In this document: positions 1 to 64,000 of the stretch, in pieces
Layout of the letters: each line of letters begins with the position of its first letter
How positions within the stretch are numbered: the first letter of the stretch is position 1
NCBI RefSeq assembly: GCF_021245725.1
Contig: NZ_JAJGSX010000001.1
Location: 1 to 64,000, forward strand
Reading direction: 5' to 3'
Length of the DNA: 64,000 nucleotides
Source: Pseudonocardia sp. TRM90224
GTDB taxonomy: Bacteria > Actinomycetota > Actinomycetes > Mycobacteriales > Pseudonocardiaceae
The notes under the pieces: generated by a model
What the model was told of the DNA's origin: nothing
What the model saw: only the letters and a program-made list of their open reading frames with translations
Database searches by the model: none
Translations under genes and position numbers: made by a program

Positions 1-195
1 GTCGACGTCGTCGGAACCGGGGTGGTCGGAGTCGTCGTCGGCACCGGCGTCGTCGGAGTCGTCGTCGGCACCGGCGTCGTCGGCGTCGTCGTCGGAACCG
101 GCGTCGTCGTCGGAACCGGCGTCGTCGTCGGCACCGGCGTCGTCGAAGTGGTCGGCACCGGCGTGGTCGGCGCAGGCGTCGACGTCGTGGTCGAC
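1..195 (-). repeat. Pro/Thr-rich tandem repeats at the left edge of the window
   Basis: The last visible codons of the giant gene encode PVPTTTP- and PTTST-type repeats from plus-strand units such as gtcgtcggcaccggc. They follow a final hydrophobic pair (about 0.2-0.5 kb) that ends in Ala-Arg-Ala-Gln-Pro. The tract looks like a wall-crossing or flexible stalk. The frame stays open at the edge, so the repeat count, the C-terminus and any further domains are unknown. Confidence 0.85.
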
Positions 196-3100
196 GGCGG
201 CGGGCTCGTCGGCTGCGCCCTCGCCGCCGGCGCGAACCACAGAGCAAGGATCGCCACACCGGCCACAACCGCGGCAACCACCAAGCCTCGCCGCACCGGC
301 GAACCGCGGATCCCACCAGCCCGCACGAACTCCCGCAACCGCCACGCACCCGCGGCCAGCACCGACCCACCGGCCAGCAGCATCAGCGCCGGCCCGAGCC
401 ACCCCCTCGAAGCGACAGCGCCGGACCCGTCATCCGCACTCGCCGAACCGGCGAGGATCACCAGCAGCGCCACCGCGGTGCCCACCAGCAGCGCCCACCG
501 GCGAACGCGAGCCGACGTCACCCAGCTCCACACGCCGGCCGCGATCAGCCGCAGCGGGTGCACGTTCGCCCGGCCGGCGGGACCGGGGCGGGTCGTCCCG
601 CCGCCGGACGGCGGCCGGCGCCCGGTGACACCCCAGATGACGGCCGCAGCTGCGCCGACGGCAGCGCCGAACGGAGGCACCGGGATGGCGGGCCGCAGCA
701 CGGCGAACCCGACCACCGCCACGACCATCGCCACCGTGAGGGCCCGGTCCGGCCCCCGCCCGCCGGGCAGGAACCACCAGCCGTCGAAGGGGCCGCCGGA
801 CAGCAGCCGCTTGGCGCCGGGGAACAGCGGCGCGCGGCCGGTCGTGCGCCGGATCGTCGCGACGGCGGCCAGTGTGACCGCACCGCCGGCGACCGCATCG
901 GCGATGAACGCCGAGTACCCGAGCGCCATCGGCACCGACCAGGTCATGACCACGCTGGTGGCCAGGGCGCCGGCCATGGCGACCAGCACCGCGATCCGCA
1001 CCTTCGACCCGACGGCCGGCCGCGCTGCCCCGCGGTCCATGCCGAGCACGACGAGCGTCGCGCCCAGCGCGAGCAGGCCGGTCACGCCGATGTGCAGCGA
1101 CGCGCCCGACCAGGCCGCCAACCCGTAGATCACGTGACCGAGCTCGGCGCCCAGCGCCCAGCGACCGACCGATTTGAGGATCTGCAGCGCGTCCTTCGCC
1201 GCGGTCTGCTTCTCCTCGTTACCGGGGTAGAGCTTCTTGACCACGGCCATGATCGCCAGGATCAGCCCGGTCGTGCCGGCCTCGCCGAAGACCGCGTTGA
1301 CGCTGATGCCGAGCACCGGCGCCCCCAGCAGGTGCTGGGACACCACAACCGCGAGCGAGCCGAAGGCGAGGAACGCGCCGACCGTGACCAGGAAGCTCAT
1401 GGCGTTGCGGGTGAGGAAGTCCTCCTGCTGCTTGCCGGCGGCGCGGGCCTTGCGGGTCGCGCGGTCGCCGAAGATCGCCAGGCCGAGCAGCACGAGGTCG
1501 CCGGTGACGAGGCCGTAGTTCAGGCCGAGCTGGACGATCTGGGCCGCGTTCTCCTGCTTCACGACGATGGGCCACAGGTCGTCGAAGACGCCGAGCATCG
1601 CGGCGCCGGAGATGTAGGCGACGGCGGTGACGGCGATCCGCGGGTCGCGCAGCGCCTTGGCCGGGTCACGCACCGCACCCCAGGCAGCTTTCCGGAGGCC
1701 ACCGGCCTCCGCGATCGTGCGGATCGGCACCCCGGGCTGCGACGGCACGGTCAGACCGAGCACGACCGCACCGATCACGGCTAGCCCCGCACCGGTGAGC
1801 GCCGCAACGGCCAGCCCCTGGTGCATCAGGACCGTCAGCACCACGAGCATGGTGGGCAGCAGCGCCATCTGGCCGACCCCGATCAGCGCGATCATCGTCG
1901 TCGGGTAGGACACGGCCTCGTTGCGGGCCCGCCGCATCAGGTTGCTGACATCAGCCCACGCGTCGGACTGGTCGAAGACCTTGAACCACGCCGTCGACGC
2001 CAACCCGAGCGCGAACGCCGCCGCCTGGTAGCCGAACGGGGTCGAGACGAACGCGAACGTCGAGAACGCGGCGGCCGTCAGCAGCAGCGCCGCCACCGCC
2101 CGCGCGCGACGCGGGAGGTAGTTCAGCGCCTGCGCCCACAGCACGATGCCGACCGCGTCGCCGGCCAGTGAGCGGGCGAGCAGCACCCCGTCCGCCACCC
2201 CGGCAGCACCCTCGGCGAACACCCGCGGTGCGTAGAGCGCGCCGAGGTTGATCGCCGTCCCGTACGCCACCGCCAGCAGGTAGGAGACCCGGTGGCCGGC
2301 GGTGTACTGCTCCCGCGGGCCGACCCCCGTGGCGCTGTCGACGGCCGCACCGAGCTTGGCCGGGCCGGCCCCGGCGGCCGCCGCCTCGTCACGGGCAGCC
2401 GCAACCGCCAGCTCGAGAGCGCGGCGGGCAGCCGCAACCGCACGCGCCACCTCGGCCAGCTCGGCCTCGGTCGCGTTCCCGGCGAAGAGCAGCTCCGCCT
2501 GCTCCTTCTCGACCTTCGTCAGCGCGACCAGCGGCTCCAGGATCTGGCGCACCGCCTGCCGCACTGCCTGCCGCACCGCGCGGCCGCCGCCACGACCGGT
2601 CGCGAAGGCCAGCACGATCCCACGCAGGACGGCCTGCAGCGCGCGGGCCTGGTCGGCCAGCGGCACGCCTGCGGCACCCACCAACCCGACGAGGGCAGCC
2701 GGGTTGCGCAGCAACGCCTCGACGGCCGCCGGCGGGGCGCGGGCCAGCAGCGCTCCGAGGATCCCATCGAGCCGGAACCTGCCCTCGCCCGCCGCGTCGA
2801 GCATGCCGGCGGCGGCAAGGGCGGTCAGGTGGCCGCCGATCTCCGCCTCTGCCCGGGAACGGCCGAGCCCGTGCGCGCGCAGCTGCGCGACCAGCGCCAC
2901 CATCCAGGCCGGCGACCCGGCCGGGAGACCGGAGCGGACGACCGTGGCGACCGACGCCGCGGTCACGGTGCCGGCGCCGCGCAGCAGGAGCCCCACCGCG
3001 AGCCGCCACACCGCCCACGCCACGGCGGCCGGCGAGCCGAGGCTCGGCAGCGCTGCGGTCTTCACCTCCTCGAACTCCACGGCGAGCTCGTCCCGCCCGG

Positions 3101-6100
3101 TTGCCGGGCCGCTCACGCGCGTGTCCGGGGCCAGCACGTCGGCGATCACGACGGCGCGGGCGAGCAGCTCCGCGCGCTCGGCTGGACCAGTGCCGGCGCC
3201 GGTGCCGAACACCGCAGCGTCGTTGCGGATCGTCGGGTTGTCGAACTGCCCGGTGGTCTCCGCGAACACCGACCGGTACCAGGCATCGAGCAGCTGCGCG
3301 AGCTCGGCGTTCGGGTTGCCGGCCAGGATCCGCTCGATCCGCAGGACCGTGGCGAAGGTGTCGCGGTCGACCGCGACCCACCGCTCGCCGCTGCTCACCC
3401 ACGCGTACACGTCGAGGGTCGCGACGCCGATCCGCCGCGCGGCCCACCGCACCAGCCCGCGCACCGGGTGCAGCACGACCGTGCCCACGACCCCGCCGCT
3501 CTCGTCCCGGACCGCGCGGGGCAGGACGACCGTCTCGCCCTTGCGGTACCCACCGCGCAGCCACCGCTCGAGGCGCCCGATCCGCCAGATGGTCACCTTC
3601 GTCGGCTTCGTCGAGGCCGTGGCGGAGCGGCGCTTGAGGACGAAGGTGACAACACCGGCCACGGCCAGCACGCCACCCGTCCCGAGCAGCACCCACACCC
3701 CGACCGACGGCCCGCCGGGCTGCCCGACCTGCGCGGTCTGCTGCACGGCCGCGCTCGCGACGCCGGTGAGCACGAGCAACAGCACGACGGTCGTCACCGC
3801 CACGACGGCGATCCGCAGGAGGGTTCGGGCGCGGGTGGGCCCGCGGATGGAACCCGCACCGTGCAGCGGGCCGGGCAGGAAGCTCGTCGCGCCCCGGCCG
3901 AGCAGGTACAGGCGGCCGCCGGCCAGCAGGACAGCCGCGGCGGCGAGCGAGGTCAGCGCCTGCGTCGTCGTCGGGGCCGCGCCCGTCATCAGCGACGGAG
4001 CCAGCCCCAGCGTCGCCACGACACCCATCAGCACTGCACCGCGCACCATCAACCGGACGGCGGGGACGGTGCCCCGGGTGGTGTTCGAAGGGGTGGGGTC
4101 GTTGCTGCCCATGGGGGTCGACGCGGAATCGGGTTGGCGCGACAGTGCTACCGCCGCCCAGACGGCCAGCCCGGCAACAACGGTCATCAGTGCCGCGACA
4201 CCGCGCCAGCCGGCCGCGTTGAACACCACCGCGGCCGCCGGTGCACCCACCATGCCGAACAGCGCGGACGTCACAACCGTCGCGGCCAGCGCCGCCGCCC
4301 CCTGCTTCCCGAGCTTGGCGTCGGCGAGCCCGTTGACCCCCAGACCGACCCCCGCGTTGGCGAGGTTGAACATGAGGGCGGCGGCCCCGATCCCCCACAC
4401 CGCAAGGCCGGCAACCGGGACGAGCGCGGTGACCAGGACGCTCAACGCGCCCGCCCCCAGCACCACCGCCATCGTCACCAGGAACTTCCCGGCGCGATCG
4501 CCGAGCAGGTCGGCCTTCTTGAACTCCGCACCCGATCGGAGCGCCTCGATGCGCCTCGCGTGGTTCTTCCGATCCGCTGGGATGAACAGCATCAGCAGCA
4601 GGAGGTTCCCGATGACGACGCCACCGTTGAACAGCACCAACAACGCGTCGTTGTACGAGCCGGTGGCGAGCAGCGCCTCCCGCCAGACGGCGTTGAACGC
4701 GTTCTGGACGAACGCCGTGAAGCCGAACACCAGCGCCGCGAGCTGCACCAGCTTGTTCCTGAGCGACACGGGGACGGATCTCAGCGAGTCCTTCGCCTTC
4801 CTGGCCATGCGCGTCACCGGATTCCCGGCCGTTTCGCTTCCGGTCCGCTCGGCGGGCGGCAGCATCGGCGACCTCGGGAGTGCAGGCGGCATCGTCAGCC
4901 ACAACAGACCCGCCCCGACAACAACCGATCCCGCCGTCGCCCAGGCGCTGAACGTCGCCGACGTCAACGCCGGAAGCGACAGCGCCCCCCACGTCAACAG
5001 CCCGGCGAGGGTCCCCACCACTGCGATCACCGAGTCGAGCCAGCGCGGCTTGTCGCCGTTGTCCCAGCGCGCCTGCGTGGTGTCGCCGACCCACCTCTTC
5101 ACGTTGCCGTTCAGCATCGGGAACGAGCTGGTCGCAACCCCGAGCAGGAACGCCGCACCGAACACCAGGACCGGAGCCCAGCCGACCACCACCGCGAAGA
5201 CGACGTACGCAGCCGCCGACAACATCGAGAACCGCAGCGCCAGGGTCCGTCCGGGCAACCGGTCCCACAACGGGCCGAACAGCAGCGAACCGGCCAAGAA
5301 CCCGGCCGACACCAGAGGCATCACCAGCCCGGCGTCCATCGGGGAACCAGCCAGCAGCGCCGCCAGGCTCGAGTAGCCGGTCGCGATCGCACCCAACGCC
5401 CAGGCGGCACCGAACCCGAACGCGAACCGGAGCGAAGCGCCGAGCTGGACCCGCCACCGCGCCACCCGCCCCGGTGGCACCCACCGATCGAACCCGACCA
5501 GCAGCTCGAACGCCGACGCCAGCAGCTCCTCCTGCCGCGCCTCGCCGGGGTTACCGTCGAGCTCCCTCAGGATCAGCAGCAACCTGGCGAACAGGAAGGT
5601 CTGCGCCTGGACCTGCGCCGGCATCCACCGCTTCCCACTGTTACGCAGGATCGGCAGCAACGCGCGGTACAACGACAGCCGCACGTCCCGCTGCTGAGAC
5701 GCCTGCACGCCCGCCCCAGCGCCCAGGATCCGCGCGCTCAACTCGACCAGCGCAGACTCCAACTGGGCCGCATTCCGCGGCGGTGACCGCGCCGAACCGG
5801 CGCCCACCGACCGCGCCCGCAACGACCGCACCATGAGCACGACCGTGACGGTGCCTGCCACGGCAAGCAGACCGCCCGTCCCGAGCAGCACCCACACCCC
5901 GAGGGACGGCCCGCCGGGCTGGGCGATCGGTGTGGTCTGCAGCGTGGCCGCGCTCGCCATGTCGACGAGCACGAACACCAGCACGATGGCGGTCACCGCC
6001 ACGACGGCGATCCGCAGGTGGGTCCGGGCGCGGGTGGGCCCGCGGATGGAACCCGCACCGTGCAGCGGGCCGGGCAGGAAGCTCGTCGCGCCCCGGCCGA

Positions 6101-9100
6101 GCAGGTACAGGCGGGCAGCGGCCAGCAGGACGACCGCGCCGGTGACCAGCGTCAAGATCGGGGCCGCGCCCGTCGTCACGAACGGCGCCAGCACCATCGC
6201 CGCCACCACACCCATCGCTGCGGCACCCTGCGCCACCCGCCGGACGACCGGACGGACGCGAGCGCCTCGGCCGCCCTGCTTCGTCCGCGGAGCGGCCCCG
6301 TAGCGGCGCTGCAGCAACACCGCGACGGTGACGGCTGCGAGCGAGCCCACGGCCAGCTGCACGGTCACCGCCGGCCAGCCGCCCGCGGCGTAGAGCAGGG
6401 TGCCCAGCTGCGTGCCGCTGTACTGGCCGGCCGCCTTGGCGATGCTGGCCAGCCCGAACACCACACCGACCTGCGCCGGGGTGATCACACCGCCGCGGGC
6501 GGCGATGACGGCGACGAACGCACCGATCGCCATCCCCATGCCGGTTGTGCCCGCTTCGCCGAAGAAGGCCGCCGCCACGATCCCACCGGTCGGATCGAGC
6601 AGCACCCACTGGGTGAACCATGCGGCGAAGCCACCCGCGAACAACACACCGGCCAGAGCGATCATGAACATGGCCGGCGCCTTCTCCACGAGGTTGCCGG
6701 CAACGGCGTTGGAGCCGACGGCCGCGCCACGCCGTCCGGAAAGCCGGTTCCGCAGCGCCGCGACGATCTGGCTGCCCTGCTCGGCGACGACCAGCACCAG
6801 CCCGCCGAAGACCAGACCCAGCGGCAGCAGCCAAGCGATGCCCTGCGCGGACGCAGGGAGCGCGGCACGCCACAGCGCGTCGAACGGCGCGATCGTGAAC
6901 GCTCCCAGGAACGAGTACACCGCAACCGTCTGCGCCAGGCGATGACGTGCCATCTGCCACGGAGCGGCCTCGATCTGGACCACGCTGCGGCCGGCCCGGC
7001 TCCCCGGCAACCGCGGCGCCACAACGGCCAGCAGCACCGCCGCAGCCGCCACCAACAGCGCCGACACCGCAGCCGCGGTCCCGACCGAGGGCAGCAGCGC
7101 CGTCTGCAGGGTCTGCATACCGGACTGCACAACGGTGATGCCGCCCCACACCACCGTCACCATGAGCGCCGTGCGCCGAACCGAGCCCGGATCGCCGGCG
7201 CGCGTCGCGTTCAGCCACCCCTGCGCACTGCTGGCCAACAGGGTCCAAACCCCCGCCGCCGCGCCGAGCCCGAACGCGCCGATCCACAGCAGGGCCGTGC
7301 TCGGCGCGACGGCGAACAGCACGAACGCCGCCGCTGATGCCCACAGCGCCCCGACCCCGAGCCGGTTGGGTGCCACCGGCATCCACGGCGCCGCGACGAG
7401 CACCAGCGAGAGGAAGAACCCGAGGAACGTCGCCGAGGCCAGCACCCCTTCGCCGACCCCGTGGATGCCCGGGGCGAGCGTGGCGGCCGTGTAGACACCC
7501 GAGGACACCATCCCGGCCGCGAACGTCGCCACCGCGACGAACGTCCAGCGGTGTGCCGGTGACCCGCTCTCCCGCCAGTCCCGAACGCTGTCGGCCCGGT
7601 GCCCGACCTGGCGCCGGAGCTCCTCGATCCCCCGCCGCAGCACAACCTGCAGCCCCAGCGCGCGCCCCACCCCGACCACCAGCACGGCGCCGGCCGCCCC
7701 GAGCGCGACCACGATCGGCACCGACCAGCCGAGGATCAGCCCGGCCGACGCAGCGAGCACGACCACCGGGGCAGCCACCGCAAGCGCCACCCGCATCGGC
7801 ACCCCGATCCGGCGACCCGGCACCGCAAGCACTCCGGCCACCGCGAGCACGGCGCCCACCCCGGCCAGCAACCACACCCCACCCGGCGTCCCACCGGCCT
7901 GCGCCACCTGCTGCAGCTCCGGCGTCCGCACGGTCACCGCACCCGCCTCGCCGGCGAACCCGACCATGACGGCCGGCGGGATCGCCGCTACCAGCAGCAC
8001 GCGGATCAAGGTCGGCAGCGACCTGACCTTCGCGAGCACAACTCCGAGCAGGGCGGCGAGCCGGCCGCCCCGACCGCTCTCGACGTCATCGGCGATCGTG
8101 CTCAGGGCCGTGACCACGGCGGCGAGCTGCTGCGGGCTGAGCTTCTTCTTCGCCAGCTCCTTCCGCCGGTCGATCTCGGCCGGGCTCAACACGTGCACGA
8201 CCCCGACCTCGGCGATCTCGGCCTGCTCCTGCGCGTTCTGCACGACCGTGTCCATCAACCGCTGGTGCAGGTGCTCCTTGCCGGCCCTCGGCGCCTGCAC
8301 GAACGCGGCGATCATCGACCCGATGTCGCCGAAGCCGGCGTTGCGCAGCGCTTCGAGGATCGCCTTCGCCCCGGCCTCGGGCAGCAGGCCCTCCAGGGCG
8401 CGCCACGGCGCGATCCGGTACCTGCGGAACCCGACCGCCCACACGATCTGGACCGCCGCGACCCCGACGGTCAACCAGAACAACCGCTGCCCGGAGTCGC
8501 CGACCAGCGCCCACACCGCCTCCGGCGGAGCACGTGCCGAGATCGCGTCCGTGACCCGCTGGATCGGCCCGGACATCACCAGGTTGCCCAGCGACACCCC
8601 GACCCAGAACGCGCCGCCCTTGGCCGCGTTGATCAACGTGGTCGTGGACGAGTTCGGCGCGTACGCGCTGGAGGGGACGCGGCCCCATCCGGTGTAGACG
8701 GCGCCGTTGACCCACAGGACCAGCAGCGCCGACAGGGCCGGGGTCGCCCAGAGCCACGCGGCCGGCGCGATGACCATGACCGCGCCCAGCACCGTCATCG
8801 CAATCAGCATGCGCGTGTGCCCGGTCCAGTCCTTGCGTCCATCACGCGGCTTGCCGATCGCGCCCAGCGGCTTCTCCAGCTTCGGCCAGATCGAGCTGGT
8901 GAACACCGCGATCGCACGGGGCAGGAACACCATCGCCGCGACCAGCGACACCCCGATCGCCCCGAGCACCAGATCCAGCGGCCACACCGCAGCACCGCCG
9001 GCGCCGGACGAGAACAGGCCGACCATCGGCTTCACCATGCCGCCGCCCAGCGCGTAGAGCGGCAGCCCCGTCAGCAGCACACCCAGCGGGTTGGAGAAGA

Positions 9101-12100
9101 ACAAGAACCGGACCCAGCCGCTCTTGGTGGAGCGGACCTTGTCCGACGCCCGCACCACGGACTCGGGGATGCTCGGCGGCTCCGCGGTCTCGACGGTCGG
9201 GTCGACCGACCGCACCAGGAAGACGAACACGCCGATCGCGTATATGCCGACGACAACCGCCGCGATGACGGACGTCCCGCCGACCCCGATCAGGCCGTAG
9301 CCGACGAGCATGAGCTGGATGAACACCATCTGACCGGTCTTCAACCAGGTCTGGATCGCTGCCGAGCGCTGCGCCGCCAGCTCCTGCACGACCGGGTTGT
9401 AGATCTCGAATCGGGCCCGCATCGGACCGACGGTCGGGATCCACGTCGCGATCAACACCGTCGACAGCAACAAGCCCAGCAGGCCACCGCCGAGGCTGAC
9501 CAGCGAGAGCCCGATCAGCCCCGCCGCCGTCGTGATCATGACGACGGTCAGCTTCTTGATCAGCTTGTCGCCGAACAACGCGTAGACGACGTTGCCCAGC
9601 GGGTCCAGGATCGCCAAGCGGCTGCCCCAGTCGGTCACCCACTGGCCGCTCTGACCGTATTGACGGCCGATCACCTCGGGGTCGGCGGTGAACGTCTTCG
9701 ACGCCTCGCTCGGCAATGCCGAGTACAAGCCGAAGATCTTCGCGAAGTAGTGCCCCACGACACCCAGCGACGCGATCCCGGTTGCCGTCTCCGCCTGCTT
9801 GCGGCTGAACCCGGCCAGCACCGCCGCGCTCAACGCCGCCCGCAACGCCGCCGTCTGCCGATCGACGACATCCTTGACCAACTTCCGGATGTCCGTCGGG
9901 TAGTTGAGCTTTTCGTCCAGCAGGCGCAACCGCTCGGCCAGCTCGGCATCGATCGCCGCCAACCGCGCACCGATGTCACCGCCGCGCCGGGCCGCGATCC
10001 GCCGCTGCCACCACGTGCCGGACGACTGCCAGGTCCGCAGCCGCTCCAGCTCGACCCGCTCGCGCAGCTGCTCCTGCAATGCCCTGATAGCAGCGCGAGC
10101 CGTCCGCAGATCGCCCATCAACGCCCGCAGCTCGCGCAGCCGCGCCGGCTGCAGGAACAGCGGCACCAGCGCGCGGAAGCCACGACCGCTGGTGCGTGCG
10201 TGCTGCCACCACAACCCGCGCAGCGCCTTGAACAGCTCCCGCGACAGGTCCTTGGTCTCCGCCTTCGCCGCGTCGAGCTTCGGCAGCACGAACGTCGCAT
10301 CCGCGACGAACGCCGCCTCGACACCAGGCGGACCCCGCGCCAACAGCGAGATCAACATCGGCGACGGCGACCACGACACCCCACCATCACCACTGACCAG
10401 CAACGGCTCCACATCCGCCGCCAACTTCGCCGCCAACTCCGCAACCTCGGTCGGCGACCCGGCACCCGAACCACCCACGATCCGAGCCGCAACCTGTTCC
10501 ACAGTCGCCGGTCGGCCGCCCGTCGCCTTCCACCACAGCGCGTACACCGCGTGCACCACAGCCAGCCCGGTCACCACCGACCCGGCACCCGCCGGGGCCA
10601 TCGCCCGCGCCCGATCAGCCCAACCCGCCACCTGCTTCTTCCACGCCCGCGCCCGCAGCACCCGCCGGCCGAGCGAGACCGCCCACAGCACACCGACGGC
10701 GATCAGCGCTCCGCGGACCGTGACCACCGCGTTCACGACGTCGCCCAGCAGCGGCCCGGCCTGCGCCCACACCGCCGTCCGCACCGCCGGGAACACCACC
10801 AGCACCGCGGTCGCGGCGATCACCGCAACCTGCGCGACGCTCCACACCGTCCGCAGGCCCAGCACCCGACCCACGCCGACGACCAGCAGCGAACCGGAAA
10901 CACCGAGCGTCGCCACGACGGGCACCGACCAGCCGAGGATCAACCCTGCCGAAGCAGCGAGTACAACCACCGGGGCCGCCACCGCGAGCAGCATCCGCGG
11001 CAGCACACCCACCCGTCGACCGGTCGCTGCGAGGACCCCGGCCAGCGCAAGCACCGCGCCGACCCCGGCCAGCAACCACACACCACCCGGCGTCGCACCG
11101 GACTGCGCCAACTGCTGCAGTTCGGGCGTCCGTTCGGTGACCGCACCGGCATCACCCGCGAGCGCCACCATCACCGTCGGCGGGATCCCCGCCACCAGCA
11201 GCACACGGATCAAGGTCGGCAGCGACCTGACCTTCGCCAGCACGATCCCCAGCCACGCGGCGAGGCGGCCGCCCCGACCGCTCTGGATGTCGTCGGCGAT
11301 CACCCGCAGCGCCGCGATCACCGCTGCCAGCTGCTGCGGGTCGAGCTTCTTCTTCGCCAGCTCCTCCCGGCGCTTGATCTCCGCCGGGCTCAGCACATGC
11401 ACGACCCCGACCTCGGCGATCTCGGCCTGCTCCTGTGCGTTCTGCACGACCGTGTCCATCAACCGCTGGTGCAAGTGCTCCTTGCCGACCCGCGGCGCGT
11501 GCACGAACGCCGCGATCATCGACCCGATATCGCCGAAGCCGGCATTGCGGAGCGCTTCGAGGATCGCCTTCGCCCCGGCCTCGGGCAGCAGGCCCTCCAA
11601 CGCGCGCCACGGCGCGATCCGGTACTTGCGGAACCCGACCGCCCACACGACCTGCACCACGGCAACACCGACGGTCAACCAGAACAGCCGCTCCGCCGCG
11701 TCACCGACCAGCGTGTGCACGACCTCCGGAGGCGCCCGCGCGAGGATCGCGTCCTTGACCCGTCCGATCGGCCCGGACATCACCAGGTTGCCCAGCGACA
11801 CCCCGACCCAGAACGCCCCACCCTTGGCCGCGTTGATCAACGTGGTGGTCGACGAGTTCGGCGCGTACTCGCTGGACGGAACCCGTGCCCAACCCGTGTA
11901 GACCGCCCCGAGGACCCACAGCACGAGCATCGGCGGCAGCGCGGGGTTCGCCCACAGCCAACCGGCCGGTGCCACGACCATCACGGCGCCCAGCACCGTC
12001 ATCGCGATCAGCATCCGCGTGTGCCCGGTCCAGTCCTTGCGATCCGCGCCCGGCTTCCCGACCTGCGTCAGCGGCTGTTCGAGCTTCGGCCAGATCGAGC

Positions 12101-15100
12101 TGGTGAACACCGCGATCGCCCGCGGCAGGAACACCATCGCCGCGACCAGCGACACCCCGATCGCCCCGAGCACCAGATCCAGCGGCCACACCGCAGCACC
12201 GCCAGACCCGGACGAGAAGAGCTCGACCATCGGCTTCACCATGCCGCCGCCGAGCGCATAGAGCGGCAAGCCGGTCAGCAGCACACCCAGCGGGTTGGAG
12301 AAGAAGAGGAAGCGCGCCCAGCCGCCCTTCGTAGAGCGGACCTTGTCGGACGACCGCACCACGGACTCGGGGATGCTCGGCGGCTCCGCGGTCTCGACGG
12401 TCGGGTTGACCGACCGCACCAAGAAGACGAACACACCGACCGCGTAAGCGCCGACCACAACCGCCGCGACAACCGACGTACCGCCGACCCCGAGGATCCC
12501 GTAGCCGACCAGCATCAGCTGGATGAACACCATCTGACCGGTCTTCAACCACGTCTGGATCGCCGCCGAACGCTGCGCCCTGAGCTCCGGCAGGACCGGG
12601 TTGTAGAGGTCGTACCGCGCCCGCATCGGGCCGACCGTCGGGATCCACGCCGCGATCAACACCGTCGAGAGGAGCAGGCCCGGCAGCCCGCCGCCGAGGC
12701 TGACCAGCGACAGGCCCAGCAGCCCGGCCGCGGTGGTGATCATGACCGCGGTCATCGACTTGATCAGCTTGTCGCCGAACAACGCATACAGGACGTTGCC
12801 CAGCGGGTCCAGGATCGCCAGCCGGCTGCCCCAGTCGGTCACCCACTGACCGCTCTGACCGTAATGACGACCGATCACCTCCGGGTCGGCGGTGAACGTC
12901 TTCGACGCCTCGCTCGGCAAGGCCGAGTACAAGCCGAAGATCTTCGCGAAGTAGTGCCCCACCAAGCCCACCGACGCGATCCCCGTCGCCGCCTCCACCT
13001 GCTTGCGGGTGAACCCGGCCAGCACCGCCTCGCTCAGCGCCGCCCGCAGCGCCGTGACCTGCAGCGCGACGACCTCGTCGACCAGCTTCCGGACGTCCGC
13101 CGGGTAGGTGAGCTTCGGCCCCAGCAGGCGCAGCCGCTCGGTCAGCTCGGCGTCGATCGCCGCCAACCGGCCCACGATGTCGCCGCCGCGGCGCAGCGCG
13201 ATCTGCCGCTGCCACCACGCCCCGGACGTCCGCCACTGCTGCATCCGCTCCAGCGACGCCCGCTCCGCGAGCTTCGCCTGCAGTTCCCTGAGCGCGGCGC
13301 GCGCCGTGCGGAGGCCGGCCGTCGCCACGCGCAGCTCGCGCAACCGCGCCGGCTGCAGGAACAGCGGCACCAAGGCGCGGAAGCCACGACCGCTGGTGCG
13401 TGCGTACTGCCACCACAACCCGCGCACTGCCTTGAACAGCTCACGCGACAGGTCGCTGGCCTTCGCACCCGCCGCGTCGAGCTTCGGCAGCACGAACGTC
13501 GCATCAGCCAGGAACGCCGCCTCGACCCCGGGTGGGCCGCGCGCCAGCAACGAGATCAACATCGGCGACGGCGACCACGAACGCCCACCGTCACCGCTGA
13601 CCAGCAACGGCTCCACATCCGCGGCCAAGGCCGCAGCGAGCGTCCCGACCTCGGCCGGAGAACCGGCACCCGAACCACCGACGATCCGAGCCGCGACCTG
13701 GTCGGTGCCCACGGGCGCGCCGGTCGCCTTCCACAGCTCGTACACCGCGTGCACCACGGCCAGCCCGGTCACCGCCGACCCGGCACCCGCGGGCGCCATC
13801 GCCCGGGCCCGATCGGCCCAACCCGCCACCTGCTTCTTCCACGCCCGCGCCCGCAACACCCGCCGGCCGAGCGAAATCACCCACAGGGCCCCGACCCCGA
13901 TCAGCAGCGAGTCGACCGACGACACCGCGTGCACGACGTCCCCGAGCACCGGCCCGACCTGCGCCCACACCGCCGTCCGCACCGCCGGGAACACCACCAG
14001 CACCGCGGTCGCGGCGATCACCGCAACCTGCGCGACGCTCCACACCGTCCGCAGGCCAATCATCCGGCTCACGCCGACGACCACCACGGCACCGGCCACA
14101 CCGAGCGTCACCACAACCGCGTTCGGCCAGCCGAGCACCAGCCCCATCGCCGCCGCGAGAACGACCACCGGCGCCGCCACCGCGAGCACCACCCGAGTCG
14201 GCGCCCCGACCCGGCCGCTCGGTACCGCGAGCACCCCGGCCACCGCGAGCACCGCGCCCACCCCGGCCAGCAACCACACGCCGGGCGGCACGCTGCCGAA
14301 CGCCGCGAGCACGTCGCGGACCAGCTCGCCGATCGCTCCCGGCTCCAGCCCGACCGCCGGGCCGAACAGCGGCACGAGCATCAGCAGCGCGACGACGCTC
14401 AAGAGCGGGTTCATCTGCAGGCTGCGCAGCCGATCACCGGCATCCCGCGCGGGCGCCAGCAAGGTGGCGGCCAACCCCAGCACCGCGGAGACGATCATCG
14501 CCACGGCGGCGGCCAGCGCAAGGCCGGACGAACCCGGCATCGCCAGCACGATGGTCCCGGCGAGTACGAGAACAGCTGTCGCAAGCGCGACCAGCGGTGG
14601 CCCGCGCGCCCGGGCCAAGCCCGGGAAGGCGAAGACGAGCGCGAAGGCGGCACCGGCGAGACCGACGAAGAGGAACGCCGGGCCCGACCCGCCGCCGAAG
14701 ATCACACCGATCCCGCCACCGAACCCGAACCCGCCGGCGATGCCGCCGAGCGCGCGGGCCAGCGGACCGCGGGAGCCGGGTCGCCTGCCTGCGGCCGGGG
14801 CCACCGCACCGGGCTCGACGCCCTTCGGAGCGGGCGGAGCAGGAGCAACTGGAGCCGGAACTGCCGGAACCGCAGGAGCGGTCGGAGCCGTGGGATCGGT
14901 CGGCTCCTCACCCGCGCCCGTCGTGGGCCCGCCCGGTGTCCCGGGCACAGCCGGCGCCCCGGCGTTCTGCACCAGCGGCACGGTCGTCCCGGCGTCGTCC
15001 GTCGTGGCCGTCGCCGTGGTCGTGCCGGTGGTCGTGGTCGTGCCAGTGGTCGTTGTCGTGGTCGTGCCGGGCTCGCCGGCAGCCGTGGCGCCGCCCGTCG

Positions 15101-18100
15101 CGGACGTGGACGTCGTCTGGCCGCCGCCCACGTCGTTCGAGCCCGTGCCATGGCCTTCGCGCGCGTCACCGGTCGGTGCGCCGGTGCCCGGCTCACCCGT
15201 GGTCGTTGCAGCAGCGGAGCCGGTGGCGTCGCCCGGTGTGGTCGCCGCTGTTGCGGAACCGGCCGTGGACGTCTCACCGGCGTTCTGGGTCGTCGTGTTC
15301 TGGGTCGTCGTGTTCTGGGTCGTCGTGTTCTGGGTCGTCGTGTTCTGGGTCGTCGTGTTCTGGGTCGGCTCGTCCGTGGCCGCGGTCGCATGCGCCTCGG
15401 CGGAGGACGTTCCGGACGGGAGTGTGCGGGAGGTGCCCGCGCCGATCCCGTTGCGCTTGTAGAGCTCGTACAGCCCGCGGACGGTCAGACCGCCGACCAC
15501 CACTCCGGCGATCACCGGTGCGACGTGCAGGCTCGGGTCGGACCCGTGGAGGCTGTTGGTCGCGAGCACGAAGGCGGCGACGACCATCGGCAAACCGGGT
15601 GCCGGTGCCATCAGCGGGGCGAAGATGGAGTTCTGCCCGTCCCGTGGTGGGCCGCGCAGCCTGCCCAGCTTGACCATCGCGTTGGCCAGGCCGATGCCGG
15701 CGACGAGCGAGATGCCCGTGAGGCCGGTCGTCAGCTGGTCGGGTGCGTCGAGGAGCGCGCCGGCGAGGAGACCGCTCAGGGAGGCCAGCAGCGCCGTCAT
15801 GGCGGCCGCACGGGCCGTCCGGACGGCCCGGACCGCCGCGGCGCGCTTCTCCGTCTGCTCCACCACGGTCGCGGCGGGGTCGTCAGCCTGCTCCTCGGGC
15901 GCGACCTGCTCCGCGTGCAGCTCGGCCTGGATCTCGGAGTCCTCGGCCAGCGCGCGGAGCGCGGCCAGCTCCTCGGGCGACCGGGTGTTGTTCTCCTCGG
16001 CGTCGGTCACCATCTCGTTGAGCATCGCGGCGCGGTCCGCCCAGTACGCGGCGGCCTCTTCCCGGTGCTCGGCGACCTGCTCCTCGGTGGGCTCCAACGA
16101 GACAGCCGCATCGACGGGCAGCGCATTCAGCACCCCGACGAGCGCGCCGATGGCCGCGTGGAACCGGACGCGGTCGGTATCCCCGTCAACGCCGGCATCC
16201 TGGGCTGCGGCGAGCCGTTCGAGCGCGGACGCGGCGCTCATCGCCGTCATCCGGACGAGCCCGCCACCAGGCCATGCTCCGTTGTCGTCGACGAGCGCGG
16301 CGCCGGCCCCGGCGAGCCTGCGCAGCTCCGCCGCCGCCTCGCCGAACCTGCCGCCGGCGGCGAGCGACACCACCGTGCGGACGTTGCCGCCGGTCAGGCC
16401 TGCCTCGTGTGCCGGAGTGGTCGGTCGCAGGGTCGGGACGTCACCCAGCTCGCCCGTGACAGCAGCGAGATCGGTGGCGGCGACGGTCTCCGCCGACGGC
16501 GGACCGGTCGCGCCCACCGCGGCGAGGTAGTCCGCCAGCGCTGTGCCGAGCTGCTGGGACGTCTCGGCGAGCGTGGTGTAGGCCGCTGTGCGGGCGGCAC
16601 CAGGCAGCGCGCCGGCGATCTGGGCCCGCACTTGCGCGATCCGCTCGTTCAGCGCGTGCACGACGTCCGCCGCGTCGCGGACCTGGGTCGCGGCGGGACC
16701 GGTTGTGCTCCCGCCGCCGTCGCCGATGCGCGGGCCCGCCCGGCCGGTCTGCACGACGACCGTGTCCGACTTCGTGGGGTTCGCGAGCACCCGCTTCAGG
16801 GTCTCGAACTGGTTCTTCTCCGAGTTGCGCTGGGCGTCGAGGAAGTACTTCTCGACCACGGGATCGCCGTCGATGCTCTTCGTCGCGCCCTCGTACTTGG
16901 CCAGCAGCTGCGCCCGCACCTTCGGGTCACCGAACTTCATGGACAGCTCGCCGGTGAGGGAGGCCGTCGCGACCGCGTCGCCGGGGTCGCCCTGGCGGCC
17001 GGCCCGCCCGTCGTGCTGGCCACCGATCCGGCTCGACATCGACATCGTTCGCACGACCCCGAGACCGCCGGCGTCGACCGCGGCCTGGCGGTCCGCGGCC
17101 AGGACGATCACCGTCTCGCCGTCGTAGCTGCCGCCCAGCTTGATGTCGGTGCCACGACCGGCGGTCAGGTCGGCCAGCGTCACCGCACCGACGCGCCCGG
17201 CCTCGCCGACGGTCTCCGGCCGGATCATCATGTCGTCGGCCGACGCGGTGACGGTCTGGTAGCTGATTCCGTACTCGTCGCGCAGCAGGTTCGCGAGCGC
17301 CGTCGTCTCGGCGATCGAGCCCGAGATCGCGAGCACCGGCCGGCCTTCGCGGTGCGACTGCGCGACCATCTCGGCCGTCGCCGCGAGCTCCGCGCCGTCC
17401 GATGCGTAGTAGAGGACCTTGGTCGGGCCCTTGCTCCCGTGCGCTCCGGGGACCGTCGCCACGTCGAGCCCGTACAGCCCGAACGACTTCACCGTGTAGT
17501 CCGTCGCGCCCTTCTCGGTGGGCAGGCCGCTGCGGGCGGTGCCGGTCATCCCGGAGACCGAGCCGTACCGCGCGTAGTGCTGCTGGCGGGTGAGCGTCAG
17601 GTCGGTGTTCTGCTCGGGCTTGATCGTCACACCCTCCCGCGCCTGGATCGCCTGCTGCTTACCGTCCCGCAGCGACTGTCCTGGCAGCTGGTGCCCGGTG
17701 ATGCGGCTGAGGAGCACAACGGTGTCGCCCTCGACCAGGTAATGCTTGCCCTTCACATAGCCACTGATGCTCAGCGCCTGCTGCACCTGGTACTGCGTCG
17801 CCCCGCGGGTGTCCTCGGCGACCAGCCGCCGACCGGCCGCGCTGAGCTTCACCCGTCCGAGGAACTTCGAGTAGTGCTGGCCCCGGACCATGTTCTCCGC
17901 GATGTCGTTCGCCGCGTAGTAGGTCTCGTCGCGCCGGACGAGCGCCTGGTCGGGGCGCGAGGAGATGAAAGGCGACGGGCTGTCGACGAACGGCGAGTCC
18001 GCCTCGTCGACGTTCACCGCGTCGCGGCCCTCCTGCACCAGCTGCTGCGCGGCGAGCTCCACGTCCTCCGGCGAGAGCCGCGAGCCTTCCTCACCCGGCT

Positions 18101-21100
18101 TCGGCCACGGCTGGGGCTCCAGGCCGTTGCGCTCCGCGAACTTCGCGGACTTCTGCTCGGCCTTCGCGTCGGCCGCCACCCGCTCCCGCGCCGCGAGGAT
18201 CTGCCGGTCGTGGATGCCGTCGAAGACGAACGGGTTCTCCGCGCCGTAGGTCTCGGACATCCGGTATTGGGCGTTCTGGTCGGCCACCGAGTACTCCGGG
18301 TCGCTGACGTCGCGCAGCAGGCCGACCTCCTCGCCCTGCCGCTGCGCGATCCGGCCGCCGACCTCGGCGCTCGCGCGGGCCAGCTCGCCGTCGGGTGCGA
18401 CGTGGTGCACGCCCCGGCCGGGCTGCACGGTGCCGTCGGGCTCCATGGACCGCAGGCTGGCCCACCGGCCCCACACGACGTCGACGAACGTCTTGCCCTC
18501 GCCGGGCGGCAGCTCGACGACCGTGCCCTTGCTGCCGTTGCGCTTGTTGAACAGCTCGAACGCGGCCCGGAGCTGGGCGTCGGTGAGCACGGCCCGGGTG
18601 CCCTCTTCGCGGCCGGGGAACTCCCGCCGGATGCTCTCGAGGGCCAGCCCGACGGATTGGCCCAGCTCCGCCTTGTGCGCCTCGGTCGTGCCGCCGGCCT
18701 CGTGCACCCGGGCGATCTGGGCCCGGCGTTCCGCCGTCTCCTGTGCGATCTCCTCGGCCCGGGTGAACGGTGTCCCGTCCTCGTGGAAGGCCTCCGCCCG
18801 CAGACGCTCCCCCACGGAGCGGGCCTCCGCGATCTCCGACGTCCACTGGCCGGCTTCGCGGGTCTCGCGCGACCCCCGCGAGAAGATCCGCGACCAGAAT
18901 CCGCCGGTCGACGCCGACGGCGTGGGCGCCGGGGTCGACGGTGGGGACGCCGGCACCGCGGGCGACACAGGGGTGGTCGGTGCGGCCGGATCGCCCGTGC
19001 CGTCGGTGGCGCGGACCTGCGGACCGTCCAGGCCGCCGCTCTTGGTCGTGCCCGCCGCGGAACCGCCCGCCTCGTCGAGCGGCTTGCCGTCCAGGCCGAG
19101 GCCGTCGACCCCGAGCTCGTCGAACAAGGCTGCCATCTCGTCCCGGCCCGCTGCCGCCGCGGCAGCGCCTTCGCCGTTCTCCTGCGGGGTCGACGTGCCC
19201 CGCTCGCCGTCGTGCGCCGCGACCATGCCGAGCTCGCCGTCGGGCCGCTGGTAGGTGAGGCGCCGGGACTCGAGGCCGTTCCAGGTGTCCGTGACGACGT
19301 TGAACTGCGCGAACTCCTCCGGGTTGGCCGCCATGGTCGCGGCCAGCTCGTCGACGGTGACCCCGAGTTCGTTCGCCACCGCCTGGGCATCGCGCGTCGG
19401 CTTGCCGTCCATCACGGTGTGCACGTCGGCGGCGGTGAGGGGTTCGGTCCGGGCGGGAACACCCTCGCCCGGTCGGGCAGGCACGGGCACGCCGTCGACC
19501 GCGGTGGTCGGGGCGCCGCCCTGCTCCGGAACGACCCGCAGGGTCGGGGCCGCAACCTCGGGTGCGGCGCCCGTGCGAACCGGCGCAGTGCCCGGCTGAC
19601 CGTCGGTGGGCAGCGGTTCGACGACCCGCAGCCGCGGCCCAGTGCCAGGCCGCCCGGCGCCCGGCTGCCCAGTGATCGGCGCAGCGGTCGGATCGTTGGT
19701 GGTCGGCCGGGCCACCGGGGCCAGCTCGCTCGGTACCGGTGCGGACGTCTGCGACCGCGACGGGGTTCCCGGCTCCTCGACGACCGGCTTCACGGCCCGG
19801 CCGGTGCCGGCCGGCGCCGGCTGGCCCGTCACGGAGACCTGACGGTCGGTGGGTGCGGCAGCAGGCTGCCCGTCGCCCGCCCCGACCGCACGCTGGGTGC
19901 CGGAAGCCGGAACCGTCGTGCCGGTTTCGGTCGCCCCGACGCGGACGGTGCCCGCACCGACGACGTCGTCGGTGCCACGCCCGGTACTCGGGCCGGTGCG
20001 CTCGTCGCCCATGCCGAGCGGCGTGTCCGTCGTGCCGGCAGGGAGTGTGGTCTCCGGTTGCCCGGCGCCCTGCCCGCCCGTGCCGTTGCCCGACGGCTTC
20101 CCGCCGGCTCCGCTGGATGCGCCGGTGCCGGTGCCACCGCCGCCACCGGTGCCGCCACCGCCCTGGCCGGCCGGTGGTCTGGCCGGAGGCTGCGCGGGGA
20201 CGGGGTTGCCACCGCCACCGCCAGCGCCACCACCACCGACGGTGGGCCCTTGCGGCCCGCCTTGGGGCGGGGGCGGCGGGCCGCCCGGAGGCGGACCCAT
20301 GCCGGCGTTCTTCGCGTTCATCCGGTTCTTGAGGATGGTCGGCCCGACGAGCATGGCGATGTTGAGCGCGATGCCGCCGACCGCCTCGATCTTCTCGCCG
20401 GTTTTCATGTCGTGCCAGCGGTCGACGGTCTGGTTGATGGTGTCCACGGTGGCGACGGCGAAGGTGCCCATCGCCGGCACGTTGACGATGTTCGCCGTCG
20501 TCGCGAACCGGCTGGCCATCGTGAACCGGCTGGTCGCGCCGAGCGCGTTGCCGGCTGCCGCCATCTTGGCCGCACCGCTGGCCAGTTTCGCGCCGATCCC
20601 GGCGGCGCCGAGCGTGACGACCGACAAGCCGTTGCCGACGAGTGTGAAGACGGCACCGCGCGCCGCGGGCGACTCGAAGATGTCGTTGCTCTGGCCGTGC
20701 GCGCTGCGTGCGCTCAACGTGTTGTACGCGTCGATGCTCGACCCTGCGATCCCGCCGGCGAGCAGGACGCCACCGATGATCGGTGCCGCCGTGCCACCGG
20801 ATCCGATGATCAACGCACCGGTGCCGACGACCAAGAGGCCCGTGAAGACCCATCCCTTCGCCTTGTCCCAGCCGGAGACGTACTTGCCCGAGACGTTCTC
20901 CAGCCGGATCTCCCCGGCGGCCGTCTTGGACCAGTCCGCGGCACCCAGCAGGCGTGTGTCCTCCCTGAAGAGGTCGTTCTGGACCCTGAAGTCCCACTTG
21001 TTGTTGAAGTAGGAGCCGTCCGGGGCGAAGAACCGCTCGCTGCCGTCGGTGTTGGTGACCCGCTGGATCGGCATGCCGCTCAGCTCGCCGGTTGTCGGGT

Positions 21101-24100
21101 CCACGTACAGCTCGATCAGCTCGTGGATCTTCGCGCCGTCCTTCGCGAACCCCTTGATGCCGTTCCTGATCGTGTTGCTGCTGAGCGCCTCGAGATCCTT
21201 CGGGGTGAGGGTCCGCTCGGCCAGGCGTTCCCCGATGACCAGGTCCGGCGCGCCCTGGGAGGCGAACTGGGCGCGGCGGTCGGCCGGGGTGCGTCCGATG
21301 AACGGGTCGCCGGCCAGGCCGCCCTGGTCGAGGAACTTGATCTTCAGCGCGTCGGTGACCGCGTCGTACTGCGGCTTGAAGTACGCCGACCGCATGGCGA
21401 GGTAGGCATCGGGCCGGCCGGTGCTCGGCAGCGCCATGTCGTCGAGCAGGCTGGTGGGCGCGCGGGCGCCCCGATCCCGGGCGATGGTGTTGTAGTTCAG
21501 CTCGGCGAGGCCGGTGAGCTGCTTGTACTGATCGGCCAGCTTGACCTGGCGCGGATCGCCGGACGCGGCCATCTGCTCCTGCAGCGCAGTGGCCTCGGTC
21601 AGCAGCCCGCCCCACTGGCGCAGCCGCGCGGCCATGGCGGGGTCGCCCGCGGAGTCGGCGAACTCGAGGTCGGCGTTGCGCCGGTCCTGCAGGGATGTCG
21701 TACCGAGCTGGACGGGCTTCGGCAGCCGCCCCTCGACGCCGGCGATGCCGTCCTTGATGGCCGTGATGGCCGCGAGCTCCTGCTCCATCCGGACGACGTC
21801 CGCCAGCTGCACGTTCTTGCTGTCCTTGAGCCTGCCGACCTCGGCGTTGTAGGCCGCGGTGCGCTCGTTGATCGCCTTGCGCCGCGGGACGAGGCTCAGG
21901 CTGGCGATCTGGGCGGCGTCGGCCTTCGCCTGGTCTGCGGGCGACAGCGGCGGCGCCAGCGGCTTGCCCCGCTCGTCGAACCCGAGCCCGTTCAGGCCCT
22001 GCTCGGCGGCCTTCTTGCGGTCCTCCGGGGTGTTGCCGGGGGCACCGAGCCGGCCGGGCAGGGTCGGGTCGCCGCCGAGCTGCTGCTCGCGGGCGCCCGT
22101 CAACGTCTGCTGGGAGAGGGTCGTGATGCCGTCGATGACCGCGCGCGCGTCGCCGAAGCCCCGGCTCTCCGCCGCCGCCTTGTCGATCACGTCGAGGTAG
22201 GGCTTGAGGTCGCGCTCCTCGGTCGCGGTGAGGCCGCCCTCGTTGGCCGCGCGCTGCTTGGCCAGTGCCTCCTGCAGCTGCGGGAACTTCTGCTGGAGCT
22301 GCTGGCTGGTGACATCCAGCTGGCTCAGCGTGCTCGTCACCTTGATCGAGGACAGGCCACGCTCCAGCGAGCCCATCGGCGTGCGCTTGTCGAGGTACTC
22401 CTTCGCCTTCGCCGGGTCCTGCTTCTGCAGCTCGCGGAGGGCGGCGTTGCTCAGCTCGGGCAGCGGCGCACCCGCCGGCAGCCCGAGGTAGTTGGCCAGC
22501 TCCTTGTCGACCTGCGTGTCCTGCGCGGGGCGGGTCGCGGTGGGGTCGAGCACGATCCGCCACGACTCGTCCGGGTCGCCGATCCAGCCGAGGTCCTTGA
22601 CGGTCGGGTCGCTGCTCTTGCAGCTGCCCAGCCCGCCGCGGCAGCCGATGCCGCTGTTACCGGTGATCTTGCCCGCGGCGTCGACGGTCGGGAACAGCTG
22701 CACACCCTCGGTGCTCGGGACGGTCTGGCGCTGCTTGGCATCGGCCTCGCTGACCGGCTCGATCGTCTGGCCGAGCACGTTGCGCCCGGTGCAGCCCAGC
22801 TGGTCGCCGCGGCAGTCGGAGCCGCCGCCGGGACCGAACTGGAACACGACGTTGCAGTCGATCTTGCCGCACTGCCGCTCGTTGCCGAACGGGTCGACCC
22901 ACTTCTGCGTGGTGCCGCCGAGGTTCGTCATCGCGCCGCCGAGGCCCTGCCCGTTGGTCCCCGCCGGGGCGACCTGCTCGACGATCCTGCAATTCGGGCA
23001 GTCGGGGGGCTGGACCATGCCCTTCGGGCGGGTCAGCTTGCAGTCGCCCTCACAGGTGATCGTGCCGGGCTTGGTGGGGTCGGCCGAGCCGACGGCCTCG
23101 ATCCCGTTGGCGGTGCCGGCCTCGAGGTCGGGGATGTGCACCCCGTTCAGCTTCGCGCCCGCCCGGTCGAGCAGATCACCCTCGATGGGGATCGGGATGC
23201 CCGCCTTCTTCATCGCGAGGATCTGCTCGGTGGTGAGCATGACGGTGTGGCTGGCCTCGCGCTGCTCTATCCCGTAGCCCTCCGGGCCCAGCCAGATCGA
23301 CCCCGTCTGGCCGCCCTCGACCTTGAAGTCGTAGAAGTTGTTGAACGGGTTGCGCGTGATGATCGTGGTCCAGGTGCCGTCCGGCTTGATGCCGTTGCCC
23401 GCCGCCTTGATGACGTCGCCCTCGGCGGTCGTGACCTCGCCGAAGCCCTTGAACGAGAGGTTGGCGGCGTGGCCGAACCCGTCGCGGCCGGTGAGCGCCT
23501 TGTTCGTGTCGGCGATCTTGATCGTGTCGGTCCACACGCCGTGGCCGATGTCGGGGTTGCTGACCTTGCCGGCACAGCCGCCCGCGCAGGTGAACTGGAA
23601 CGGCGCACCCATCGGGTTGGCGAACGACCCGCTGTTCGTGACGGGGCCCTTCGGCAGCGGCGCGTTCGGCACCTGCGGCTCGAACTTGATGGTGGAGCCG
23701 CTGCGGCCGTCGTACACCTCGCCGCGGTACGGGTTGCCCGGCGCACCGACCACCTTCCAGTAGCCGCGGCCCTGCTCGTCGCGGTACGAGACGGCTTCCT
23801 GGGTGCCCACGACCCGGTCGGTGGCCGGCTGGCCGATGACCACCGGGTTGGTGACGGTGATGTCCTTGGTGCCGGTCGGCCGGGGGTTGCCGTTGCGCTC
23901 GCCGTAGGTGGCCGTCACCGTGATCTGCTGCCCGTTGGCGCCGGTCACGGTGCACGGCGCCCTGCACGTGGTGGTCTTGCTGCCGGCATCGCCGTTGCCG
24001 GGGCCCTTGACCGTGATGGTGCAGTTGCCGGCGGCGTCGCACGCGCCCTCGCCGCCGTGGATCTGCCCCTGCAGCTTGCCGTCCGGGCCGACGACGCCGG

Positions 24101-27100
24101 GGCCGTTCCCGCTTCCGGGCCCGCCCTCGGGAACCCACACCACCACCGGCTGGAGCGGCGGGACGGTCGGGGTGAACGTCGAGTCGCCGTCGCCGTGGTA
24201 GTGCGAGCAGTCGCCGAAGCAGCTGCCGACGCCGCCCTGGGGGTGGCCCGGGATCGCCTGCGAGGAGACGCCGCAGCCGGTGCCGCTGGTGCCCGAGCAG
24301 GTGTCCTGGCGCCACGCCGACAGGATGCCGCCCCACACCCCGATGTCCGGGGGCAGGAACTGGCTGGCCTCGTCGCGTGAGACGGCCTTGTACCGGCGGT
24401 CGCAGTGGGAGAGGTCGGAGCAGCCGATGTTGGCCTGCGCGAACCCGGGGCCGGCCACGGCCTGCGCCCACACCCAGCCCCCGCCGCCACCGATCCCGCC
24501 GGTCCCGGAGTCGTGCGCGTACGCGTTGGCGTACGAGCCCGACGGGTCGCGTGCGGAGTCCCGTGCCGTGACCTCCCACTTGTACGAGCAGCCGGCGTTC
24601 TCGCTACCGGCGCAGGCCGCATAGGCCTCGGCGATCCCGTCGGTGGCGGAGGCGAAGGCGCTCGTGCCGCACCAGCCGGCGCCCGCCGCGCCGCTCGTGC
24701 CGCAGGAGGCGTCGGCCGTGGCCGAGTTCTTGCCCGCCGCGCTCTTGGACGTGCTCGCAGCCGAGAACTTGAACGTGCAGGTGGAGCCTTCGGCGGCCGC
24801 GCAGCTGGCCGCCACCTGGGCGCCGGTCTCGTTCGCGGCCGCGCGGCTCGAACCGGCGCACTGCCCGTCGGTGCCGCCGACGCAGTCGGTGACCGACCGG
24901 GCGGTGTTCGTGCCGACCCCGCCGACACCGGCGTGGTCCGCTGCGGCTTCAGTGTGCGTCCGGCACGCGGTCCCGTTGCAGAGCGCGTTGGTCTCGGCGA
25001 TGAACTGGCCTGCGAAGCCACCCGTCGCGGCCTCGCAGATCCCGGCCGCCTCACAGGTGGCCGTGGCCGATGCCGTCACCTGCGGGGCGCCGACGGCCTC
25101 GCTCGACGAGGAGGCGCGCGTCGCGCAACCGCTCTCGGTGCCGTCGTCGCAGCCGGCCGAGACGTACGCGTTGGTCATCGCGAACTGCTGGGCGGGCTCG
25201 CCGCCCGGCGCGCTCGCGGCGGCGCTGCTGCCCGCGGTGATCTGCGCCTGGCACGGGGTGGTGCCGTCGCAACGCGTCGAGCCTTCGGCTGTGCTGCGCG
25301 CCTGCTGGCCGGCCGGCCCGGCCACGACGTTCGCGGAGCCCGTCAGCGAGCCCGTGCAGCCCTTGTCGGGGCACTGGATCTCGGACGTCGTCTGTCCGCT
25401 GCCGGAGTAGCCGGGCAGGTTCGGCGCGTTCGCCTCGGCGCCGGCCGGCTGGCCGGAGTCGCGCTCGACGACCGCCGTCACGTCGCTGGCGGCCACGCAG
25501 CCACCCTTGCCCGCCGTGCACGTCGCCGCGGTCTTCGCGTCGCCCGCAACACCCGAGGTCGAGCCCGTCGTCGCCGCCGTGCACCGCGGACCCGCGCACG
25601 CGGCCTGCGCGTACGACTTGGACATCGCGGCCGGTACGTCCGTCACCGGCTTCGCGGCCAGCTCGGCAGCCTGCTTCGCCGCCTCGCCCGCCTTCTTCGC
25701 CGTCTCGGCCGCATCCGCGGCCAGCTTCTTCTGCTCGGCGGTCGCGCCCGTGCGGGCGGCCACCTGTGCAGTCTTCTTCGCGTCCTGCTCCGCCTGCTTC
25801 GCCTGCTCGGCGAGTGCATCGGCGGTCTCGTTCTGCTGCTCAGCCACGATGTCGGCCACAACCTGGCCGGCGCCCGCGCTGGAGCTCGTCTGGACCTGGC
25901 AACCACCCGTGCCGGTGCAGCTGCCGCTGGAGTTCGAGACACCCTCTGGTGGGCCACGGGCCCCGTTGGCCCCTGCCACCGCCGTCGGGCCGTCCGAGCC
26001 GGCCGCGCTGCTGCGCGCCGTGCCCGTGCACTTCTGACCCGACGCGCAGTCCAGCGTCGCATCGGCCATCGACCAGCTCGACGCGCCCTGCACCGTCGGG
26101 GCGCCGGAGTTCGCGGACGAACCGGGCGCGGTCGGCGCCGGCGGGACGGCCGGCTGCTCGCCCTGCTTGCCCTGCACCGGCTCCTCGGCCGGCGGGCCGG
26201 TCTGCTCGCCGGTCTGCTCCGAGCTGACCGTCGCGTTCGCGGTCGACTTCGCCGCCACCACCGGGACGATCACGTTCGCGTCCGGGCCCGTCGAGGCACC
26301 CGAGTTCGTCACCGCCTGGCACACGCCGCCGCTGACTCCCTCGCAGGAGCCCTCGGAACGGGAACCGCGTGCGTCGGGCGAGACGCTCGGGTCGGTCGCG
26401 GACGCCGAGCTGGTCACCTTCCCGGAGCACGTCGCCGTGCCCTCGCAGAGCATCGCCGCACCGGCGACCGATGCCGCCGACGGGCCTGCCGGCAACCGGG
26501 CCGCGTTCACCTTCGCGTCCTCACCGGCGAACGCCAGCGCGGCGCCCGGGCCGGTCGTCGCGTTGGATGCCGCCTTCAGCTCGCAGACGCCGTCGCACGT
26601 CGCCGTGGCCTCCGACGTCCGCGGCACACCGGCGTTGATCGCCCCGTCCCATGCCGTGCTCGTGGTCTTCACCGAACCGGTGCAGGCCTGCTCGCACGAG
26701 ATCGTCGCGTTGGAGGAGGACGTCGACGTCGGCCCGCTGAGCGGCTGGCCCGCGAGCGGCTTGCCGGTCGCCGGGTCCGTCACCACGAAGTCGGGAGCGC
26801 TGGACGCCTTCGACGACGACTCCCCGAGGCAGTCTCCGCCGTCCACAGCGCACTCGGCCGAAGCCGACGTGCCGCGCGCCTCCGGCGAGACCGCCGTGTC
26901 GCGTGCGCTCGTCGCCGCGGTCGCGGTGCCACCGCAGCCGCGACCGCCCTCGCAGCGGATCGTCGCGTCCGCCGTCGAGACCGCGACCGGGCCCGACACC
27001 GCGACCACCGCGGCGGGGTCGGTCTTCTTCGTCGTGCTCACCGGGGCCCGATCGGCAACTGACGTCTCGCCGGCCAGGTCGCACCCGCCGCCGACCCCCT

Positions 27101-30100
27101 TCGTCGAGCAGTTCGTCGACGACGTGCTGTCGCGCACCCCGGTGATGTCGCCCGACGCCGCACCCGACGTGTTCGCCGCGCCCGTGCCGGTGCAGTCGAC
27201 GCTGTTGCAGTCGACCCGCACCTTGGTGGTGCTGCCGGCGGTCAGCGCCCGGGTCGCCGGCTTCTCCGCGGTGCCCGCGCTGGCCGCCGTGAACAGTGCC
27301 GAGGTCGTGCGCTCGCTCCTCGGGGCCGGCTCGTCACCGAGCTTGGAGCCCGACTCGGCGCGGCAGTCGCCGCCGGCGGTCGTGCAGTTGGTGCTGCCGG
27401 CGGTCTCGCGGACCGCGGCGCCGGCAACCGTCTTGCCGTTGGTGCTCGTGGCGCCATTGCCCTTGCAGGTCGCTGCGGCGCAGTTGACCTCGACCGCCGC
27501 GCCGCCCTCGCCGGAACCCTCGGTGCGCCCCTCGGCCGCGTCGGCGCCACTGACCGCCTTGCAACCACCAGCGGTCACCGCGCAGTTCGCCGCACCGCCG
27601 GCGACGACCTGCCGGTTCTCGACCGTCGGGGCGGGCGTCGCGGGGGCCGCAGTTGCCGCCGCGGCCGGCTCGCCGAGCGCCGGCGCGGTCGCTGCCGTGT
27701 CACGGACGACAGGAGCGGGGGTGGTGACGGTGGCGGTTGCGTCGGCCTTCGTGTCGGTGCCGGCGGTGCCCGTGCAGTCGGCAGCCCCGCCGCCGCACGT
27801 CACCTCGGCCGTCGCCAGGGCCTCGTTGCGGCCGCCGGAGTGGGTACCGCCGTCCACCTCGACGCGCACAGCGGTGCCGCAGCCGTCGGTGGCCGCATTG
27901 CACGTGGCCGTCGCCGCGCCGGAGTGCTTGTCGGTACCGGTCACTTCGGGGCCGGTCATCGTCACCGCACGGGTCGTCGTCCCGTCGAGCGCGGCCTTCT
28001 CGGGATCGGTCTCCCCACCGCCGACGCCGTTGCCCGACGTGCGGCAGGAACCTGCCGAGGTGCGGCAGTCCGCCTCGGCACCGGACAGATCGGCCCTGCT
28101 GGACTGGGAACAATCACCTTGGCCCAGCGAGCACCACCCGTCGGCCTTGTTCTCACCCGCCGAGGCGTTGCTCCCGCAGCCCTGCTCGGCGCCGCTCAGC
28201 ACACAGGAGGCGGAGGCCTTGTTCTCACCGGATCCGGTGGACGCACCACACCCGCTGGAGACCCCGGCCAGCGCCATGCACCGGTCGGATTCCTGCTCGT
28301 GGTCGGCCGAATCGGTGACCGAACGGCACTCGACGAACGCCCCGCTCGATCCACACCCGGCGGCGGACCCGTCCTGCGGCGCCCACGTGGGCAGCCCGGC
28401 CGGACGGTCGCGCTCGGTCATCGCACGCAGCTCGTCCGTGGACTTGTAGAGCTCGCTCCGGTCCTCGTCCAGCTGCGCGGCGTTGCGGTCGTACACATCC
28501 TTCGCCAGCGTCCCGGCGGCAACCTGCTTCTCCTCGGCAGCCAGCGCGGTCTCACGGGCGGAGATGTCGCGGTGGCCGTCGACCACCTCGTCGATCAGGT
28601 CGGCGCGGTTGCTCGAAAGCTGCGCCTTGTCCGCTTCAGCCTGCGCGGAAAGTTCGTTGTGCGCGGTCTCGCGCTTGGCCAGCTCGTCGGCGGTGATCGT
28701 CCCGGCAGCAGCCTGCTTGCGGGACTCCTCCAGCTCGGTGGCGGACTTGTCGGTGTTGATCCGGCCTTCGAGCGCCTTCTCGGTCTGCTCGGCGTACCAG
28801 GACCGGTACTGCTCGGAGTCTTCGTCGCCGGCTGGTGGGCCGCGACCCGACAGCATCGACGCGAACCGGGTGGTCGGTTCGTCCGAGACGCCGGTGCAGC
28901 TCTCGGAAGCCGCGCACATCTGCCGCTTCCCCGAAGGCTCCAGGCCGGCCGGGGCGCCACCACCGGTCGGATCCGAGCCGAACCGCTTCCGCAGCTGCTC
29001 CACCGTCGCCGGGTCGCCGCCGTCCGGCAGCCGGCTCAGGATCTCGCGAGCCTGGTCGATCGCACGATCCGCGTCCTCGGCAAGCCCGGCCGCCCAGTCG
29101 GTCACCCGCTCGATCAGCTCGCCACCGGGAGTCCCGCCCAGCCACTCGGCCAGCCCGGAGCGGTCGCGCCCGCCGTCCTGCCCGGCCTCCCGCCCGGCTT
29201 CCCGTGCGGCCTCGCGCAGCCAGCTCGCCACGTCGCCGTCGAGCTGCTCACGCAACGCTCCTGCCCGCTCGGCGACGTCCGCCGCCCAGCCGTTCGCCTG
29301 CCGGACCAGCTCGGCGACCTCACCGGATCGATCCGAGCCACGGCCGCTGTCGGCTCCCCAGCCGTCGGCCTGCTCGTCCCCGATCCAGCGGGCGAGCTCG
29401 CGCCCGTCCATCCCGCCGGTACCGCCCTCTCCGAATGCACCAGCACCGAACTCACCAGCACCGCGTTCCTGCAGCCGCTCGGCCCACTCGGCGGCGCGCC
29501 GACCCATGTCGAACGCGTCGTCCGGGCCGTCGGCGCCCGTGCCGATCCGATCCGAGATGCGCTCGGCCCACTCGCCGGCCCGCTCGGCCCATTCGGCCAT
29601 GCGGTCGCCGTCCCCGTCGCGTCCGGTGAAGCTCTTCGCCCAGTCGACCACCCGGCGGGCGAGCTCCGCACCGCCGGCGCCGCCACGAGGCGCATCGGCG
29701 TCGGCGCCGCGGTCACCCGCCAGCTCCTCGATCCGCCGGGCGAGATCGGCGCCCTCACCGGTCAGCCGATCACGCAATTCCTCGGCCTGCTCGGTCAGCT
29801 CCGCACCCCGACCCTCGACCCGCTCACGCAACCGATCGGCCCACTCCGCGCCACCGGGCGACTCCCCGTCGGCACTGAACTTCCCATCGACGCTGTGCTT
29901 CCCGAGCCACTCGCCGACCCACCGCGCGAGTTCGTCGCCGCCACTTCGGTCAGCGCCGTCACCGCGGTCGCCCGCCAGCTCCTCCATCCGCCGAGCCAGA
30001 TCAGCGCCCTCACCGGTCAACCGGTCACGCAATTCCTCGGCCTGTGCGGTGAGTTCCGCAGCCCGACCCTCGACACGCTCACGCAACCGATCGGCCCACT

Positions 30101-31940
30101 CCGCACCATTGGACTGTGCTTCCGGATTATGGGCGTCCGCATTGTGTTCCCCGAGCCACGCCGCAAGCTCGTCCCCGCCACGGCGGTCAGCACTGCCGCC
30201 TTCGTCGCCCGCCAGCTCCTCGATCCGCCGGGCGAGATCAGCACCCTGTCCCGTCAGCCGATCACGCAATTCCTCGGCCTGCTCGGTGAGTTCCGCAACT
30301 CGGCCCTCGACCCGCTCGCGCAACCGATCGGCCCACTCGGCACCATCGGAATCCGGGTCACCACGGTGCTCCCCGAGCCACGCCGCGAGCTCATCGCCAC
30401 CACGGCGATCGGCGTTGTCACCGTCGTCGCCGCGATCGCCCGCCAGCTCCTCCATCCGCTGGGCGAGATCAGCGCCGTCACCGGTCAACCGGTCACGCAA
30501 TTCCTCGGCCTGTTCGGTGAGCTCGGCAGCTCGACCCTCGACCCGTTCGCGCAAGCGGTCGGCCCATTCCGCGCCGTCCGACGAATCCCCGTCCTCGTCG
30601 CGGTCACCGGCCCACCGGGAGATCTCGTCCCGGATCCGATCCGACAGATCCGATTCGACATCCGAACGCCCGCGTTCGGTGGCGGTCCGGTCGTCAGTGT
30701 TGGAGTTGGAGTCGGAGTCGGAGTCGCGTGACCCGGCATCCCGAACCCATTCGGGAAGGCGCTCGTCGATGTTGTTGCTCAGCGCGGCCCGAATTCGCTC
30801 GGCCCGATCGCCATTGGCCGAGTCAGCAGTGGCCGAGTCGTCGCCGTTCGAGTCCGAATCCTCGTCGGTGCTCGCCCAGCGGTCCGTGATCCGCTTGTCG
30901 AGCTCCGCGCGAATGCGCTCCGCGAGATCGCCGCCGCGCTCGGTTTCCTGCTCGCCGTCGCCGTAAGCCGCATCGCGCTTCCGGTCGGCGCCGTTGTCCG
31001 CGCCGTTCTCCGGGTCGTTGGCGTCGTTGTCCGCGTCGTCACGTTCGGTCGAGCGCGCCCATTCGGTCGCGTCGTCCTCCGATTCGGGCCGCTGCTTCGC
31101 TTCGACGTTCGACTGCTCGTTGTCATCGGGCTGCGAGTTGTTGTCGGCGGCCTTCGCGGAACGGTCGGAGCGCGCGCCGCGGTCCTCCCGCGGCTCGTCC
31201 GCCTTCTCGTTCCAACGCTTCTCGCTCGATTCCTCGCCGGACCCCTTGTCACCCTTGTCCGCGTTCGAGCTGTACTCGTCCGAGCGCTCATTGTTCGGGC
31301 GATCGTTGTTCGAGCTGCTGCCGTCCGAACGGTTGTCAGCGGCCGAACCGTTGTCATCCGAGCCGTTGTCGTCCGACCCGTTGTCCGAGCCGTTTTCTGG
31401 GTCGCTCTTGTAGTTCGTGTCGTCGCCCGAGTCGCCCGCACTCGAGTAGTTCTCGTTCGAACCGTTGTCGTTCGAACCTTCGTCGTTCGAGCTCGAGCCT
31501 TCCGACTCGTTCCCGTCCGACCCGTTGGACGACCCGCCGGAATCGCTTCCGCCGGAATCGCCACCTCCCGAATCGCCGCCCCCGGAATCGCCGCCCCCGG
31601 AGTCGCCGCCCCCGGAGTCGCCATCGCCGGAATCGCCGGAATCGTCCCCGCCCCCGCCGTTCCCACCGCTGCTTTCGGTGCCCGCGATCGGCATTCCGGC
31701 GGCGCGCTCCTTGCTCGCCTTCAGAATGCTTTGGGTGAACGACACGGCCGGTGCGGCCGCGGCTGCGGGAGTGGCGAGCAGTGCCGCTCCGGCCCACAGC
31801 GCGGCGACCGCAAGGGCGAGCCCGGCGGCCCACCGCAGGACTTCCAGCACAACCTCGACGGGGCGCATGCGCAGCCGTACGACGCGGACGGACACGGCAG
31901 GGCTGGCGCCCTCACCGTGTTCGACCTGGCGTCCGTACAT
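1..31940 (-). CDS. Giant SecA-motor/multi-pass membrane protein, at least 10,646 residues, C-terminus outside window
   Basis: A single minus-strand frame is open from the ATG at 31938-31940 to the left edge, with no stop. The start has an AGGGAG ribosome-binding-like sequence about 8-13 bases upstream and is followed by a basic N-terminus and a hydrophobic segment (residues 33-62). Frame checks at 31.9, 18.5, 18.0, 17.5 and 0.02 kb all give coherent protein. Order of parts: anchor; Ser/Asp/Asn/Gly-rich (about 84-324); coiled-coil repeats (about 447-750); Cys-rich (about 1170-2580); Gly/Pro-rich and helical regions; membrane cluster (about 3687-3877); SecA-like motor (about 4331-5071); multi-pass membrane repeats to the edge. 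The gene avoids TTA, CTA and TCA codons almost completely. Export of the N-terminal half and a cytosolic motor are inferences from order and hydrophobicity. Overall function is unknown; a toxin-delivery, surface-assembly or self-secretion role is possible but unproven. Confidence 0.93.
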   Translation of the reverse strand, partial: MYGRQVEHGEGASPAVSVRVVRLRMRPVEVVLEVLRWAAGLALAVAALWAGAALLATPAAAAAPAVSFTQSILKASKERAAGMPIAGTESSGGNGGGGDDSGDSGDGDSGGGDSGGGDSGGGDSGGGDSGGSDSGGSSNGSDGNESEGSSSNDEGSNDNGSNENYSSAGDSGDDTNYKSDPENGSDNGSDDNGSDDNGSAADNRSDGSSSNNDRPNNERSDEYSSNADKGDKGSGEESSEKRWNEKADEPREDRGARSDRSAKAADNNSQPDDNEQSNVEAKQRPESEDDATEWARSTERDDADNDANDPENGADNGADRKRDAAYGDGEQETERGGDLAERIRAELDKRITDRWASTDEDSDSNGDDSATADSANGDRAERIRAALSNNIDERLPEWVRDAGSRDSDSDSNSNTDDRTATERGRSDVESDLSDRIRDEISRWAGDRDEDGDSSDGAEWADRLRERVEGRAAELTEQAEELRDRLTGDGADLAQRMEELAGDRGDDGDNADRRGGDELAAWLGEHRGDPDSDGAEWADRLRERVEGRVAELTEQAEELRDRLTGQGADLARRIEELAGDEGGSADRRGGDELAAWLGEHNADAHNPEAQSNGAEWADRLRERVEGRAAELTAQAEELRDRLTGEGADLARRMEELAGDRGDGADRSGGDELARWVGEWLGKHSVDGKFSADGESPGGAEWADRLRERVEGRGAELTEQAEELRDRLTGEGADLARRIEELAGDRGADADAPRGGAGGAELARRVVDWAKSFTGRDGDGDRMAEWAERAGEWAERISDRIGTGADGPDDAFDMGRRAAEWAERLQERGAGEFGAGAFGEGGTGGMDGRELARWIGDEQADGWGADSGRGSDRSGEVAELVRQANGWAADVAERAGALREQLDGDVASWLREAAREAGREAGQDGGRDRSGLAEWLGGTPGGELIERVTDWAAGLAEDADRAIDQAREILSRLPDGGDPATVEQLRKRFGSDPTGGGAPAGLEPSGKRQMCAASESCTGVSDEPTTRFASMLSGRGPPAGDEDSEQYRSWYAEQTEKALEGRINTDKSATELEESRKQAAAGTITADELAKRETAHNELSAQAEADKAQLSSNRADLIDEVVDGHRDISARETALAAEEKQVAAGTLAKDVYDRNAAQLDEDRSELYKSTDELRAMTERDRPAGLPTWAPQDGSAAGCGSSGAFVECRSVTDSADHEQESDRCMALAGVSSGCGASTGSGENKASASCVLSGAEQGCGSNASAGENKADGWCSLGQGDCSQSSRADLSGAEADCRTSAGSCRTSGNGVGGGETDPEKAALDGTTTRAVTMTGPEVTGTDKHSGAATATCNAATDGCGTAVRVEVDGGTHSGGRNEALATAEVTCGGGAADCTGTAGTDTKADATATVTTPAPVVRDTAATAPALGEPAAAATAAPATPAPTVENRQVVAGGAANCAVTAGGCKAVSGADAAEGRTEGSGEGGAAVEVNCAAATCKGNGATSTNGKTVAGAAVRETAGSTNCTTAGGDCRAESGSKLGDEPAPRSERTTSALFTAASAGTAEKPATRALTAGSTTKVRVDCNSVDCTGTGAANTSGAASGDITGVRDSTSSTNCSTKGVGGGCDLAGETSVADRAPVSTTKKTDPAAVVAVSGPVAVSTADATIRCEGGRGCGGTATAATSARDTAVSPEARGTSASAECAVDGGDCLGESSSKASSAPDFVVTDPATGKPLAGQPLSGPTSTSSSNATISCEQACTGSVKTTSTAWDGAINAGVPRTSEATATCDGVCELKAASNATTGPGAALAFAGEDAKVNAARLPAGPSAASVAGAAMLCEGTATCSGKVTSSASATDPSVSPDARGSRSEGSCEGVSGGVCQAVTNSGASTGPDANVIVPVVAAKSTANATVSSEQTGEQTGPPAEEPVQGKQGEQPAVPPAPTAPGSSANSGAPTVQGASSWSMADATLDCASGQKCTGTARSSAAGSDGPTAVAGANGARGPPEGVSNSSGSCTGTGGCQVQTSSSAGAGQVVADIVAEQQNETADALAEQAKQAEQDAKKTAQVAARTGATAEQKKLAADAAETAKKAGEAAKQAAELAAKPVTDVPAAMSKSYAQAACAGPRCTAATTGSTSGVAGDAKTAATCTAGKGGCVAASDVTAVVERDSGQPAGAEANAPNLPGYSGSGQTTSEIQCPDKGCTGSLTGSANVVAGPAGQQARSTAEGSTRCDGTTPCQAQITAGSSAAASAPGGEPAQQFAMTNAYVSAGCDDGTESGCATRASSSSEAVGAPQVTASATATCEAAGICEAATGGFAGQFIAETNALCNGTACRTHTEAAADHAGVGGVGTNTARSVTDCVGGTDGQCAGSSRAAANETGAQVAASCAAAEGSTCTFKFSAASTSKSAAGKNSATADASCGTSGAAGAGWCGTSAFASATDGIAEAYAACAGSENAGCSYKWEVTARDSARDPSGSYANAYAHDSGTGGIGGGGGWVWAQAVAGPGFAQANIGCSDLSHCDRRYKAVSRDEASQFLPPDIGVWGGILSAWRQDTCSGTSGTGCGVSSQAIPGHPQGGVGSCFGDCSHYHGDGDSTFTPTVPPLQPVVVWVPEGGPGSGNGPGVVGPDGKLQGQIHGGEGACDAAGNCTITVKGPGNGDAGSKTTTCRAPCTVTGANGQQITVTATYGERNGNPRPTGTKDITVTNPVVIGQPATDRVVGTQEAVSYRDEQGRGYWKVVGAPGNPYRGEVYDGRSGSTIKFEPQVPNAPLPKGPVTNSGSFANPMGAPFQFTCAGGCAGKVSNPDIGHGVWTDTIKIADTNKALTGRDGFGHAANLSFKGFGEVTTAEGDVIKAAGNGIKPDGTWTTIITRNPFNNFYDFKVEGGQTGSIWLGPEGYGIEQREASHTVMLTTEQILAMKKAGIPIPIEGDLLDRAGAKLNGVHIPDLEAGTANGIEAVGSADPTKPGTITCEGDCKLTRPKGMVQPPDCPNCRIVEQVAPAGTNGQGLGGAMTNLGGTTQKWVDPFGNERQCGKIDCNVVFQFGPGGGSDCRGDQLGCTGRNVLGQTIEPVSEADAKQRQTVPSTEGVQLFPTVDAAGKITGNSGIGCRGGLGSCKSSDPTVKDLGWIGDPDESWRIVLDPTATRPAQDTQVDKELANYLGLPAGAPLPELSNAALRELQKQDPAKAKEYLDKRTPMGSLERGLSSIKVTSTLSQLDVTSQQLQQKFPQLQEALAKQRAANEGGLTATEERDLKPYLDVIDKAAAESRGFGDARAVIDGITTLSQQTLTGAREQQLGGDPTLPGRLGAPGNTPEDRKKAAEQGLNGLGFDERGKPLAPPLSPADQAKADAAQIASLSLVPRRKAINERTAAYNAEVGRLKDSKNVQLADVVRMEQELAAITAIKDGIAGVEGRLPKPVQLGTTSLQDRRNADLEFADSAGDPAMAARLRQWGGLLTEATALQEQMAASGDPRQVKLADQYKQLTGLAELNYNTIARDRGARAPTSLLDDMALPSTGRPDAYLAMRSAYFKPQYDAVTDALKIKFLDQGGLAGDPFIGRTPADRRAQFASQGAPDLVIGERLAERTLTPKDLEALSSNTIRNGIKGFAKDGAKIHELIELYVDPTTGELSGMPIQRVTNTDGSERFFAPDGSYFNNKWDFRVQNDLFREDTRLLGAADWSKTAAGEIRLENVSGKYVSGWDKAKGWVFTGLLVVGTGALIIGSGGTAAPIIGGVLLAGGIAGSSIDAYNTLSARSAHGQSNDIFESPAARGAVFTLVGNGLSVVTLGAAGIGAKLASGAAKMAAAGNALGATSRFTMASRFATTANIVNVPAMGTFAVATVDTINQTVDRWHDMKTGEKIEAVGGIALNIAMLVGPTILKNRMNAKNAGMGPPPGGPPPPPQGGPQGPTVGGGGAGGGGGNPVPAQPPARPPAGQGGGGTGGGGGTGTGASSGAGGKPSGNGTGGQGAGQPETTLPAGTTDTPLGMGDERTGPSTGRGTDDVVGAGTVRVGATETGTTVPASGTQRAVGAGDGQPAAAPTDRQVSVTGQPAPAGTGRAVKPVVEEPGTPSRSQTSAPVPSELAPVARPTTNDPTAAPITGQPGAGRPGTGPRLRVVEPLPTDGQPGTAPVRTGAAPEVAAPTLRVVPEQGGAPTTAVDGVPVPARPGEGVPARTEPLTAADVHTVMDGKPTRDAQAVANELGVTVDELAATMAANPEEFAQFNVVTDTWNGLESRRLTYQRPDGELGMVAAHDGERGTSTPQENGEGAAAAAAGRDEMAALFDELGVDGLGLDGKPLDEAGGSAAGTTKSGGLDGPQVRATDGTGDPAAPTTPVSPAVPASPPSTPAPTPSASTGGFWSRIFSRGSRETREAGQWTSEIAEARSVGERLRAEAFHEDGTPFTRAEEIAQETAERRAQIARVHEAGGTTEAHKAELGQSVGLALESIRREFPGREEGTRAVLTDAQLRAAFELFNKRNGSKGTVVELPPGEGKTFVDVVWGRWASLRSMEPDGTVQPGRGVHHVAPDGELARASAEVGGRIAQRQGEEVGLLRDVSDPEYSVADQNAQYRMSETYGAENPFVFDGIHDRQILAARERVAADAKAEQKSAKFAERNGLEPQPWPKPGEEGSRLSPEDVELAAQQLVQEGRDAVNVDEADSPFVDSPSPFISSRPDQALVRRDETYYAANDIAENMVRGQHYSKFLGRVKLSAAGRRLVAEDTRGATQYQVQQALSISGYVKGKHYLVEGDTVVLLSRITGHQLPGQSLRDGKQQAIQAREGVTIKPEQNTDLTLTRQQHYARYGSVSGMTGTARSGLPTEKGATDYTVKSFGLYGLDVATVPGAHGSKGPTKVLYYASDGAELAATAEMVAQSHREGRPVLAISGSIAETTALANLLRDEYGISYQTVTASADDMMIRPETVGEAGRVGAVTLADLTAGRGTDIKLGGSYDGETVIVLAADRQAAVDAGGLGVVRTMSMSSRIGGQHDGRAGRQGDPGDAVATASLTGELSMKFGDPKVRAQLLAKYEGATKSIDGDPVVEKYFLDAQRNSEKNQFETLKRVLANPTKSDTVVVQTGRAGPRIGDGGGSTTGPAATQVRDAADVVHALNERIAQVRAQIAGALPGAARTAAYTTLAETSQQLGTALADYLAAVGATGPPSAETVAATDLAAVTGELGDVPTLRPTTPAHEAGLTGGNVRTVVSLAAGGRFGEAAAELRRLAGAGAALVDDNGAWPGGGLVRMTAMSAASALERLAAAQDAGVDGDTDRVRFHAAIGALVGVLNALPVDAAVSLEPTEEQVAEHREEAAAYWADRAAMLNEMVTDAEENNTRSPEELAALRALAEDSEIQAELHAEQVAPEEQADDPAATVVEQTEKRAAAVRAVRTARAAAMTALLASLSGLLAGALLDAPDQLTTGLTGISLVAGIGLANAMVKLGRLRGPPRDGQNSIFAPLMAPAPGLPMVVAAFVLATNSLHGSDPSLHVAPVIAGVVVGGLTVRGLYELYKRNGIGAGTSRTLPSGTSSAEAHATAATDEPTQNTTTQNTTTQNTTTQNTTTQNTTTQNAGETSTAGSATAATTPGDATGSAAATTTGEPGTGAPTGDAREGHGTGSNDVGGGQTTSTSATGGATAAGEPGTTTTTTTGTTTTTGTTTATATTDDAGTTVPLVQNAGAPAVPGTPGGPTTGAGEEPTDPTAPTAPAVPAVPAPVAPAPPAPKGVEPGAVAPAAGRRPGSRGPLARALGGIAGGFGFGGGIGVIFGGGSGPAFLFVGLAGAAFALVFAFPGLARARGPPLVALATAVLVLAGTIVLAMPGSSGLALAAAVAMIVSAVLGLAATLLAPARDAGDRLRSLQMNPLLSVVALLMLVPLFGPAVGLEPGAIGELVRDVLAAFGSVPPGVWLLAGVGAVLAVAGVLAVPSGRVGAPTRVVLAVAAPVVVLAAAMGLVLGWPNAVVVTLGVAGAVVVVGVSRMIGLRTVWSVAQVAVIAATAVLVVFPAVRTAVWAQVGPVLGDVVHAVSSVDSLLIGVGALWVISLGRRVLRARAWKKQVAGWADRARAMAPAGAGSAVTGLAVVHAVYELWKATGAPVGTDQVAARIVGGSGAGSPAEVGTLAAALAADVEPLLVSGDGGRSWSPSPMLISLLARGPPGVEAAFLADATFVLPKLDAAGAKASDLSRELFKAVRGLWWQYARTSGRGFRALVPLFLQPARLRELRVATAGLRTARAALRELQAKLAERASLERMQQWRTSGAWWQRQIALRRGGDIVGRLAAIDAELTERLRLLGPKLTYPADVRKLVDEVVALQVTALRAALSEAVLAGFTRKQVEAATGIASVGLVGHYFAKIFGLYSALPSEASKTFTADPEVIGRHYGQSGQWVTDWGSRLAILDPLGNVLYALFGDKLIKSMTAVMITTAAGLLGLSLVSLGGGLPGLLLSTVLIAAWIPTVGPMRARYDLYNPVLPELRAQRSAAIQTWLKTGQMVFIQLMLVGYGILGVGGTSVVAAVVVGAYAVGVFVFLVRSVNPTVETAEPPSIPESVVRSSDKVRSTKGGWARFLFFSNPLGVLLTGLPLYALGGGMVKPMVELFSSGSGGAAVWPLDLVLGAIGVSLVAAMVFLPRAIAVFTSSIWPKLEQPLTQVGKPGADRKDWTGHTRMLIAMTVLGAVMVVAPAGWLWANPALPPMLVLWVLGAVYTGWARVPSSEYAPNSSTTTLINAAKGGAFWVGVSLGNLVMSGPIGRVKDAILARAPPEVVHTLVGDAAERLFWLTVGVAVVQVVWAVGFRKYRIAPWRALEGLLPEAGAKAILEALRNAGFGDIGSMIAAFVHAPRVGKEHLHQRLMDTVVQNAQEQAEIAEVGVVHVLSPAEIKRREELAKKKLDPQQLAAVIAALRVIADDIQSGRGGRLAAWLGIVLAKVRSLPTLIRVLLVAGIPPTVMVALAGDAGAVTERTPELQQLAQSGATPGGVWLLAGVGAVLALAGVLAATGRRVGVLPRMLLAVAAPVVVLAASAGLILGWSVPVVATLGVSGSLLVVGVGRVLGLRTVWSVAQVAVIAATAVLVVFPAVRTAVWAQAGPLLGDVVNAVVTVRGALIAVGVLWAVSLGRRVLRARAWKKQVAGWADRARAMAPAGAGSVVTGLAVVHAVYALWWKATGGRPATVEQVAARIVGGSGAGSPTEVAELAAKLAADVEPLLVSGDGGVSWSPSPMLISLLARGPPGVEAAFVADATFVLPKLDAAKAETKDLSRELFKALRGLWWQHARTSGRGFRALVPLFLQPARLRELRALMGDLRTARAAIRALQEQLRERVELERLRTWQSSGTWWQRRIAARRGGDIGARLAAIDAELAERLRLLDEKLNYPTDIRKLVKDVVDRQTAALRAALSAAVLAGFSRKQAETATGIASLGVVGHYFAKIFGLYSALPSEASKTFTADPEVIGRQYGQSGQWVTDWGSRLAILDPLGNVVYALFGDKLIKKLTVVMITTAAGLIGLSLVSLGGGLLGLLLSTVLIATWIPTVGPMRARFEIYNPVVQELAAQRSAAIQTWLKTGQMVFIQLMLVGYGLIGVGGTSVIAAVVVGIYAIGVFVFLVRSVDPTVETAEPPSIPESVVRASDKVRSTKSGWVRFLFFSNPLGVLLTGLPLYALGGGMVKPMVGLFSSGAGGAAVWPLDLVLGAIGVSLVAAMVFLPRAIAVFTSSIWPKLEKPLGAIGKPRDGRKDWTGHTRMLIAMTVLGAVMVIAPAAWLWATPALSALLVLWVNGAVYTGWGRVPSSAYAPNSSTTTLINAAKGGAFWVGVSLGNLVMSGPIQRVTDAISARAPPEAVWALVGDSGQRLFWLTVGVAAVQIVWAVGFRRYRIAPWRALEGLLPEAGAKAILEALRNAGFGDIGSMIAAFVQAPRAGKEHLHQRLMDTVVQNAQEQAEIAEVGVVHVLSPAEIDRRKELAKKKLSPQQLAAVVTALSTIADDVESGRGGRLAALLGVVLAKVRSLPTLIRVLLVAAIPPAVMVGFAGEAGAVTVRTPELQQVAQAGGTPGGVWLLAGVGAVLAVAGVLAVPGRRIGVPMRVALAVAAPVVVLAASAGLILGWSVPIVVALGAAGAVLVVGVGRALGLQVVLRRGIEELRRQVGHRADSVRDWRESGSPAHRWTFVAVATFAAGMVSSGVYTAATLAPGIHGVGEGVLASATFLGFFLSLVLVAAPWMPVAPNRLGVGALWASAAAFVLFAVAPSTALLWIGAFGLGAAAGVWTLLASSAQGWLNATRAGDPGSVRRTALMVTVVWGGITVVQSGMQTLQTALLPSVGTAAAVSALLVAAAAVLLAVVAPRLPGSRAGRSVVQIEAAPWQMARHRLAQTVAVYSFLGAFTIAPFDALWRAALPASAQGIAWLLPLGLVFGGLVLVVAEQGSQIVAALRNRLSGRRGAAVGSNAVAGNLVEKAPAMFMIALAGVLFAGGFAAWFTQWVLLDPTGGIVAAAFFGEAGTTGMGMAIGAFVAVIAARGGVITPAQVGVVFGLASIAKAAGQYSGTQLGTLLYAAGGWPAVTVQLAVGSLAAVTVAVLLQRRYGAAPRTKQGGRGARVRPVVRRVAQGAAAMGVVAAMVLAPFVTTGAAPILTLVTGAVVLLAAARLYLLGRGATSFLPGPLHGAGSIRGPTRARTHLRIAVVAVTAIVLVFVLVDMASAATLQTTPIAQPGGPSLGVWVLLGTGGLLAVAGTVTVVLMVRSLRARSVGAGSARSPPRNAAQLESALVELSARILGAGAGVQASQQRDVRLSLYRALLPILRNSGKRWMPAQVQAQTFLFARLLLILRELDGNPGEARQEELLASAFELLVGFDRWVPPGRVARWRVQLGASLRFAFGFGAAWALGAIATGYSSLAALLAGSPMDAGLVMPLVSAGFLAGSLLFGPLWDRLPGRTLALRFSMLSAAAYVVFAVVVGWAPVLVFGAAFLLGVATSSFPMLNGNVKRWVGDTTQARWDNGDKPRWLDSVIAVVGTLAGLLTWGALSLPALTSATFSAWATAGSVVVGAGLLWLTMPPALPRSPMLPPAERTGSETAGNPVTRMARKAKDSLRSVPVSLRNKLVQLAALVFGFTAFVQNAFNAVWREALLATGSYNDALLVLFNGGVVIGNLLLLMLFIPADRKNHARRIEALRSGAEFKKADLLGDRAGKFLVTMAVVLGAGALSVLVTALVPVAGLAVWGIGAAALMFNLANAGVGLGVNGLADAKLGKQGAAALAATVVTSALFGMVGAPAAAVVFNAAGWRGVAALMTVVAGLAVWAAVALSRQPDSASTPMGSNDPTPSNTTRGTVPAVRLMVRGAVLMGVVATLGLAPSLMTGAAPTTTQALTSLAAAAVLLAGGRLYLLGRGATSFLPGPLHGAGSIRGPTRARTLLRIAVVAVTTVVLLLVLTGVASAAVQQTAQVGQPGGPSVGVWVLLGTGGVLAVAGVVTFVLKRRSATASTKPTKVTIWRIGRLERWLRGGYRKGETVVLPRAVRDESGGVVGTVVLHPVRGLVRWAARRIGVATLDVYAWVSSGERWVAVDRDTFATVLRIERILAGNPNAELAQLLDAWYRSVFAETTGQFDNPTIRNDAAVFGTGAGTGPAERAELLARAVVIADVLAPDTRVSGPATGRDELAVEFEEVKTAALPSLGSPAAVAWAVWRLAVGLLLRGAGTVTAASVATVVRSGLPAGSPAWMVALVAQLRAHGLGRSRAEAEIGGHLTALAAAGMLDAAGEGRFRLDGILGALLARAPPAAVEALLRNPAALVGLVGAAGVPLADQARALQAVLRGIVLAFATGRGGGRAVRQAVRQAVRQILEPLVALTKVEKEQAELLFAGNATEAELAEVARAVAAARRALELAVAAARDEAAAAGAGPAKLGAAVDSATGVGPREQYTAGHRVSYLLAVAYGTAINLGALYAPRVFAEGAAGVADGVLLARSLAGDAVGIVLWAQALNYLPRRARAVAALLLTAAAFSTFAFVSTPFGYQAAAFALGLASTAWFKVFDQSDAWADVSNLMRRARNEAVSYPTTMIALIGVGQMALLPTMLVVLTVLMHQGLAVAALTGAGLAVIGAVVLGLTVPSQPGVPIRTIAEAGGLRKAAWGAVRDPAKALRDPRIAVTAVAYISGAAMLGVFDDLWPIVVKQENAAQIVQLGLNYGLVTGDLVLLGLAIFGDRATRKARAAGKQQEDFLTRNAMSFLVTVGAFLAFGSLAVVVSQHLLGAPVLGISVNAVFGEAGTTGLILAIMAVVKKLYPGNEEKQTAAKDALQILKSVGRWALGAELGHVIYGLAAWSGASLHIGVTGLLALGATLVVLGMDRGAARPAVGSKVRIAVLVAMAGALATSVVMTWSVPMALGYSAFIADAVAGGAVTLAAVATIRRTTGRAPLFPGAKRLLSGGPFDGWWFLPGGRGPDRALTVAMVVAVVGFAVLRPAIPVPPFGAAVGAAAAVIWGVTGRRPPSGGGTTRPGPAGRANVHPLRLIAAGVWSWVTSARVRRWALLVGTAVALLVILAGSASADDGSGAVASRGWLGPALMLLAGGSVLAAGAWRLREFVRAGGIRGSPVRRGLVVAAVVAGVAILALWFAPAARAQPTSPPPSTTTSTPAPTTPVPTTSTTPVPTTTPVPTTTPVPTTTPTTPVPTTTPTTPVPTTTPTTPVPTTS
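1050..7645 (-). other. Three MFS-like multi-pass blocks in the C-terminal part of the giant protein
   Basis: Three long runs of hydrophobic helices are seen (roughly 6.25-7.65, 4.13-5.50 and 1.05-2.32 kb), separated by soluble helical sections. The middle block has a GPLWDRLPGRTLALR loop, which matches the MFS loop 2-3 signature G-x3-D-R-x-G-R. The first and third share FGEAGTTG within a helix. A segment around 5.84-6.13 kb is repeated near-identically around 3.63-3.93 kb, offset by exactly 2,199 bases (733 codons). Each block is preceded by a GVWxLLGxGxxLAVAG-type helix like the start of R1-R3. Transport activity is not claimed. Confidence 0.65.
7646..7883 (-). repeat. Partial third copy R3 of the large internal repeat
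   Basis: About 80 residues repeat the beginning of R1 and R2: the GVWLLAGVGAVLAVAGV segment, the following Ala/Val-rich helices and the GVGRALGL end. At about 7645 the sequence departs from R1 and R2 and enters a different membrane block. This marks the breakpoint of the tandem duplication, and shows that the unit boundary is a membrane-helix module that can join to other blocks. Confidence 0.8.
7884..11087 (-). repeat. Large internal repeat R2 of the giant protein (about 1,068 residues)
   Basis: The second tandem unit, closely similar to R1 along its length, including LGLRTVWSVAQVAVIAATAV, the APAGAG-containing helix, the GSRLAILDPLGN section and the block before its C-terminal boundary. 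Its start core cagcaaccacac lies at 11070, and the equivalent core of the partial third copy lies at 7866, a spacing of 3,204 bases or 1,068 codons. Both protein and DNA similarity are high, so the duplication is either recent or kept similar by gene conversion. Confidence 0.85.
11088..14285 (-). repeat. Large internal repeat R1 of the giant protein (about 1,066 residues)
   Basis: The first of two tandem units. It begins with a PGVWLLAGVGAVLA membrane segment (DNA core cagcaaccacac at 14268), continues with more hydrophobic helices, then a soluble helical section, then a multi-pass block. A conserved section with GSRLAILDPLGN and an FGDK loop lies in the second half. Spacing to the matching core of R2 is 3,198 bases, exactly 1,066 codons. 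The hydrophobic pattern resembles an MFS-like bundle, but I cannot assign a transporter family. Confidence 0.85.
15286..15360 (-). repeat. Five perfect 15-bp tandem repeats encoding Thr-Thr-Thr-Gln-Asn
   Basis: The plus-strand unit tgggtcgtcgtgttc is repeated five times exactly, with a partial sixth unit following at 15361. It encodes a Thr/Gln/Asn pentapeptide repeat in the linker between the post-SecA helical region and the first large membrane block. The surrounding linker (about 14.8-15.4 kb) is Thr-, Gly-, Ala- and Pro-rich. Identical copies at the DNA level suggest recent slippage or expansion. Confidence 0.95.
16730..18950 (-). other. SecA-type translocation ATPase domain inside the giant protein
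   Basis: Residues about 4331-5071 align by eye with the SecA motor. Walker A is PPGEGKTF (K4483 at 18492-18494). The DEAD box is DEADSPFVDSPSPF (D4645 at 18006-18008), matching SecA's DEVD plus the following conserved tract. A preprotein cross-linking-domain-like section leads into SGMTGTA (M4798 at 17547-17549). Then come TAGRGTDIKLGG near residue 4928 and DGRAGRQGDPGD near 4980, followed by a helical-scaffold start, DAQRNSEKNQFETLK. All nucleotide-binding motifs appear intact. Compared with housekeeping SecA there is an insertion of some 60 residues between Walker A and DEAD, and the C-terminal scaffold, wing and zinc finger are not recognisable. Homology is strong; substrate and activity are unknown. 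Confidence 0.9.
20310..20885 (-). other. Membrane cluster before the SecA-like motor in the giant protein
   Basis: Residues about 3687-3877 contain four or five hydrophobic stretches rich in Gly, Ala, Val and Ile, separated by short polar turns such as SIDAYNTLSA. This cluster separates the presumably exported N-terminal half from the ATPase. An odd number of membrane crossings here would put the motor in the cytosol, where ATP is available. A Gly/Pro/Thr-rich linker of nearly 300 residues follows (about 19.45-20.31 kb). Confidence 0.6.
24200..28430 (-). other. Cysteine-rich extracellular-like region of the giant protein
   Basis: Residues about 1170-2580 carry dozens of cysteines in short paired patterns such as CxG-x(n)-CxGT, spaced irregularly within Thr/Ala/Ser/Gly-rich sequence with little hydrophobic core. 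Such frequent pairing suggests many disulfides or a metal-rich repetitive surface structure outside the cell. Around 25.63-25.88 kb the pattern is broken by an Ala/Lys/Glu-rich helical stretch of roughly 80 residues. I do not recognise a named domain family. Confidence 0.7.
29690..30600 (-). repeat. Four tandem coiled-coil-like repeats of 77-85 residues in the giant protein
   Basis: The protein motif EWADRLRERVEGR, then ELTxQAEELRDRLTG, GADLAxRxEELAGD and a variable Asp/Gly-rich joint ending in WLGEH or similar, occurs four times in succession. The shared DNA core cacgcaattcctcgg lies at 29771, 30026, 30263 and 30494, giving unit lengths of 255, 237 and 231 bases. All spacings are multiples of three. 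Heptad-like spacing of Leu and Ala with many Glu/Arg pairs suggests amphipathic helices or a coiled-coil stalk. Related, more diverged helical sequence continues to about 28.5 kb. Confidence 0.85.
30968..31690 (-). repeat. Ser/Asp/Gly/Asn/Glu low-complexity region of the giant protein
   Basis: Residues about 84-324 are almost entirely Ser, Gly, Asp, Asn, Glu, Arg and Lys. They begin with GGGDS-type repeats (DNA repeat of 12 bases around 31560-31640) and pass into SDDNGS-like and charged stretches. No fold is expected; it looks like a flexible acidic spacer or wall-spanning linker after the signal segment. Its base composition is visibly less GC-rich than the rest of the gene because of the Asn, Lys and Ser codons used. 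Confidence 0.8.
31752..31940 (-). other. N-terminal signal/anchor segment of the giant protein
   Basis: The first 63 residues contain several arginines (residues 19-26), then a long hydrophobic run from about residue 33 to 62 ending in an Ala-rich stretch with Thr-Pro-Ala. This is the layout of a Sec signal peptide or an uncleaved signal anchor. The Ala-rich end could be a signal peptidase I site, but I cannot decide between cleavage and anchoring. It implies that the following Ser/Asp-rich and Cys-rich regions are outside the membrane. Confidence 0.75.
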
Positions 31941-32719
31941 GCTGTGCTTCTCCCTGTGGTTTGCCGCTGCTGCCCGGGTGGGCGGCGACGGACCGCTGAA
32001 CCTGCTGGTGGAGGCGCCGTAGCGCGGAGACGAGCGTGAGACATCGGCCTGCGGCACCAATGGGCGATTGCGCGGAATCAGCAATCGTCGGGCAAGCCGA
32101 GGCAGGCTCGCCGGGCGGCGAGCCGAGTTTCGGGACACGCGTCGCGTCTGAGACACAACCCGTGTTCCACGAGCATCACGCGGCCGGTTGCGAAGCGACA
32201 GCAATCAACCGATCGAGCCCATCCTTGGCGGCCCGACGCAACGATGATGCACCTTCTGGCCGCTCAAAGCCAGTCCAATCGGTACTCAACTTCGCGTCAC
32301 CGATGGCCACTTTCGGCCACCACCACGTCTCGCCGCCGACCGGTCAGGCGGCGCCGGCGCCCTCCGGGGCGCTCGGTGCCCGGCCCCGCGGACCGTCGGA
32401 CGGGTGTCGATCGGGGGCGTCGGCAGGACGGTGCCGAGCCGCCGACCCTCCTCGGGTGCGGGACCCGAGCGCGCTCGCCGGCCGGGCGTCGACGGATCGT
32501 GGCCATGGTCCGTCTTGTCGCTCGGAATCCTCGCTTACGGACGAATGAGCGCCGCCGCACGAGCATCGTTGTCCCAATTTTCCAAGACCGGGCCGCCGGC
32601 CCGCTCGTAGCCTCGGTCGACCCCGAAAGGATGGTCGGACGTGCCTGGAATTGAGGTGAGGGACCCTGTCTGGTCAAACACGGAACGACGCGACGCCGGC
32701 TCGGTGCCGCACCGCGTTC
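31941..32719. other. Upstream region of the giant gene, no supported gene
   Basis: About 780 bases lie between the start of the giant minus-strand gene and the first plausible plus-strand gene. The frames here show no convincing coding pattern or family similarity. The region holds two inverted repeats (32065-32087 and 32106-32125) and presumably the promoter of the giant gene. I could not pick out a convincing -10/-35 pair by eye. Confidence 0.6.
32065..32125. promoter_or_regulatory. Two inverted repeats upstream of the giant gene
   Basis: cgattgc at 32065-32071 is the reverse complement of gcaatcg at 32081-32087 (9-base spacer), the size of a regulator dimer site. ggctcgcc at 32106-32113 pairs with ggcgagcc at 32118-32125 across gggc and would form a tight stem-loop. 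Both lie 125-185 bases upstream of the giant gene's start. A regulatory role is inferred from position only. Confidence 0.35.
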
Positions 32720-32938
32720 GTGCAGATGAAGATGCATATCGAGGCGATGAGCAGCGTCCACGAGGACCTGCTCGCAAAACTGCTGCAGGCGGGCTCCGAT
32801 CGGGACGAGCTCGAGCGCGCGCCGACCCGCGTGCTGGAGAGCGTCGACAACGGCGACATCACCGACATCGCGGCTCTCCGCTCCGCGGTTCGCGACACGG
32901 TCCGCACCGTCGCAGGTATCCCGAGGAGCCGAACGTGA
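32720..32938 (+). CDS. Small protein of unknown function (72 aa) upstream of the OmpR-like regulator
   Basis: A GTG-started frame (ATG alternatives at 32726 and 32732) encodes a short, mostly helical, charged protein with the centre SVHEDLLAKLLQAG. Third codon positions are mostly G or C, as in neighbouring genes, and the frame ends 31 bases before the regulator at 32970, so the two may be co-transcribed. No clear ribosome-binding site or known family was recognised. It could be a chance frame. Confidence 0.4.
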   Translation: MQMKMHIEAMSSVHEDLLAKLLQAGSDRDELERAPTRVLESVDNGDITDIAALRSAVRDTVRTVAGIPRSRT

Positions 32939-32969
32939 ACGCTGGGCCGACTCCCTTCCGGATCCTGGA

Positions 32970-33908
32970 ATGCGCGCCCTGCTGATCGCCAACGACGATC
33001 GGGACCGGGGCCCTCTCGCCGAGTCGTTGATCCGGCACCGGCTGGATCTGACGATCGTCCGTCGTGGAATGCACACGCTGGACGACATCTCCGCGACCGA
33101 CGTCGTGCTGTTCGAACTCGGGCTCCCCGACTTCGACGGTCTCATGGGTTGCCGGGCCATCAGGGCCGCGAGCCGCATCCCGATCGTCACGTTGACGGTT
33201 CGGTCCGGCATCGACGAACGCAACCGCAGCATCCGCAACGGAGCCGATTCCTTCGTGGTGGGCCCGTTCGCAGTCGGTGAATTGATCGCGCGCATCGTCG
33301 CCGCCCGGCGACATCCGCCCCGGCCGCGGATCGAGACGGTGTGCCGCCGTGACGATGTCGTCGTCCATCTTCTGCGACAACACGTGACGGTGGCCGGAAC
33401 GCCGGTGCTGTTGTCGAGGAAGGAGTACCAGATCCTCGCGATGATCTGCGTCGAGGACGGCGCGATCTGCAGCAGGGAACGGATCGTCGCCGAGAACTGG
33501 AATCCGGGGTGGCTCGGCGTGGACAACACGCTGAACGTGCACGTGGCAACGATGCGCTCGAAGTTGGGTCGGCCCGGGCTGATCGAGACCGTTCGTGGAT
33601 CGGGCTATCGACTGGCCGGCACCCGGCCCGGACCTCCGCTCGGGCCCGAAAGGAGCAATGGCAGCGCGGCCAGGATCGGGCATCCCCGGCTACACGACCT
33701 CGCGATCCGCGGTCGGCAGATGGCCCAGGAGCGCTGGCGCAGAGAGATGGCGCAGAAGAGCCGGCCTGCTGAGTCGCGGGACGTCAGCAACGAGCAGGCC
33801 GGCTCTTCTGGTGGGAACGAACCGGGTTGCGCGTGTTCAGCAACCCGGGTACGTCGACCACGAAACGAAGTTGGCGATCGGGAAGCACTGCGAACAGGCG
33901 GTCCTTAA
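32970..33908 (+). CDS. OmpR/PhoB-type regulator with degenerate receiver domain
   Basis: The protein has a receiver-like N-terminus (about residues 1-115) and a C-terminal winged helix (about 140-220) with LSRKEYQILAMI and LNVHVATMRSKLG, ending in ETVRGSGYRLAG: classic trans_reg_C features. The receiver is atypical. The phosphoacceptor aspartate is Glu49 (LFELGLPDFDG), and the conserved lysine before Pro-Phe is Gly98 (VVGPF). The acidic pair D9/D10 remains. Phosphorylation is therefore unlikely, and a constitutive or ligand-controlled DNA-binding role is inferred. The last 80 or so residues have no family similarity, and a perfect hairpin falls inside their coding sequence. The gene is divergent from the giant gene and is a candidate regulator of it. 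No partner kinase is adjacent. Confidence 0.8.
   Translation: MRALLIANDDRDRGPLAESLIRHRLDLTIVRRGMHTLDDISATDVVLFELGLPDFDGLMGCRAIRAASRIPIVTLTVRSGIDERNRSIRNGADSFVVGPFAVGELIARIVAARRHPPRPRIETVCRRDDVVVHLLRQHVTVAGTPVLLSRKEYQILAMICVEDGAICSRERIVAENWNPGWLGVDNTLNVHVATMRSKLGRPGLIETVRGSGYRLAGTRPGPPLGPERSNGSAARIGHPRLHDLAIRGRQMAQERWRREMAQKSRPAESRDVSNEQAGSSGGNEPGCACSATRVRRPRNEVGDREALRTGGP
33753..33810 (+). terminator. Perfect 18-bp hairpin inside the regulator's 3' end
   Basis: The arm 33753-33770 (cagaagagccggcctgct) is exactly complementary to 33793-33810, with a 22-base loop. It resembles a strong transcription terminator without a U-tract, but lies about 100 bases before the stop codon at 33908. Either transcription ends inside the reading frame, or the true protein end was lost by mutation and the frame now reads through the former terminator. 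Confidence 0.55.
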
Positions 33909-33995
33909 ATCGAATTCCGGCAACGCGACGTCGCAGAAACGGTCGAGCGATTTGCCCCTGTTGCACCCCTCGACCTGGGAAGACAGAATCGGCGG

Positions 33996-34764
33996 ATGGT
34001 GAGGGCACCGGCCCGGAAGGCGCTCCGCGTCCATTTCACGGCCGCGGACCTGGCCCGGACGACCGTGGCCACCGGCCACGACGCGGTGTGGGAACTCGTT
34101 CTCAGCGTGCAACGACTGCAGCACCGACACCCCGTCGGCAGCCGCCTGGCGCCCATTCCGGGGGAGATCCTCGACTGGCGGTCGAACGTCGTCACGAACC
34201 TGGCCGGGCAATCACTCGGCCACACGGTCCGCGACCACCTCCTGCCCCTGCTCCCGCTGTCGACGTACCTCCCCGATTTCCTCACGCCGCACAACGCGGA
34301 GCCCGGGTTCGGCGGCTTCCCGACCGGGATCGACACCGTCCTGTCCACGCCGCGGCTGCGGATAGCTCATGAGCTCGATCGCCTGACGACCCGCAGCGGA
34401 GCGCCGAGCTGGGGTGCCGAGCTCGCCACCGGGGACCAGGCGGCGCTTCGGGTCCTGCACGAGACGACGCAGTCGTACTTCGCCACCGCGATCGCCCCTT
34501 ACAGGGCGCATATCGAGCAGCGGGTCGCGATGGAGGCGACCCGGCTCGCGGGGATCCATCGCCATCACCCACGGCACCACCACCGCGGAGATCCGACGAC
34601 GGACCGGGATCTCCCCACCGCAGATCTCCCGGCATGCCGCCGTGCTCCGCGACAACAACCTCGTCGTCGAGGCCCGCCACGCCGGCCGGCTCTTCTACTC
34701 GCGCACCCCGCTGGGCGAGATCCTCATCGGGGACGTCTCGAACTCGGGCCGATCGGGCCGGTGA
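33996..34764 (+). pseudogene. ArsR-like HTH gene with internal deletion and frameshift
   Basis: The first part encodes about 190 residues clearly similar to the N-terminal half of the intact gene at 37961-39088, sharing ALRVHFTAADLARTTV, WELVLSVQRLQHR, LPLLPLSTYLPDFLTP and TGIDTVLSTPRLRI. At about 34560 it jumps directly to the HTH end in another frame (ITHGTTTAEIRRRTG to ARHAGRLFYSRTPLG), stopping at 34764. Compared with the paralog, roughly 110 middle residues are missing. The deletion and frameshift make a functional regulator unlikely. Its 3' end overlaps the convergent AraC gene by 41 bases. Confidence 0.85.
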
Positions 34765-35611
34765 GCGAGAACTCGACGCCGCTGCGCGGCGTGAGCAGGC
34801 TCGGCGACCGGCCGGTCAGCTCGACGAAGTCGTTGTGGAGATGCGGTTGGTCGTAGTAGCCGCAGCGCATCGCGGTCTCGGCCATCGACGTTCCCCGGTT
34901 CAGCAGCAGCATGGCCTGCTGAACCCGCAGGAGCCGGCTCATCCGCTTCGGGGAGATCCCGATCTGCTGTTGGAACGCCCGCGTGAGGTGCCGGCGGCTC
35001 AGGCCGACCTCGTCGGCGACACGTGACACCCGGGCGCGGCCGTTGCTCGCGCGCATGCAGGTCGACGCGTACGTCAATCGCGGATCAGCGGGCGCGCCCG
35101 TGAGCACGGCGCGTTCGACGCTCGATCGCAGCAGCGCCACTCGCATGCCCTCGTCGGCGGCGGCGACCCGTTCGGCCAGCCGGCGGCCGCGGGCGCCGAG
35201 AACGTCGCCGATGTCGGCGATCGTGTCCGTCAGCTCCGACATGGGCATGCCGAACGCCGCAGCCGCCGCGAGCGGCGTGAGGTGGACGAACACGCAGTGG
35301 TGCAGCCGGCTCCACTCGGTCGCGGCCGGGACCGTCGTCGGACCGACGACCCACGCGGTGGTGTCGGCCGATGCGCGCCAGAGCCGACGCGGTTCCAGTA
35401 CCTCGATGGGACTGCCGAAGTTGATCACCAACTTGACCAGACCGGACGGCACCCTCCACTGCCGGACCGGTTGCGGGAGGTGCGTGCGGATCCCCGCCGC
35501 GCGCACCACCCCGGGGACCGTCGACGCGGAATGCTCGTGCCCACCGGCCAGCTGCATGTCGCCGCGCAGCACAGCGACGTCGATCTCGTCCACCTCGGCC
35601 TCACTCTGCAC
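34724..35611 (-). CDS. AraC-family transcriptional regulator (295 aa)
   Basis: The C-terminal third has the double helix-turn-helix of the AraC family: VADEVGLSRRHLTRAFQQQ and, after a linker, MRCGYYDQPHLHNDFVELTG with the usual GRSP end. The N-terminal part is a ligand-binding-type domain shared with the paralog at 36956-37801, including PGVVRAAGI, VKLVINFGSP, GPTTVPA and LTPLAAAAAFGMP. The start ATG overlaps the end of the upstream TPR gene by 11 bases, which fits translational coupling in a minus-strand AraC-TPR-AraC operon. Ligand and targets are unknown. Confidence 0.9.
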   Translation of the reverse strand: MQSEAEVDEIDVAVLRGDMQLAGGHEHSASTVPGVVRAAGIRTHLPQPVRQWRVPSGLVKLVINFGSPIEVLEPRRLWRASADTTAWVVGPTTVPAATEWSRLHHCVFVHLTPLAAAAAFGMPMSELTDTIADIGDVLGARGRRLAERVAAADEGMRVALLRSSVERAVLTGAPADPRLTYASTCMRASNGRARVSRVADEVGLSRRHLTRAFQQQIGISPKRMSRLLRVQQAMLLLNRGTSMAETAMRCGYYDQPHLHNDFVELTGRSPSLLTPRSGVEFSLTGPIGPSSRRPR

Positions 35612-36966
35612 CGCGGCGCTTCTCCTCAGCGAGGGCCCGAGTAGCGAGAGTCACGTCGTGGCCGGGACCGAACAGCCGCTCCGCTTCGGTGTGGAGCTCG
35701 TCGGCCGCGGTCGCGGCACCGGTCGCGTCGGCCGCCCGTGCGCACCAGGTCACGAGTCCTACCCGCGCGTGGAAGGTCAGCGGGTCGTCGGGTCCGAGCA
35801 CCCGGAGTGTGTCGGCGAGCAGCTCTTCGAACCTGGTGGCGGCGCCGGCCGGGTCGCCCGCCTCGCCCCAGGCCGAAGCATGGAACAGCCGGGCGACCAA
35901 CGTCTCGGGATGGTCGGCCGGGTACTGCCGCAGCCGGGCGGCGAGCACCTCCTCGTTCGCGCCGAGCGCACCGTCCAGGTCACCGGCCCGGCCCCGCCGA
36001 TGGGCGACCTTCCCCCAGAGATCGACGGTCTCGCGATCGTCGCGGCCGTGCAGACGCACGTGAGCGGCGAGCAGCTCCTCGTACGCCGCCGCGGCGCCGG
36101 CCGCGTCGCCGGCCCGGCCCCGCCCGTGAGCAACGGTGTTGCGGGTGGCGAGGACGTCGGGGTGGTCCGGCCCCAGCAGCCTCAGCGCCTCGACGAGCAG
36201 CTCCTCGTGCACAGCGAGAGCGCCGGCTGGGTCACCCGCACGCTCCAGGCAGAACGCGAGGTCGTTGCGAGCCTGGAGCGACCTGACGTCATCGGGACCG
36301 TGCACCCGCAACACTGCGGTGAGCAGCGTCTCGTAGTCGGCGAGCGCGCCGACCACATCCATCGTCCAGTGCCGCTGGCTGGCCAGGTCGTGGCGGGTGA
36401 CGAGGGTGTCCGGATGATCGACGCCGAGCACCCGCAACCGATCGGCGAGCAAGCGCTCGTAGGCGTGGACCGTGTCGATCCCACCGACCGTCCGGCCCAG
36501 CCAGTGGCAGAGGTTGTGGCGCGTGGCGAGCGTCTCGGGATGATCGGCTCCACGCAGCCGCACGACGTCCGCGAGCAGTTCCTCGTACGCGGATCGAGCG
36601 TCGTCTTCGTCGCTCGACATGCCCCTGCCAGTGGGCGAGGTTGTTACGGGTGGCAAGGGTCTCGGGGTGATCCGGCCCCAGCACCCGCCGCATGTCGTCG
36701 AGCAGCTCCGCGCAGTCGCCGGCAGCGCGGAACTCGTCACCTTCCTCGCCCATCCGGTAGGCGAGGTTGTTGCGCGCGGCGAGCGTGAGGAAGTGGTCGG
36801 GGCCGAGGTGTTCCTCGGCCTGTGAGCGGATGACCGTCCAGCGCTGCACCGCGATGGAATCGCACTCCGACTCGGCGAGGCAGCGCCATGCGTGCCACAG
36901 CGCCGGCCGCCACCGCGGAGCCGAGGGCGGGCTGGCCCACCGCGACGGGGCCGGCTCAAGCGGCAT
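35601..36966 (-). pseudogene. Tetratricopeptide-repeat protein gene with a frameshift
   Basis: The gene starts at ATG 36966, behind a GGGAGGGG sequence in the tail of the upstream AraC gene. It encodes repeated TPR units of the form LGPDHPETLATRNNLAH, typical of the repeats found next to signalling NTPases. At about 36620-36630, after NNLAHWQG, the repeats continue only in another frame (SSDEDDARSAYEELL), so one base appears lost or gained near a GGGG run. From there the repeats are regular to the stop at 35601. An alternative is an internal ATG at 36620 giving a separate protein, but the repeat register runs smoothly across the shift, favouring one broken gene or a sequencing error. The expected role is protein-protein interaction. 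Confidence 0.75.
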
Positions 36967-37801
36967 GGGAGAAGCCCCTCCCACCGCGCACCCGCACCTC
37001 GCTCGGCGACCGACCGGTCAGCTCCCGGAACTCGCTCTCGAGGTGCGACTGGTCGTAGTACCCGCAGATCGCTGCCGTCTCGACCGGCGAGGCACCGCTG
37101 CTCATCATTCCCAACGCCCGCCCCACCCGCATGATCCGACCCATCTTCTTCGGCGGCAGCCCGACCAGCCGGTGGAACTCGCGGGTGAGGTGCCGCCGGC
37201 TCACCCCGACGTCCTCGGCGAGCGGACCGACCCGGACGTCACCGTGGCTGGTGTACATCCGGCGCCACGACTCCGCGAGCCAGCCGTCGACCGCCGGCCC
37301 CTGCAGGACGGCCTGCTCCGCCATGAAGCGCAGCATCGGCACGCGGTCGCGCTCGGGCGCGTCGGCGATCCGCTCGACCAGCCTGCGGCCGCGCTCCCCC
37401 ATCACGTCACGGATGTCGGTCATCGCGTTCGTGAGCTCCGCCATCGGCACCCCGAACATCGCGTACGCCCCGAGCGGCGTGAGCTGGAGCTGGACGCCAC
37501 TCTGCGAGCCCGACCATTCCCGCAGCGACGGGCTGTCCATGGGGCCGGCGATCATCGCCGGCGCGTCGGCACCCGCCCGCCAGTCCAGCGGCCCGCCGCC
37601 GATCACCCGTGGCAGGTCGCCGAAGCTGATGATCAGCTTGACGTTCGCTCCGGGCACCTTCCACTGCCGCCGGACCCCGGCGAGCTGCGCCTGCACCCCG
37701 ACTGCCCGGACCACACCCGGGACCTGCGAATCCGACCACCAGACACGTGCTCCGTCCACGTGCATGTCACCGCGTAGCTCCATCGTCCGCACGCTGTACA
37801 T
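36956..37801 (-). CDS. AraC-family transcriptional regulator (281 aa)
   Basis: A paralog of the AraC gene at 34724-35611. It has an N-terminal sensing domain with PGVVRAVGVQ, VKLIISFGDLP and LTPLGAYAMFGVPMAELTN, then the AraC double HTH with VGVSRRHLTREFHRLVGL and ICGYYDQSHLESEFRELTG. I chose the ATG at 37799-37801 because a GGGGGG sequence sits about 8 bases upstream and the encoded N-terminus matches the paralog; the frame extends upstream to 37909 without similarity. It overlaps the TPR gene start by 11 bases and probably leads that operon. It is divergent from the ArsR-like gene at 37961. Confidence 0.88.
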   Translation of the reverse strand: MYSVRTMELRGDMHVDGARVWWSDSQVPGVVRAVGVQAQLAGVRRQWKVPGANVKLIISFGDLPRVIGGGPLDWRAGADAPAMIAGPMDSPSLREWSGSQSGVQLQLTPLGAYAMFGVPMAELTNAMTDIRDVMGERGRRLVERIADAPERDRVPMLRFMAEQAVLQGPAVDGWLAESWRRMYTSHGDVRVGPLAEDVGVSRRHLTREFHRLVGLPPKKMGRIMRVGRALGMMSSGASPVETAAICGYYDQSHLESEFRELTGRSPSEVRVRGGRGFSHAA

Positions 37802-37960
37802 CGCGATCCCCCCGATCGCTGCAACCAGGCCGAGCAGCTTTTCCGGCCCACGACCGGAAATCATGGGAAGGCGCACGCCCGACGTCCACGGACTTGCGCC
37901 CAGACGCAAACCGGCACGCAGGAGCCGCAGCGCGGGCTTAAGGAAGGCCTTCTGGAATCG

Positions 37961-39088
37961 GTGCCGATGGATCTAGCCTCCGCTGGAGGGCTTGAGCCGA
38001 ATCGGAGGGCACTGCCGCTGAGCGCCACGCACCGAGACGATCCGGCGCCCGCCAGGTCCGCCGGGTCGTTCACGCTGCGCATCCACTTCACCTCGGACGA
38101 CCTCAGGCGCACACACGTCAGCTCCGGTCCCGATCCGCTGTGGGAACTCGTGCTGAGCCTGCACCGCCTGCAGCACCGGCGCCCGCTCAACCACAACGGG
38201 CCACCCGTTCCGCTCGACATCCAGGAGTGGCGTGCCACCACCACATCGCTGCTCGCCGGTCAGCCGCTCGGCCGCGCAGTGCGGGATCACGCCCTGCCGC
38301 TGCTCCCCCTGGCGGCGTACTTCCCCGACTTCCTCACCCCGCACACCGCAACCGCCGGATTCGACGAGCTCGAATCCGGGATCGACGACGTGCTCTCGAC
38401 CCCCAAAACGCGGATCTCCGACGAGCTGGGGCTCCTCTCGACGCGCAGCCCGGCGCCGGGTTGGGGCGCCGATCTGGCCAGCGGACGCACGGATGCGCTG
38501 CGGACGTTGAGCAGAACGCTGCGGACGTACTACTCGACCGCCGTGGCACCGCACCGCCGCTCGATCCACCGGACCGTCGCGGCCGAGTCGGCCAGGCTCT
38601 CCGGGATCCGGACCGAGCTCGGCATCGACGCGATGCTCGCCGGGCTCCCCCCGCCGAGCATCTGGCACCAAGCCGAACGAGTGCTGGAATCGGCCTACCC
38701 GTTCGACGCCGACGTCCACCTCGACGGTCGCGGCATGATCTTGGTGCCCTCGTGGTTCTGCTACAACATGCCCGTCAAGCTCGCCGATCCGGGCCTGCCT
38801 CCGGTGCTGGTCTACCCGATCCCGCGGGAGCCGCCCCGGCCGCCCGACCCGGAAGCGCTGGCCAAGCTGATCGGCCGGACCCGCGCCCAGATCCTCCTCG
38901 CCGTCACCCACGGCACCAGCACGGCGGAGATCCAACGCCGGACGGGCGTGTCGGGCGCACAGCTCTCCCGCCACGCCGCCGTGCTCCGCGACAACGACCT
39001 CATCGTCGAGGCCCGGCACGCCGGGCGGGTCTACTACTCACGGGGCCCGCTGGCGGACGACCTGACGTCACAGCCGCCGGGCACTTGA
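37961..39088 (+). CDS. ArsR-like winged-helix regulator (375 aa, intact paralog)
   Basis: The C-terminal 80 or so residues form an ArsR-type winged helix: ILLAVTHGTSTAEIQRRTG, VSGAQLSRHAAVLRDNDL, then IVEARHAGRVYYSRG. The long N-terminal part (LRIHFTSDDLRRTHVSS, DPLWELVLSLHRLQHR, LPLLPLAAYFPDFLTP) is the type seen in actinobacterial DUF5937-like regulators. Unlike the copy at 33996, all segments are present in one frame, including a middle section with WHQAERVLESAYPFDADVHL. The gene is divergent from the AraC operon, and the roughly 160-base gap probably carries both promoters. Ligand and targets are unknown. Confidence 0.88.
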   Translation: MPMDLASAGGLEPNRRALPLSATHRDDPAPARSAGSFTLRIHFTSDDLRRTHVSSGPDPLWELVLSLHRLQHRRPLNHNGPPVPLDIQEWRATTTSLLAGQPLGRAVRDHALPLLPLAAYFPDFLTPHTATAGFDELESGIDDVLSTPKTRISDELGLLSTRSPAPGWGADLASGRTDALRTLSRTLRTYYSTAVAPHRRSIHRTVAAESARLSGIRTELGIDAMLAGLPPPSIWHQAERVLESAYPFDADVHLDGRGMILVPSWFCYNMPVKLADPGLPPVLVYPIPREPPRPPDPEALAKLIGRTRAQILLAVTHGTSTAEIQRRTGVSGAQLSRHAAVLRDNDLIVEARHAGRVYYSRGPLADDLTSQPPGT

Positions 39089-39647
39089 CCCCGGCCTGCC
39101 CTCCCCACCCGGCGTGCGCGATGGCGAGATGGGTGCGGGACGCACACGTTGCCTGGAAAGCCACGTTCCCAGCACTCCCCGACCCAGCCGCTGGCGCCGG
39201 GCAGGCCGCGTACCCGGCCGGCGCCCGTGGCGAACGGGATGCGTGCTTTCCGCACGCGGTGCCAGGAAAGCCACTTTCCTGGCACTCCGGTGACACCTCC
39301 CCGGGTGCGCCGGCGGGGTGCCCTGGGAAGGGCACCCTTCCTTGGCCCAGTCCCGGCCGAGCTTGGTCGGATCCCGGTCTGGCTGGATTGAGGATCCAGC
39401 CGCCCGCTGCCCCTGGGTCAGGAAGTGAACGAACGGCACTTTCGTCCACTAGGTATGGACGAAAGTGCCGTTCGTTCACCGACCCCACCGCGCCCGGAGA
39501 ACAGGTCGTGCGTCGGCCACGCGTCACCTTGCCGGCGGCGGTCCAGAGGAGGCCGTCGACATCAACCGAGAGCACTGCCACCTCGACGCCGCTCCCGGGG
39601 AGCTGCGCAAGCAGGACGCTACGCAGGCGACGGCCGACTGAGGAGGT
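39089..39647. repeat. Repeat island between convergent genes
   Basis: No gene is supported here. The interval holds two family-B units (gcctggaaagccac from 39151; gccaggaaagccactttcctggc at 39261-39283, self-complementary except for its CCA centre), a related palindrome ggaagggcacccttcc at 39326-39341, and one perfect family-A hairpin at 39425-39479. It lies between an HTH gene ending at 39088 and a protease gene ending at 39648, so it may serve as a bidirectional terminator region. Confidence 0.8.
39425..39479. repeat. Family-A hairpin repeat, copy 1
   Basis: Perfect 24-bp arms (39425-39448 and 39456-39479) enclose a 7-base loop. The core is gaacggcactttcg. Copies with the same core occur at 52016-52060 and 56968-57022. 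It sits between convergent genes. Confidence 0.95.
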
Positions 39648-40565
39648 TTACCTTAAGTCGGGATCGACCCCGTTCGAGGCGACGGACGATTCGGGCTGCG
39701 CAGCCTCCGCGGCTGTGGCCGCTCCGGATCGATAGCCCAGCCGTCCCCGGGTGGCGACAATGCAGACGACGGCCAGCACCATCGACGCGATGAGCAATGC
39801 GGTCAGCGAGTCGCGGCCGGCATCCATCGTCGGGAACATCGGCGCCCACACGAGCGACGCGACGCTGTTGAGGCTGCAATGGAAGAGCATCACGATCGGC
39901 AGGCTCTCGCCGGTTCGATTGAACAGCCAGGTCATCACGATGCTCAACGCGATCGCGGCGAGCATGAACTCGCCGAATTGACGAATCGTGACATCCGGCC
40001 ACCCGGCCCACCCCGTGAAGAAGAGCGGGAGGTGCCAAGCACCCCATAGCGTGCCGACGACGAGGGTACCGGCGAATGGACCGAACCGGCGTTGCAGGAG
40101 CGGCAGCGCAAAATCCCGCCAGCCCGGTTCCTCGGCAAGGCCCGTCGTCGCCAGCTGCGCCAGCAGCATCGGGACATACGCGAGCAGCAGCCCGAGAGTC
40201 GGCGGCCGCAATGCCTCCCAACCGCCCGGCAGGAGCAGCGTCGCGAGCACGTATACGACGGGCACACCGACCAGCACCGCCGCGTACCAGTGCCATCCGA
40301 CCCGCAATCGAATCAGCCGAGCACCCCACCTGCGCAACGCCGGGCGACCGCCGGAGAGCGCTGTCACGAGGAACGCCGCACCGATGGGGCCGACGAACGA
40401 ACCCGGCATGACACCGAGCGTCTGCGCGCTGCCCCATACCTCCGGGACGCGGATCGGCACGATGCCGAGCCCGGTGCCGCCCAGCACGAACGGCGACCAG
40501 GCGAGCCAGCTGAGCAGATAGCTCAGCGCGAAGAAGGACAGGAGCGGGTGTCGACGGATGAGCAC
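39648..40565 (-). CDS. CPBP-family intramembrane metalloprotease (305 aa)
   Basis: A multi-pass membrane protein with the CPBP/Abi (CAAX prenyl protease-like) signature. E145-E146 and R150 lie in AEEPGWRDF, H178 in GAWHLPLF, and H229 in LFHCSLN; these are the expected zinc-binding and catalytic positions. The N-terminus (HPLLSFFALSYLLSW) is the first membrane helix. Members process small peptides or membrane proteins, and some act in bacteriocin self-immunity; the substrate is unknown here. It is a single gene, convergent with the regulator at 37961. Confidence 0.9.
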   Translation of the reverse strand: MLIRRHPLLSFFALSYLLSWLAWSPFVLGGTGLGIVPIRVPEVWGSAQTLGVMPGSFVGPIGAAFLVTALSGGRPALRRWGARLIRLRVGWHWYAAVLVGVPVVYVLATLLLPGGWEALRPPTLGLLLAYVPMLLAQLATTGLAEEPGWRDFALPLLQRRFGPFAGTLVVGTLWGAWHLPLFFTGWAGWPDVTIRQFGEFMLAAIALSIVMTWLFNRTGESLPIVMLFHCSLNSVASLVWAPMFPTMDAGRDSLTALLIASMVLAVVCIVATRGRLGYRSGAATAAEAAQPESSVASNGVDPDLR

Positions 40566-40635
40566 GGAACGATCACAGCAGCGGCTGCGGCGGCCGACAT
40601 CCTCGCCAGCACCCCGATGCGTGGTAGCGCCCGGG

Positions 40636-41301
40636 CTACCGCTTCTGGACGGTGTAGGTCAGGTGCGTCACCTTCGGCGAGGACACCGTCCGGACCGGTT
40701 CCAGCGCGATCCGGTCCGCGTCCACGCCCTCGAACAGGCGGGTGCCGGCGCCGAAGAACACGGGCGACAGCGTGATCGAGAACTCGTCGACCAGGCCGGC
40801 GTTGAGGTATTGCAGGACCGCCGCGCCGCCGCCGGCGATGCGGACGTCGCGGTCATCGGCGGCCTCGCGAGCCCGGTCGAGAGCCTGCTCGATGCCGTCG
40901 TTCACGAAGTGGAACGTGGTGCCGCCGGGCCGCTCCCACGGGTCACGCTCGGTGTGGGTCACGACGAAGACCGGGGTGTGGAAGGGCGCCTCATCCGGCC
41001 AGGCCAGCTCGCCGGCGTCGAACATGCGCTTGCCCATCACGTTCGCGCCGGTGCGCTCGTGGGCTGCCCGCACGATGTCGTTGTCGACTCCTTCCTCGCC
41101 GCCCTCACCGATCTTCAGGTTCTCCCGCATGAACCGCTGCGGGAAGGCCCACGCCTGCAGCTCCGACCACTTCGTCCGCCACCGCTGGACCTTCGGGTCG
41201 TCCTGACCAGTGGACGAGAAGACGTCCTCGAAGGGCACGTCTTCGGGCGCGATGAACCCGTCGAGCGACATCGTCACGCTGAAGAACACCTTGCCGCCCA
41301 T
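40636..41301 (-). CDS. Dihydrofolate reductase/RibD C-terminal-like protein (221 aa)
   Basis: It starts GGKVFFSVTMSLDGFIAPED, the usual beginning of the RibD C-terminal/DHFR-like family, and has GANVMGKRMFDAG and RIAGGGAAVLQYLNAGLVDE as nucleotide-binding motifs, with a final TVSSPKVTHLTYTV strand. The ATG overlaps the stop of the SRPBCC gene upstream (TGATG), so it is the third gene of an ArsR-SRPBCC-DHFR-like operon. An NADPH-dependent reductase activity is likely from the family; the substrate is unknown. Confidence 0.9.
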   Translation of the reverse strand: MGGKVFFSVTMSLDGFIAPEDVPFEDVFSSTGQDDPKVQRWRTKWSELQAWAFPQRFMRENLKIGEGGEEGVDNDIVRAAHERTGANVMGKRMFDAGELAWPDEAPFHTPVFVVTHTERDPWERPGGTTFHFVNDGIEQALDRAREAADDRDVRIAGGGAAVLQYLNAGLVDEFSITLSPVFFGAGTRLFEGVDADRIALEPVRTVSSPKVTHLTYTVQKR

Positions 41302-41804
41302 CAGCCCTGCTCCCCCTTCTGAAGGGTCTCGGCGACGTAGGCGGCCAGGTTGTTCAAGGTCTGCTTGCCGGCCTCGATCGCGCGGTACTTCTCGACCGCC
41401 TGATCGCGCTGCTGCCTGGTGGCGAACACCGTGCGCATCTCGACCCGGGTCGTCGCGGCGTCCGGTTCGAGGGTCAGCACCGACTCGAAGGCGTCCGGGT
41501 CATCGCGGGACTCACCGTGCATCAGCACGATCCGCTCAGGCGGCACGATCTCGGTCCACGTGATCCACTCCGGGTAGTCGGTGCCGTCCGGCCCGTGCAG
41601 CACGAAGTCCCAGACCCCGCCCTCGCGGAACTCGAAGGACCGCGTGGTGGTGGTGAACCCTTCCGGACCCCACCACCGCGACAGGTGCCGAACCTCGGTG
41701 AACGCCTCGAACACCAACTCCCGCGAGGCGTCGATGACCCGGGAGACCATGATCTCCCGATCGGCCGGCGCCGACTCCCGCGCTTCCTGCCTTGCGCTTG
41801 CCAC
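41301..41804 (-). CDS. SRPBCC/AHSA1-domain protein (167 aa)
   Basis: It has the START-like fold signature of Hsp90-activator-homolog proteins: ISRVIDAS-type opening, VFEAFTEVRHLSRWWGPEGF, then alternating strands, and a C-terminal helix with LNNLAAYVAETL. Such proteins bind hydrophobic ligands or act in stress responses, and are often encoded next to an ArsR regulator, as here. The gene starts 3 bases after the ArsR stop and overlaps the DHFR-like gene by one base. Confidence 0.9.
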   Translation of the reverse strand: MASARQEARESAPADREIMVSRVIDASRELVFEAFTEVRHLSRWWGPEGFTTTTRSFEFREGGVWDFVLHGPDGTDYPEWITWTEIVPPERIVLMHGESRDDPDAFESVLTLEPDAATTRVEMRTVFATRQQRDQAVEKYRAIEAGKQTLNNLAAYVAETLQKGEQG

Positions 41805-41807
41805 TGT

Positions 41808-42149
41808 TCACTCCTCCTGCCGTGTCCGCTTCAGGTCCTGCACGTAGGTGTCCAACCGGTCGAAGCTCTCGGCCCAGAACCGCTCGAACCCGCCGGTCCA
41901 CTCATGGATCGGCCGCAGCCCGCGGGCGTCCAAGCCGTACAGCCGCTGCTTGCCCGCTCCACGGACCCGCACCAACCCCACCTCACGCAGCACCCGCAGG
42001 TGCTTGGACGCCCGCGGCTGGCTCATCCCCAACTCCACGGCCACCTCGGTCACCGGCCGCTCACCCGCCCGCAACAACACCAAGATCTCCCGACGCTGCG
42101 GCTCAGCGATCGCGTTGAACGCATCCGACGTCGTCGCAGCCCGTGCCAT
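41808..42149 (-). CDS. ArsR-family repressor (113 aa)
   Basis: A compact winged helix: DAFNAIAEPQRREILVLL, VTEVAVELGMSQPRASKHL, RVLREVGLVRVRGAGKQRLY. It belongs to the group that regulates SRPBCC genes and lacks an obvious metal-binding cysteine pair. I prefer the ATG at 42149. An ATG at 42176 would add nine residues but would place a palindrome inside the coding region. It probably represses its own operon (ArsR, SRPBCC, DHFR-like). Confidence 0.88.
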   Translation of the reverse strand: MARAATTSDAFNAIAEPQRREILVLLRAGERPVTEVAVELGMSQPRASKHLRVLREVGLVRVRGAGKQRLYGLDARGLRPIHEWTGGFERFWAESFDRLDTYVQDLKRTRQEE

Positions 42150-42163
42150 GCCACGATCATATT

Positions 42164-42173
42164 CCCATATGGG
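42164..42173. promoter_or_regulatory. Palindrome upstream of the ArsR operon
   Basis: The perfect palindrome cccatatggg lies 15-24 bases upstream of the preferred ArsR start in an AT-richer patch. Position and symmetry fit an ArsR autoregulatory operator; this is an inference. Confidence 0.4.
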
Positions 42174-42261
42174 CATGCGTCAAGCCCTGCCGGTGAGCGC
42201 CGGGTCCGCGGCCACGGGCAGGCCGAGGCCGAGGGTGGCGAACGGGTGGGCGGCCGGCGCT

Positions 42262-42403
42262 CCATCGTGCGCGCATGAGGCCGCGCGACCTTGCCTGCTT
42301 CGATGTACCGGATTGCCCTGGGACTGACCCCAGCGCGCTCCGCAAGTTCATGCTGTGAGAGGCCCAGAGTCAGTCGCGCTGCTCGCAGCTGCGTCCCGAA
42401 CAT
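42262..42403 (-). pseudogene. Truncated XRE-type helix-turn-helix gene
   Basis: An ATG at 42403 has a very good upstream ribosome-binding region (AAGGAGTAGGAGAAGG, immediately before the start). It encodes FGTQLRAARLTLGLSQ, HELAERAGVSPRAIRY and IEAGKVARPHA, the start of an XRE/Cro-type DNA-binding domain like that of large LuxR/AfsR-type regulators. After about 45 residues similarity stops, and the frame runs on without meaning into the neighbouring ArsR gene. It looks like the surviving 5' end of a deleted regulator. Confidence 0.65.
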
Positions 42404-42587
42404 CCTTCTCCTACTCCTTTCCAGGAGAGACTTTCCGGAGGCAAATTCGGTCCCGCTGCGTCGACGACTACCCGAGCTCGACAACCCCGACGATCACCGA
42501 AGATGAGGATGTACGTCCGTCCTTGCACAGCGATTGAAGCTCGCTGCAATCGCCTGGGCAGTCAGCCGCGACCCCGCGACACGTCGC

Positions 42588-43340
42588 TCACCGTCCACCG
42601 GCGACGGCTGTTGTCGCACCGGTGACGTAGGACGCGGCGGGCGAGAGCAGCCAGAGGATCGCCTCGGCGACCTCGGAGGCCGTTCCGGCACGGCGCAGGG
42701 GGATGCCAGAGGCAAGATCCCGGGCTCGGGTGGGCTTACCGGCCTCGGCGTGCAGGTCGGTGTCGATGAGGCCGGCGGCAACACCGTTGACGCGGATGCC
42801 TTCACCAGCCACCTCGCGCGCCAGCCCAACGGTCAGGCTGTCCAGCGCTCCCTTCGACGACGCGTAATGCACCCATTCCCCGGGGCCGCCGAGCCGAGCA
42901 GCCCGCGACGAGACGTTGACGATCGCACCGCCTTCGCCTCCGGCGAGCGTCGACATCCGCCGCACGGCCTCTCGGGCGCACAGGAACGCACCGATGACGT
43001 TGACGGCGAAGACCCTTTCGACCACGTCGGCGGACAGTTCGCTCACGCGCCCGAACCCGCCCGTGATGCCCGCGTTGTTGACGAGCGCGTGCAGGGTCCC
43101 GAACTCGCGCTCCACGGTCGCGAAGAGGCGCATCACATCCGCTTCGACGGAGACGTCGGCCTGCACCGCGATCGCCGCACCGCAGTTGTCGCGGATATCG
43201 GCGACGACCCGCTCGGCTGCGGTCGCGTCCTTCGCGTAATTGACCGCGACCACGTATCCGCGTTCAGCGGCGAGCCGTGCCGTAGCGGCGCCGATGCCTC
43301 GCCCTCCACCGGTCACGAGCAACGCTCCCGGAACCGTCAT
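42588..43340 (-). CDS. Short-chain dehydrogenase/reductase (250 aa)
   Basis: A classical SDR. It has TGGGRGIGAATARLAAERG near the N-terminus for NAD(P) binding, ALVNNAG, the catalytic Ser in INVSS-type sequence (AIVNVSSRAAR), YASSK with the catalytic Tyr and Lys, and a C-terminal YVTGATTAVAGGR. Length is typical of the FabG/glucose-dehydrogenase-like group. Its ATG overlaps the stop of the epoxide hydrolase gene (ATGA), so the two are co-translated. The substrate is not predictable. Confidence 0.92.
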   Translation of the reverse strand: MTVPGALLVTGGGRGIGAATARLAAERGYVVAVNYAKDATAAERVVADIRDNCGAAIAVQADVSVEADVMRLFATVEREFGTLHALVNNAGITGGFGRVSELSADVVERVFAVNVIGAFLCAREAVRRMSTLAGGEGGAIVNVSSRAARLGGPGEWVHYASSKGALDSLTVGLAREVAGEGIRVNGVAAGLIDTDLHAEAGKPTRARDLASGIPLRRAGTASEVAEAILWLLSPAASYVTGATTAVAGGR

Positions 43341-44284
43341 TCGAAGCTCCCATCCCCGTCGGCGAAATCAACTCGAGCGATCGCCCGTCGGATCACCGCG
43401 GCGACCTCGACGGGCACCTCGCGCTGCGGGAAGTGCCCGATGCCCGGGAGGTCGACCCGGTGGTAGGGCGCGCTGATCCGGCCCTCGAACTGAGACGCGG
43501 TCTCGGGCCGGGTGCAGAAGTCCGCACCTCCCTGGATGTGGGTGGTGGGAACGGTGATGTCCGGCATCGACTCGACGTGGCGTTGCGTCTCGACGTAGCG
43601 GCCGGCGGCCGGCGCGCCACCCCACCGATACCGGTAGTAGTGCAGAACGGTGTCGACGAACTGCGGGTTCGCGAAGGCGGTGGCGGCAGCCTCGAACTCC
43701 GCATCGGAAAAGCTCCACGACGGCGACCAGACCCGCCAGAGATGGCGGCAGAACTCCGTCGTGCGCGCCCGCAGCAGTTCCTCGCCGTGCGGCGTGTTGA
43801 AGAGCCACTGGTACCAGAAGGACGACACCTGCGGCATCGACAGGTCGGTGATCGGCGTCGCCTCGTTGTAACCGGTACCGACGGTGACCATTGAACGCAC
43901 CCGGTCCGGCCACAGTCCGGCCAGCGCATACGCGGCTCGGCAGCCCCAGTCGCTGCCGACCAGGTGGAAACGGTTGATGCCGAGGTGATCGGCGAGCTGG
44001 ACGACGTCCTGGGCCAACGCCGAGGTCTCCGCGGTGATGGGGAGGCCCTCGTGGACCACCGTCGGGCCGTGTCCGCGGATGTAGGGCCGCACGATCCGCA
44101 GCCCAGGGTCGTGCCGCAGGAGATCACCGACAACGCCGTCCCACGTTGCGACCGCGTCCGGGAACCCGTGCAGGAGCATCAGCGGCCGACCATCCGACGC
44201 GCCGTCGCACTCGAAGCCGACGGTCACGGATTCGAGGCCCACCACATGGACCTGATGACCGGGCCCGGCCGTCGACGAACTCAT
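43337..44284 (-). CDS. Epoxide hydrolase-like alpha/beta hydrolase (315 aa)
   Basis: An alpha/beta-hydrolase with HGFP (residues 39-42, oxyanion region), nucleophile Asp112 in GSDWGCRAAYA and a C-terminal GIGHFPQ histidine. An Asp nucleophile followed by Trp is typical of epoxide hydrolases and haloalkane dehalogenases. A cap-like section with WYQWLFNTPHGEELL fits the epoxide hydrolase group. I chose the ATG at 44282-44284 because GGGGGAG lies just upstream; the frame reaches 44359 without similarity. It heads an operon with the SDR gene and is divergent from the IclR regulator, which probably controls it. Confidence 0.88.
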   Translation of the reverse strand: MSSSTAGPGHQVHVVGLESVTVGFECDGASDGRPLMLLHGFPDAVATWDGVVGDLLRHDPGLRIVRPYIRGHGPTVVHEGLPITAETSALAQDVVQLADHLGINRFHLVGSDWGCRAAYALAGLWPDRVRSMVTVGTGYNEATPITDLSMPQVSSFWYQWLFNTPHGEELLRARTTEFCRHLWRVWSPSWSFSDAEFEAAATAFANPQFVDTVLHYYRYRWGGAPAAGRYVETQRHVESMPDITVPTTHIQGGADFCTRPETASQFEGRISAPYHRVDLPGIGHFPQREVPVEVAAVIRRAIARVDFADGDGSFE

Positions 44285-44357
44285 CGCTCTCCCCCTCACC
44301 GCAGCTCGAGTTCGCAGAATGTAGAGCTGGCCTCGATATCCGGGAACCAGCAGACTC

Positions 44358-44368
44358 ACTCAATGAGT
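44358..44368. promoter_or_regulatory. Small palindrome over the IclR start codon
   Basis: actcaatgagt is symmetrical about its central base and spans the ATG of the IclR gene (44363-44365), in the 78-base gap facing the epoxide hydrolase operon. It is a weak candidate for an autoregulatory IclR site. Confidence 0.25.
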
Positions 44369-45166
44369 CACGACGGGGTGCTGGCCCGGGCGCTGTCGGT
44401 GCTGCAGGCCGTGGCATCCGGCGACGGCGCCGTCTCCCGGGCAGCGATCGCCGAGCGGACCGGGCTGCCGAAAGCGACGTCGAACCGCATCGTCGGGCAG
44501 CTCGTCGCGCAGCGGATGCTGCAGCCGACCCGGGGCGGAGTTCGCCTGGGGATGCGGTTGTTCGAGCTCGGCAACCTCGCCGAGCAACGTGGTCTCGGCC
44601 TGCGGGACGCCGCGACGCCCTACCTCGCCGACCTGTACGAGGTCCTGCGGGAAACGGTTCAGCTCGCCGTCCTCGACGGCTTCGACGTCGTCTACCTGCA
44701 GAAGATCTCCGGCCGCACCAGCACCAAGATCGACACCCGGGTCGGTGGACGGATGCCGGCCACGTGCACCGGTTCGGGCAAGGTGCTGCTCGCCTTCGCC
44801 GACCCGGAGTTCCGCCAGCAGCTGATCGTCGAGCGCGGACTGCCCGCCAGAACGGCCCGGTCGATCACCGACCCCGATGTGCTCAACGCTGAGCTCCAGC
44901 TCGTCCGCCAGCGCAAGTACGCGGTCGACAAGGAGGAGTTCCAGATCGGCACGACGTCCGTCGCCGCACCGATCTTCCACGACTCCGTGGTCGTGGCGGC
45001 CGCCACCATCTCCATCCAGGCCGACCGGCTTGCGGTGCAGGCCGTTGTCCCGACGCTGCTGGCAACAACCGCCGCCATTTCGCGGGAACTCCTAGACGGC
45101 AAGCCTGGTACTTCGTCGTGGAATTTGGTCCGGGTCGACCCATTTGGGCGGAATGAACTCCGGTAG
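44363..45166 (+). CDS. IclR-family transcriptional regulator (267 aa)
   Basis: The N-terminal winged helix has RALSVLQAVASGDGAVSRAA, IAERTGLPKATSNRIVGQL and a wing ending VRLGMRLFELG. The C-terminal effector domain contains ETVQLAVLDGFDVVYLQKI, MPATCTGSGKVLLAF and the KYAVDKEEFQIGTTSVAAP tract typical of IclR proteins. The frame extends far upstream, but similarity starts at the ATG at 44363. It is divergent from the epoxide hydrolase-SDR operon and probably represses it in response to a small aromatic or aliphatic acid. Its 3' end overlaps the convergent HNH gene by 75 bases. Confidence 0.9.
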   Translation: MSHDGVLARALSVLQAVASGDGAVSRAAIAERTGLPKATSNRIVGQLVAQRMLQPTRGGVRLGMRLFELGNLAEQRGLGLRDAATPYLADLYEVLRETVQLAVLDGFDVVYLQKISGRTSTKIDTRVGGRMPATCTGSGKVLLAFADPEFRQQLIVERGLPARTARSITDPDVLNAELQLVRQRKYAVDKEEFQIGTTSVAAPIFHDSVVVAAATISIQADRLAVQAVVPTLLATTAAISRELLDGKPGTSSWNLVRVDPFGRNELR

Positions 45167-46345
45167 CCCATCAACTATTCGCACAAACCATTCCGTGGCA
45201 TGGACTTCTCGGTGATGCATCCTGCACAACATCACCAGATTGTTGATTTCGGTCGGTCCACCGTTCTGCCATTCGATGATGTGGTGGATGTCGCACCAAC
45301 TCGGCGGACGGCCACACCTCGCACATCCCCGGTCACGGGCGGCGACGGCTCGTCGCATTCCGTCGGGAATCACGCGGTTTGCGCGGCCGATGTCGAGTGG
45401 TTGGCTGTCGCCGTTCATGACGATCGGGATGACAGCGGCGTTGCAGGCGAGCAGCCGCAGATCCTTGGTGGCGATGGCGCCGCCGAAGTCGAGGACCGCG
45501 GTCCGGACCCGGGTTTCCAGCTCTGCGAGTGGGATGTGCACGTTGAGGTGCGGGCGGTGCCCGCCGGCACGGGGGACGTCGCCGTGGTCAAGGACATACC
45601 CACAGACGTCAGCCAACGCCTCAGCCTGACGCTGCCCAGCACTGCGCCGATCATCGCTGGTGGTCGGCTTCGACTTCGCGTCGATCAACGTCGCGATGCT
45701 GGCGAACAGGACCGCGTTGTCGAACCGACCCTTGATGGTTCCGCCGGCCCGGTCGGGGTGGCGGGTGATGGTCAGCTCGTTGACCTCGGACTCCGGTCCG
45801 TCGTCAGGTTCGGGTCCGTCCTGGTCGAACGACCGGACCACCCGCATCCCCAGGGTGTAGAGGCCCTGCGGGTCGAACACAGCCGCCTGGTCTGCGAGCT
45901 GGATCTCGACGTACGCGCACGTCGCCGGTGTCAACCGCCCGGCTTCCTTTGAACCGAGGACTTCGACGATCTTCTCCACGTGCCGCAGGCTCATCGCCCC
46001 CGCCTCGAACGCCGCCGCACTGGCAGGCAGCCGCGGCGGCAACACCTGACCGCCCAGGGCGATCCGAGGACAGACATGCTCGGCGGCGGTCACGTACCGC
46101 CTGGCATCGTTGCGGTCGAGATTCCACAGATCCCGGATCGCGTGGATCGGCGACGTGTACCCCCGCGCGTGAAAGCCGCCCTCACGAACAAAAGCACTGA
46201 TCGCGCAAACCTTCGCAAAGTCCACCCGCCGCCCCAGAACCTCTAACTCACGGGTCGCGGCGCACCGTTCTTCGAACGCCCCGACCAGGGTGTCTGCCTG
46301 CAGTTGTGCCACCCCGTCGAGGGCGGTCTGCAGGTTCTCGGACAT
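45092..46345 (-). CDS. DUF222 and HNH endonuclease-domain protein (417 aa)
   Basis: The N-terminal two thirds match the actinobacterial DUF222 architecture (TRELEVLGRRVDFAKVCAI, then SAAAFEAGAMSLRHVEKIV). The C-terminal HNH nuclease contains CARCGRPPSWCDIHHIIEW, NGGPTEINNLVMLCRMHH, with two Cys pairs or zinc ligands and the catalytic His-Asn-His series. This family is multicopy in many actinomycetes and often associated with mobile DNA, but its role is poorly known. The 3' end overlaps the IclR gene on the other strand. Confidence 0.93.
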   Translation of the reverse strand: MSENLQTALDGVAQLQADTLVGAFEERCAATRELEVLGRRVDFAKVCAISAFVREGGFHARGYTSPIHAIRDLWNLDRNDARRYVTAAEHVCPRIALGGQVLPPRLPASAAAFEAGAMSLRHVEKIVEVLGSKEAGRLTPATCAYVEIQLADQAAVFDPQGLYTLGMRVVRSFDQDGPEPDDGPESEVNELTITRHPDRAGGTIKGRFDNAVLFASIATLIDAKSKPTTSDDRRSAGQRQAEALADVCGYVLDHGDVPRAGGHRPHLNVHIPLAELETRVRTAVLDFGGAIATKDLRLLACNAAVIPIVMNGDSQPLDIGRANRVIPDGMRRAVAARDRGCARCGRPPSWCDIHHIIEWQNGGPTEINNLVMLCRMHHREVHATEWFVRIVDGLPEFIPPKWVDPDQIPRRSTRLAV

Positions 46346-46621
46346 ATCTCCATTTTAGACGCGGTGAAGATCCATAGCCACTCCAATTTCGACTTCTTCC
46401 CTCTTCTTGAGGTGGCTGGGTTGGGTGAAGAGCGTATTTCCTGGTTGCGTCGCCTGCCGTCCCCGACCTGCACTCCAGTCCCGACGATCAGCCTGCGGGT
46501 AGTGGGTGGTCCTCTGTCCTGTGGTGCCGTCCAAAGACGATTTTCACACCGCGCAGACCCTGCTGAGGTCTACAAGGTCACCAAAACCGGCGTGCCGTCA
46601 CCCGCACACCGACGGGGAGAC

Positions 46622-46684
46622 CGTCGACAACGACGTTCTGGTCGTTTGTGAGCGCTAACAACAGCCAAAACGTCGTTGTCGACG
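46622..46684. repeat. Family-C hairpin repeat, copy 1
   Basis: Arms 46622-46641 and 46665-46684 are complementary over 20 bases with one mismatch; the core is gtcgacaacgacgtt. The 23-base loop contains gtgagcgctaac. A second copy at 55457-55519 carries the same loop in reverse orientation. Confidence 0.93.
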
Positions 46685-46736
46685 CCCAAGCCCGGGCCGG
46701 CCGAAGGCGTGCCCGCCACCCACAGGTGGAGCAAGA

Positions 46737-46873
46737 GTGCCATCCCGTCGACCTGGTGAAACCCCCACCACACGGCCGCCCGTGGGCGGCCCTCAAACCA
46801 ACGCAACACAACGGACGAAGCTCCGCCCACGGGCGGCCGTGTGGTATCCCCCAAGAGGTCGACGGGATGGCAC
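46737..46873. mobile_element. Long imperfect inverted repeat, possible MITE
   Basis: The outer arms 46737-46754 and 46856-46873 are perfectly complementary over 18 bases. The inner arms 46768-46789 and 46823-46844 are perfect over 22 bases, separated from the outer arms by unpaired 11-13 base segments. The 33-base centre (ccctcaaacca onwards) has no gene. It could be a non-autonomous transposable element or a very large terminator. It lies exactly where the following LysR gene has lost its 5' end. Confidence 0.55.
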
Positions 46874-46924
46874 GACCCAACCCATCCCGGAGACTTGCCC
46901 GCCCGGCGAGGGCCCCCTTGAAAA

Positions 46925-47833
46925 ACGCAACCACCAAGACCAACGCGGAAGAGCTGCATTTCGGCCGGACCGCGGAACGGCTCGGCATCTCGGTCTCGTA
47001 CGTGAGCCAGCGCATCAGCTCGATAGAGCGCCGGTTGGCCGCCAAGCTGTTCGAGCGGACGAGTCGACGGGTCCACCTCACCGTGGTCGGCCCGATCTTC
47101 GCTCAGGACATCGCGCCGATCGTCGCGCAACTGAACAGCACCCTCGCCGCCGCAACCGGCATGGCTGCCGGCATGAGCGGGGTGCTGCGGGTCGGACACG
47201 TCATGACCGTCGACGGTTCGGTGGCCGTCAGGAGACTCGTCGACGAGTTCCGGGCGCGAGTCCCCGGCACCTCTGTTCGTCGCCTGCGGGTCGACATCAT
47301 CGACTACGTCGACGCGCTCCACCAGGGCGATCTGGACGTCTGGTTGACGTGGTGGCCGAGCCCGGCACCTGGTGGCGACCCGGCCGAGGGGCTGCGTTGC
47401 GGGCCGCCGATAGCCCGCGAGCGACCAGCGCTGCTCATCGGCCGGAACCACCCGCTGGCAGCGATCATCGATCGGCATGGACGACCTGACCGAGCACCCG
47501 ATCATCGCGCTGCCCGAGTTCGGCCCGCTGCTGTTCCGACAGCACTGGAACCCGACCACCGCACCGAATGGTCGACCGATCGCCCAAGCCGCGTTCCCGG
47601 AGTGGCAGGGCCATTTCCACGAGCTCGCCCCCGTCCTCGATCAAGGTCGGCTCGGGTGGTTCACGATCACCTCGTCCTCGAAACCGTCTCCTTGCGCCAC
47701 GACCCGGTCACCGTTCCGATCGAAAACGGAGCCGACTTCGTCCTGCTCCCCTGGTGGTCCGCGGAACACGAGAACCCCTGCGATCAGAGCTTTTGTCAAC
47801 CTCGGCAGCGAGTCGGCGGAAGAGGCCGACTGA
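46925..47833 (+). pseudogene. Degenerate LysR-family regulator
   Basis: An HTH of LysR type is visible (EELHFGRTAERLGISVSYVS, QRISSIERRLAAKLFERTSR), but the usual first 10-15 residues and a start codon are replaced by sequence following the inverted repeat. The effector domain continues (LRVGHVMTVDGSVAVRRLV) until about 47480. The protein then proceeds in another frame (DDLTEHPIIALPEFGPLLFR), with at least one further switch near 47660 (VTVPIENGADFVLLPWW) before the end at 47833. No single frame covers the gene, so it is inactive. Confidence 0.8.
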
Positions 47834-47839
47834 GGCCCT

Positions 47840-48508
47840 CTATCGGGAGAGGGCGGCAAGAACAGCGGCAAGGCTGTGCGGGTCGCGGCGGGCGATGTTG
47901 TGCCCCACAGGGATTTCGTGGACCTGCCAATCCGGCTCGTTGCGCAACCGCTCGGTCAGGGCGACGAACGGGCTGCCCGGCCAGGCGCCTCCGCTGATGT
48001 ACGTCCGCCCGAAGGCGGGTCCGGGGTTGTCGGCCAGCCTGATCGACTGGACGAAGCTCGGCAACGGGTGCGCCCGGGCGCGCGGGTCGAGCCCGTCGGG
48101 GACCGCGACCCACCGACCATCGGCGCCGACGCCGGCGATGAACATTTCCCGGAAGCTGTCGCTGGTCAGGCTCCAGCACGAGTCCCCATCGGCCGGGACG
48201 TAGGCGTCGATGTAGACGAGCTGGTCGAGATGCTCGCCGATCCGGTCGGCGACGCCCGCGATCACCATCCCGGCGTAGCTGTGTCCGCAGAGTGCGATGG
48301 GAGTTCCGGCGCTGTCGTCGACGATCTTCGCCACCTGGTCGATGTGGTCGTCGAGGTTCGGCGGCCTGCTCGCATCGGTTGGGCTGTCCGGCGCCAGCCC
48401 CGCCAGCGTCACCGCCTCCACCTGGTGGCCGTCGCGGCGCAGATCCGCGGCCACCTCGTCGAACACCCATCCGCCCTGCCAGCCACCCGGCACCATCACG
48501 AACTTCAT
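47840..48508 (-). CDS. Alpha/beta hydrolase (222 aa)
   Basis: A small alpha/beta hydrolase beginning KFVMVPGGWQGGWVFDEVA, with the nucleophile elbow GHSYAGMVIAG and a C-terminal VGHNIARRDP histidine region. This set of features is typical of the esterase group containing salicylate esterases and hydroxynitrile-lyase relatives, common in actinomycetes. The ATG at 48508 is preferred over a GTG at 48514 because GGAGG lies about 7 bases upstream of it. It is convergent with the broken LysR gene. Confidence 0.88.
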   Translation of the reverse strand: MKFVMVPGGWQGGWVFDEVAADLRRDGHQVEAVTLAGLAPDSPTDASRPPNLDDHIDQVAKIVDDSAGTPIALCGHSYAGMVIAGVADRIGEHLDQLVYIDAYVPADGDSCWSLTSDSFREMFIAGVGADGRWVAVPDGLDPRARAHPLPSFVQSIRLADNPGPAFGRTYISGGAWPGSPFVALTERLRNEPDWQVHEIPVGHNIARRDPHSLAAVLAALSR

Positions 48509-48566
48509 CGCCACCTCCGGTTCGAGCTGGATCCACGATCACCGACTCGGGCGCCACGGCCCGCGC

Positions 48567-48959
48567 TCATCCCGCCGAGCCTTCCATCTCCACCGCCCAC
48601 CATTCGGCCGCCGCGCGCGGGGTCACGCGGCCGCCGCACCGATCGGTCGCCACCGCGGCGGCGACCCGGTGGTGCCCGTCTTCCACGAAGTGCAGCCCGC
48701 CGACCCGGATCAGCTGGACCGGCGGCAGCACCGCACCCGCGGCCTGCAGCCGGGCGATGCGATCGGCGTGCCGCACAGCCCGCGCCGTGAGTGGCCGGAA
48801 CCCGCGGTCGAACTGACCGGGACGCGCGACGGTGCCCACGATCGACGCCACCGGGACCAGCGTCCCGGGCACGGGGGCGCCGGCAAGTCGATCGCATCGG
48901 CCCCACCGTGGTCCGGCCGCGGTCACCACTTCGTCCAGGACGAGCGCAGGCTCATCCAT
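48567..48959 (-). CDS. ParB-like nuclease-domain protein (130 aa)
   Basis: A small protein with a ParB/sulfiredoxin-like core: VPVASIVGTVARPGQFDRGF, then VQLIRVGGLHFVEDGHHRV with the characteristic D-G-H-H-R motif. Stand-alone members of this type occur beside many unrelated actinobacterial genes, and their role is unclear. The ATG at 48959 lies within the 3' end of the broken MFS gene (8-base overlap), with GAGGTCGGGG just upstream. It was probably once translated downstream of the transporter, and its expression may now be affected. Confidence 0.78.
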   Translation of the reverse strand: MDEPALVLDEVVTAAGPRWGRCDRLAGAPVPGTLVPVASIVGTVARPGQFDRGFRPLTARAVRHADRIARLQAAGAVLPPVQLIRVGGLHFVEDGHHRVAAAVATDRCGGRVTPRAAAEWWAVEMEGSAG

Positions 48960-49851
48960 CCCCGACCTCCGACGCTCCCGTTCGCGGCATCGCCAGCGCC
49001 GCGACGACCCCAGCCAGCACCACACAACCGGCGCACACCGCAAACGCTACGGAGTACCCGTGGGCGAGCGCAGCACGAGGATCGGAGTCGCCGGAGCTCG
49101 CGACGATCGTCACGACCGCGGTGAGCGCAGCCAGCCCTGCGGCGCCGCTGGTCTGACGAACCGTGTTCAGCACTCCGGCCGCCACTCCCGCACGTGAGGA
49201 GTGCACACCGGCGGTGGCGGACACCGTGAGCGGGGTGAACGCGGCCGCCGTCCCGAACCCGAAGGCGATCACCGGCCCGGCGATCGCCACCAGCGAACCA
49301 CCACCCCACAGCACGGGTGCCAGCCCGAGCAGCCCGGCGGCGCCGATCGCGGTGAACAGCACGGTCGCGCGCCGCGGCCCGAGCCGGACCGTCAGCCCGC
49401 CGGCAACCCGTGCGCCCACGAACATCGCCACCCCGACCGGGAGGTAGCGCAACCCGGCCACGAGCGGCGACCAGCCCAGGAGGGTCCTGAACAACTGGGG
49501 CCGTAGCGAGCGGCGTCCAGGTGGTGCCCTCGCAAGGCGCGCGGATTCGGCGATACCGCTGTTGTATCGACGTATTCGCGCAACGCCGCGAGGGCGCCGC
49601 CTGGGCGCCGCGCAGTAGGTCCCAGTTGTTCAGGGCGCTCCAAAGACGTCCTGCATGTAGAGCGAGAGCAGCACCGGGCTGGCGAAGAACCCGAGCCCCA
49701 CCAGGAAGATGACCATGTTGCCGGCCCGCACGGCGCGCACGGCGAACAGGTCCAGCGGCAACAGCGGCGCGCTCGCCCATCGACCCTGGTGCACCAGGAA
49801 CAGCGCAAGCAGGGCGACGCCACCCAGCAACCAGAGCCAGAGCTGGCGCAC
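48952..49851 (-). pseudogene. MFS transporter remnant, N-terminus deleted and interrupted
   Basis: Two pieces in the same frame encode the C-terminal half of a DHA2-like MFS drug transporter. The upstream piece (49635-49851) has PLLPLDLFAVRAVRAGNMV and ends SLYMQDVFG. The downstream piece (48952-49485) begins LLGWSPLVAGLRYLPVGVA and runs through ATAGVHSSRAGVAAGVLN. Between them lies a 149-bp foldback element that introduces a stop. Upstream of 49851 the first six or seven membrane helices are missing, and the sequence passes directly into a beheaded transglutaminase gene on the other strand. Confidence 0.85.
49486..49634. mobile_element. 149-bp foldback element (MITE-like) in the MFS remnant
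   Basis: It is bounded by perfect 14-bp terminal inverted repeats: cctgaacaactggg at 49486-49499 and cccagttgttcagg at 49621-49634. Much of the interior is also self-complementary, for example ggtggtgccctcgc against gcgagggcgccgcc, so the whole element can fold back. It has no coding capacity and disrupts a recognisable transporter between DVFG and GWSPL. No clear target-site duplication was found by eye. Confidence 0.8.
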
Positions 49852-50343
49852 GGAATCGCGTTCTGCATGGGGAAGGCCATCCTGCAGGTCGCGTTGTGCC
49901 GGGCCGTCGGGATCCCGGCCCGGATCGCCTTCCAGGTGCTGGACTCACCCGACAAGGAGTTCCTCGATCCGGCGGTGCGGGCCGTCTGGGGCGGTCGCCC
50001 CGGCCGGCCGCTGCCCTGGCACTCGCTCGGTGAGGCACGGCTGGGCGAACGCTGGCTCAAGCTCGACGCCACCATCGACGCACCGACCGCCGCCGCAAAG
50101 GGCCGGCCCTACCAGCACGAGTTCGACGGGATGCGCGACATCCCCACCGTCGAGGGGCCGATCCTGCGCGACAACGGCAGCTACCTGGACTACCCGGCGG
50201 AAGTCGCAGAGTGGTACGAGCGGCTCGCCGTCGAGGTGGTCGGCGCACTCGACGCACCCTCGGCCCGCCGCCGGCTGGCCGACGACGACGCGCTCTGGGC
50301 CGGGCCGGACCCCACCGCCGTCCGGCGGGCGGCCGTGGGGTGA
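49852..50343 (+). pseudogene. Transglutaminase-like protein, N-terminus deleted
   Basis: The frame begins abruptly at the MFS junction with GIAFCMGKAILQVALCRAVG and IPARIAFQV, the catalytic-Cys helix and following strand of the transglutaminase-like superfamily. It then continues with WVKLDATIDAP-type sequence (RWLKLDATIDAP, Asp/His region) to a natural end at 50343. The part before the catalytic Cys is missing, and no start codon with a ribosome-binding site is present. It was probably divergent from the MFS gene before a deletion removed both 5' ends. Confidence 0.7.
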
Positions 50344-50367
50344 GACGGGGGCCGCACGCGCGCGCCT

Positions 50368-50412
50368 GGAAAGCCACTTTCCCGGCGTGTGGGGACGGGA
50401 AAGTGGCTTTCC
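50368..50412. repeat. Family-B hairpin repeat
   Basis: Perfect 16-bp arms (50368-50383 and 50397-50412; core ggaaagccactttccc) around a 13-base loop. Related single units lie at 39151, 39261-39283 and, as one arm (aaagtggccttcc), at about 63846. Confidence 0.93.
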
Positions 50413-50536
50413 CGGCAACGATGGCCCTCCCGCGGCGGTCGTGGTCGGTCGAACGTGGCGGCCAGCACCGATCCGCGCCGGCGCCCCTCTTCCTAGCCTT
50501 CGTTCAGGCCTGGCGATGTTCGGGGAAGGACCTGTG

Positions 50537-50955
50537 ATGACGCTGCTCGTGAGTGCCGTCCGATACCCACCGAGCGCGCCCCGCTCGACCCTGTCAGTCA
50601 GGGTGCTGGGCTCGCTGGAGATGAGGGACGAGCGCGGTCGTCCGATTCCGCTGCCGGGGCGTCAAGTGCGGCGGCTCGTCGCGGTTCTGGTCGCACATCA
50701 TGGCCATCCGGTCGATGCTGTTGTCGAGCTGGAATCCCTGATCCGCGAGAACCCCTTTCGGACCATGCGCGGGCGTCCCTCATGCGGGCATTGTGTGCCA
50801 CCGGGCGGCAGGTCGAGGCCCTTCGCAACTTCGCCGAATACGCGAGGCTCGTCACCGTCGAACTCGGCCTGGAGCCGTCCCCGTCGCTCCGTGACCTGCA
50901 GCGCGACATCATTCGCCAGAACGCAGGGCGGACCGCGGCCACGGCAGACGCGTGA
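50537..50955 (+). pseudogene. BTAD/SARP-type regulator with internal deletion
   Basis: It begins at ATG 50537 with LSVRVLGSLEMRDERGRPIP, LPGRQVRRLVAVLVAHHG and HPVDA, the winged-helix start of SARP/AfsR-type regulators. It then jumps to the end of the BTAD helical domain (VVELESLIRENPFR), and after a frame change near 50765 continues with SLMRALCATGRQVEALRNF, and LGLEPSPSLRDLQRDII, stopping at 50955. Most of the DNA-binding and BTAD middle is missing, so this is a remnant. Confidence 0.78.
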
Positions 50956-51023
50956 AAGCTGGCAGACATCCCACTCTCCGATGCTTCGGGAGCACCGCGC
51001 TCCCCCGGCGCAGAAGGAGAGAG

Positions 51024-51974
51024 ATGAACCTCGACCAGCGTGCCCGATTCCGGTCCGCCCTCGTCGCCACCGCGCTCGCGGTCGCGACCCTGCTGCCTGG
51101 CGGCACGGCGGCCGCTCAACCGAGCCCGGCCTGCCAGGTGGATCCAAGCTGCGACGACTTCCGCCCGATCTTCTACCAGGATCGCGTGCCGGAAGACAGC
51201 TCGCCGCAGCAGCGCGCCATCTTCCGCATCAATCCCGACGGAACCGGCCGCACCGAGATCATCCGCAACGCCACCGCCCCGTCGGTTGATCGGGACCGCA
51301 GCCGGATCGCCTTCGTCCGCGACTCCGAGATCTGGATCGCCAACATCGACGGCAGCGGGCAACAGCGCGTCACCGACCGCAGCAAAGGCGGCGCGGTCGA
51401 CGTCAGCCTCAGCCCCGAGGGCGACTACGTCGCCTACCACGTCGACTCCTCGGGCAAGATCGTCGTGCAGGGGTTGACCAACTCGAGCCGTTGCGATCGC
51501 ATCACCGACTCGGAGGACACGAACGCGCCCATCGGGCTCTTCCCGCGCTGGTCGCCGGACGGGCTGCACCTGGCCTTCATCCTCTTCGGCGAGGAGCCGG
51601 GCATCGGCGTCATGCGCTGCGACGGCGGCGATCGTCGAGTCCTCCTCCGCGGGGCGACCGGGGCTTACCTCGACTGGTCGGCCGACGGACGGAGCGTCGT
51701 CTACGAGGGCAGCTCCTTGATGCGCTGGGTCGAGGTGCAAGCTCCCGGGGCCGCGCACGACATCCCGGGCACCGGCTCGATCAAGGACGGTGTCAGCGCG
51801 TCGCCCGACGGGAAGCGGATCGTGATCAGGCGGAACACGGCCGCCAATCGCGGCCTGTGGGTGCTCGGCATCGACGGCACGGGCCAGGTGCGGATCGCCG
51901 ACATCCCCGATCATTCCGGCCGACCGGACTGGGGCTACCCGAGCGCGCCTGTCGTCTCGAACCCGACTTCCTGA
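51024..51974 (+). CDS. Secreted TolB-like/PD40 beta-propeller protein (316 aa)
   Basis: The start at 51024 follows AAGGAGAG and gives a signal peptide (about residues 1-31, ending GGTAAAQ). The mature part has repeated WD40-like PD40 units: IFRINPDGTGRTEIIRN, IWIANIDGSGQQRVTD, RWSPDGLHLAFIL, DWSADGRSVVYEG and SPDGKRIVIRR. This is a TolB-like beta-propeller without a TolB N-terminal domain, expected outside the membrane as a binding or scaffold protein. Two cysteine pairs may form disulfides. It stands alone after the BTAD remnant. Confidence 0.9.
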   Translation: MNLDQRARFRSALVATALAVATLLPGGTAAAQPSPACQVDPSCDDFRPIFYQDRVPEDSSPQQRAIFRINPDGTGRTEIIRNATAPSVDRDRSRIAFVRDSEIWIANIDGSGQQRVTDRSKGGAVDVSLSPEGDYVAYHVDSSGKIVVQGLTNSSRCDRITDSEDTNAPIGLFPRWSPDGLHLAFILFGEEPGIGVMRCDGGDRRVLLRGATGAYLDWSADGRSVVYEGSSLMRWVEVQAPGAAHDIPGTGSIKDGVSASPDGKRIVIRRNTAANRGLWVLGIDGTGQVRIADIPDHSGRPDWGYPSAPVVSNPTS

Positions 51975-52015
51975 TTTGCGACGCACGCGTTGCGCACGCG
52001 AGGGCAGGGACTGCG

Positions 52016-52060
52016 CGAACGGCACTTTCGAACGATAGGTTGGCCTGAAAGTGCCGTTCG
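52016..52060. repeat. Family-A hairpin repeat, copy 2 (diverged)
   Basis: Arms of 14 perfect bases (52016-52029, 52047-52060; core gaacggcactttc) with a 17-base loop. The outer and inner parts are less well paired than in copies 1 and 3. It lies between two co-directional genes. Confidence 0.88.
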
Positions 52061-52240
52061 TGCGCATACGGTGCTCGCCGAGCGGGAGGTACTCGTAAGG
52101 CCGGGAATCGGCGACCTCGCAGAGCGGTCATGCTCGGTCGCACGCGGCCGGGGCCGGGCTGGGTGCGATTCGGACCGGTCCGGACCCCGTATGCCGTTCG
52201 GGAGACGCGACGGCCGGCGGAGGTTCATAACGTCGGGCGG

Positions 52241-53665
52241 GTGAACCTGAATCCGATGATCGGCCTCCTGATGGCCGCGGCCGTGACGGTGTCATCCGGT
52301 CTGGAGCTGCCGGACCGGTCAGCGGCGGTGTGGCGGCCGTGTGCACAGCCGGACCTACCGGCGGAGCTCGAATGCTCGACGATCTCGGTGCCGGTGGACT
52401 GGAGCGACCCGGTCGGCCGGACGATCACGCTCGACATGGCGCGGGCGCCGACCGTCGGGGCGAACCGGGCCGGGTCGGTCGTCATGAACCCCGGCGGTCC
52501 GGGCAACTCCGGCATCCAGGCTCTCGGTGCACAGTTGTCGAAGTTCGCGGGGCTGCGCAAGCAGATGGACGTCGTCACGTGGAACCCGCGGGGCACCGAC
52601 GGAACGGTGCTTCCTTACGAGAAGTGCCGGGGCGGGCCTTCGTTGATGGCCTTCCCCGCCGATCGTGCCGAGTACGACGCCGCCGCGGAGGCCGGGCACC
52701 TCGCGATGCAGCCGTGCCGCGACGTCGACCCGGTCCTGTTCGACCACATGGATTCCGCGACGCAGGCACGTGACATGGAGGCGATCCGCGCCGCCCTCGG
52801 CGACGGCGACCTGAACTACTTCGGGAACTCGTACGGCGGGGTGCTCGGCGAGTCGTACGCCCGCCTGTTCCCGGACCGGGTCAGGACGATGTTCCTCGAC
52901 AGCATTGTCGACCACGTCTCGCCGGTGCGGGACTACGGCTTCGGCCAGTACCGGGCGGCGGAAGAGCTGTTCGACCGCTTCGTCGCATGGTGCCGGGAGG
53001 CGCCAGAATGCCTGCAGCACGGCGCGGACCTCAGCCAGGTGTGGCTCGACCTCCTGGCCGACGCCGACCGGAAACCGATTCCGATGGTGGGCGCGAACCC
53101 CCCGATCCAAGTCGATGCCGACGGGCTGAAGTTCTTGGCCATGGGACTTCTCATCGTCACCGAGTGGCCCGAGTTCTCCAAGGCCATCGCAAGCGCGCAA
53201 CGTGGCGACGCGGCATCGTTCGACTGGACCGGACAGCTGGTCGTACCGCACTTCGCCGCGATCGGTGTGGCGACGCAGTGCGCCGACGGCTTCCGTTTCG
53301 ACGACTTCGACGACTTCGCCGCCGCCAGGGCGCAGGCAGCGACGATGTCACCGCATTTCGCCGGGGAGAGGGAGTACTACGCCTCGCTGTGTGCTGCGTG
53401 GCGCATTCCCGTCGCCAATCCGAGCGGCCCGCTCCCGGGTGACCGGCTGCCGCCGTTCCTCGGCGCGGCACCGATCGTCGAGCTGGCTGCGGTGCGTGCG
53501 GCGGTCGATCAGGTCCCCGGTTCGTCGCTCATCCGCTTCGACGATGTCGGGCACGGCCTCTATCTGAACGAAGGCAACCGGTGTGTCGTCGAAAAGGCCG
53601 ACCGGTACCTGATCGATGGTGTGCTGCCGCCCTCGGACACCGTCTGCCCGCCCAACGAGTCCTGA
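52241..53665 (+). CDS. Secreted tripeptidyl aminopeptidase-type alpha/beta hydrolase (474 aa)
   Basis: It starts at GTG 52241 (ATG 52256 is an alternative) and encodes a signal-peptide-like N-terminus (PMIGLLMAAAVTVSS). The mature enzyme has VPVDWSDPVGRTITLDMAR, NPGGPGNSG (oxyanion loop), WNPRGTDGT and nucleophile Ser197 in GNSYGGVLGESYA. A C-terminal TAP-like end, DDVGHGLY, carries the catalytic His. This is the layout of Streptomyces SlpD/E-like and tripeptidyl aminopeptidases that release N-terminal peptides outside the cell. Several cysteines fit an exported protein. Confidence 0.9.
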   Translation: MNLNPMIGLLMAAAVTVSSGLELPDRSAAVWRPCAQPDLPAELECSTISVPVDWSDPVGRTITLDMARAPTVGANRAGSVVMNPGGPGNSGIQALGAQLSKFAGLRKQMDVVTWNPRGTDGTVLPYEKCRGGPSLMAFPADRAEYDAAAEAGHLAMQPCRDVDPVLFDHMDSATQARDMEAIRAALGDGDLNYFGNSYGGVLGESYARLFPDRVRTMFLDSIVDHVSPVRDYGFGQYRAAEELFDRFVAWCREAPECLQHGADLSQVWLDLLADADRKPIPMVGANPPIQVDADGLKFLAMGLLIVTEWPEFSKAIASAQRGDAASFDWTGQLVVPHFAAIGVATQCADGFRFDDFDDFAAARAQAATMSPHFAGEREYYASLCAAWRIPVANPSGPLPGDRLPPFLGAAPIVELAAVRAAVDQVPGSSLIRFDDVGHGLYLNEGNRCVVEKADRYLIDGVLPPSDTVCPPNES

Positions 53666-53675
53666 TAATGGGCCG

Positions 53676-54788
53676 ATGAACGGGGTGGCGGAGGCGTGGC
53701 GCTCACGGGCGCCGCTGACCTGGGACGCGCTGACGGCGCTTGCGCTCGCGGCCGTCCCGGTGCTGCTGGTGCTGCCTCAGGAGCGGCACCTCACGGGCGG
53801 CACCTGGGCGCTGTGGCTGCTCATCGTCGCCATCGCGGGGCTCGCGCTCGCGTTCCGCCGCCGCGCTCCACTGGTCGCCGTCGCCGTCTCCGCAGTGGCG
53901 ACGACATCGGCGGCCGTCCTCTCCGGCACCGACGTCACATCGCCGGTCACGCTGGTGGCGATCGTGTCCGCGGCCTACCGGATCCGGCGAGGACACCTGT
54001 GGCTGGCGCTCGGTGCGCTGGTGTGGTTCACGGCGCACGCCGTGCTCGGCGGCATCGGCGTGGATCCGCTCGGGCTGATGATGGTCGTCCTGATCCCGTT
54101 GGCATCGGTGGCGCTCGGCTACGCCTTGCGGTTGCGGACCGACCGCGCCGCAGACGCCGTGCGGCTCGAACGTGCGCGCGCCGCGACCGCGCGCGCCGAC
54201 GAGCGGACCCGGATCGCGCGCGACGTGCACGACGTCGTCGGCCATCACCTGAGCGCCATCCGTCTGCAGGCGGTGGGTGGGCGGCGCAGGCTGGCCACGG
54301 CGCCCGGTGATGCCGACCGCGTGCTCGAAACGATCGCCGATCTCGCCGTCCGCGCCCTCGGCGACATCAGGGACCTGCTCGAACGGCTTCGGGAGACGGC
54401 AACCGACGAGCACGGGCTCGCCGATCTGCGAGAGCTGGCCGAGCGGCTCGGCGGCGACGAGCTGCGGATCACCGTCACCACAAGCGTGCACCGGGAGATC
54501 GCGCCGCCGGTCGAGTCGTGCGTCTACCGGCTGGTTCAGGAGGCCCTCACCAACGTCGCTCGGCACTCGCGTGCGCGCTGGGCGGCGGTGCGGGTCGACG
54601 GCGAGGCCGAGACGCTCGCGGTGAGCGTCGACGATCCGGGACCCGCGCGCGGCGAACGTACCAGCGGCGGTGCCGGCCTGCGCGGTATGCGCGACCGGGT
54701 GCTCGACCAGGGCGGCAGCTTCGAGGCGGGACCGCACGGCACGCGGGGCTGGCGGGTGCGGGCCGAGCTGCCGGTGGGCACACCATGA
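53676..54788 (+). CDS. NarL-system sensor histidine kinase (370 aa)
   Basis: Four or more N-terminal membrane helices (about residues 15-150) precede a HisKA_3 dimerisation domain with His185 in ARDVHDVVGHHLSAI and a HATPase_c domain (YRLVQEALTNVARHSRA as the N box, then GGAGLRGMRDRV as the G box). There is no extracellular sensor domain of any size, so the membrane bundle is probably the sensor, as in LiaS/DesK-like kinases. The ATG at 53676 is 8 bases after the upstream hydrolase stop region, and the gene overlaps the response regulator start by 4 bases (ATGA), so the pair is coupled. Confidence 0.93.
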   Translation: MNGVAEAWRSRAPLTWDALTALALAAVPVLLVLPQERHLTGGTWALWLLIVAIAGLALAFRRRAPLVAVAVSAVATTSAAVLSGTDVTSPVTLVAIVSAAYRIRRGHLWLALGALVWFTAHAVLGGIGVDPLGLMMVVLIPLASVALGYALRLRTDRAADAVRLERARAATARADERTRIARDVHDVVGHHLSAIRLQAVGGRRRLATAPGDADRVLETIADLAVRALGDIRDLLERLRETATDEHGLADLRELAERLGGDELRITVTTSVHREIAPPVESCVYRLVQEALTNVARHSRARWAAVRVDGEAETLAVSVDDPGPARGERTSGGAGLRGMRDRVLDQGGSFEAGPHGTRGWRVRAELPVGTP

Positions 54789-55438
54789 TCCGGTTGCTCA
54801 TCGGTGACGACCAACCGGAGGTCCGCGAGGGACTGCGCATGCTGCTCACCGACGAGGACGGCATCGACATCATCGGCGAGGCCGTCGACGGCGCCGATCT
54901 CGTCGCGCTCTGCACCCGCAGGCGTCCCGATGTGGTGCTGACCGACATCCGGATGCCGCGGATGGACGGGCTGACCGCGATCCGGCAGCTCGTCGCGCTC
55001 GACCCCGCGCCGGCCGTGATCGCGCTGACGACCTTCGACATCGACGAGTACCTGTTCGGTGCGCTGCAGGCCGGTGCGGTCGGGTTCTTGCTCAAGGACG
55101 GCGATCCCGCGCTCTACGCCGACGCGGTCCGCGCCGCGCACGAGGGGAACGGGCTCATCGACCCGCAGGTCACCGGGCGGCTCATCGCACGGTTCGCCGC
55201 GACCTCACCCCGGCCGCCGACCAGGGCGATGGCGGAGCTGACCGCTCGTGAGACGGACGTGCTGCGCTGCCTCGCCGAAGGGCAGAGCAACGCCGAGATC
55301 GCCGACGCCCTGCTGATCTCGCCGGGCACCGCGAAGGTCCACGTTGCACGGATACTCGCGAAGCTCGACCTCGACACCCGGGCGCAGGCCGCCGTCTACG
55401 CCTACCGCCACGGCCTGGTCACCTGGGCCGATCCCTGA
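54785..55438 (+). CDS. NarL/LuxR-type response regulator (217 aa)
   Basis: The receiver domain has acidic residues near D8-D9, phosphoacceptor Asp54 in VVLTDIRMPRMDG and Lys104 in FLLKDGDP, all conserved. The C-terminal LuxR HTH has LTARETDVLRCLAEGQSNA, EIADALLISPGTAKVHVAR and LDTRAQAAVYA. It is the cognate partner of the overlapping kinase. Targets are unknown; the flanking secreted hydrolase or FAD enzyme could be among them. Confidence 0.94.
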   Translation: MIRLLIGDDQPEVREGLRMLLTDEDGIDIIGEAVDGADLVALCTRRRPDVVLTDIRMPRMDGLTAIRQLVALDPAPAVIALTTFDIDEYLFGALQAGAVGFLLKDGDPALYADAVRAAHEGNGLIDPQVTGRLIARFAATSPRPPTRAMAELTARETDVLRCLAEGQSNAEIADALLISPGTAKVHVARILAKLDLDTRAQAAVYAYRHGLVTWADP

Positions 55439-55456
55439 TCGCGATCCGTGGTGTCC

Positions 55457-55519
55457 CGTCGACAACGACGTTTTGGTCAATGTTAGCGCTCACAAACAGC
55501 CAAAACGTCGTTGTCGACG
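55457..55519. repeat. Family-C hairpin repeat, copy 2
   Basis: Perfect 20-bp arms (55457-55476 and 55500-55519) around a 23-base loop containing gttagcgctcac, the reverse complement of the loop core in copy 1. It lies between the convergent response regulator and FAD monooxygenase genes, where it could end both transcripts. Confidence 0.95.
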
Positions 55520-55576
55520 CGGTCTGGCTCTTGGGCACGAGCCCGGATGAACCCGTACCAGCCCGAGCTCGCGCTC

Positions 55577-56767
55577 CTAGGTCCTGGCCGGCACCTCGGC
55601 GTAGTCGGGCAGCTCGACACCGTTGATCGCACGCTCGACCAGCGCCATGAGCGCCTCCATGTCCGGCTCCGGAGCCGGCTCCGCGTCCGCCGCCGGAACC
55701 TCGCGGCTCTGCACGTGCATCCGGCCGATCTCCTGGTTGGCCTCGACGAACGGGCGCATCCGCGCCTCGTAGGCGGCGAACCCGGCCTCCGGGTCCCACC
55801 CGGCGGCGGCCAGCTCGCCGGCCAGCAGGTAGGCGCCGACCAGGGCCAGTCCGGTGCCGCCCCCCGACATCGGGGACGAGCTGAACGCCGCGTCCCCGAG
55901 CAGCGCCACCCGCCCACTCGACCACCGGTCCATCACCACCTGCGCGACCTGGTCGAGGTAGAAGTCCGGGGAGTCGTCCAGGTGCGCGAGGATGCGCGGG
56001 GTCGACCAGCCGAGGCCGGCCATCTGCTCGCGCAGCAGCCGCTTCTGGGCTTCGACGTCGCGGTAGTCGACATCGAACTCGGCCGAGGTGAACGAGAGCA
56101 TGGCCATCGCCCGGGTGAGGTCCGGGAGTGGCCGCAGGCCTGCGGAGCGCCCGGACGCCGGGTCCTGGTAGTCGATCAGCCAGCGGTCCACCTCGAACTC
56201 GTTGGGCACGGTGTAGAAGGCCAGCACCATCCCGAGGTGGCGGATGTACTGCTCGCGCGGCCCGAACACCATCGCGCGCAGCGCCGAGTGCAGCCCGTCC
56301 GCCCCGATCACCAGCTCGAAGCGGCGCCGATCGCCGCTCGCGAAGGTCACGTCGACGCCGTCCGCGTCCTGGGTGAGCTCGGCGATCCGGTCACCGAACA
56401 GGTACTCGACGTCGTCGCGGGTGTTGTCGTAGAGGACCTGGGACAGGTCCCCGCGCAGGATCTCGATCTCCGCGATATACCCGTCGCCGCCGTGGTCCTC
56501 GGCGCTGAAGGTCTCCAGCACGTTCCCGTCCACGTCCACGGTGTACGCGCCCGCGGTGTCGGTGCAGGCCGCGCGCACCTCCGCGTCGAGCCCCATGCGC
56601 CGGATGACCTCCTTGGCCACCCCGCGCGCGTCGACGGCCTGGCCGCCGGGACGCAGCTCGGGCGCCCGTTCCACCACGGTCACCTCGGCACCGCGCCGGT
56701 GCAGCCAGTGCGCCAGCGCCGGCCCCGCGATGCTCGCCCCTGCCACCAAAACCCTGATTCCGCTCAC
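55577..56767 (-). CDS. FAD-dependent monooxygenase (396 aa)
   Basis: A class A flavoprotein hydroxylase. It has a Rossmann opening with IRVLVAGASIAGPALAHWL, the central DG motif IGADGLHSALR, and RVALLGDAAFSSSPMSGGGT with GLALVGAYLLAGEL binding FAD ribityl and phosphate. Length is normal. This group hydroxylates aromatic compounds or modifies polyketides and antibiotics such as tetracyclines; the substrate cannot be told from sequence. No reductase or other pathway gene is adjacent. Confidence 0.92.
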   Translation of the reverse strand: MSGIRVLVAGASIAGPALAHWLHRRGAEVTVVERAPELRPGGQAVDARGVAKEVIRRMGLDAEVRAACTDTAGAYTVDVDGNVLETFSAEDHGGDGYIAEIEILRGDLSQVLYDNTRDDVEYLFGDRIAELTQDADGVDVTFASGDRRRFELVIGADGLHSALRAMVFGPREQYIRHLGMVLAFYTVPNEFEVDRWLIDYQDPASGRSAGLRPLPDLTRAMAMLSFTSAEFDVDYRDVEAQKRLLREQMAGLGWSTPRILAHLDDSPDFYLDQVAQVVMDRWSSGRVALLGDAAFSSSPMSGGGTGLALVGAYLLAGELAAAGWDPEAGFAAYEARMRPFVEANQEIGRMHVQSREVPAADAEPAPEPDMEALMALVERAINGVELPDYAEVPART

Positions 56768-56967
56768 CGTTGCTCCTCGCTTGTCCGATTCGTGTCAATG
56801 GTGTGGAATCGGCCGAGGCCGCGGTCCGCTCCATCCAGACGGTCAGACCCGGGCATCGCCCGGAACTCATCGCTGCGCCGTCTTCGGGATCAATATCAGA
56901 CCGCGCTGGAGCCCTCGTCGAGAAACGGCTCACCTGGAACCCTTTGGCCGATGCTGGGCCGAAAGGT

Positions 56968-57022
56968 TCGAACGAACGGCACTTTCGTCCAATAGGTGTG
57001 GACGAAAGTGCCGTTCGTTCGA
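56968..57022. repeat. Family-A hairpin repeat, copy 3
   Basis: Perfect 24-bp arms (56968-56991 and 56999-57022) with a 7-base loop (ataggtg), nearly identical to copy 1. It lies between the amidohydrolase stop and the upstream end of the FAD monooxygenase. Confidence 0.95.
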
Positions 57023-57061
57023 CCACCCGGCAGCCGCGGCGCAGACGTGGGCGGGACGATC

Positions 57062-58675
57062 TCAGCCCACCAGGCCACCACCGGTCTCCTGCCCGCCGAC
57101 CACCGTTCGCAGGACCCGTGCGTCGAGGAGCGCCTGCGGGCCCTCGGTGAACGGGTCACGGTCGAGGACCACGAGGTCGGCGAGCATGCCGACCACCAGG
57201 CGACCCTGATCGGCGGCCCGGCAGGACCATGCCGCGTCGGCGGTGGCGTGGCGGATCGCGTCGACGAGCGGGAGCGCGTAGCGCGGCACGTTCGGGGGCA
57301 GCGCGGGGTCGATCGCGGACCGCCTGGTCGCGGCGACGTACATGTTGCGCAGCGGGTGATAGTGCGCCGTCGGGGTGTCGGTGCCGAGCGCGAGTGTCGC
57401 GCCGGCATCAACGAACTCGGGCCAGGGGAAGCCGCGGTCGACGCGCGAGTCGCCGAGCATCGCGCGCCAGTTGTCCTGGATCGCGGGGTCGGCGTGCACC
57501 GGCTGCACGGACGCGGTGACACCGAGCCGCGCCAGCCTGGGGACGTCGGCGGGGTCGGTGTACTCCAGGTGCTCGATGCGATGCCGGCGTGGACGCGGAC
57601 CGTTGCGCTCCGCAGCGTGTTCGAGCGCGTCGAGCGCGATCCGGACCGCCTTGTCTCCGATTGCGTGCATGGCCACCTGCAGCCCGGCGGCGTCGGCCGC
57701 GGCAACGACGGGCGCGAGGGCGTCGAGGTCCCAGATCGGCTCGGCGTTGTTGCCGTTCGCGTACGGCTCGGAGAGCGCGGCGGTGCATCCGTCGATCACG
57801 CCGTCGACGATCAGCTTCACCCCGGTGACCCGCAGCCAGGGGGACCGGTGCCGCTCGGCGAGCGCGGCGGCCTCGGCGACCTGCGCCAGGTGGTCCGCCG
57901 CCGAGCCGCCGCGCGGCACGAGCCAGTGCGCCGCGACCCGGACCGTCGAGGCGCCGGCCCGCTCCGCGCGCGCCATCGCGGCGAGACCGTCGCCGTCGAG
58001 CGCCATCTCGACGGCCCCGGTGACACCGCAGCCCGAGTACGCGGCCATCGCCGCGGCCAGGTGCGCGTCGCGGTCGGCGTCGGTGGCGATGCCGGCGAGA
58101 AAGGGCCAGACCAGCTCCAGCCCCGCCGTCTCGACCAGGTGTCCCGTCGCCTCGCCGGAGGCGTCACGAACGATCACACCGCCGACCGGGTCCGGGGTGG
58201 CCGCGGTGACGCCGAGCTCGCGCAGCGCCGCTGTGTTCACCCAGACCGAGTGGTAGTCGGCGGCGTCCAGGTACGCGGGCCGGTCGGGGACGATCGAGTC
58301 GAGGAGCTGCCGGGCCGGCCGGCCGTCGGGCACCGCGGAGAACGACCATCCCTGCCCCAGCACACGCGGCGCGTCGAGGTGCTCGTCCGCCCACGCTCGA
58401 ATCCGGCGCGCGATCTCGGGCATGTCCGGTGCGCCGTGCAGGTTCGCCCGCAGCTCCGCCGCACCGCTCATCAGCAGGTGTGCGTGCCCGTCGACGAACC
58501 CGGGCAGCACCACTCCCCCGTCCAGCTCGACGATCTCGGCGCCGGACCCGGCAGCCTCCCGGGCGCCCACCTCGTCCCCCACGTAGGCGATCCGCTCCCC
58601 GACAACCGCGATGGCGTCCGCCCATGCCGGCTCGCCGGCGGTGAACACCCGGGCGCCGACGTAGACGGCCCTCAC
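57062..58675 (-). CDS. YtcJ-like amidohydrolase (537 aa)
   Basis: The start GTG at 58675 overlaps the permease stop (GTGA). The protein is an Amidohydro_3-type enzyme. VYVGARVFTAGEPAWADA opens the small beta domain; LPGFVDGHAHLL carries the metal-binding His-x-His; LQVAMHAIGDKAVR and RHRIEHLEYTDP give further histidines; LALGTDTPTAHYHP holds the catalytic Asp; and LVVGMLADLVVLDRDP ends the domain. Such enzymes hydrolyse amides or cyclic ureides. With the NCS1 permease upstream, uptake and cleavage of a nitrogenous heterocycle is inferred. Confidence 0.92.
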   Translation of the reverse strand: MRAVYVGARVFTAGEPAWADAIAVVGERIAYVGDEVGAREAAGSGAEIVELDGGVVLPGFVDGHAHLLMSGAAELRANLHGAPDMPEIARRIRAWADEHLDAPRVLGQGWSFSAVPDGRPARQLLDSIVPDRPAYLDAADYHSVWVNTAALRELGVTAATPDPVGGVIVRDASGEATGHLVETAGLELVWPFLAGIATDADRDAHLAAAMAAYSGCGVTGAVEMALDGDGLAAMARAERAGASTVRVAAHWLVPRGGSAADHLAQVAEAAALAERHRSPWLRVTGVKLIVDGVIDGCTAALSEPYANGNNAEPIWDLDALAPVVAAADAAGLQVAMHAIGDKAVRIALDALEHAAERNGPRPRRHRIEHLEYTDPADVPRLARLGVTASVQPVHADPAIQDNWRAMLGDSRVDRGFPWPEFVDAGATLALGTDTPTAHYHPLRNMYVAATRRSAIDPALPPNVPRYALPLVDAIRHATADAAWSCRAADQGRLVVGMLADLVVLDRDPFTEGPQALLDARVLRTVVGGQETGGGLVG

Positions 58676-60093
58676 CGGTACCCACCCTTTCCCGCGGGCA
58701 CCACGACCAGCCGCGTGAAGGCGTAATGCAGCACCCCGGCGACGAGGAACGCCGGCACGGAGGCGCTCGTCCAGCGGAACAGCGACGACGACTCGTACGT
58801 CAGCGGGTTGAGCAGCAGGTAGTAGGTGAGCGCCCCGGCACCGACGGCGACCAGTGCGAAGGGGTTCACGCCGCGCCAGTACGAGTACCGCGACACACCA
58901 TCCGGCTCGTACAGGCCACGAACACACAGCGTGCGGCGGCGCAGCAGGAAGAAGTCGACGAAGTGGACCCCGCACAGCGGCGCGAGCACGAGCGAGATCC
59001 AGGCGATGAACTTGAAGTAGTTGTCGTACAGCGCCCCGGGCCAGAACACGACAACAGCCGCAGGCAGGAACAGGAGTGCGGCCAGCACCGGCCAGGGCAG
59101 GCGGCGCGCGGGACGGCCGCCGACGCGCAGGAGCGCGAGGCTGCCGGAGTAGGTCTGACCGACCATGCTGGTGAGGTTCGCAAACCCGACGAACAGCAGC
59201 GCCAGCACGCCGAGCAGCGCGCCGCCGAGCGGCACCATCCAGACGGTCGGGTCGGCGTTGCCGAGCACGAGCGCGGCGAAGGTCCCAGCCAGACTCGCCA
59301 CCAGGCTGGCGAGGAACAGCCCGATCAGGTTCGGCCAGAACGCAACCCGTTGCGTCGTCGTGAGACGAGCGAGGTTGCCCATGATCGTCCACCAGGAGAA
59401 GCCGGTGCCGAGGCCGAGCTCGATGGCGATCATCCAGTCGAGCCCCGGGTCCCCGAACGGCTGCAACGGCGGCGCCGCAGCCAGCTCGCTCCAGGGGTGC
59501 TGCACCAGGATCAATGCGAGCATCGCGACCGACATCACCGCGAGCAGTGGCGCAACGATCTTGTTGACCCACTCGATGGATACCGGCCCCTTCACCAGCA
59601 CCACCCAGGCGGCGACGATCGCGAGCAGCGCCATCGTGATCACCAGCCCGCCGTTCGGGTCGAACCCGGTGCCGGCGACCGCATTGATCACGTTGACCAT
59701 CGCCCGACCGCACATCACGGCGAGGATCGCGTTCCAGCCCGCCGCGACGAGCGGGAACAACACGAGCACGAGCGCCCGTACACCGTTCGCTCCGAACACG
59801 CTGCGCAGCCCGGTGAACTGCTCGACCCCGTACTTCGCCGACGGGATGCACGACGCGAGCGACACGAGGACGACCGCAATGAGACCGCCGATCACGCCGG
59901 TCGCGATCGCCGTCCGCGCCCCGGCGAAGAGGGCCACGGTGCCACCGGTGAGGAACGACCAGGTCGCGATCGCCAGCCCGACGTTCACCGAGGTGAACGA
60001 CCAGAACCCCCAGATGCGCTCGCCCGGGAGCGAGGGCAGCGCGCTGAACGCCGCGTCGCCATCGGCCGGCGTCGCCTGTTGCGGTGTGGTCAT
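58672..60093 (-). CDS. NCS1-family purine/cytosine permease-like transporter (473 aa)
   Basis: A twelve-helix membrane protein beginning ALPSLPGERIWGFWSFTSVN, typical of the NCS1 nucleobase-cation symporters, with SWWTIMGNLARLTTT and a YFKFIAWISLVLAPLCGV helix. I chose the ATG at 60093, which overlaps the stop of the small membrane protein (ATGA). The frame reaches 60114. It lies between that small gene and the amidohydrolase, all translationally coupled. It probably imports the substrate of the amidohydrolase. Confidence 0.9.
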   Translation of the reverse strand: MTTPQQATPADGDAAFSALPSLPGERIWGFWSFTSVNVGLAIATWSFLTGGTVALFAGARTAIATGVIGGLIAVVLVSLASCIPSAKYGVEQFTGLRSVFGANGVRALVLVLFPLVAAGWNAILAVMCGRAMVNVINAVAGTGFDPNGGLVITMALLAIVAAWVVLVKGPVSIEWVNKIVAPLLAVMSVAMLALILVQHPWSELAAAPPLQPFGDPGLDWMIAIELGLGTGFSWWTIMGNLARLTTTQRVAFWPNLIGLFLASLVASLAGTFAALVLGNADPTVWMVPLGGALLGVLALLFVGFANLTSMVGQTYSGSLALLRVGGRPARRLPWPVLAALLFLPAAVVVFWPGALYDNYFKFIAWISLVLAPLCGVHFVDFFLLRRRTLCVRGLYEPDGVSRYSYWRGVNPFALVAVGAGALTYYLLLNPLTYESSSLFRWTSASVPAFLVAGVLHYAFTRLVVVPAGKGGYR

Positions 60094-60260
60094 GCCGGGT
60101 ACCCCCAGAGCCACATCGCGACCACGACGACCACCACGCCCACCGCGAGGAGGATCCGGTCGGCGCGCGGCAGATCCGCTTGCGCCGGGTCGTCGTGCGC
60201 CGGGCTCTCGATCATGGCGAGCCGGCGGCTCAGTTCCGCTTCGTACCAGTCGGAGTTCAT
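60090..60260 (-). CDS. Small single-pass membrane protein of the permease operon (56 aa)
   Basis: The ATG at 60260 follows GGGTGG. The protein has a charged N-terminal helix (SDWYEAELSRRLAMIE), a short Pro/Asp-rich joint and one membrane helix (ILLAVGVVVVVVAMWLWG). Its stop overlaps the permease ATG, so it is the first gene of the operon. It may be an accessory subunit or assembly factor for the transporter; this is inferred from coupling. Confidence 0.7.
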   Translation of the reverse strand: MNSDWYEAELSRRLAMIESPAHDDPAQADLPRADRILLAVGVVVVVVAMWLWGYPA

Positions 60261-60283
60261 CGTCGAACCACCCGTCTCCAGCA

Positions 60284-60302
60284 AAACTATCTAAGATAGT
60301 TT
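60284..60302. promoter_or_regulatory. Probable TetR operator
   Basis: aaactatc and gatagttt are perfect 8-base arms around taa. The site is AT-rich in otherwise GC-rich DNA and lies between the divergent TetR gene and the permease operon, where a TetR dimer would block both promoters. Confidence 0.65.
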
Positions 60303-60360
60303 GCGACTGTAGCCAGCAGCCGAGCGATTCGGAAGGGCCGGCCAGGAGAGGATCGATCGC

Positions 60361-60981
60361 ATGGGACGCAGAACCGATCTCGCTCTGAGCCGGGAGAGCA
60401 TCGCGCGCGCCGCGCTGGCGATCCTCGACGAAGGCGGCGCCGCTGCCGTCACCCTGCGGAACATCGCCACCCGGCTCGGCGTCCGATCACCGTCCCTCTA
60501 CAACCACGTGACCTCGAAGGACGACATCCTCGACGCCGTCACCGAGCTCATCGGCCGCGAGATCGACGAATCCCCGCTCGCCGACCCGGATCTGCGCCGC
60601 GGCCTCACCGGGTTCGCCCGCTCCTACCGGCAGGCGTTCCGCCAACACCCCGACGCGCTTGCTGTCATCGCGCAGCGCGCCGTCGAGACCGACGTCGCGC
60701 TGGCCGCGTACGACACCGCCATCGGCAGGCTGCAACGCGAGGGTTGGCACCCCGTCGCCGCGTTCGAGACGATGGCCGCGCTGGAGTACATCGTGCTCGG
60801 ATCCGCACTGGTGCCGTTCACCAGGGGTTTCATCCGATCTCCCGCCGAGTACGCGGACCGCTACCCGGCCCTGGCCCGATCCCTGTCCGCCGCCGAGCTC
60901 GACGCCGTCGACGACCGCGGCTTCGAGCTGGCCCTGGACCTCTTCCTCGACGCTCTCATCGCCCGCGGCCCGGCATCCTGA
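60361..60981 (+). CDS. TetR-family repressor (206 aa)
   Basis: AGGAGAGG precedes the ATG. The N-terminal HTH reads IARAALAILDEGGAAAVTLR, NIATRLGVRSPSLYNHV, followed by a ligand domain with FRQHPDALAVIAQRAVETD and a C-terminal TetR_C-like section. It is divergent from the small membrane protein/permease/amidohydrolase operon, with the palindrome at 60284-60302 between them, and most likely controls that operon. The inducer would be the permease substrate or a product. Confidence 0.92.
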   Translation: MGRRTDLALSRESIARAALAILDEGGAAAVTLRNIATRLGVRSPSLYNHVTSKDDILDAVTELIGREIDESPLADPDLRRGLTGFARSYRQAFRQHPDALAVIAQRAVETDVALAAYDTAIGRLQREGWHPVAAFETMAALEYIVLGSALVPFTRGFIRSPAEYADRYPALARSLSAAELDAVDDRGFELALDLFLDALIARGPAS

Positions 60982-61144
60982 GGGCCTGGCTCCGCCGATT
61001 CATCAGCTCGAACGCGTGAGTGGTGGCCGACCGGCGGAGGCTCGGCAGCTCCGGGCGCGTCGACCGACGTCGAGCAGTAAGGACGGGACTGGTCTCGTCG
61101 GCGGGCGGGTGGCCATCTCCCATCTGGCGGGAATACCTTCGAGC

Positions 61145-61894
61145 ATGCACACGACACGGCGGCGGATCGGGCGTGGTCACGTCTTTCCGCCGCATGCGCA
61201 TCCGGGCTGGTCGGTGGCGGTGGTGGAGGCCGGGAGCGGATACATCCGCCTGCGACGTGGCTCGGTGGCAGCTGGTCGTGGGGCCGTGACGGTGCTGTAC
61301 CCCGGCGAAGCGCACAGCAGCACCGTGCACCGCGAGGACGGACTCGGCTACACCGTGTTCGACCTCGACGAGGCCGAGGCTGCCGCGATCCACGGCAGTA
61401 CCTCGACCCCGGCATTCGACTCGGCGCTGGTCGACGACGCCGGCATCGCACGTGGACTGCGCAAGGCGGACCGGCTGCGCCGTGCTGGCGAGGACCTCGG
61501 TGCGGATTCGATCCTCGCCCTCGCATTGCGTGCGCTCTTCGCCAGGCATGCCGGAGCCGACCAGGCGGATCCGGCGCCGAGCTCAGCGGGTGTCCGGGCT
61601 GCGCGGGATCTCCTGGACACCGTCCCAGCCGGACCGATCACCCTCGCGGAGCTGGCAGCGGCCGCGGGCGTGAGTCCTGCGACGCTGGTGCGGCGATTCG
61701 TAGCGGAGACCGGGCTCACCCCGCACCGCTACCTCGTCTCCCGACGCGTCGATCGAGCGAAGATCATGCTGGCGGGCGGAATGCCGGCGGCCCAGGTGGC
61801 GGCACTCGCCGGCTTCGCCGACCAAAGCCATTTGCACCGGCACTTCACCCGTGACGTCGGTGTCACACCGGGCCGGTTCCAGGCCGCCACCTGA
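61145..61894 (+). CDS. AraC-family regulator with cupin-type N-terminus (249 aa)
   Basis: The N-terminal part is a small cupin sensor (HVFPPHAHPGWSVAVVEAGS, VTVLYPGEAHSS). The C-terminal part has the AraC double HTH with ITLAELAAAAGVSPATLVRR and VAALAGFADQSHLHRHFTRD, then VGVTPGRFQ. The ATG at 61145 is favoured because similarity starts there, although the frame opens upstream. It lies 46 bases before the decarboxylase gene in the same direction, and probably regulates it or shares its transcript. Confidence 0.9.
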   Translation: MHTTRRRIGRGHVFPPHAHPGWSVAVVEAGSGYIRLRRGSVAAGRGAVTVLYPGEAHSSTVHREDGLGYTVFDLDEAEAAAIHGSTSTPAFDSALVDDAGIARGLRKADRLRRAGEDLGADSILALALRALFARHAGADQADPAPSSAGVRAARDLLDTVPAGPITLAELAAAAGVSPATLVRRFVAETGLTPHRYLVSRRVDRAKIMLAGGMPAAQVAALAGFADQSHLHRHFTRDVGVTPGRFQAAT

Positions 61895-61940
61895 CCAGAT
61901 CGTCCAAGACGCATGCCCGGACCGGCGTTTGAATGACTGC

Positions 61941-63338
61941 ATGGATCTGCCTCCGCTCCGCCTGACCTCCGAGGAGATGCGCGCTCTCGGATACCAGGCG
62001 GTCGATTCCGTTGTCGAGCACCTCACGACGATGCCCACCCGGGCCGTCGGCCGACCGCCCGACCCTGCCGAGCTGGCCCGCCGGTTCGACCCGGCGCTGC
62101 CGGCCGGGGGCAGCGACCCGGCCGAACTGCTCACGCGAACGATCGACGACCTGATGGCAACGATCGTCCACACCGACCACCCGCGGTTCCTCGCCTACGT
62201 GCCCGGCCCCAGCAACTACATCAGCGCACTCGCCGACTTCCTCGCCGCCGGGTTGAACGTCTTCGCCGGCCAGGGCCTCGTCGCCGCCGGGCCCGCGGTG
62301 ATCGAGCGGATCACCGTCGACTGGCTGCGTCAGTTGTGCGGCCTGCCCGCCGGCGGCGGCCTGTTCGTGAGCGGCGGCACCATGGCCAACCTCGTTGCGC
62401 TCCACGCCGCCCGCGTCGAACTCGGCGCGGACCTCGCCGTGTACATCACCGACCACACCCACCGCTCGATCCGCAAGGGTCTGCGCTTCCTGGGAATCGA
62501 CGACGCCCGCGTCCGGACCATCGCGCTCGACACGGCCTTCCGCATGGACGTTCGCGAGCTCGACCGTACGCTCGCGGCCGACCGCCGCGCCGGAACCCGG
62601 GCGCAATGCGTGATCGCGACCGCCGGCACGACCGGCACCGGAGCGGTCGATCCGCTGAACGACATCGCCGACGCCTGTGCGGCTGACGCGGTGTGGCTGC
62701 ACGTCGACGGTGCCTACGGTGCCGCGGCCGTGCTCTCCGAGCGGCAGCATCCGCTGCTGGCCGGACTCTCCAGGGCCGACTCGATTGCGCTCGACCCGCA
62801 CAAATGGTGGTTCCAGCCCTACGAGATCGGATGCGTGCTCGTCCGCGACCCCGCGCTGCTGACCAACGCCTTCTCCATGGAGGCGGAGTACCTGCGCGAG
62901 ACCCGCTCCGAGTCCGTCCCGCTCAATTTCTACGACCTCGGACCGCAACTGACACGCAGTTTCCGGGCACTGAAATTGTGGATGTCCGTACACGCGTTCG
63001 GCATCGATGCCTTCCGGCAGGCGGTGGAGCACGGTATCGAGCTGGCCGAGCACGCCCAACGCGTCATCGAGGCCGCCCCGGAATGGGAGCTGGTGACGCC
63101 GGCGCAACTCGCAGTCCTCACCTTCCGGCCGCGAGTACCGGACCGATCGAGCGACGAGATCGCGCAGCTGACCCGGCGGGTCGCCGCCGCAACACTGCAG
63201 GACGGGTACGCGCTGGTCACAACCACCGAGGTGGACGCGGAACCGGTCCTGCGACTGTGCACCACGCACCCGCAGACGACGGTCGCCGACATCGAGAGCA
63301 CGCTGCAACGACTCGGCCGGTCGGTGGCGAATCTCTGA
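61941..63338 (+). CDS. Pyridoxal-phosphate-dependent aromatic-L-amino-acid-type decarboxylase (465 aa)
   Basis: A group II decarboxylase of the AADC/glutamate decarboxylase type. It has HPRFLAYVPGPSNYISALAD in the substrate region, GLFVSGGTMANLVAL near the cofactor phosphate, WLHVDGAYGAAA with the Asp and Ala contacting PLP, and Lys288 in LDPHKWWFQP as the Schiff-base residue. The preference could be for aromatic amino acids, but this is not decidable from motifs. It is next to an AraC regulator, which may sense its substrate or amine product. Confidence 0.93.
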   Translation: MDLPPLRLTSEEMRALGYQAVDSVVEHLTTMPTRAVGRPPDPAELARRFDPALPAGGSDPAELLTRTIDDLMATIVHTDHPRFLAYVPGPSNYISALADFLAAGLNVFAGQGLVAAGPAVIERITVDWLRQLCGLPAGGGLFVSGGTMANLVALHAARVELGADLAVYITDHTHRSIRKGLRFLGIDDARVRTIALDTAFRMDVRELDRTLAADRRAGTRAQCVIATAGTTGTGAVDPLNDIADACAADAVWLHVDGAYGAAAVLSERQHPLLAGLSRADSIALDPHKWWFQPYEIGCVLVRDPALLTNAFSMEAEYLRETRSESVPLNFYDLGPQLTRSFRALKLWMSVHAFGIDAFRQAVEHGIELAEHAQRVIEAAPEWELVTPAQLAVLTFRPRVPDRSSDEIAQLTRRVAAATLQDGYALVTTTEVDAEPVLRLCTTHPQTTVADIESTLQRLGRSVANL

Positions 63339-63543
63339 TGTCATCAGACCTCTCCCACGGCATCTCGGCGACGAGGGGCCAACGTTCCTGCATGCCGTAG
63401 GCGTTCCACGGGTGCGGGAAGCCGTCCTCCACCTGGATCTCCGGGATCAGGCGTCAGCAACGGTACGTAGGCGGATACGAATCCCCGCAGAGGCATGAGC
63501 GGAGCCGCGCCAGGCCGGACGGTCGATCGTCGTACCTGCCACG
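63339..63543. other. Intergenic region with a possible minus-strand protein remnant
   Basis: On the minus strand around 63375-63455 the sequence reads VEDGFPHPWNAYGMQERW, which has the composition of real protein but no start, stop or length to make a gene. It may be the relic of a deleted gene. The promoter of the small gene at 63544 is probably also here. Confidence 0.3.
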
Positions 63544-63816
63544 ATGAAGAGCATGACCATCGATCGACGAAAAGAGTTCAAGCCTGGTGACATCTACGAG
63601 GACTGCTCCTTCCATCCTGTCCTCTGCACGTACATAAACGACGGCGATGAGATCGGCGGCATCTCATTGATCGACGCGAGCTATCCACGCGCATGTTCGC
63701 TGTCGGGCTGCGCGGTCATCAAACTGTCGATCGAAGACGTGATCGCCGCCCACTCGGACTGGCCTGCATACCTCGCGCGACGCAAGGAAGAGTTCGCAGC
63801 CGAACAGGACTCCTGA
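63544..63816 (+). CDS. Small conserved-looking cytosolic protein (90 aa)
   Basis: A short protein with EFKPGDIYEDCSFHPVLCTY, GISLIDASYPRACSLSGCAV and a C-terminal helix ending YLARRKEEFAAEQ. The Cys residues and mixed hydrophobic core look like a real fold. Similar short proteins with a YEDCSYHPVL-type opening are, to my recollection, common in actinomycetes, but I know of no function. Starts at 63544 or 63553 are both possible. Confidence 0.7.
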   Translation: MKSMTIDRRKEFKPGDIYEDCSFHPVLCTYINDGDEIGGISLIDASYPRACSLSGCAVIKLSIEDVIAAHSDWPAYLARRKEEFAAEQDS

Positions 63817-63962
63817 CGGGCGGAGTGGCCACCGCGACCCCGGGCAAAGTGGCCTTCCAGGCACCCTCGCCCGCGCGGCCGGCCGTACACCCGAGCCGCC
63901 GAGCCGCCGGCCATCTCGGAGCCGCCCGACGATTGCCGACGCCACCACGCCGTCGGCCAGCT

Positions 63963-63999
63963 CTACCGCACCGCGCGCAAGATCGACTCCAGCTCGTCG
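63963..63999 (-). CDS. Possible C-terminus of a gene entering from the right
   Basis: The minus strand encodes DELESILRAVR followed by TAG at 63963-63965. The residues are plausible as the end of a protein, but only twelve codons are visible. Single family-B repeat arms lie just downstream (about 63846). Confidence 0.3.
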   Translation of the reverse strand, partial: DELESILRAVR

Positions 64000-64000
64000 G

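Follow-up and report, generated by a model that had tools for sequence, protein, structure and literature searches.

MARTX toxins are exported as one giant chain, from which several effectors are released by cutting. Comparable gatherings of domains are known from other systems. SACTE_5178 of Streptomyces sp. SirexAA-E, a giant chain of 13,652 aa, combines peptidase and toxin domains (PMC3482391), and the polyvalent proteins of phages and conjugative elements unite many unrelated enzyme domains in one chain (PMC5512222; the terms 'signal peptide', 'SecA' and 'cysteine' do not occur in the main text of that paper). In Omnitrophota and other PVC lineages, giant proteins of up to about 85,800 aa occur (cited in PMC12057145).

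The DNA analysed here, a stretch of 64,000 nucleotides that opens contig C1 of Pseudonocardia sp. TRM90224 (the window), carries most of one copy of a giant gene whose relatives occur in other Pseudonocardia. Like MARTX toxins, these relatives are giant chains with several effectors, release by cutting being only predicted for them; unlike MARTX toxins, they are far longer, and neither RTX repeats nor a cysteine protease domain gave a match in the window protein (Pfam). With SACTE_5178 they share an actinobacterial origin, a length above 10,000 aa, several effector domains per chain and domains of ADP-ribosyltransferase types (PMC3482391), whereas the payloads of the other Pseudonocardia copies, compared with the published description of SACTE_5178, consist mostly of housekeeping-type enzymes, regulators and membrane proteins placed behind a conserved stalk. 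Like polyvalent proteins, they unite unrelated enzyme domains in one chain, including GGDEF, GNAT and ADP-ribosyltransferase types (PMC5512222); unlike them, they begin with a signal-like segment, continue with a cysteine-rich stalk and carry a payload that has hardly any cysteine. A scan of four neighbouring frames revealed no phage or conjugation gene, one of the four matching nothing. The DEAD and P-loop ATPase parts and their motifs recall the SecA preprotein translocase, from which the giants differ in that their core is part of a much longer chain, reaches only to about the beginning of the scaffold helix and is optional in the family. Finally, they resemble the giants of Omnitrophota and other PVC lineages by their extreme length, proposed surface role and membrane helices but, according to the description of the latter, these belong to other phyla and carry carbohydrate-degradation domains (PMC12057145).

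The reading favoured here, to which we give a probability of about one in three, is that the giant chain would be exported whole and cut at R-[GAS]-P-P sites into effectors acting in a neighbouring cell.

On the minus strand, the ATG at 31940 opens a frame that runs to the contig edge without any stop, and the same frame is free of stops from 32204 to base 1 (10,734 codons), whereas 122 stops would be expected from the frame's own position-specific base composition and 183 from the overall composition. The five other frames of the same DNA contain 218, 76, 8, 75 and 205 stops; the frame with 8 is the plus-strand mirror frame, in which few stops are a usual by-product of high GC3. GC by codon position in the giant frame is 0.705/0.566/0.908. 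The plus-strand frame of 5,606 codons found opposite the giant gene (7563-24380), which mirrors its high-GC third positions, is probably not a gene, and automated callers could pick it. Base 1 of the window is also base 1 of contig C1 (829,421 bases), and this contig ends inside a Thr/Pro repeat. The 3' end of the giant gene lies outside the contig and was not located, and therefore 10,646 codons is a minimum and the protein is longer. The start at ATG 31940 is supported by the relatives, which have the same N-terminal segment. Upstream of the giant gene and divergent from it, a response regulator that joins a receiver domain to a C-terminal DNA-binding domain (32970-33908, plus strand) could control it.

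The frame includes two units of an internal 3.2-kb duplication (Table 1), which show 83.7% amino-acid and 85.7% nucleotide identity over 1,070 aligned codons, with a longest identical run of 100 bases. Differences affect 14% of bases and are most numerous at third positions (235 vs 135 and 90). With a dN of 0.103 and a dS of 0.325 (NG86), dN/dS is about 0.3, and the giant frame is therefore under protein-level selection. The original prediction of one uninterrupted minus-strand gene of at least 10,646 codons, distinct from a spurious high-GC frame and endowed with internal repeats, is borne out by these data. As regards the collapse or expansion of the repeats that it had feared, the divergence of the units makes them two distinct sequences rather than a plain assembly duplicate. 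That the gene would be an assembly artefact or a decaying fusion of ordinary genes is very improbable. The window does end at a contig edge within a repeat, and the copies of Pseudonocardia sp. CNS-004 are broken into short frames, but giant frames closed at both ends are found in genomes assembled into one, two and seven contigs, so that the family is no assembly accident, and both the dN/dS between the repeat units and the coding bias of the frames read also argue against this explanation.

Table 1. Features of the giant frame in the window, with positions given on the forward strand.
Feature	Residues (aa)	Positions	Strand	Basis or remark
Giant open frame, 3' end missing		1..31940	-	ATG to contig edge, 10,646 codons
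N-terminal segment	1-64	31749..31940	-	One hydrophobic helix between a short charged stretch and an Ala-rich end; hydropathy and relatives
Charged low-complexity G/S/D/N linker	65-940	29121..31748	-	Helix-forming repeats; sequence reading, tandem repeats
Conserved helical-looking segment	1033-1190	28371..28844	-	Starts at first RGPP
R-[GAS]-P-P site	1033	28833..28844	-	Conserved in most relatives
Cysteine-rich domain	1449-2400	24741..27596	-	Alignment of relatives; modelled part 25731-27485
R-[GAS]-P-P site	1995	25947..25958	-	R[GAS]PP in 21/24 rows
Conserved region	2430-3720	20781..24653	-	Contains last cysteines, to aa 3107
Weak DUF4781-like stretch		20406..20888	-	E 0.04; the second copy on contig C1 passes the cut-off
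SecA-like ATPase core (DEAD and P-loop parts)	4419-5068	16737..18686	-	Pfam 1.3e-21, 2.3e-21, 6.6e-22
Walker A GEGKT of SecA-like core		18489..18503	-	Alignment
Variable C-terminal 'payload'	5380 to contig edge	3..15803	-	About 54 hydrophobic stretches, no cysteine
R-[GAS]-P-P site	5429	15645..15656	-	Motif scan
R-[GAS]-P-P site	5779	14595..14606	-	Motif scan
Repeat unit 1, internal 3.2-kb duplication		11091..14300	-	Unit alignment
R-[GAS]-P-P site, repeat unit 1	6134	13530..13541	-	Motif scan
R-[GAS]-P-P site, repeat unit 1	6735	11727..11738	-	Motif scan
Repeat unit 2, internal 3.2-kb duplication		7887..11102	-	Unit alignment
R-[GAS]-P-P site, repeat unit 2	7202	10326..10337	-	Motif scan
R-[GAS]-P-P site, repeat unit 2	7803	8523..8534	-	Motif scan
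Multi-membrane block A	8101-8570	6231..7640	-	Homologous to C, E 1e-15
R-[GAS]-P-P site, between blocks A and B	8718	5778..5789	-	Motif scan
Multi-membrane block B	8831-9280	4101..5450	-	Homologous to C, E 3e-11
R-[GAS]-P-P site, between blocks B and C	9734	2730..2741	-	Motif scan
Multi-membrane block C	9871-10310	1011..2330	-	Mutual homology with A and B
Thr/Pro repeat linker, contig ends inside		3..203	-	Sequence reading, repeat search

The relatives share a common order, i.e. a hydrophobic N-terminal segment, a charged linker, a helical-looking stretch that opens with RGPP in most of them, a cysteine-rich domain and a region with the last cysteines; this N-terminal order was found in 12 giant frames. 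The hydrophobic segment, which occurs as two sequence types, is present in 16 of the 19 frames read. Two of the three others start at contig edges, and the third is the copy of contig C44, in which no such segment was found within aa 1-260 of the frame as called. In the window protein, this segment (aa 1-64) looks like a signal or anchor segment, judging from its hydropathy. Inside the charged linker, several helix-forming repeats that resemble one another and measure about 90 residues each (aa ~450-800, ~29540-30600, minus strand) are the likely source of weak apolipoprotein-type Pfam matches. The cysteine-rich domain, about 1,000 residues long in relatives, was modelled from 24 sequences as a long antiparallel beta meander (pLDDT 78.7, pTM 0.77), for which a comparison with solved structures gave no convincing match. 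Eight of its ten conserved cysteine pairs flank strand breaks (34/41, 93/98, 126/135, 178/184, 212/219, 381/389, 480/486 and 523/529), while the pairs 264/268 and 297/301 flank none in the model. The model suggests that disulfides would form between the paired cysteines of the stalk. The exported part that had been proposed for this protein thus finds support in a hydrophobic N-terminal segment common to the relatives and in the cysteine-rich domain, and export of the giant chain, as predicted from these features, is probable.

The gene had first been considered as a single odd gene; it is indeed one gene, but it belongs to a multi-copy family. A profile of the cysteine-rich region matches in 23 of 62 Pseudonocardia genomes, including that of TRM90224, often in several copies, and gives 11 match rows in TRM90224 itself. 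All 20 loci found with this region belong to Pseudonocardia. When the SecA-like region is used as a query, a search of 60 genomes yields the housekeeping SecA and a series of stop-free giant frames. The genome of P. eucalypti (DSM 45351) harbours 13 family frames of 2,186 to 58,239 codons from stop to stop, of which one is truncated where its contig ends; together they add up to 253,642 codons, i.e. about 761 kb or near 8% of this 9.6-Mb genome. Its frames of 58,239 and 40,947 codons are both closed and have a GC3 of 0.883 and 0.901, respectively. Another closed frame, of 21,886 codons, is found in the one-contig genome G034. The latter also carries two short paralogues of 3,588 and 3,038 aa (G034:C1:3814202-3824965 and 3410482-3419595) that end soon after the stalk region and whose C-terminal parts gave no Pfam match at E 0.001; both have the appearance of reduced versions with a single effector. 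In Pseudonocardia sp. CNS-004 (G030), family members on several contigs are in short broken frames, owing to decay or sequencing error.

In a sample of the taxonomic family, 8 of 297 genomes match, all of them Pseudonocardia (1 of 46 genera, with four candidates scored per genome), and in a class-wide sample the stalk model matches in 1 of 394 genomes, that of TRM90224 (about 3 candidates scored per genome). The giant family is probably rare beyond Pseudonocardia, these genome samples being shallow. In TRM90224, two more copies are apparently split inside the cysteine-rich region, between the ends of contigs C68 and C53 and the starts of contigs C29 and C31. Short-read assemblies may therefore break at stalks that resemble one another, and draft genomes may show too few copies. 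The claim that such a protein is undescribed stands in part: among the matches listed, no description of the Pseudonocardia family was found in open-licence PubMed Central papers, but relatives are already in NCBI, some of them named 'preprotein translocase subunit SecA' or 'DUF4781 domain-containing protein'.

The 86 cysteines of the window protein all lie at aa 1009-3107, the last 7,539 residues containing none. Across 17 giants, late residues include 74 cysteines in 165,166 (0.045%), and 11 further NCBI relatives have 10 in 25,908, compared with 0.90% in 289 ordinary control frames from the same loci and 0.715% in the 27 of them that have at least four membrane helices. When control proteins were bootstrapped to 6,146 residues, none of the 5,000 draws contained fewer than 22 cysteines. 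All 13 stand-alone relatives of one payload MFS domain contain cysteine, whereas the payload copy has none. The six late cysteines of the 58,239-codon chain form three close pairs; a few late cysteines of some other copies are single or unpaired. Cytosolic-type domains would presumably shed their cysteines if they had to cross an oxidising space and had no native disulfides. Exported proteins are described as excluding cysteine in Firmicutes and as having even cysteine numbers in Actinobacteria (PMC9974433). Among 28 exported-like Pseudonocardia controls, chosen by a crude prediction, cysteine amounts to 1.43%, being absent from 7, even in number in 12 and odd in 9; cysteine exclusion is therefore no general mark of export in this genus, whose exported-like proteins do contain cysteine, like the stalk of the giants themselves. 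With these controls and the published pattern (PMC9974433) considered, cysteine depletion is less clear as a proof of export. Furthermore, the housekeeping SecA of TRM90224 also lacks cysteine (0 in 909 aa), so that the motor alone says nothing and the argument rests on the payload.

The motor part of the original prediction corresponds to a SecA-like ATPase core, which matches Pfam families with E-values down to 6.6e-22 and SecA chains of the PDB down to 9.9e-37. The SecA_DEAD and SecA P-loop domains are above Pfam cut-offs and the cross-linking domain is just below. The match to the family model reaches E 1.4e-221, this copy being among the model sequences. Walker A, Walker B and motif VI of the DEAD/P-loop core are all present in the window copy. 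Across copies, Walker A reads GEGKT, SEGKT, GLGKT, GMGKS, GEGKS or GAGKT, and Walker A or motif VI is altered in several, whereas the window copy keeps both. The alignment to the housekeeping SecA of the same genome ends near the start of the scaffold helix, and no SecA wing/scaffold family was found in the window protein (Pfam, E 0.1). On this evidence, the core is not a complete stand-alone SecA with helical wing/scaffold and two-helix finger. Two NCBI relatives (P0003 and P0005) owe the name 'preprotein translocase subunit SecA' to the embedded core, and this label is misleading for the giants.

The core is found in 11 of the 19 giant frames, including the 7 giants from which the model was built. 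The eight others, two of which are short paralogues, give no match to the model; by this profile evidence, the SecA-like motor is therefore an optional unit and not a universal export engine. One copy devoid of it, on contig C37, carries an ADP-ribosyltransferase-like domain after the stalk region. The motor could nevertheless be thought to serve its own producer: staying in the cytosol, it would drive the N-terminus of its own chain out, with the C-terminal blocks lodged in the producer's membrane. A core with kept motifs in mid-chain, followed in the window copy by multi-membrane blocks, fits such a self-export machine, but the idea is highly doubtful because eight frames have no such motor, because the core extends no further than about the beginning of the scaffold helix and because a cytosolic location gives no reason for the loss of cysteine over 7,539 residues.

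The C-terminal part differs from copy to copy, the giants thus joining a conserved N-terminus to an exchangeable C-terminal part. The window payload gave only weak Pfam matches, below cut-offs. The transporter-like parts that had been announced are not established: there are many membrane helices, but no match to a transporter family was obtained with Pfam, in a profile comparison with four Pfam-matched MFS domains from relatives, or for block A among 5.8 billion proteins. A single-sequence structure model of a multi-membrane block was poor (pLDDT 49.5). Two further copies in the TRM90224 genome contain relatives of the duplicated 3.2-kb unit.

Other copies carry a broad range of Pfam domains, such as Trypsin_2/trypsin-like domains with FHA-type stretches, phosphatase types including PP2C, Abhydrolase_8 and others. 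The 21,886-residue chain includes NUDIX four times, cation efflux, GNAT and MFS, and a chain of 16,488 residues includes MFS, an alpha/beta hydrolase and an HNH repeat (Pfam). The 58,239-codon chain matches 40 Pfam families at E 0.01, the best 25 of which include MFS (4 of 89 pieces), the diguanylate cyclase domain GGDEF (1.8e-35), TauE, rhomboid, NUDIX, cation efflux, MarR and sigma-70 region 4. To the eye, the catalytic motifs of GGDEF, of rhomboid (GASG and a downstream His) and of three NUDIX boxes are intact. Several payload matches are below Pfam cut-offs, e.g. SpoIIE and PP2C_2 in two copies, and large payload stretches of other copies have no Pfam match. Some copies carry toxin-like domains, namely ADP-ribosyltransferase, DUF3990 and a weak Tle3-like stretch over an alpha/beta hydrolase.

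These last domains, together with the conserved N-terminus and variable C-terminus, recall a stalked polymorphic toxin in the strict sense, whose chain would be a scaffold and of which only the last, swapped domain would poison the target, and actinobacterial giant multi-toxin proteins of up to 13,652 aa have been described (PMC3482391). This reading is decidedly unlikely, as recognised enzymes occur all along the chains and not just at the tip, many payload domains are of non-toxin type, and no RHS, WXG, LXG or filamentous-haemagglutinin domain was found in the window protein (Pfam, E 0.1).

The abundance of hydrophobic stretches raises an objection to a delivered polyprotein, since dozens of them would be expected to stop the chain in the producer's membrane. 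The giants might be multi-enzyme surface proteins kept in the producer's envelope, with the stalk outside, the membrane blocks anchored and nothing delivered. The anchor-like N-terminal segment and the many hydrophobic stretches agree with such a location, cysteine loss could arise there too, and other bacteria are known to have giant surface proteins (PMC12863079). Retention in the envelope is nonetheless rather unlikely: several payload domains of other copies need cytosolic substrates or DNA (GGDEF, NUDIX, SecA, MarR and sigma region 4) and have kept their catalytic motifs, and the enrichment in R-[GAS]-P-P would be left unexplained.

This enrichment is marked. The 19 giants (246,292 residues) contain 201 R-[GAS]-P-P sites, against 4 in 104,537 control residues, and the 11 NCBI relatives contain 66, about 5 being expected. 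RGPP occurs 135 times in the 19 frames, against 2-31 times for each of the 11 remaining arrangements of these letters. Of the four-letter words shared by all 12 giants of an initial set, it is the most over-represented (88 vs 4.9 expected). The codons used vary, and the motif is thus a feature of the protein. In the scanned parts of six chains, none of 67 sites falls inside 37 Pfam stretches, where 5.7 would be expected (permutation P 0.0016), and in the 21,886-residue chain sites lie 39 to 63 residues after three of the NUDIX domains. R[GAS]PP is however also found within the cysteine-rich domain in 21 of 24 alignment rows, and other sites are located inside blocks that align between copies; the motif is therefore not purely a domain border. 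Cleavage at these candidate sites, as predicted from their distribution, has slightly less than an even chance.

According to the favoured reading, i.e. a delivered and cut chain, the Sec machinery would export the giant chain, the cysteine-rich beta domain would form a disulfide-stapled surface stalk, and cysteine would have been purged from the payload because it crosses an oxidising space. As the SecA, GGDEF and NUDIX domains depend on cytosolic nucleotides and have retained their catalytic motifs, they would work after entry into another cytosol, most likely that of another bacterium, the GGDEF, MarR and sigma domains being bacterial in nature. In the recipient, the SecA-like motor may assist in drawing in the chain, whose parts would be set free by cutting at R-[GAS]-P-P. 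Passage between cells appears to be the simplest way to reconcile an export-like start with cytosolic domains that have intact motifs and avoid cysteine, although delivery into other cells, predicted from sequence, is itself only tentative. Taken in its fullest form, in which Pseudonocardia-specific exported polyproteins of up to 58,000 residues, cysteine-free for their oxidising passage, would carry working enzymes, regulators, membrane proteins and often a SecA-derived motor and would be cut at dedicated R-[GAS]-P-P sites after entry, the proposal is rather unlikely.

Some database entries named SecA are something else. Late cysteine loss and R-[GAS]-P-P are two cheap sequence marks that make the questions of export and cleavage directly testable. 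If the favoured reading is true, an ordinary soil genus would possess a giant bacterial polyprotein system, which would provide a route for reprogramming a neighbouring cell and not just for killing it.
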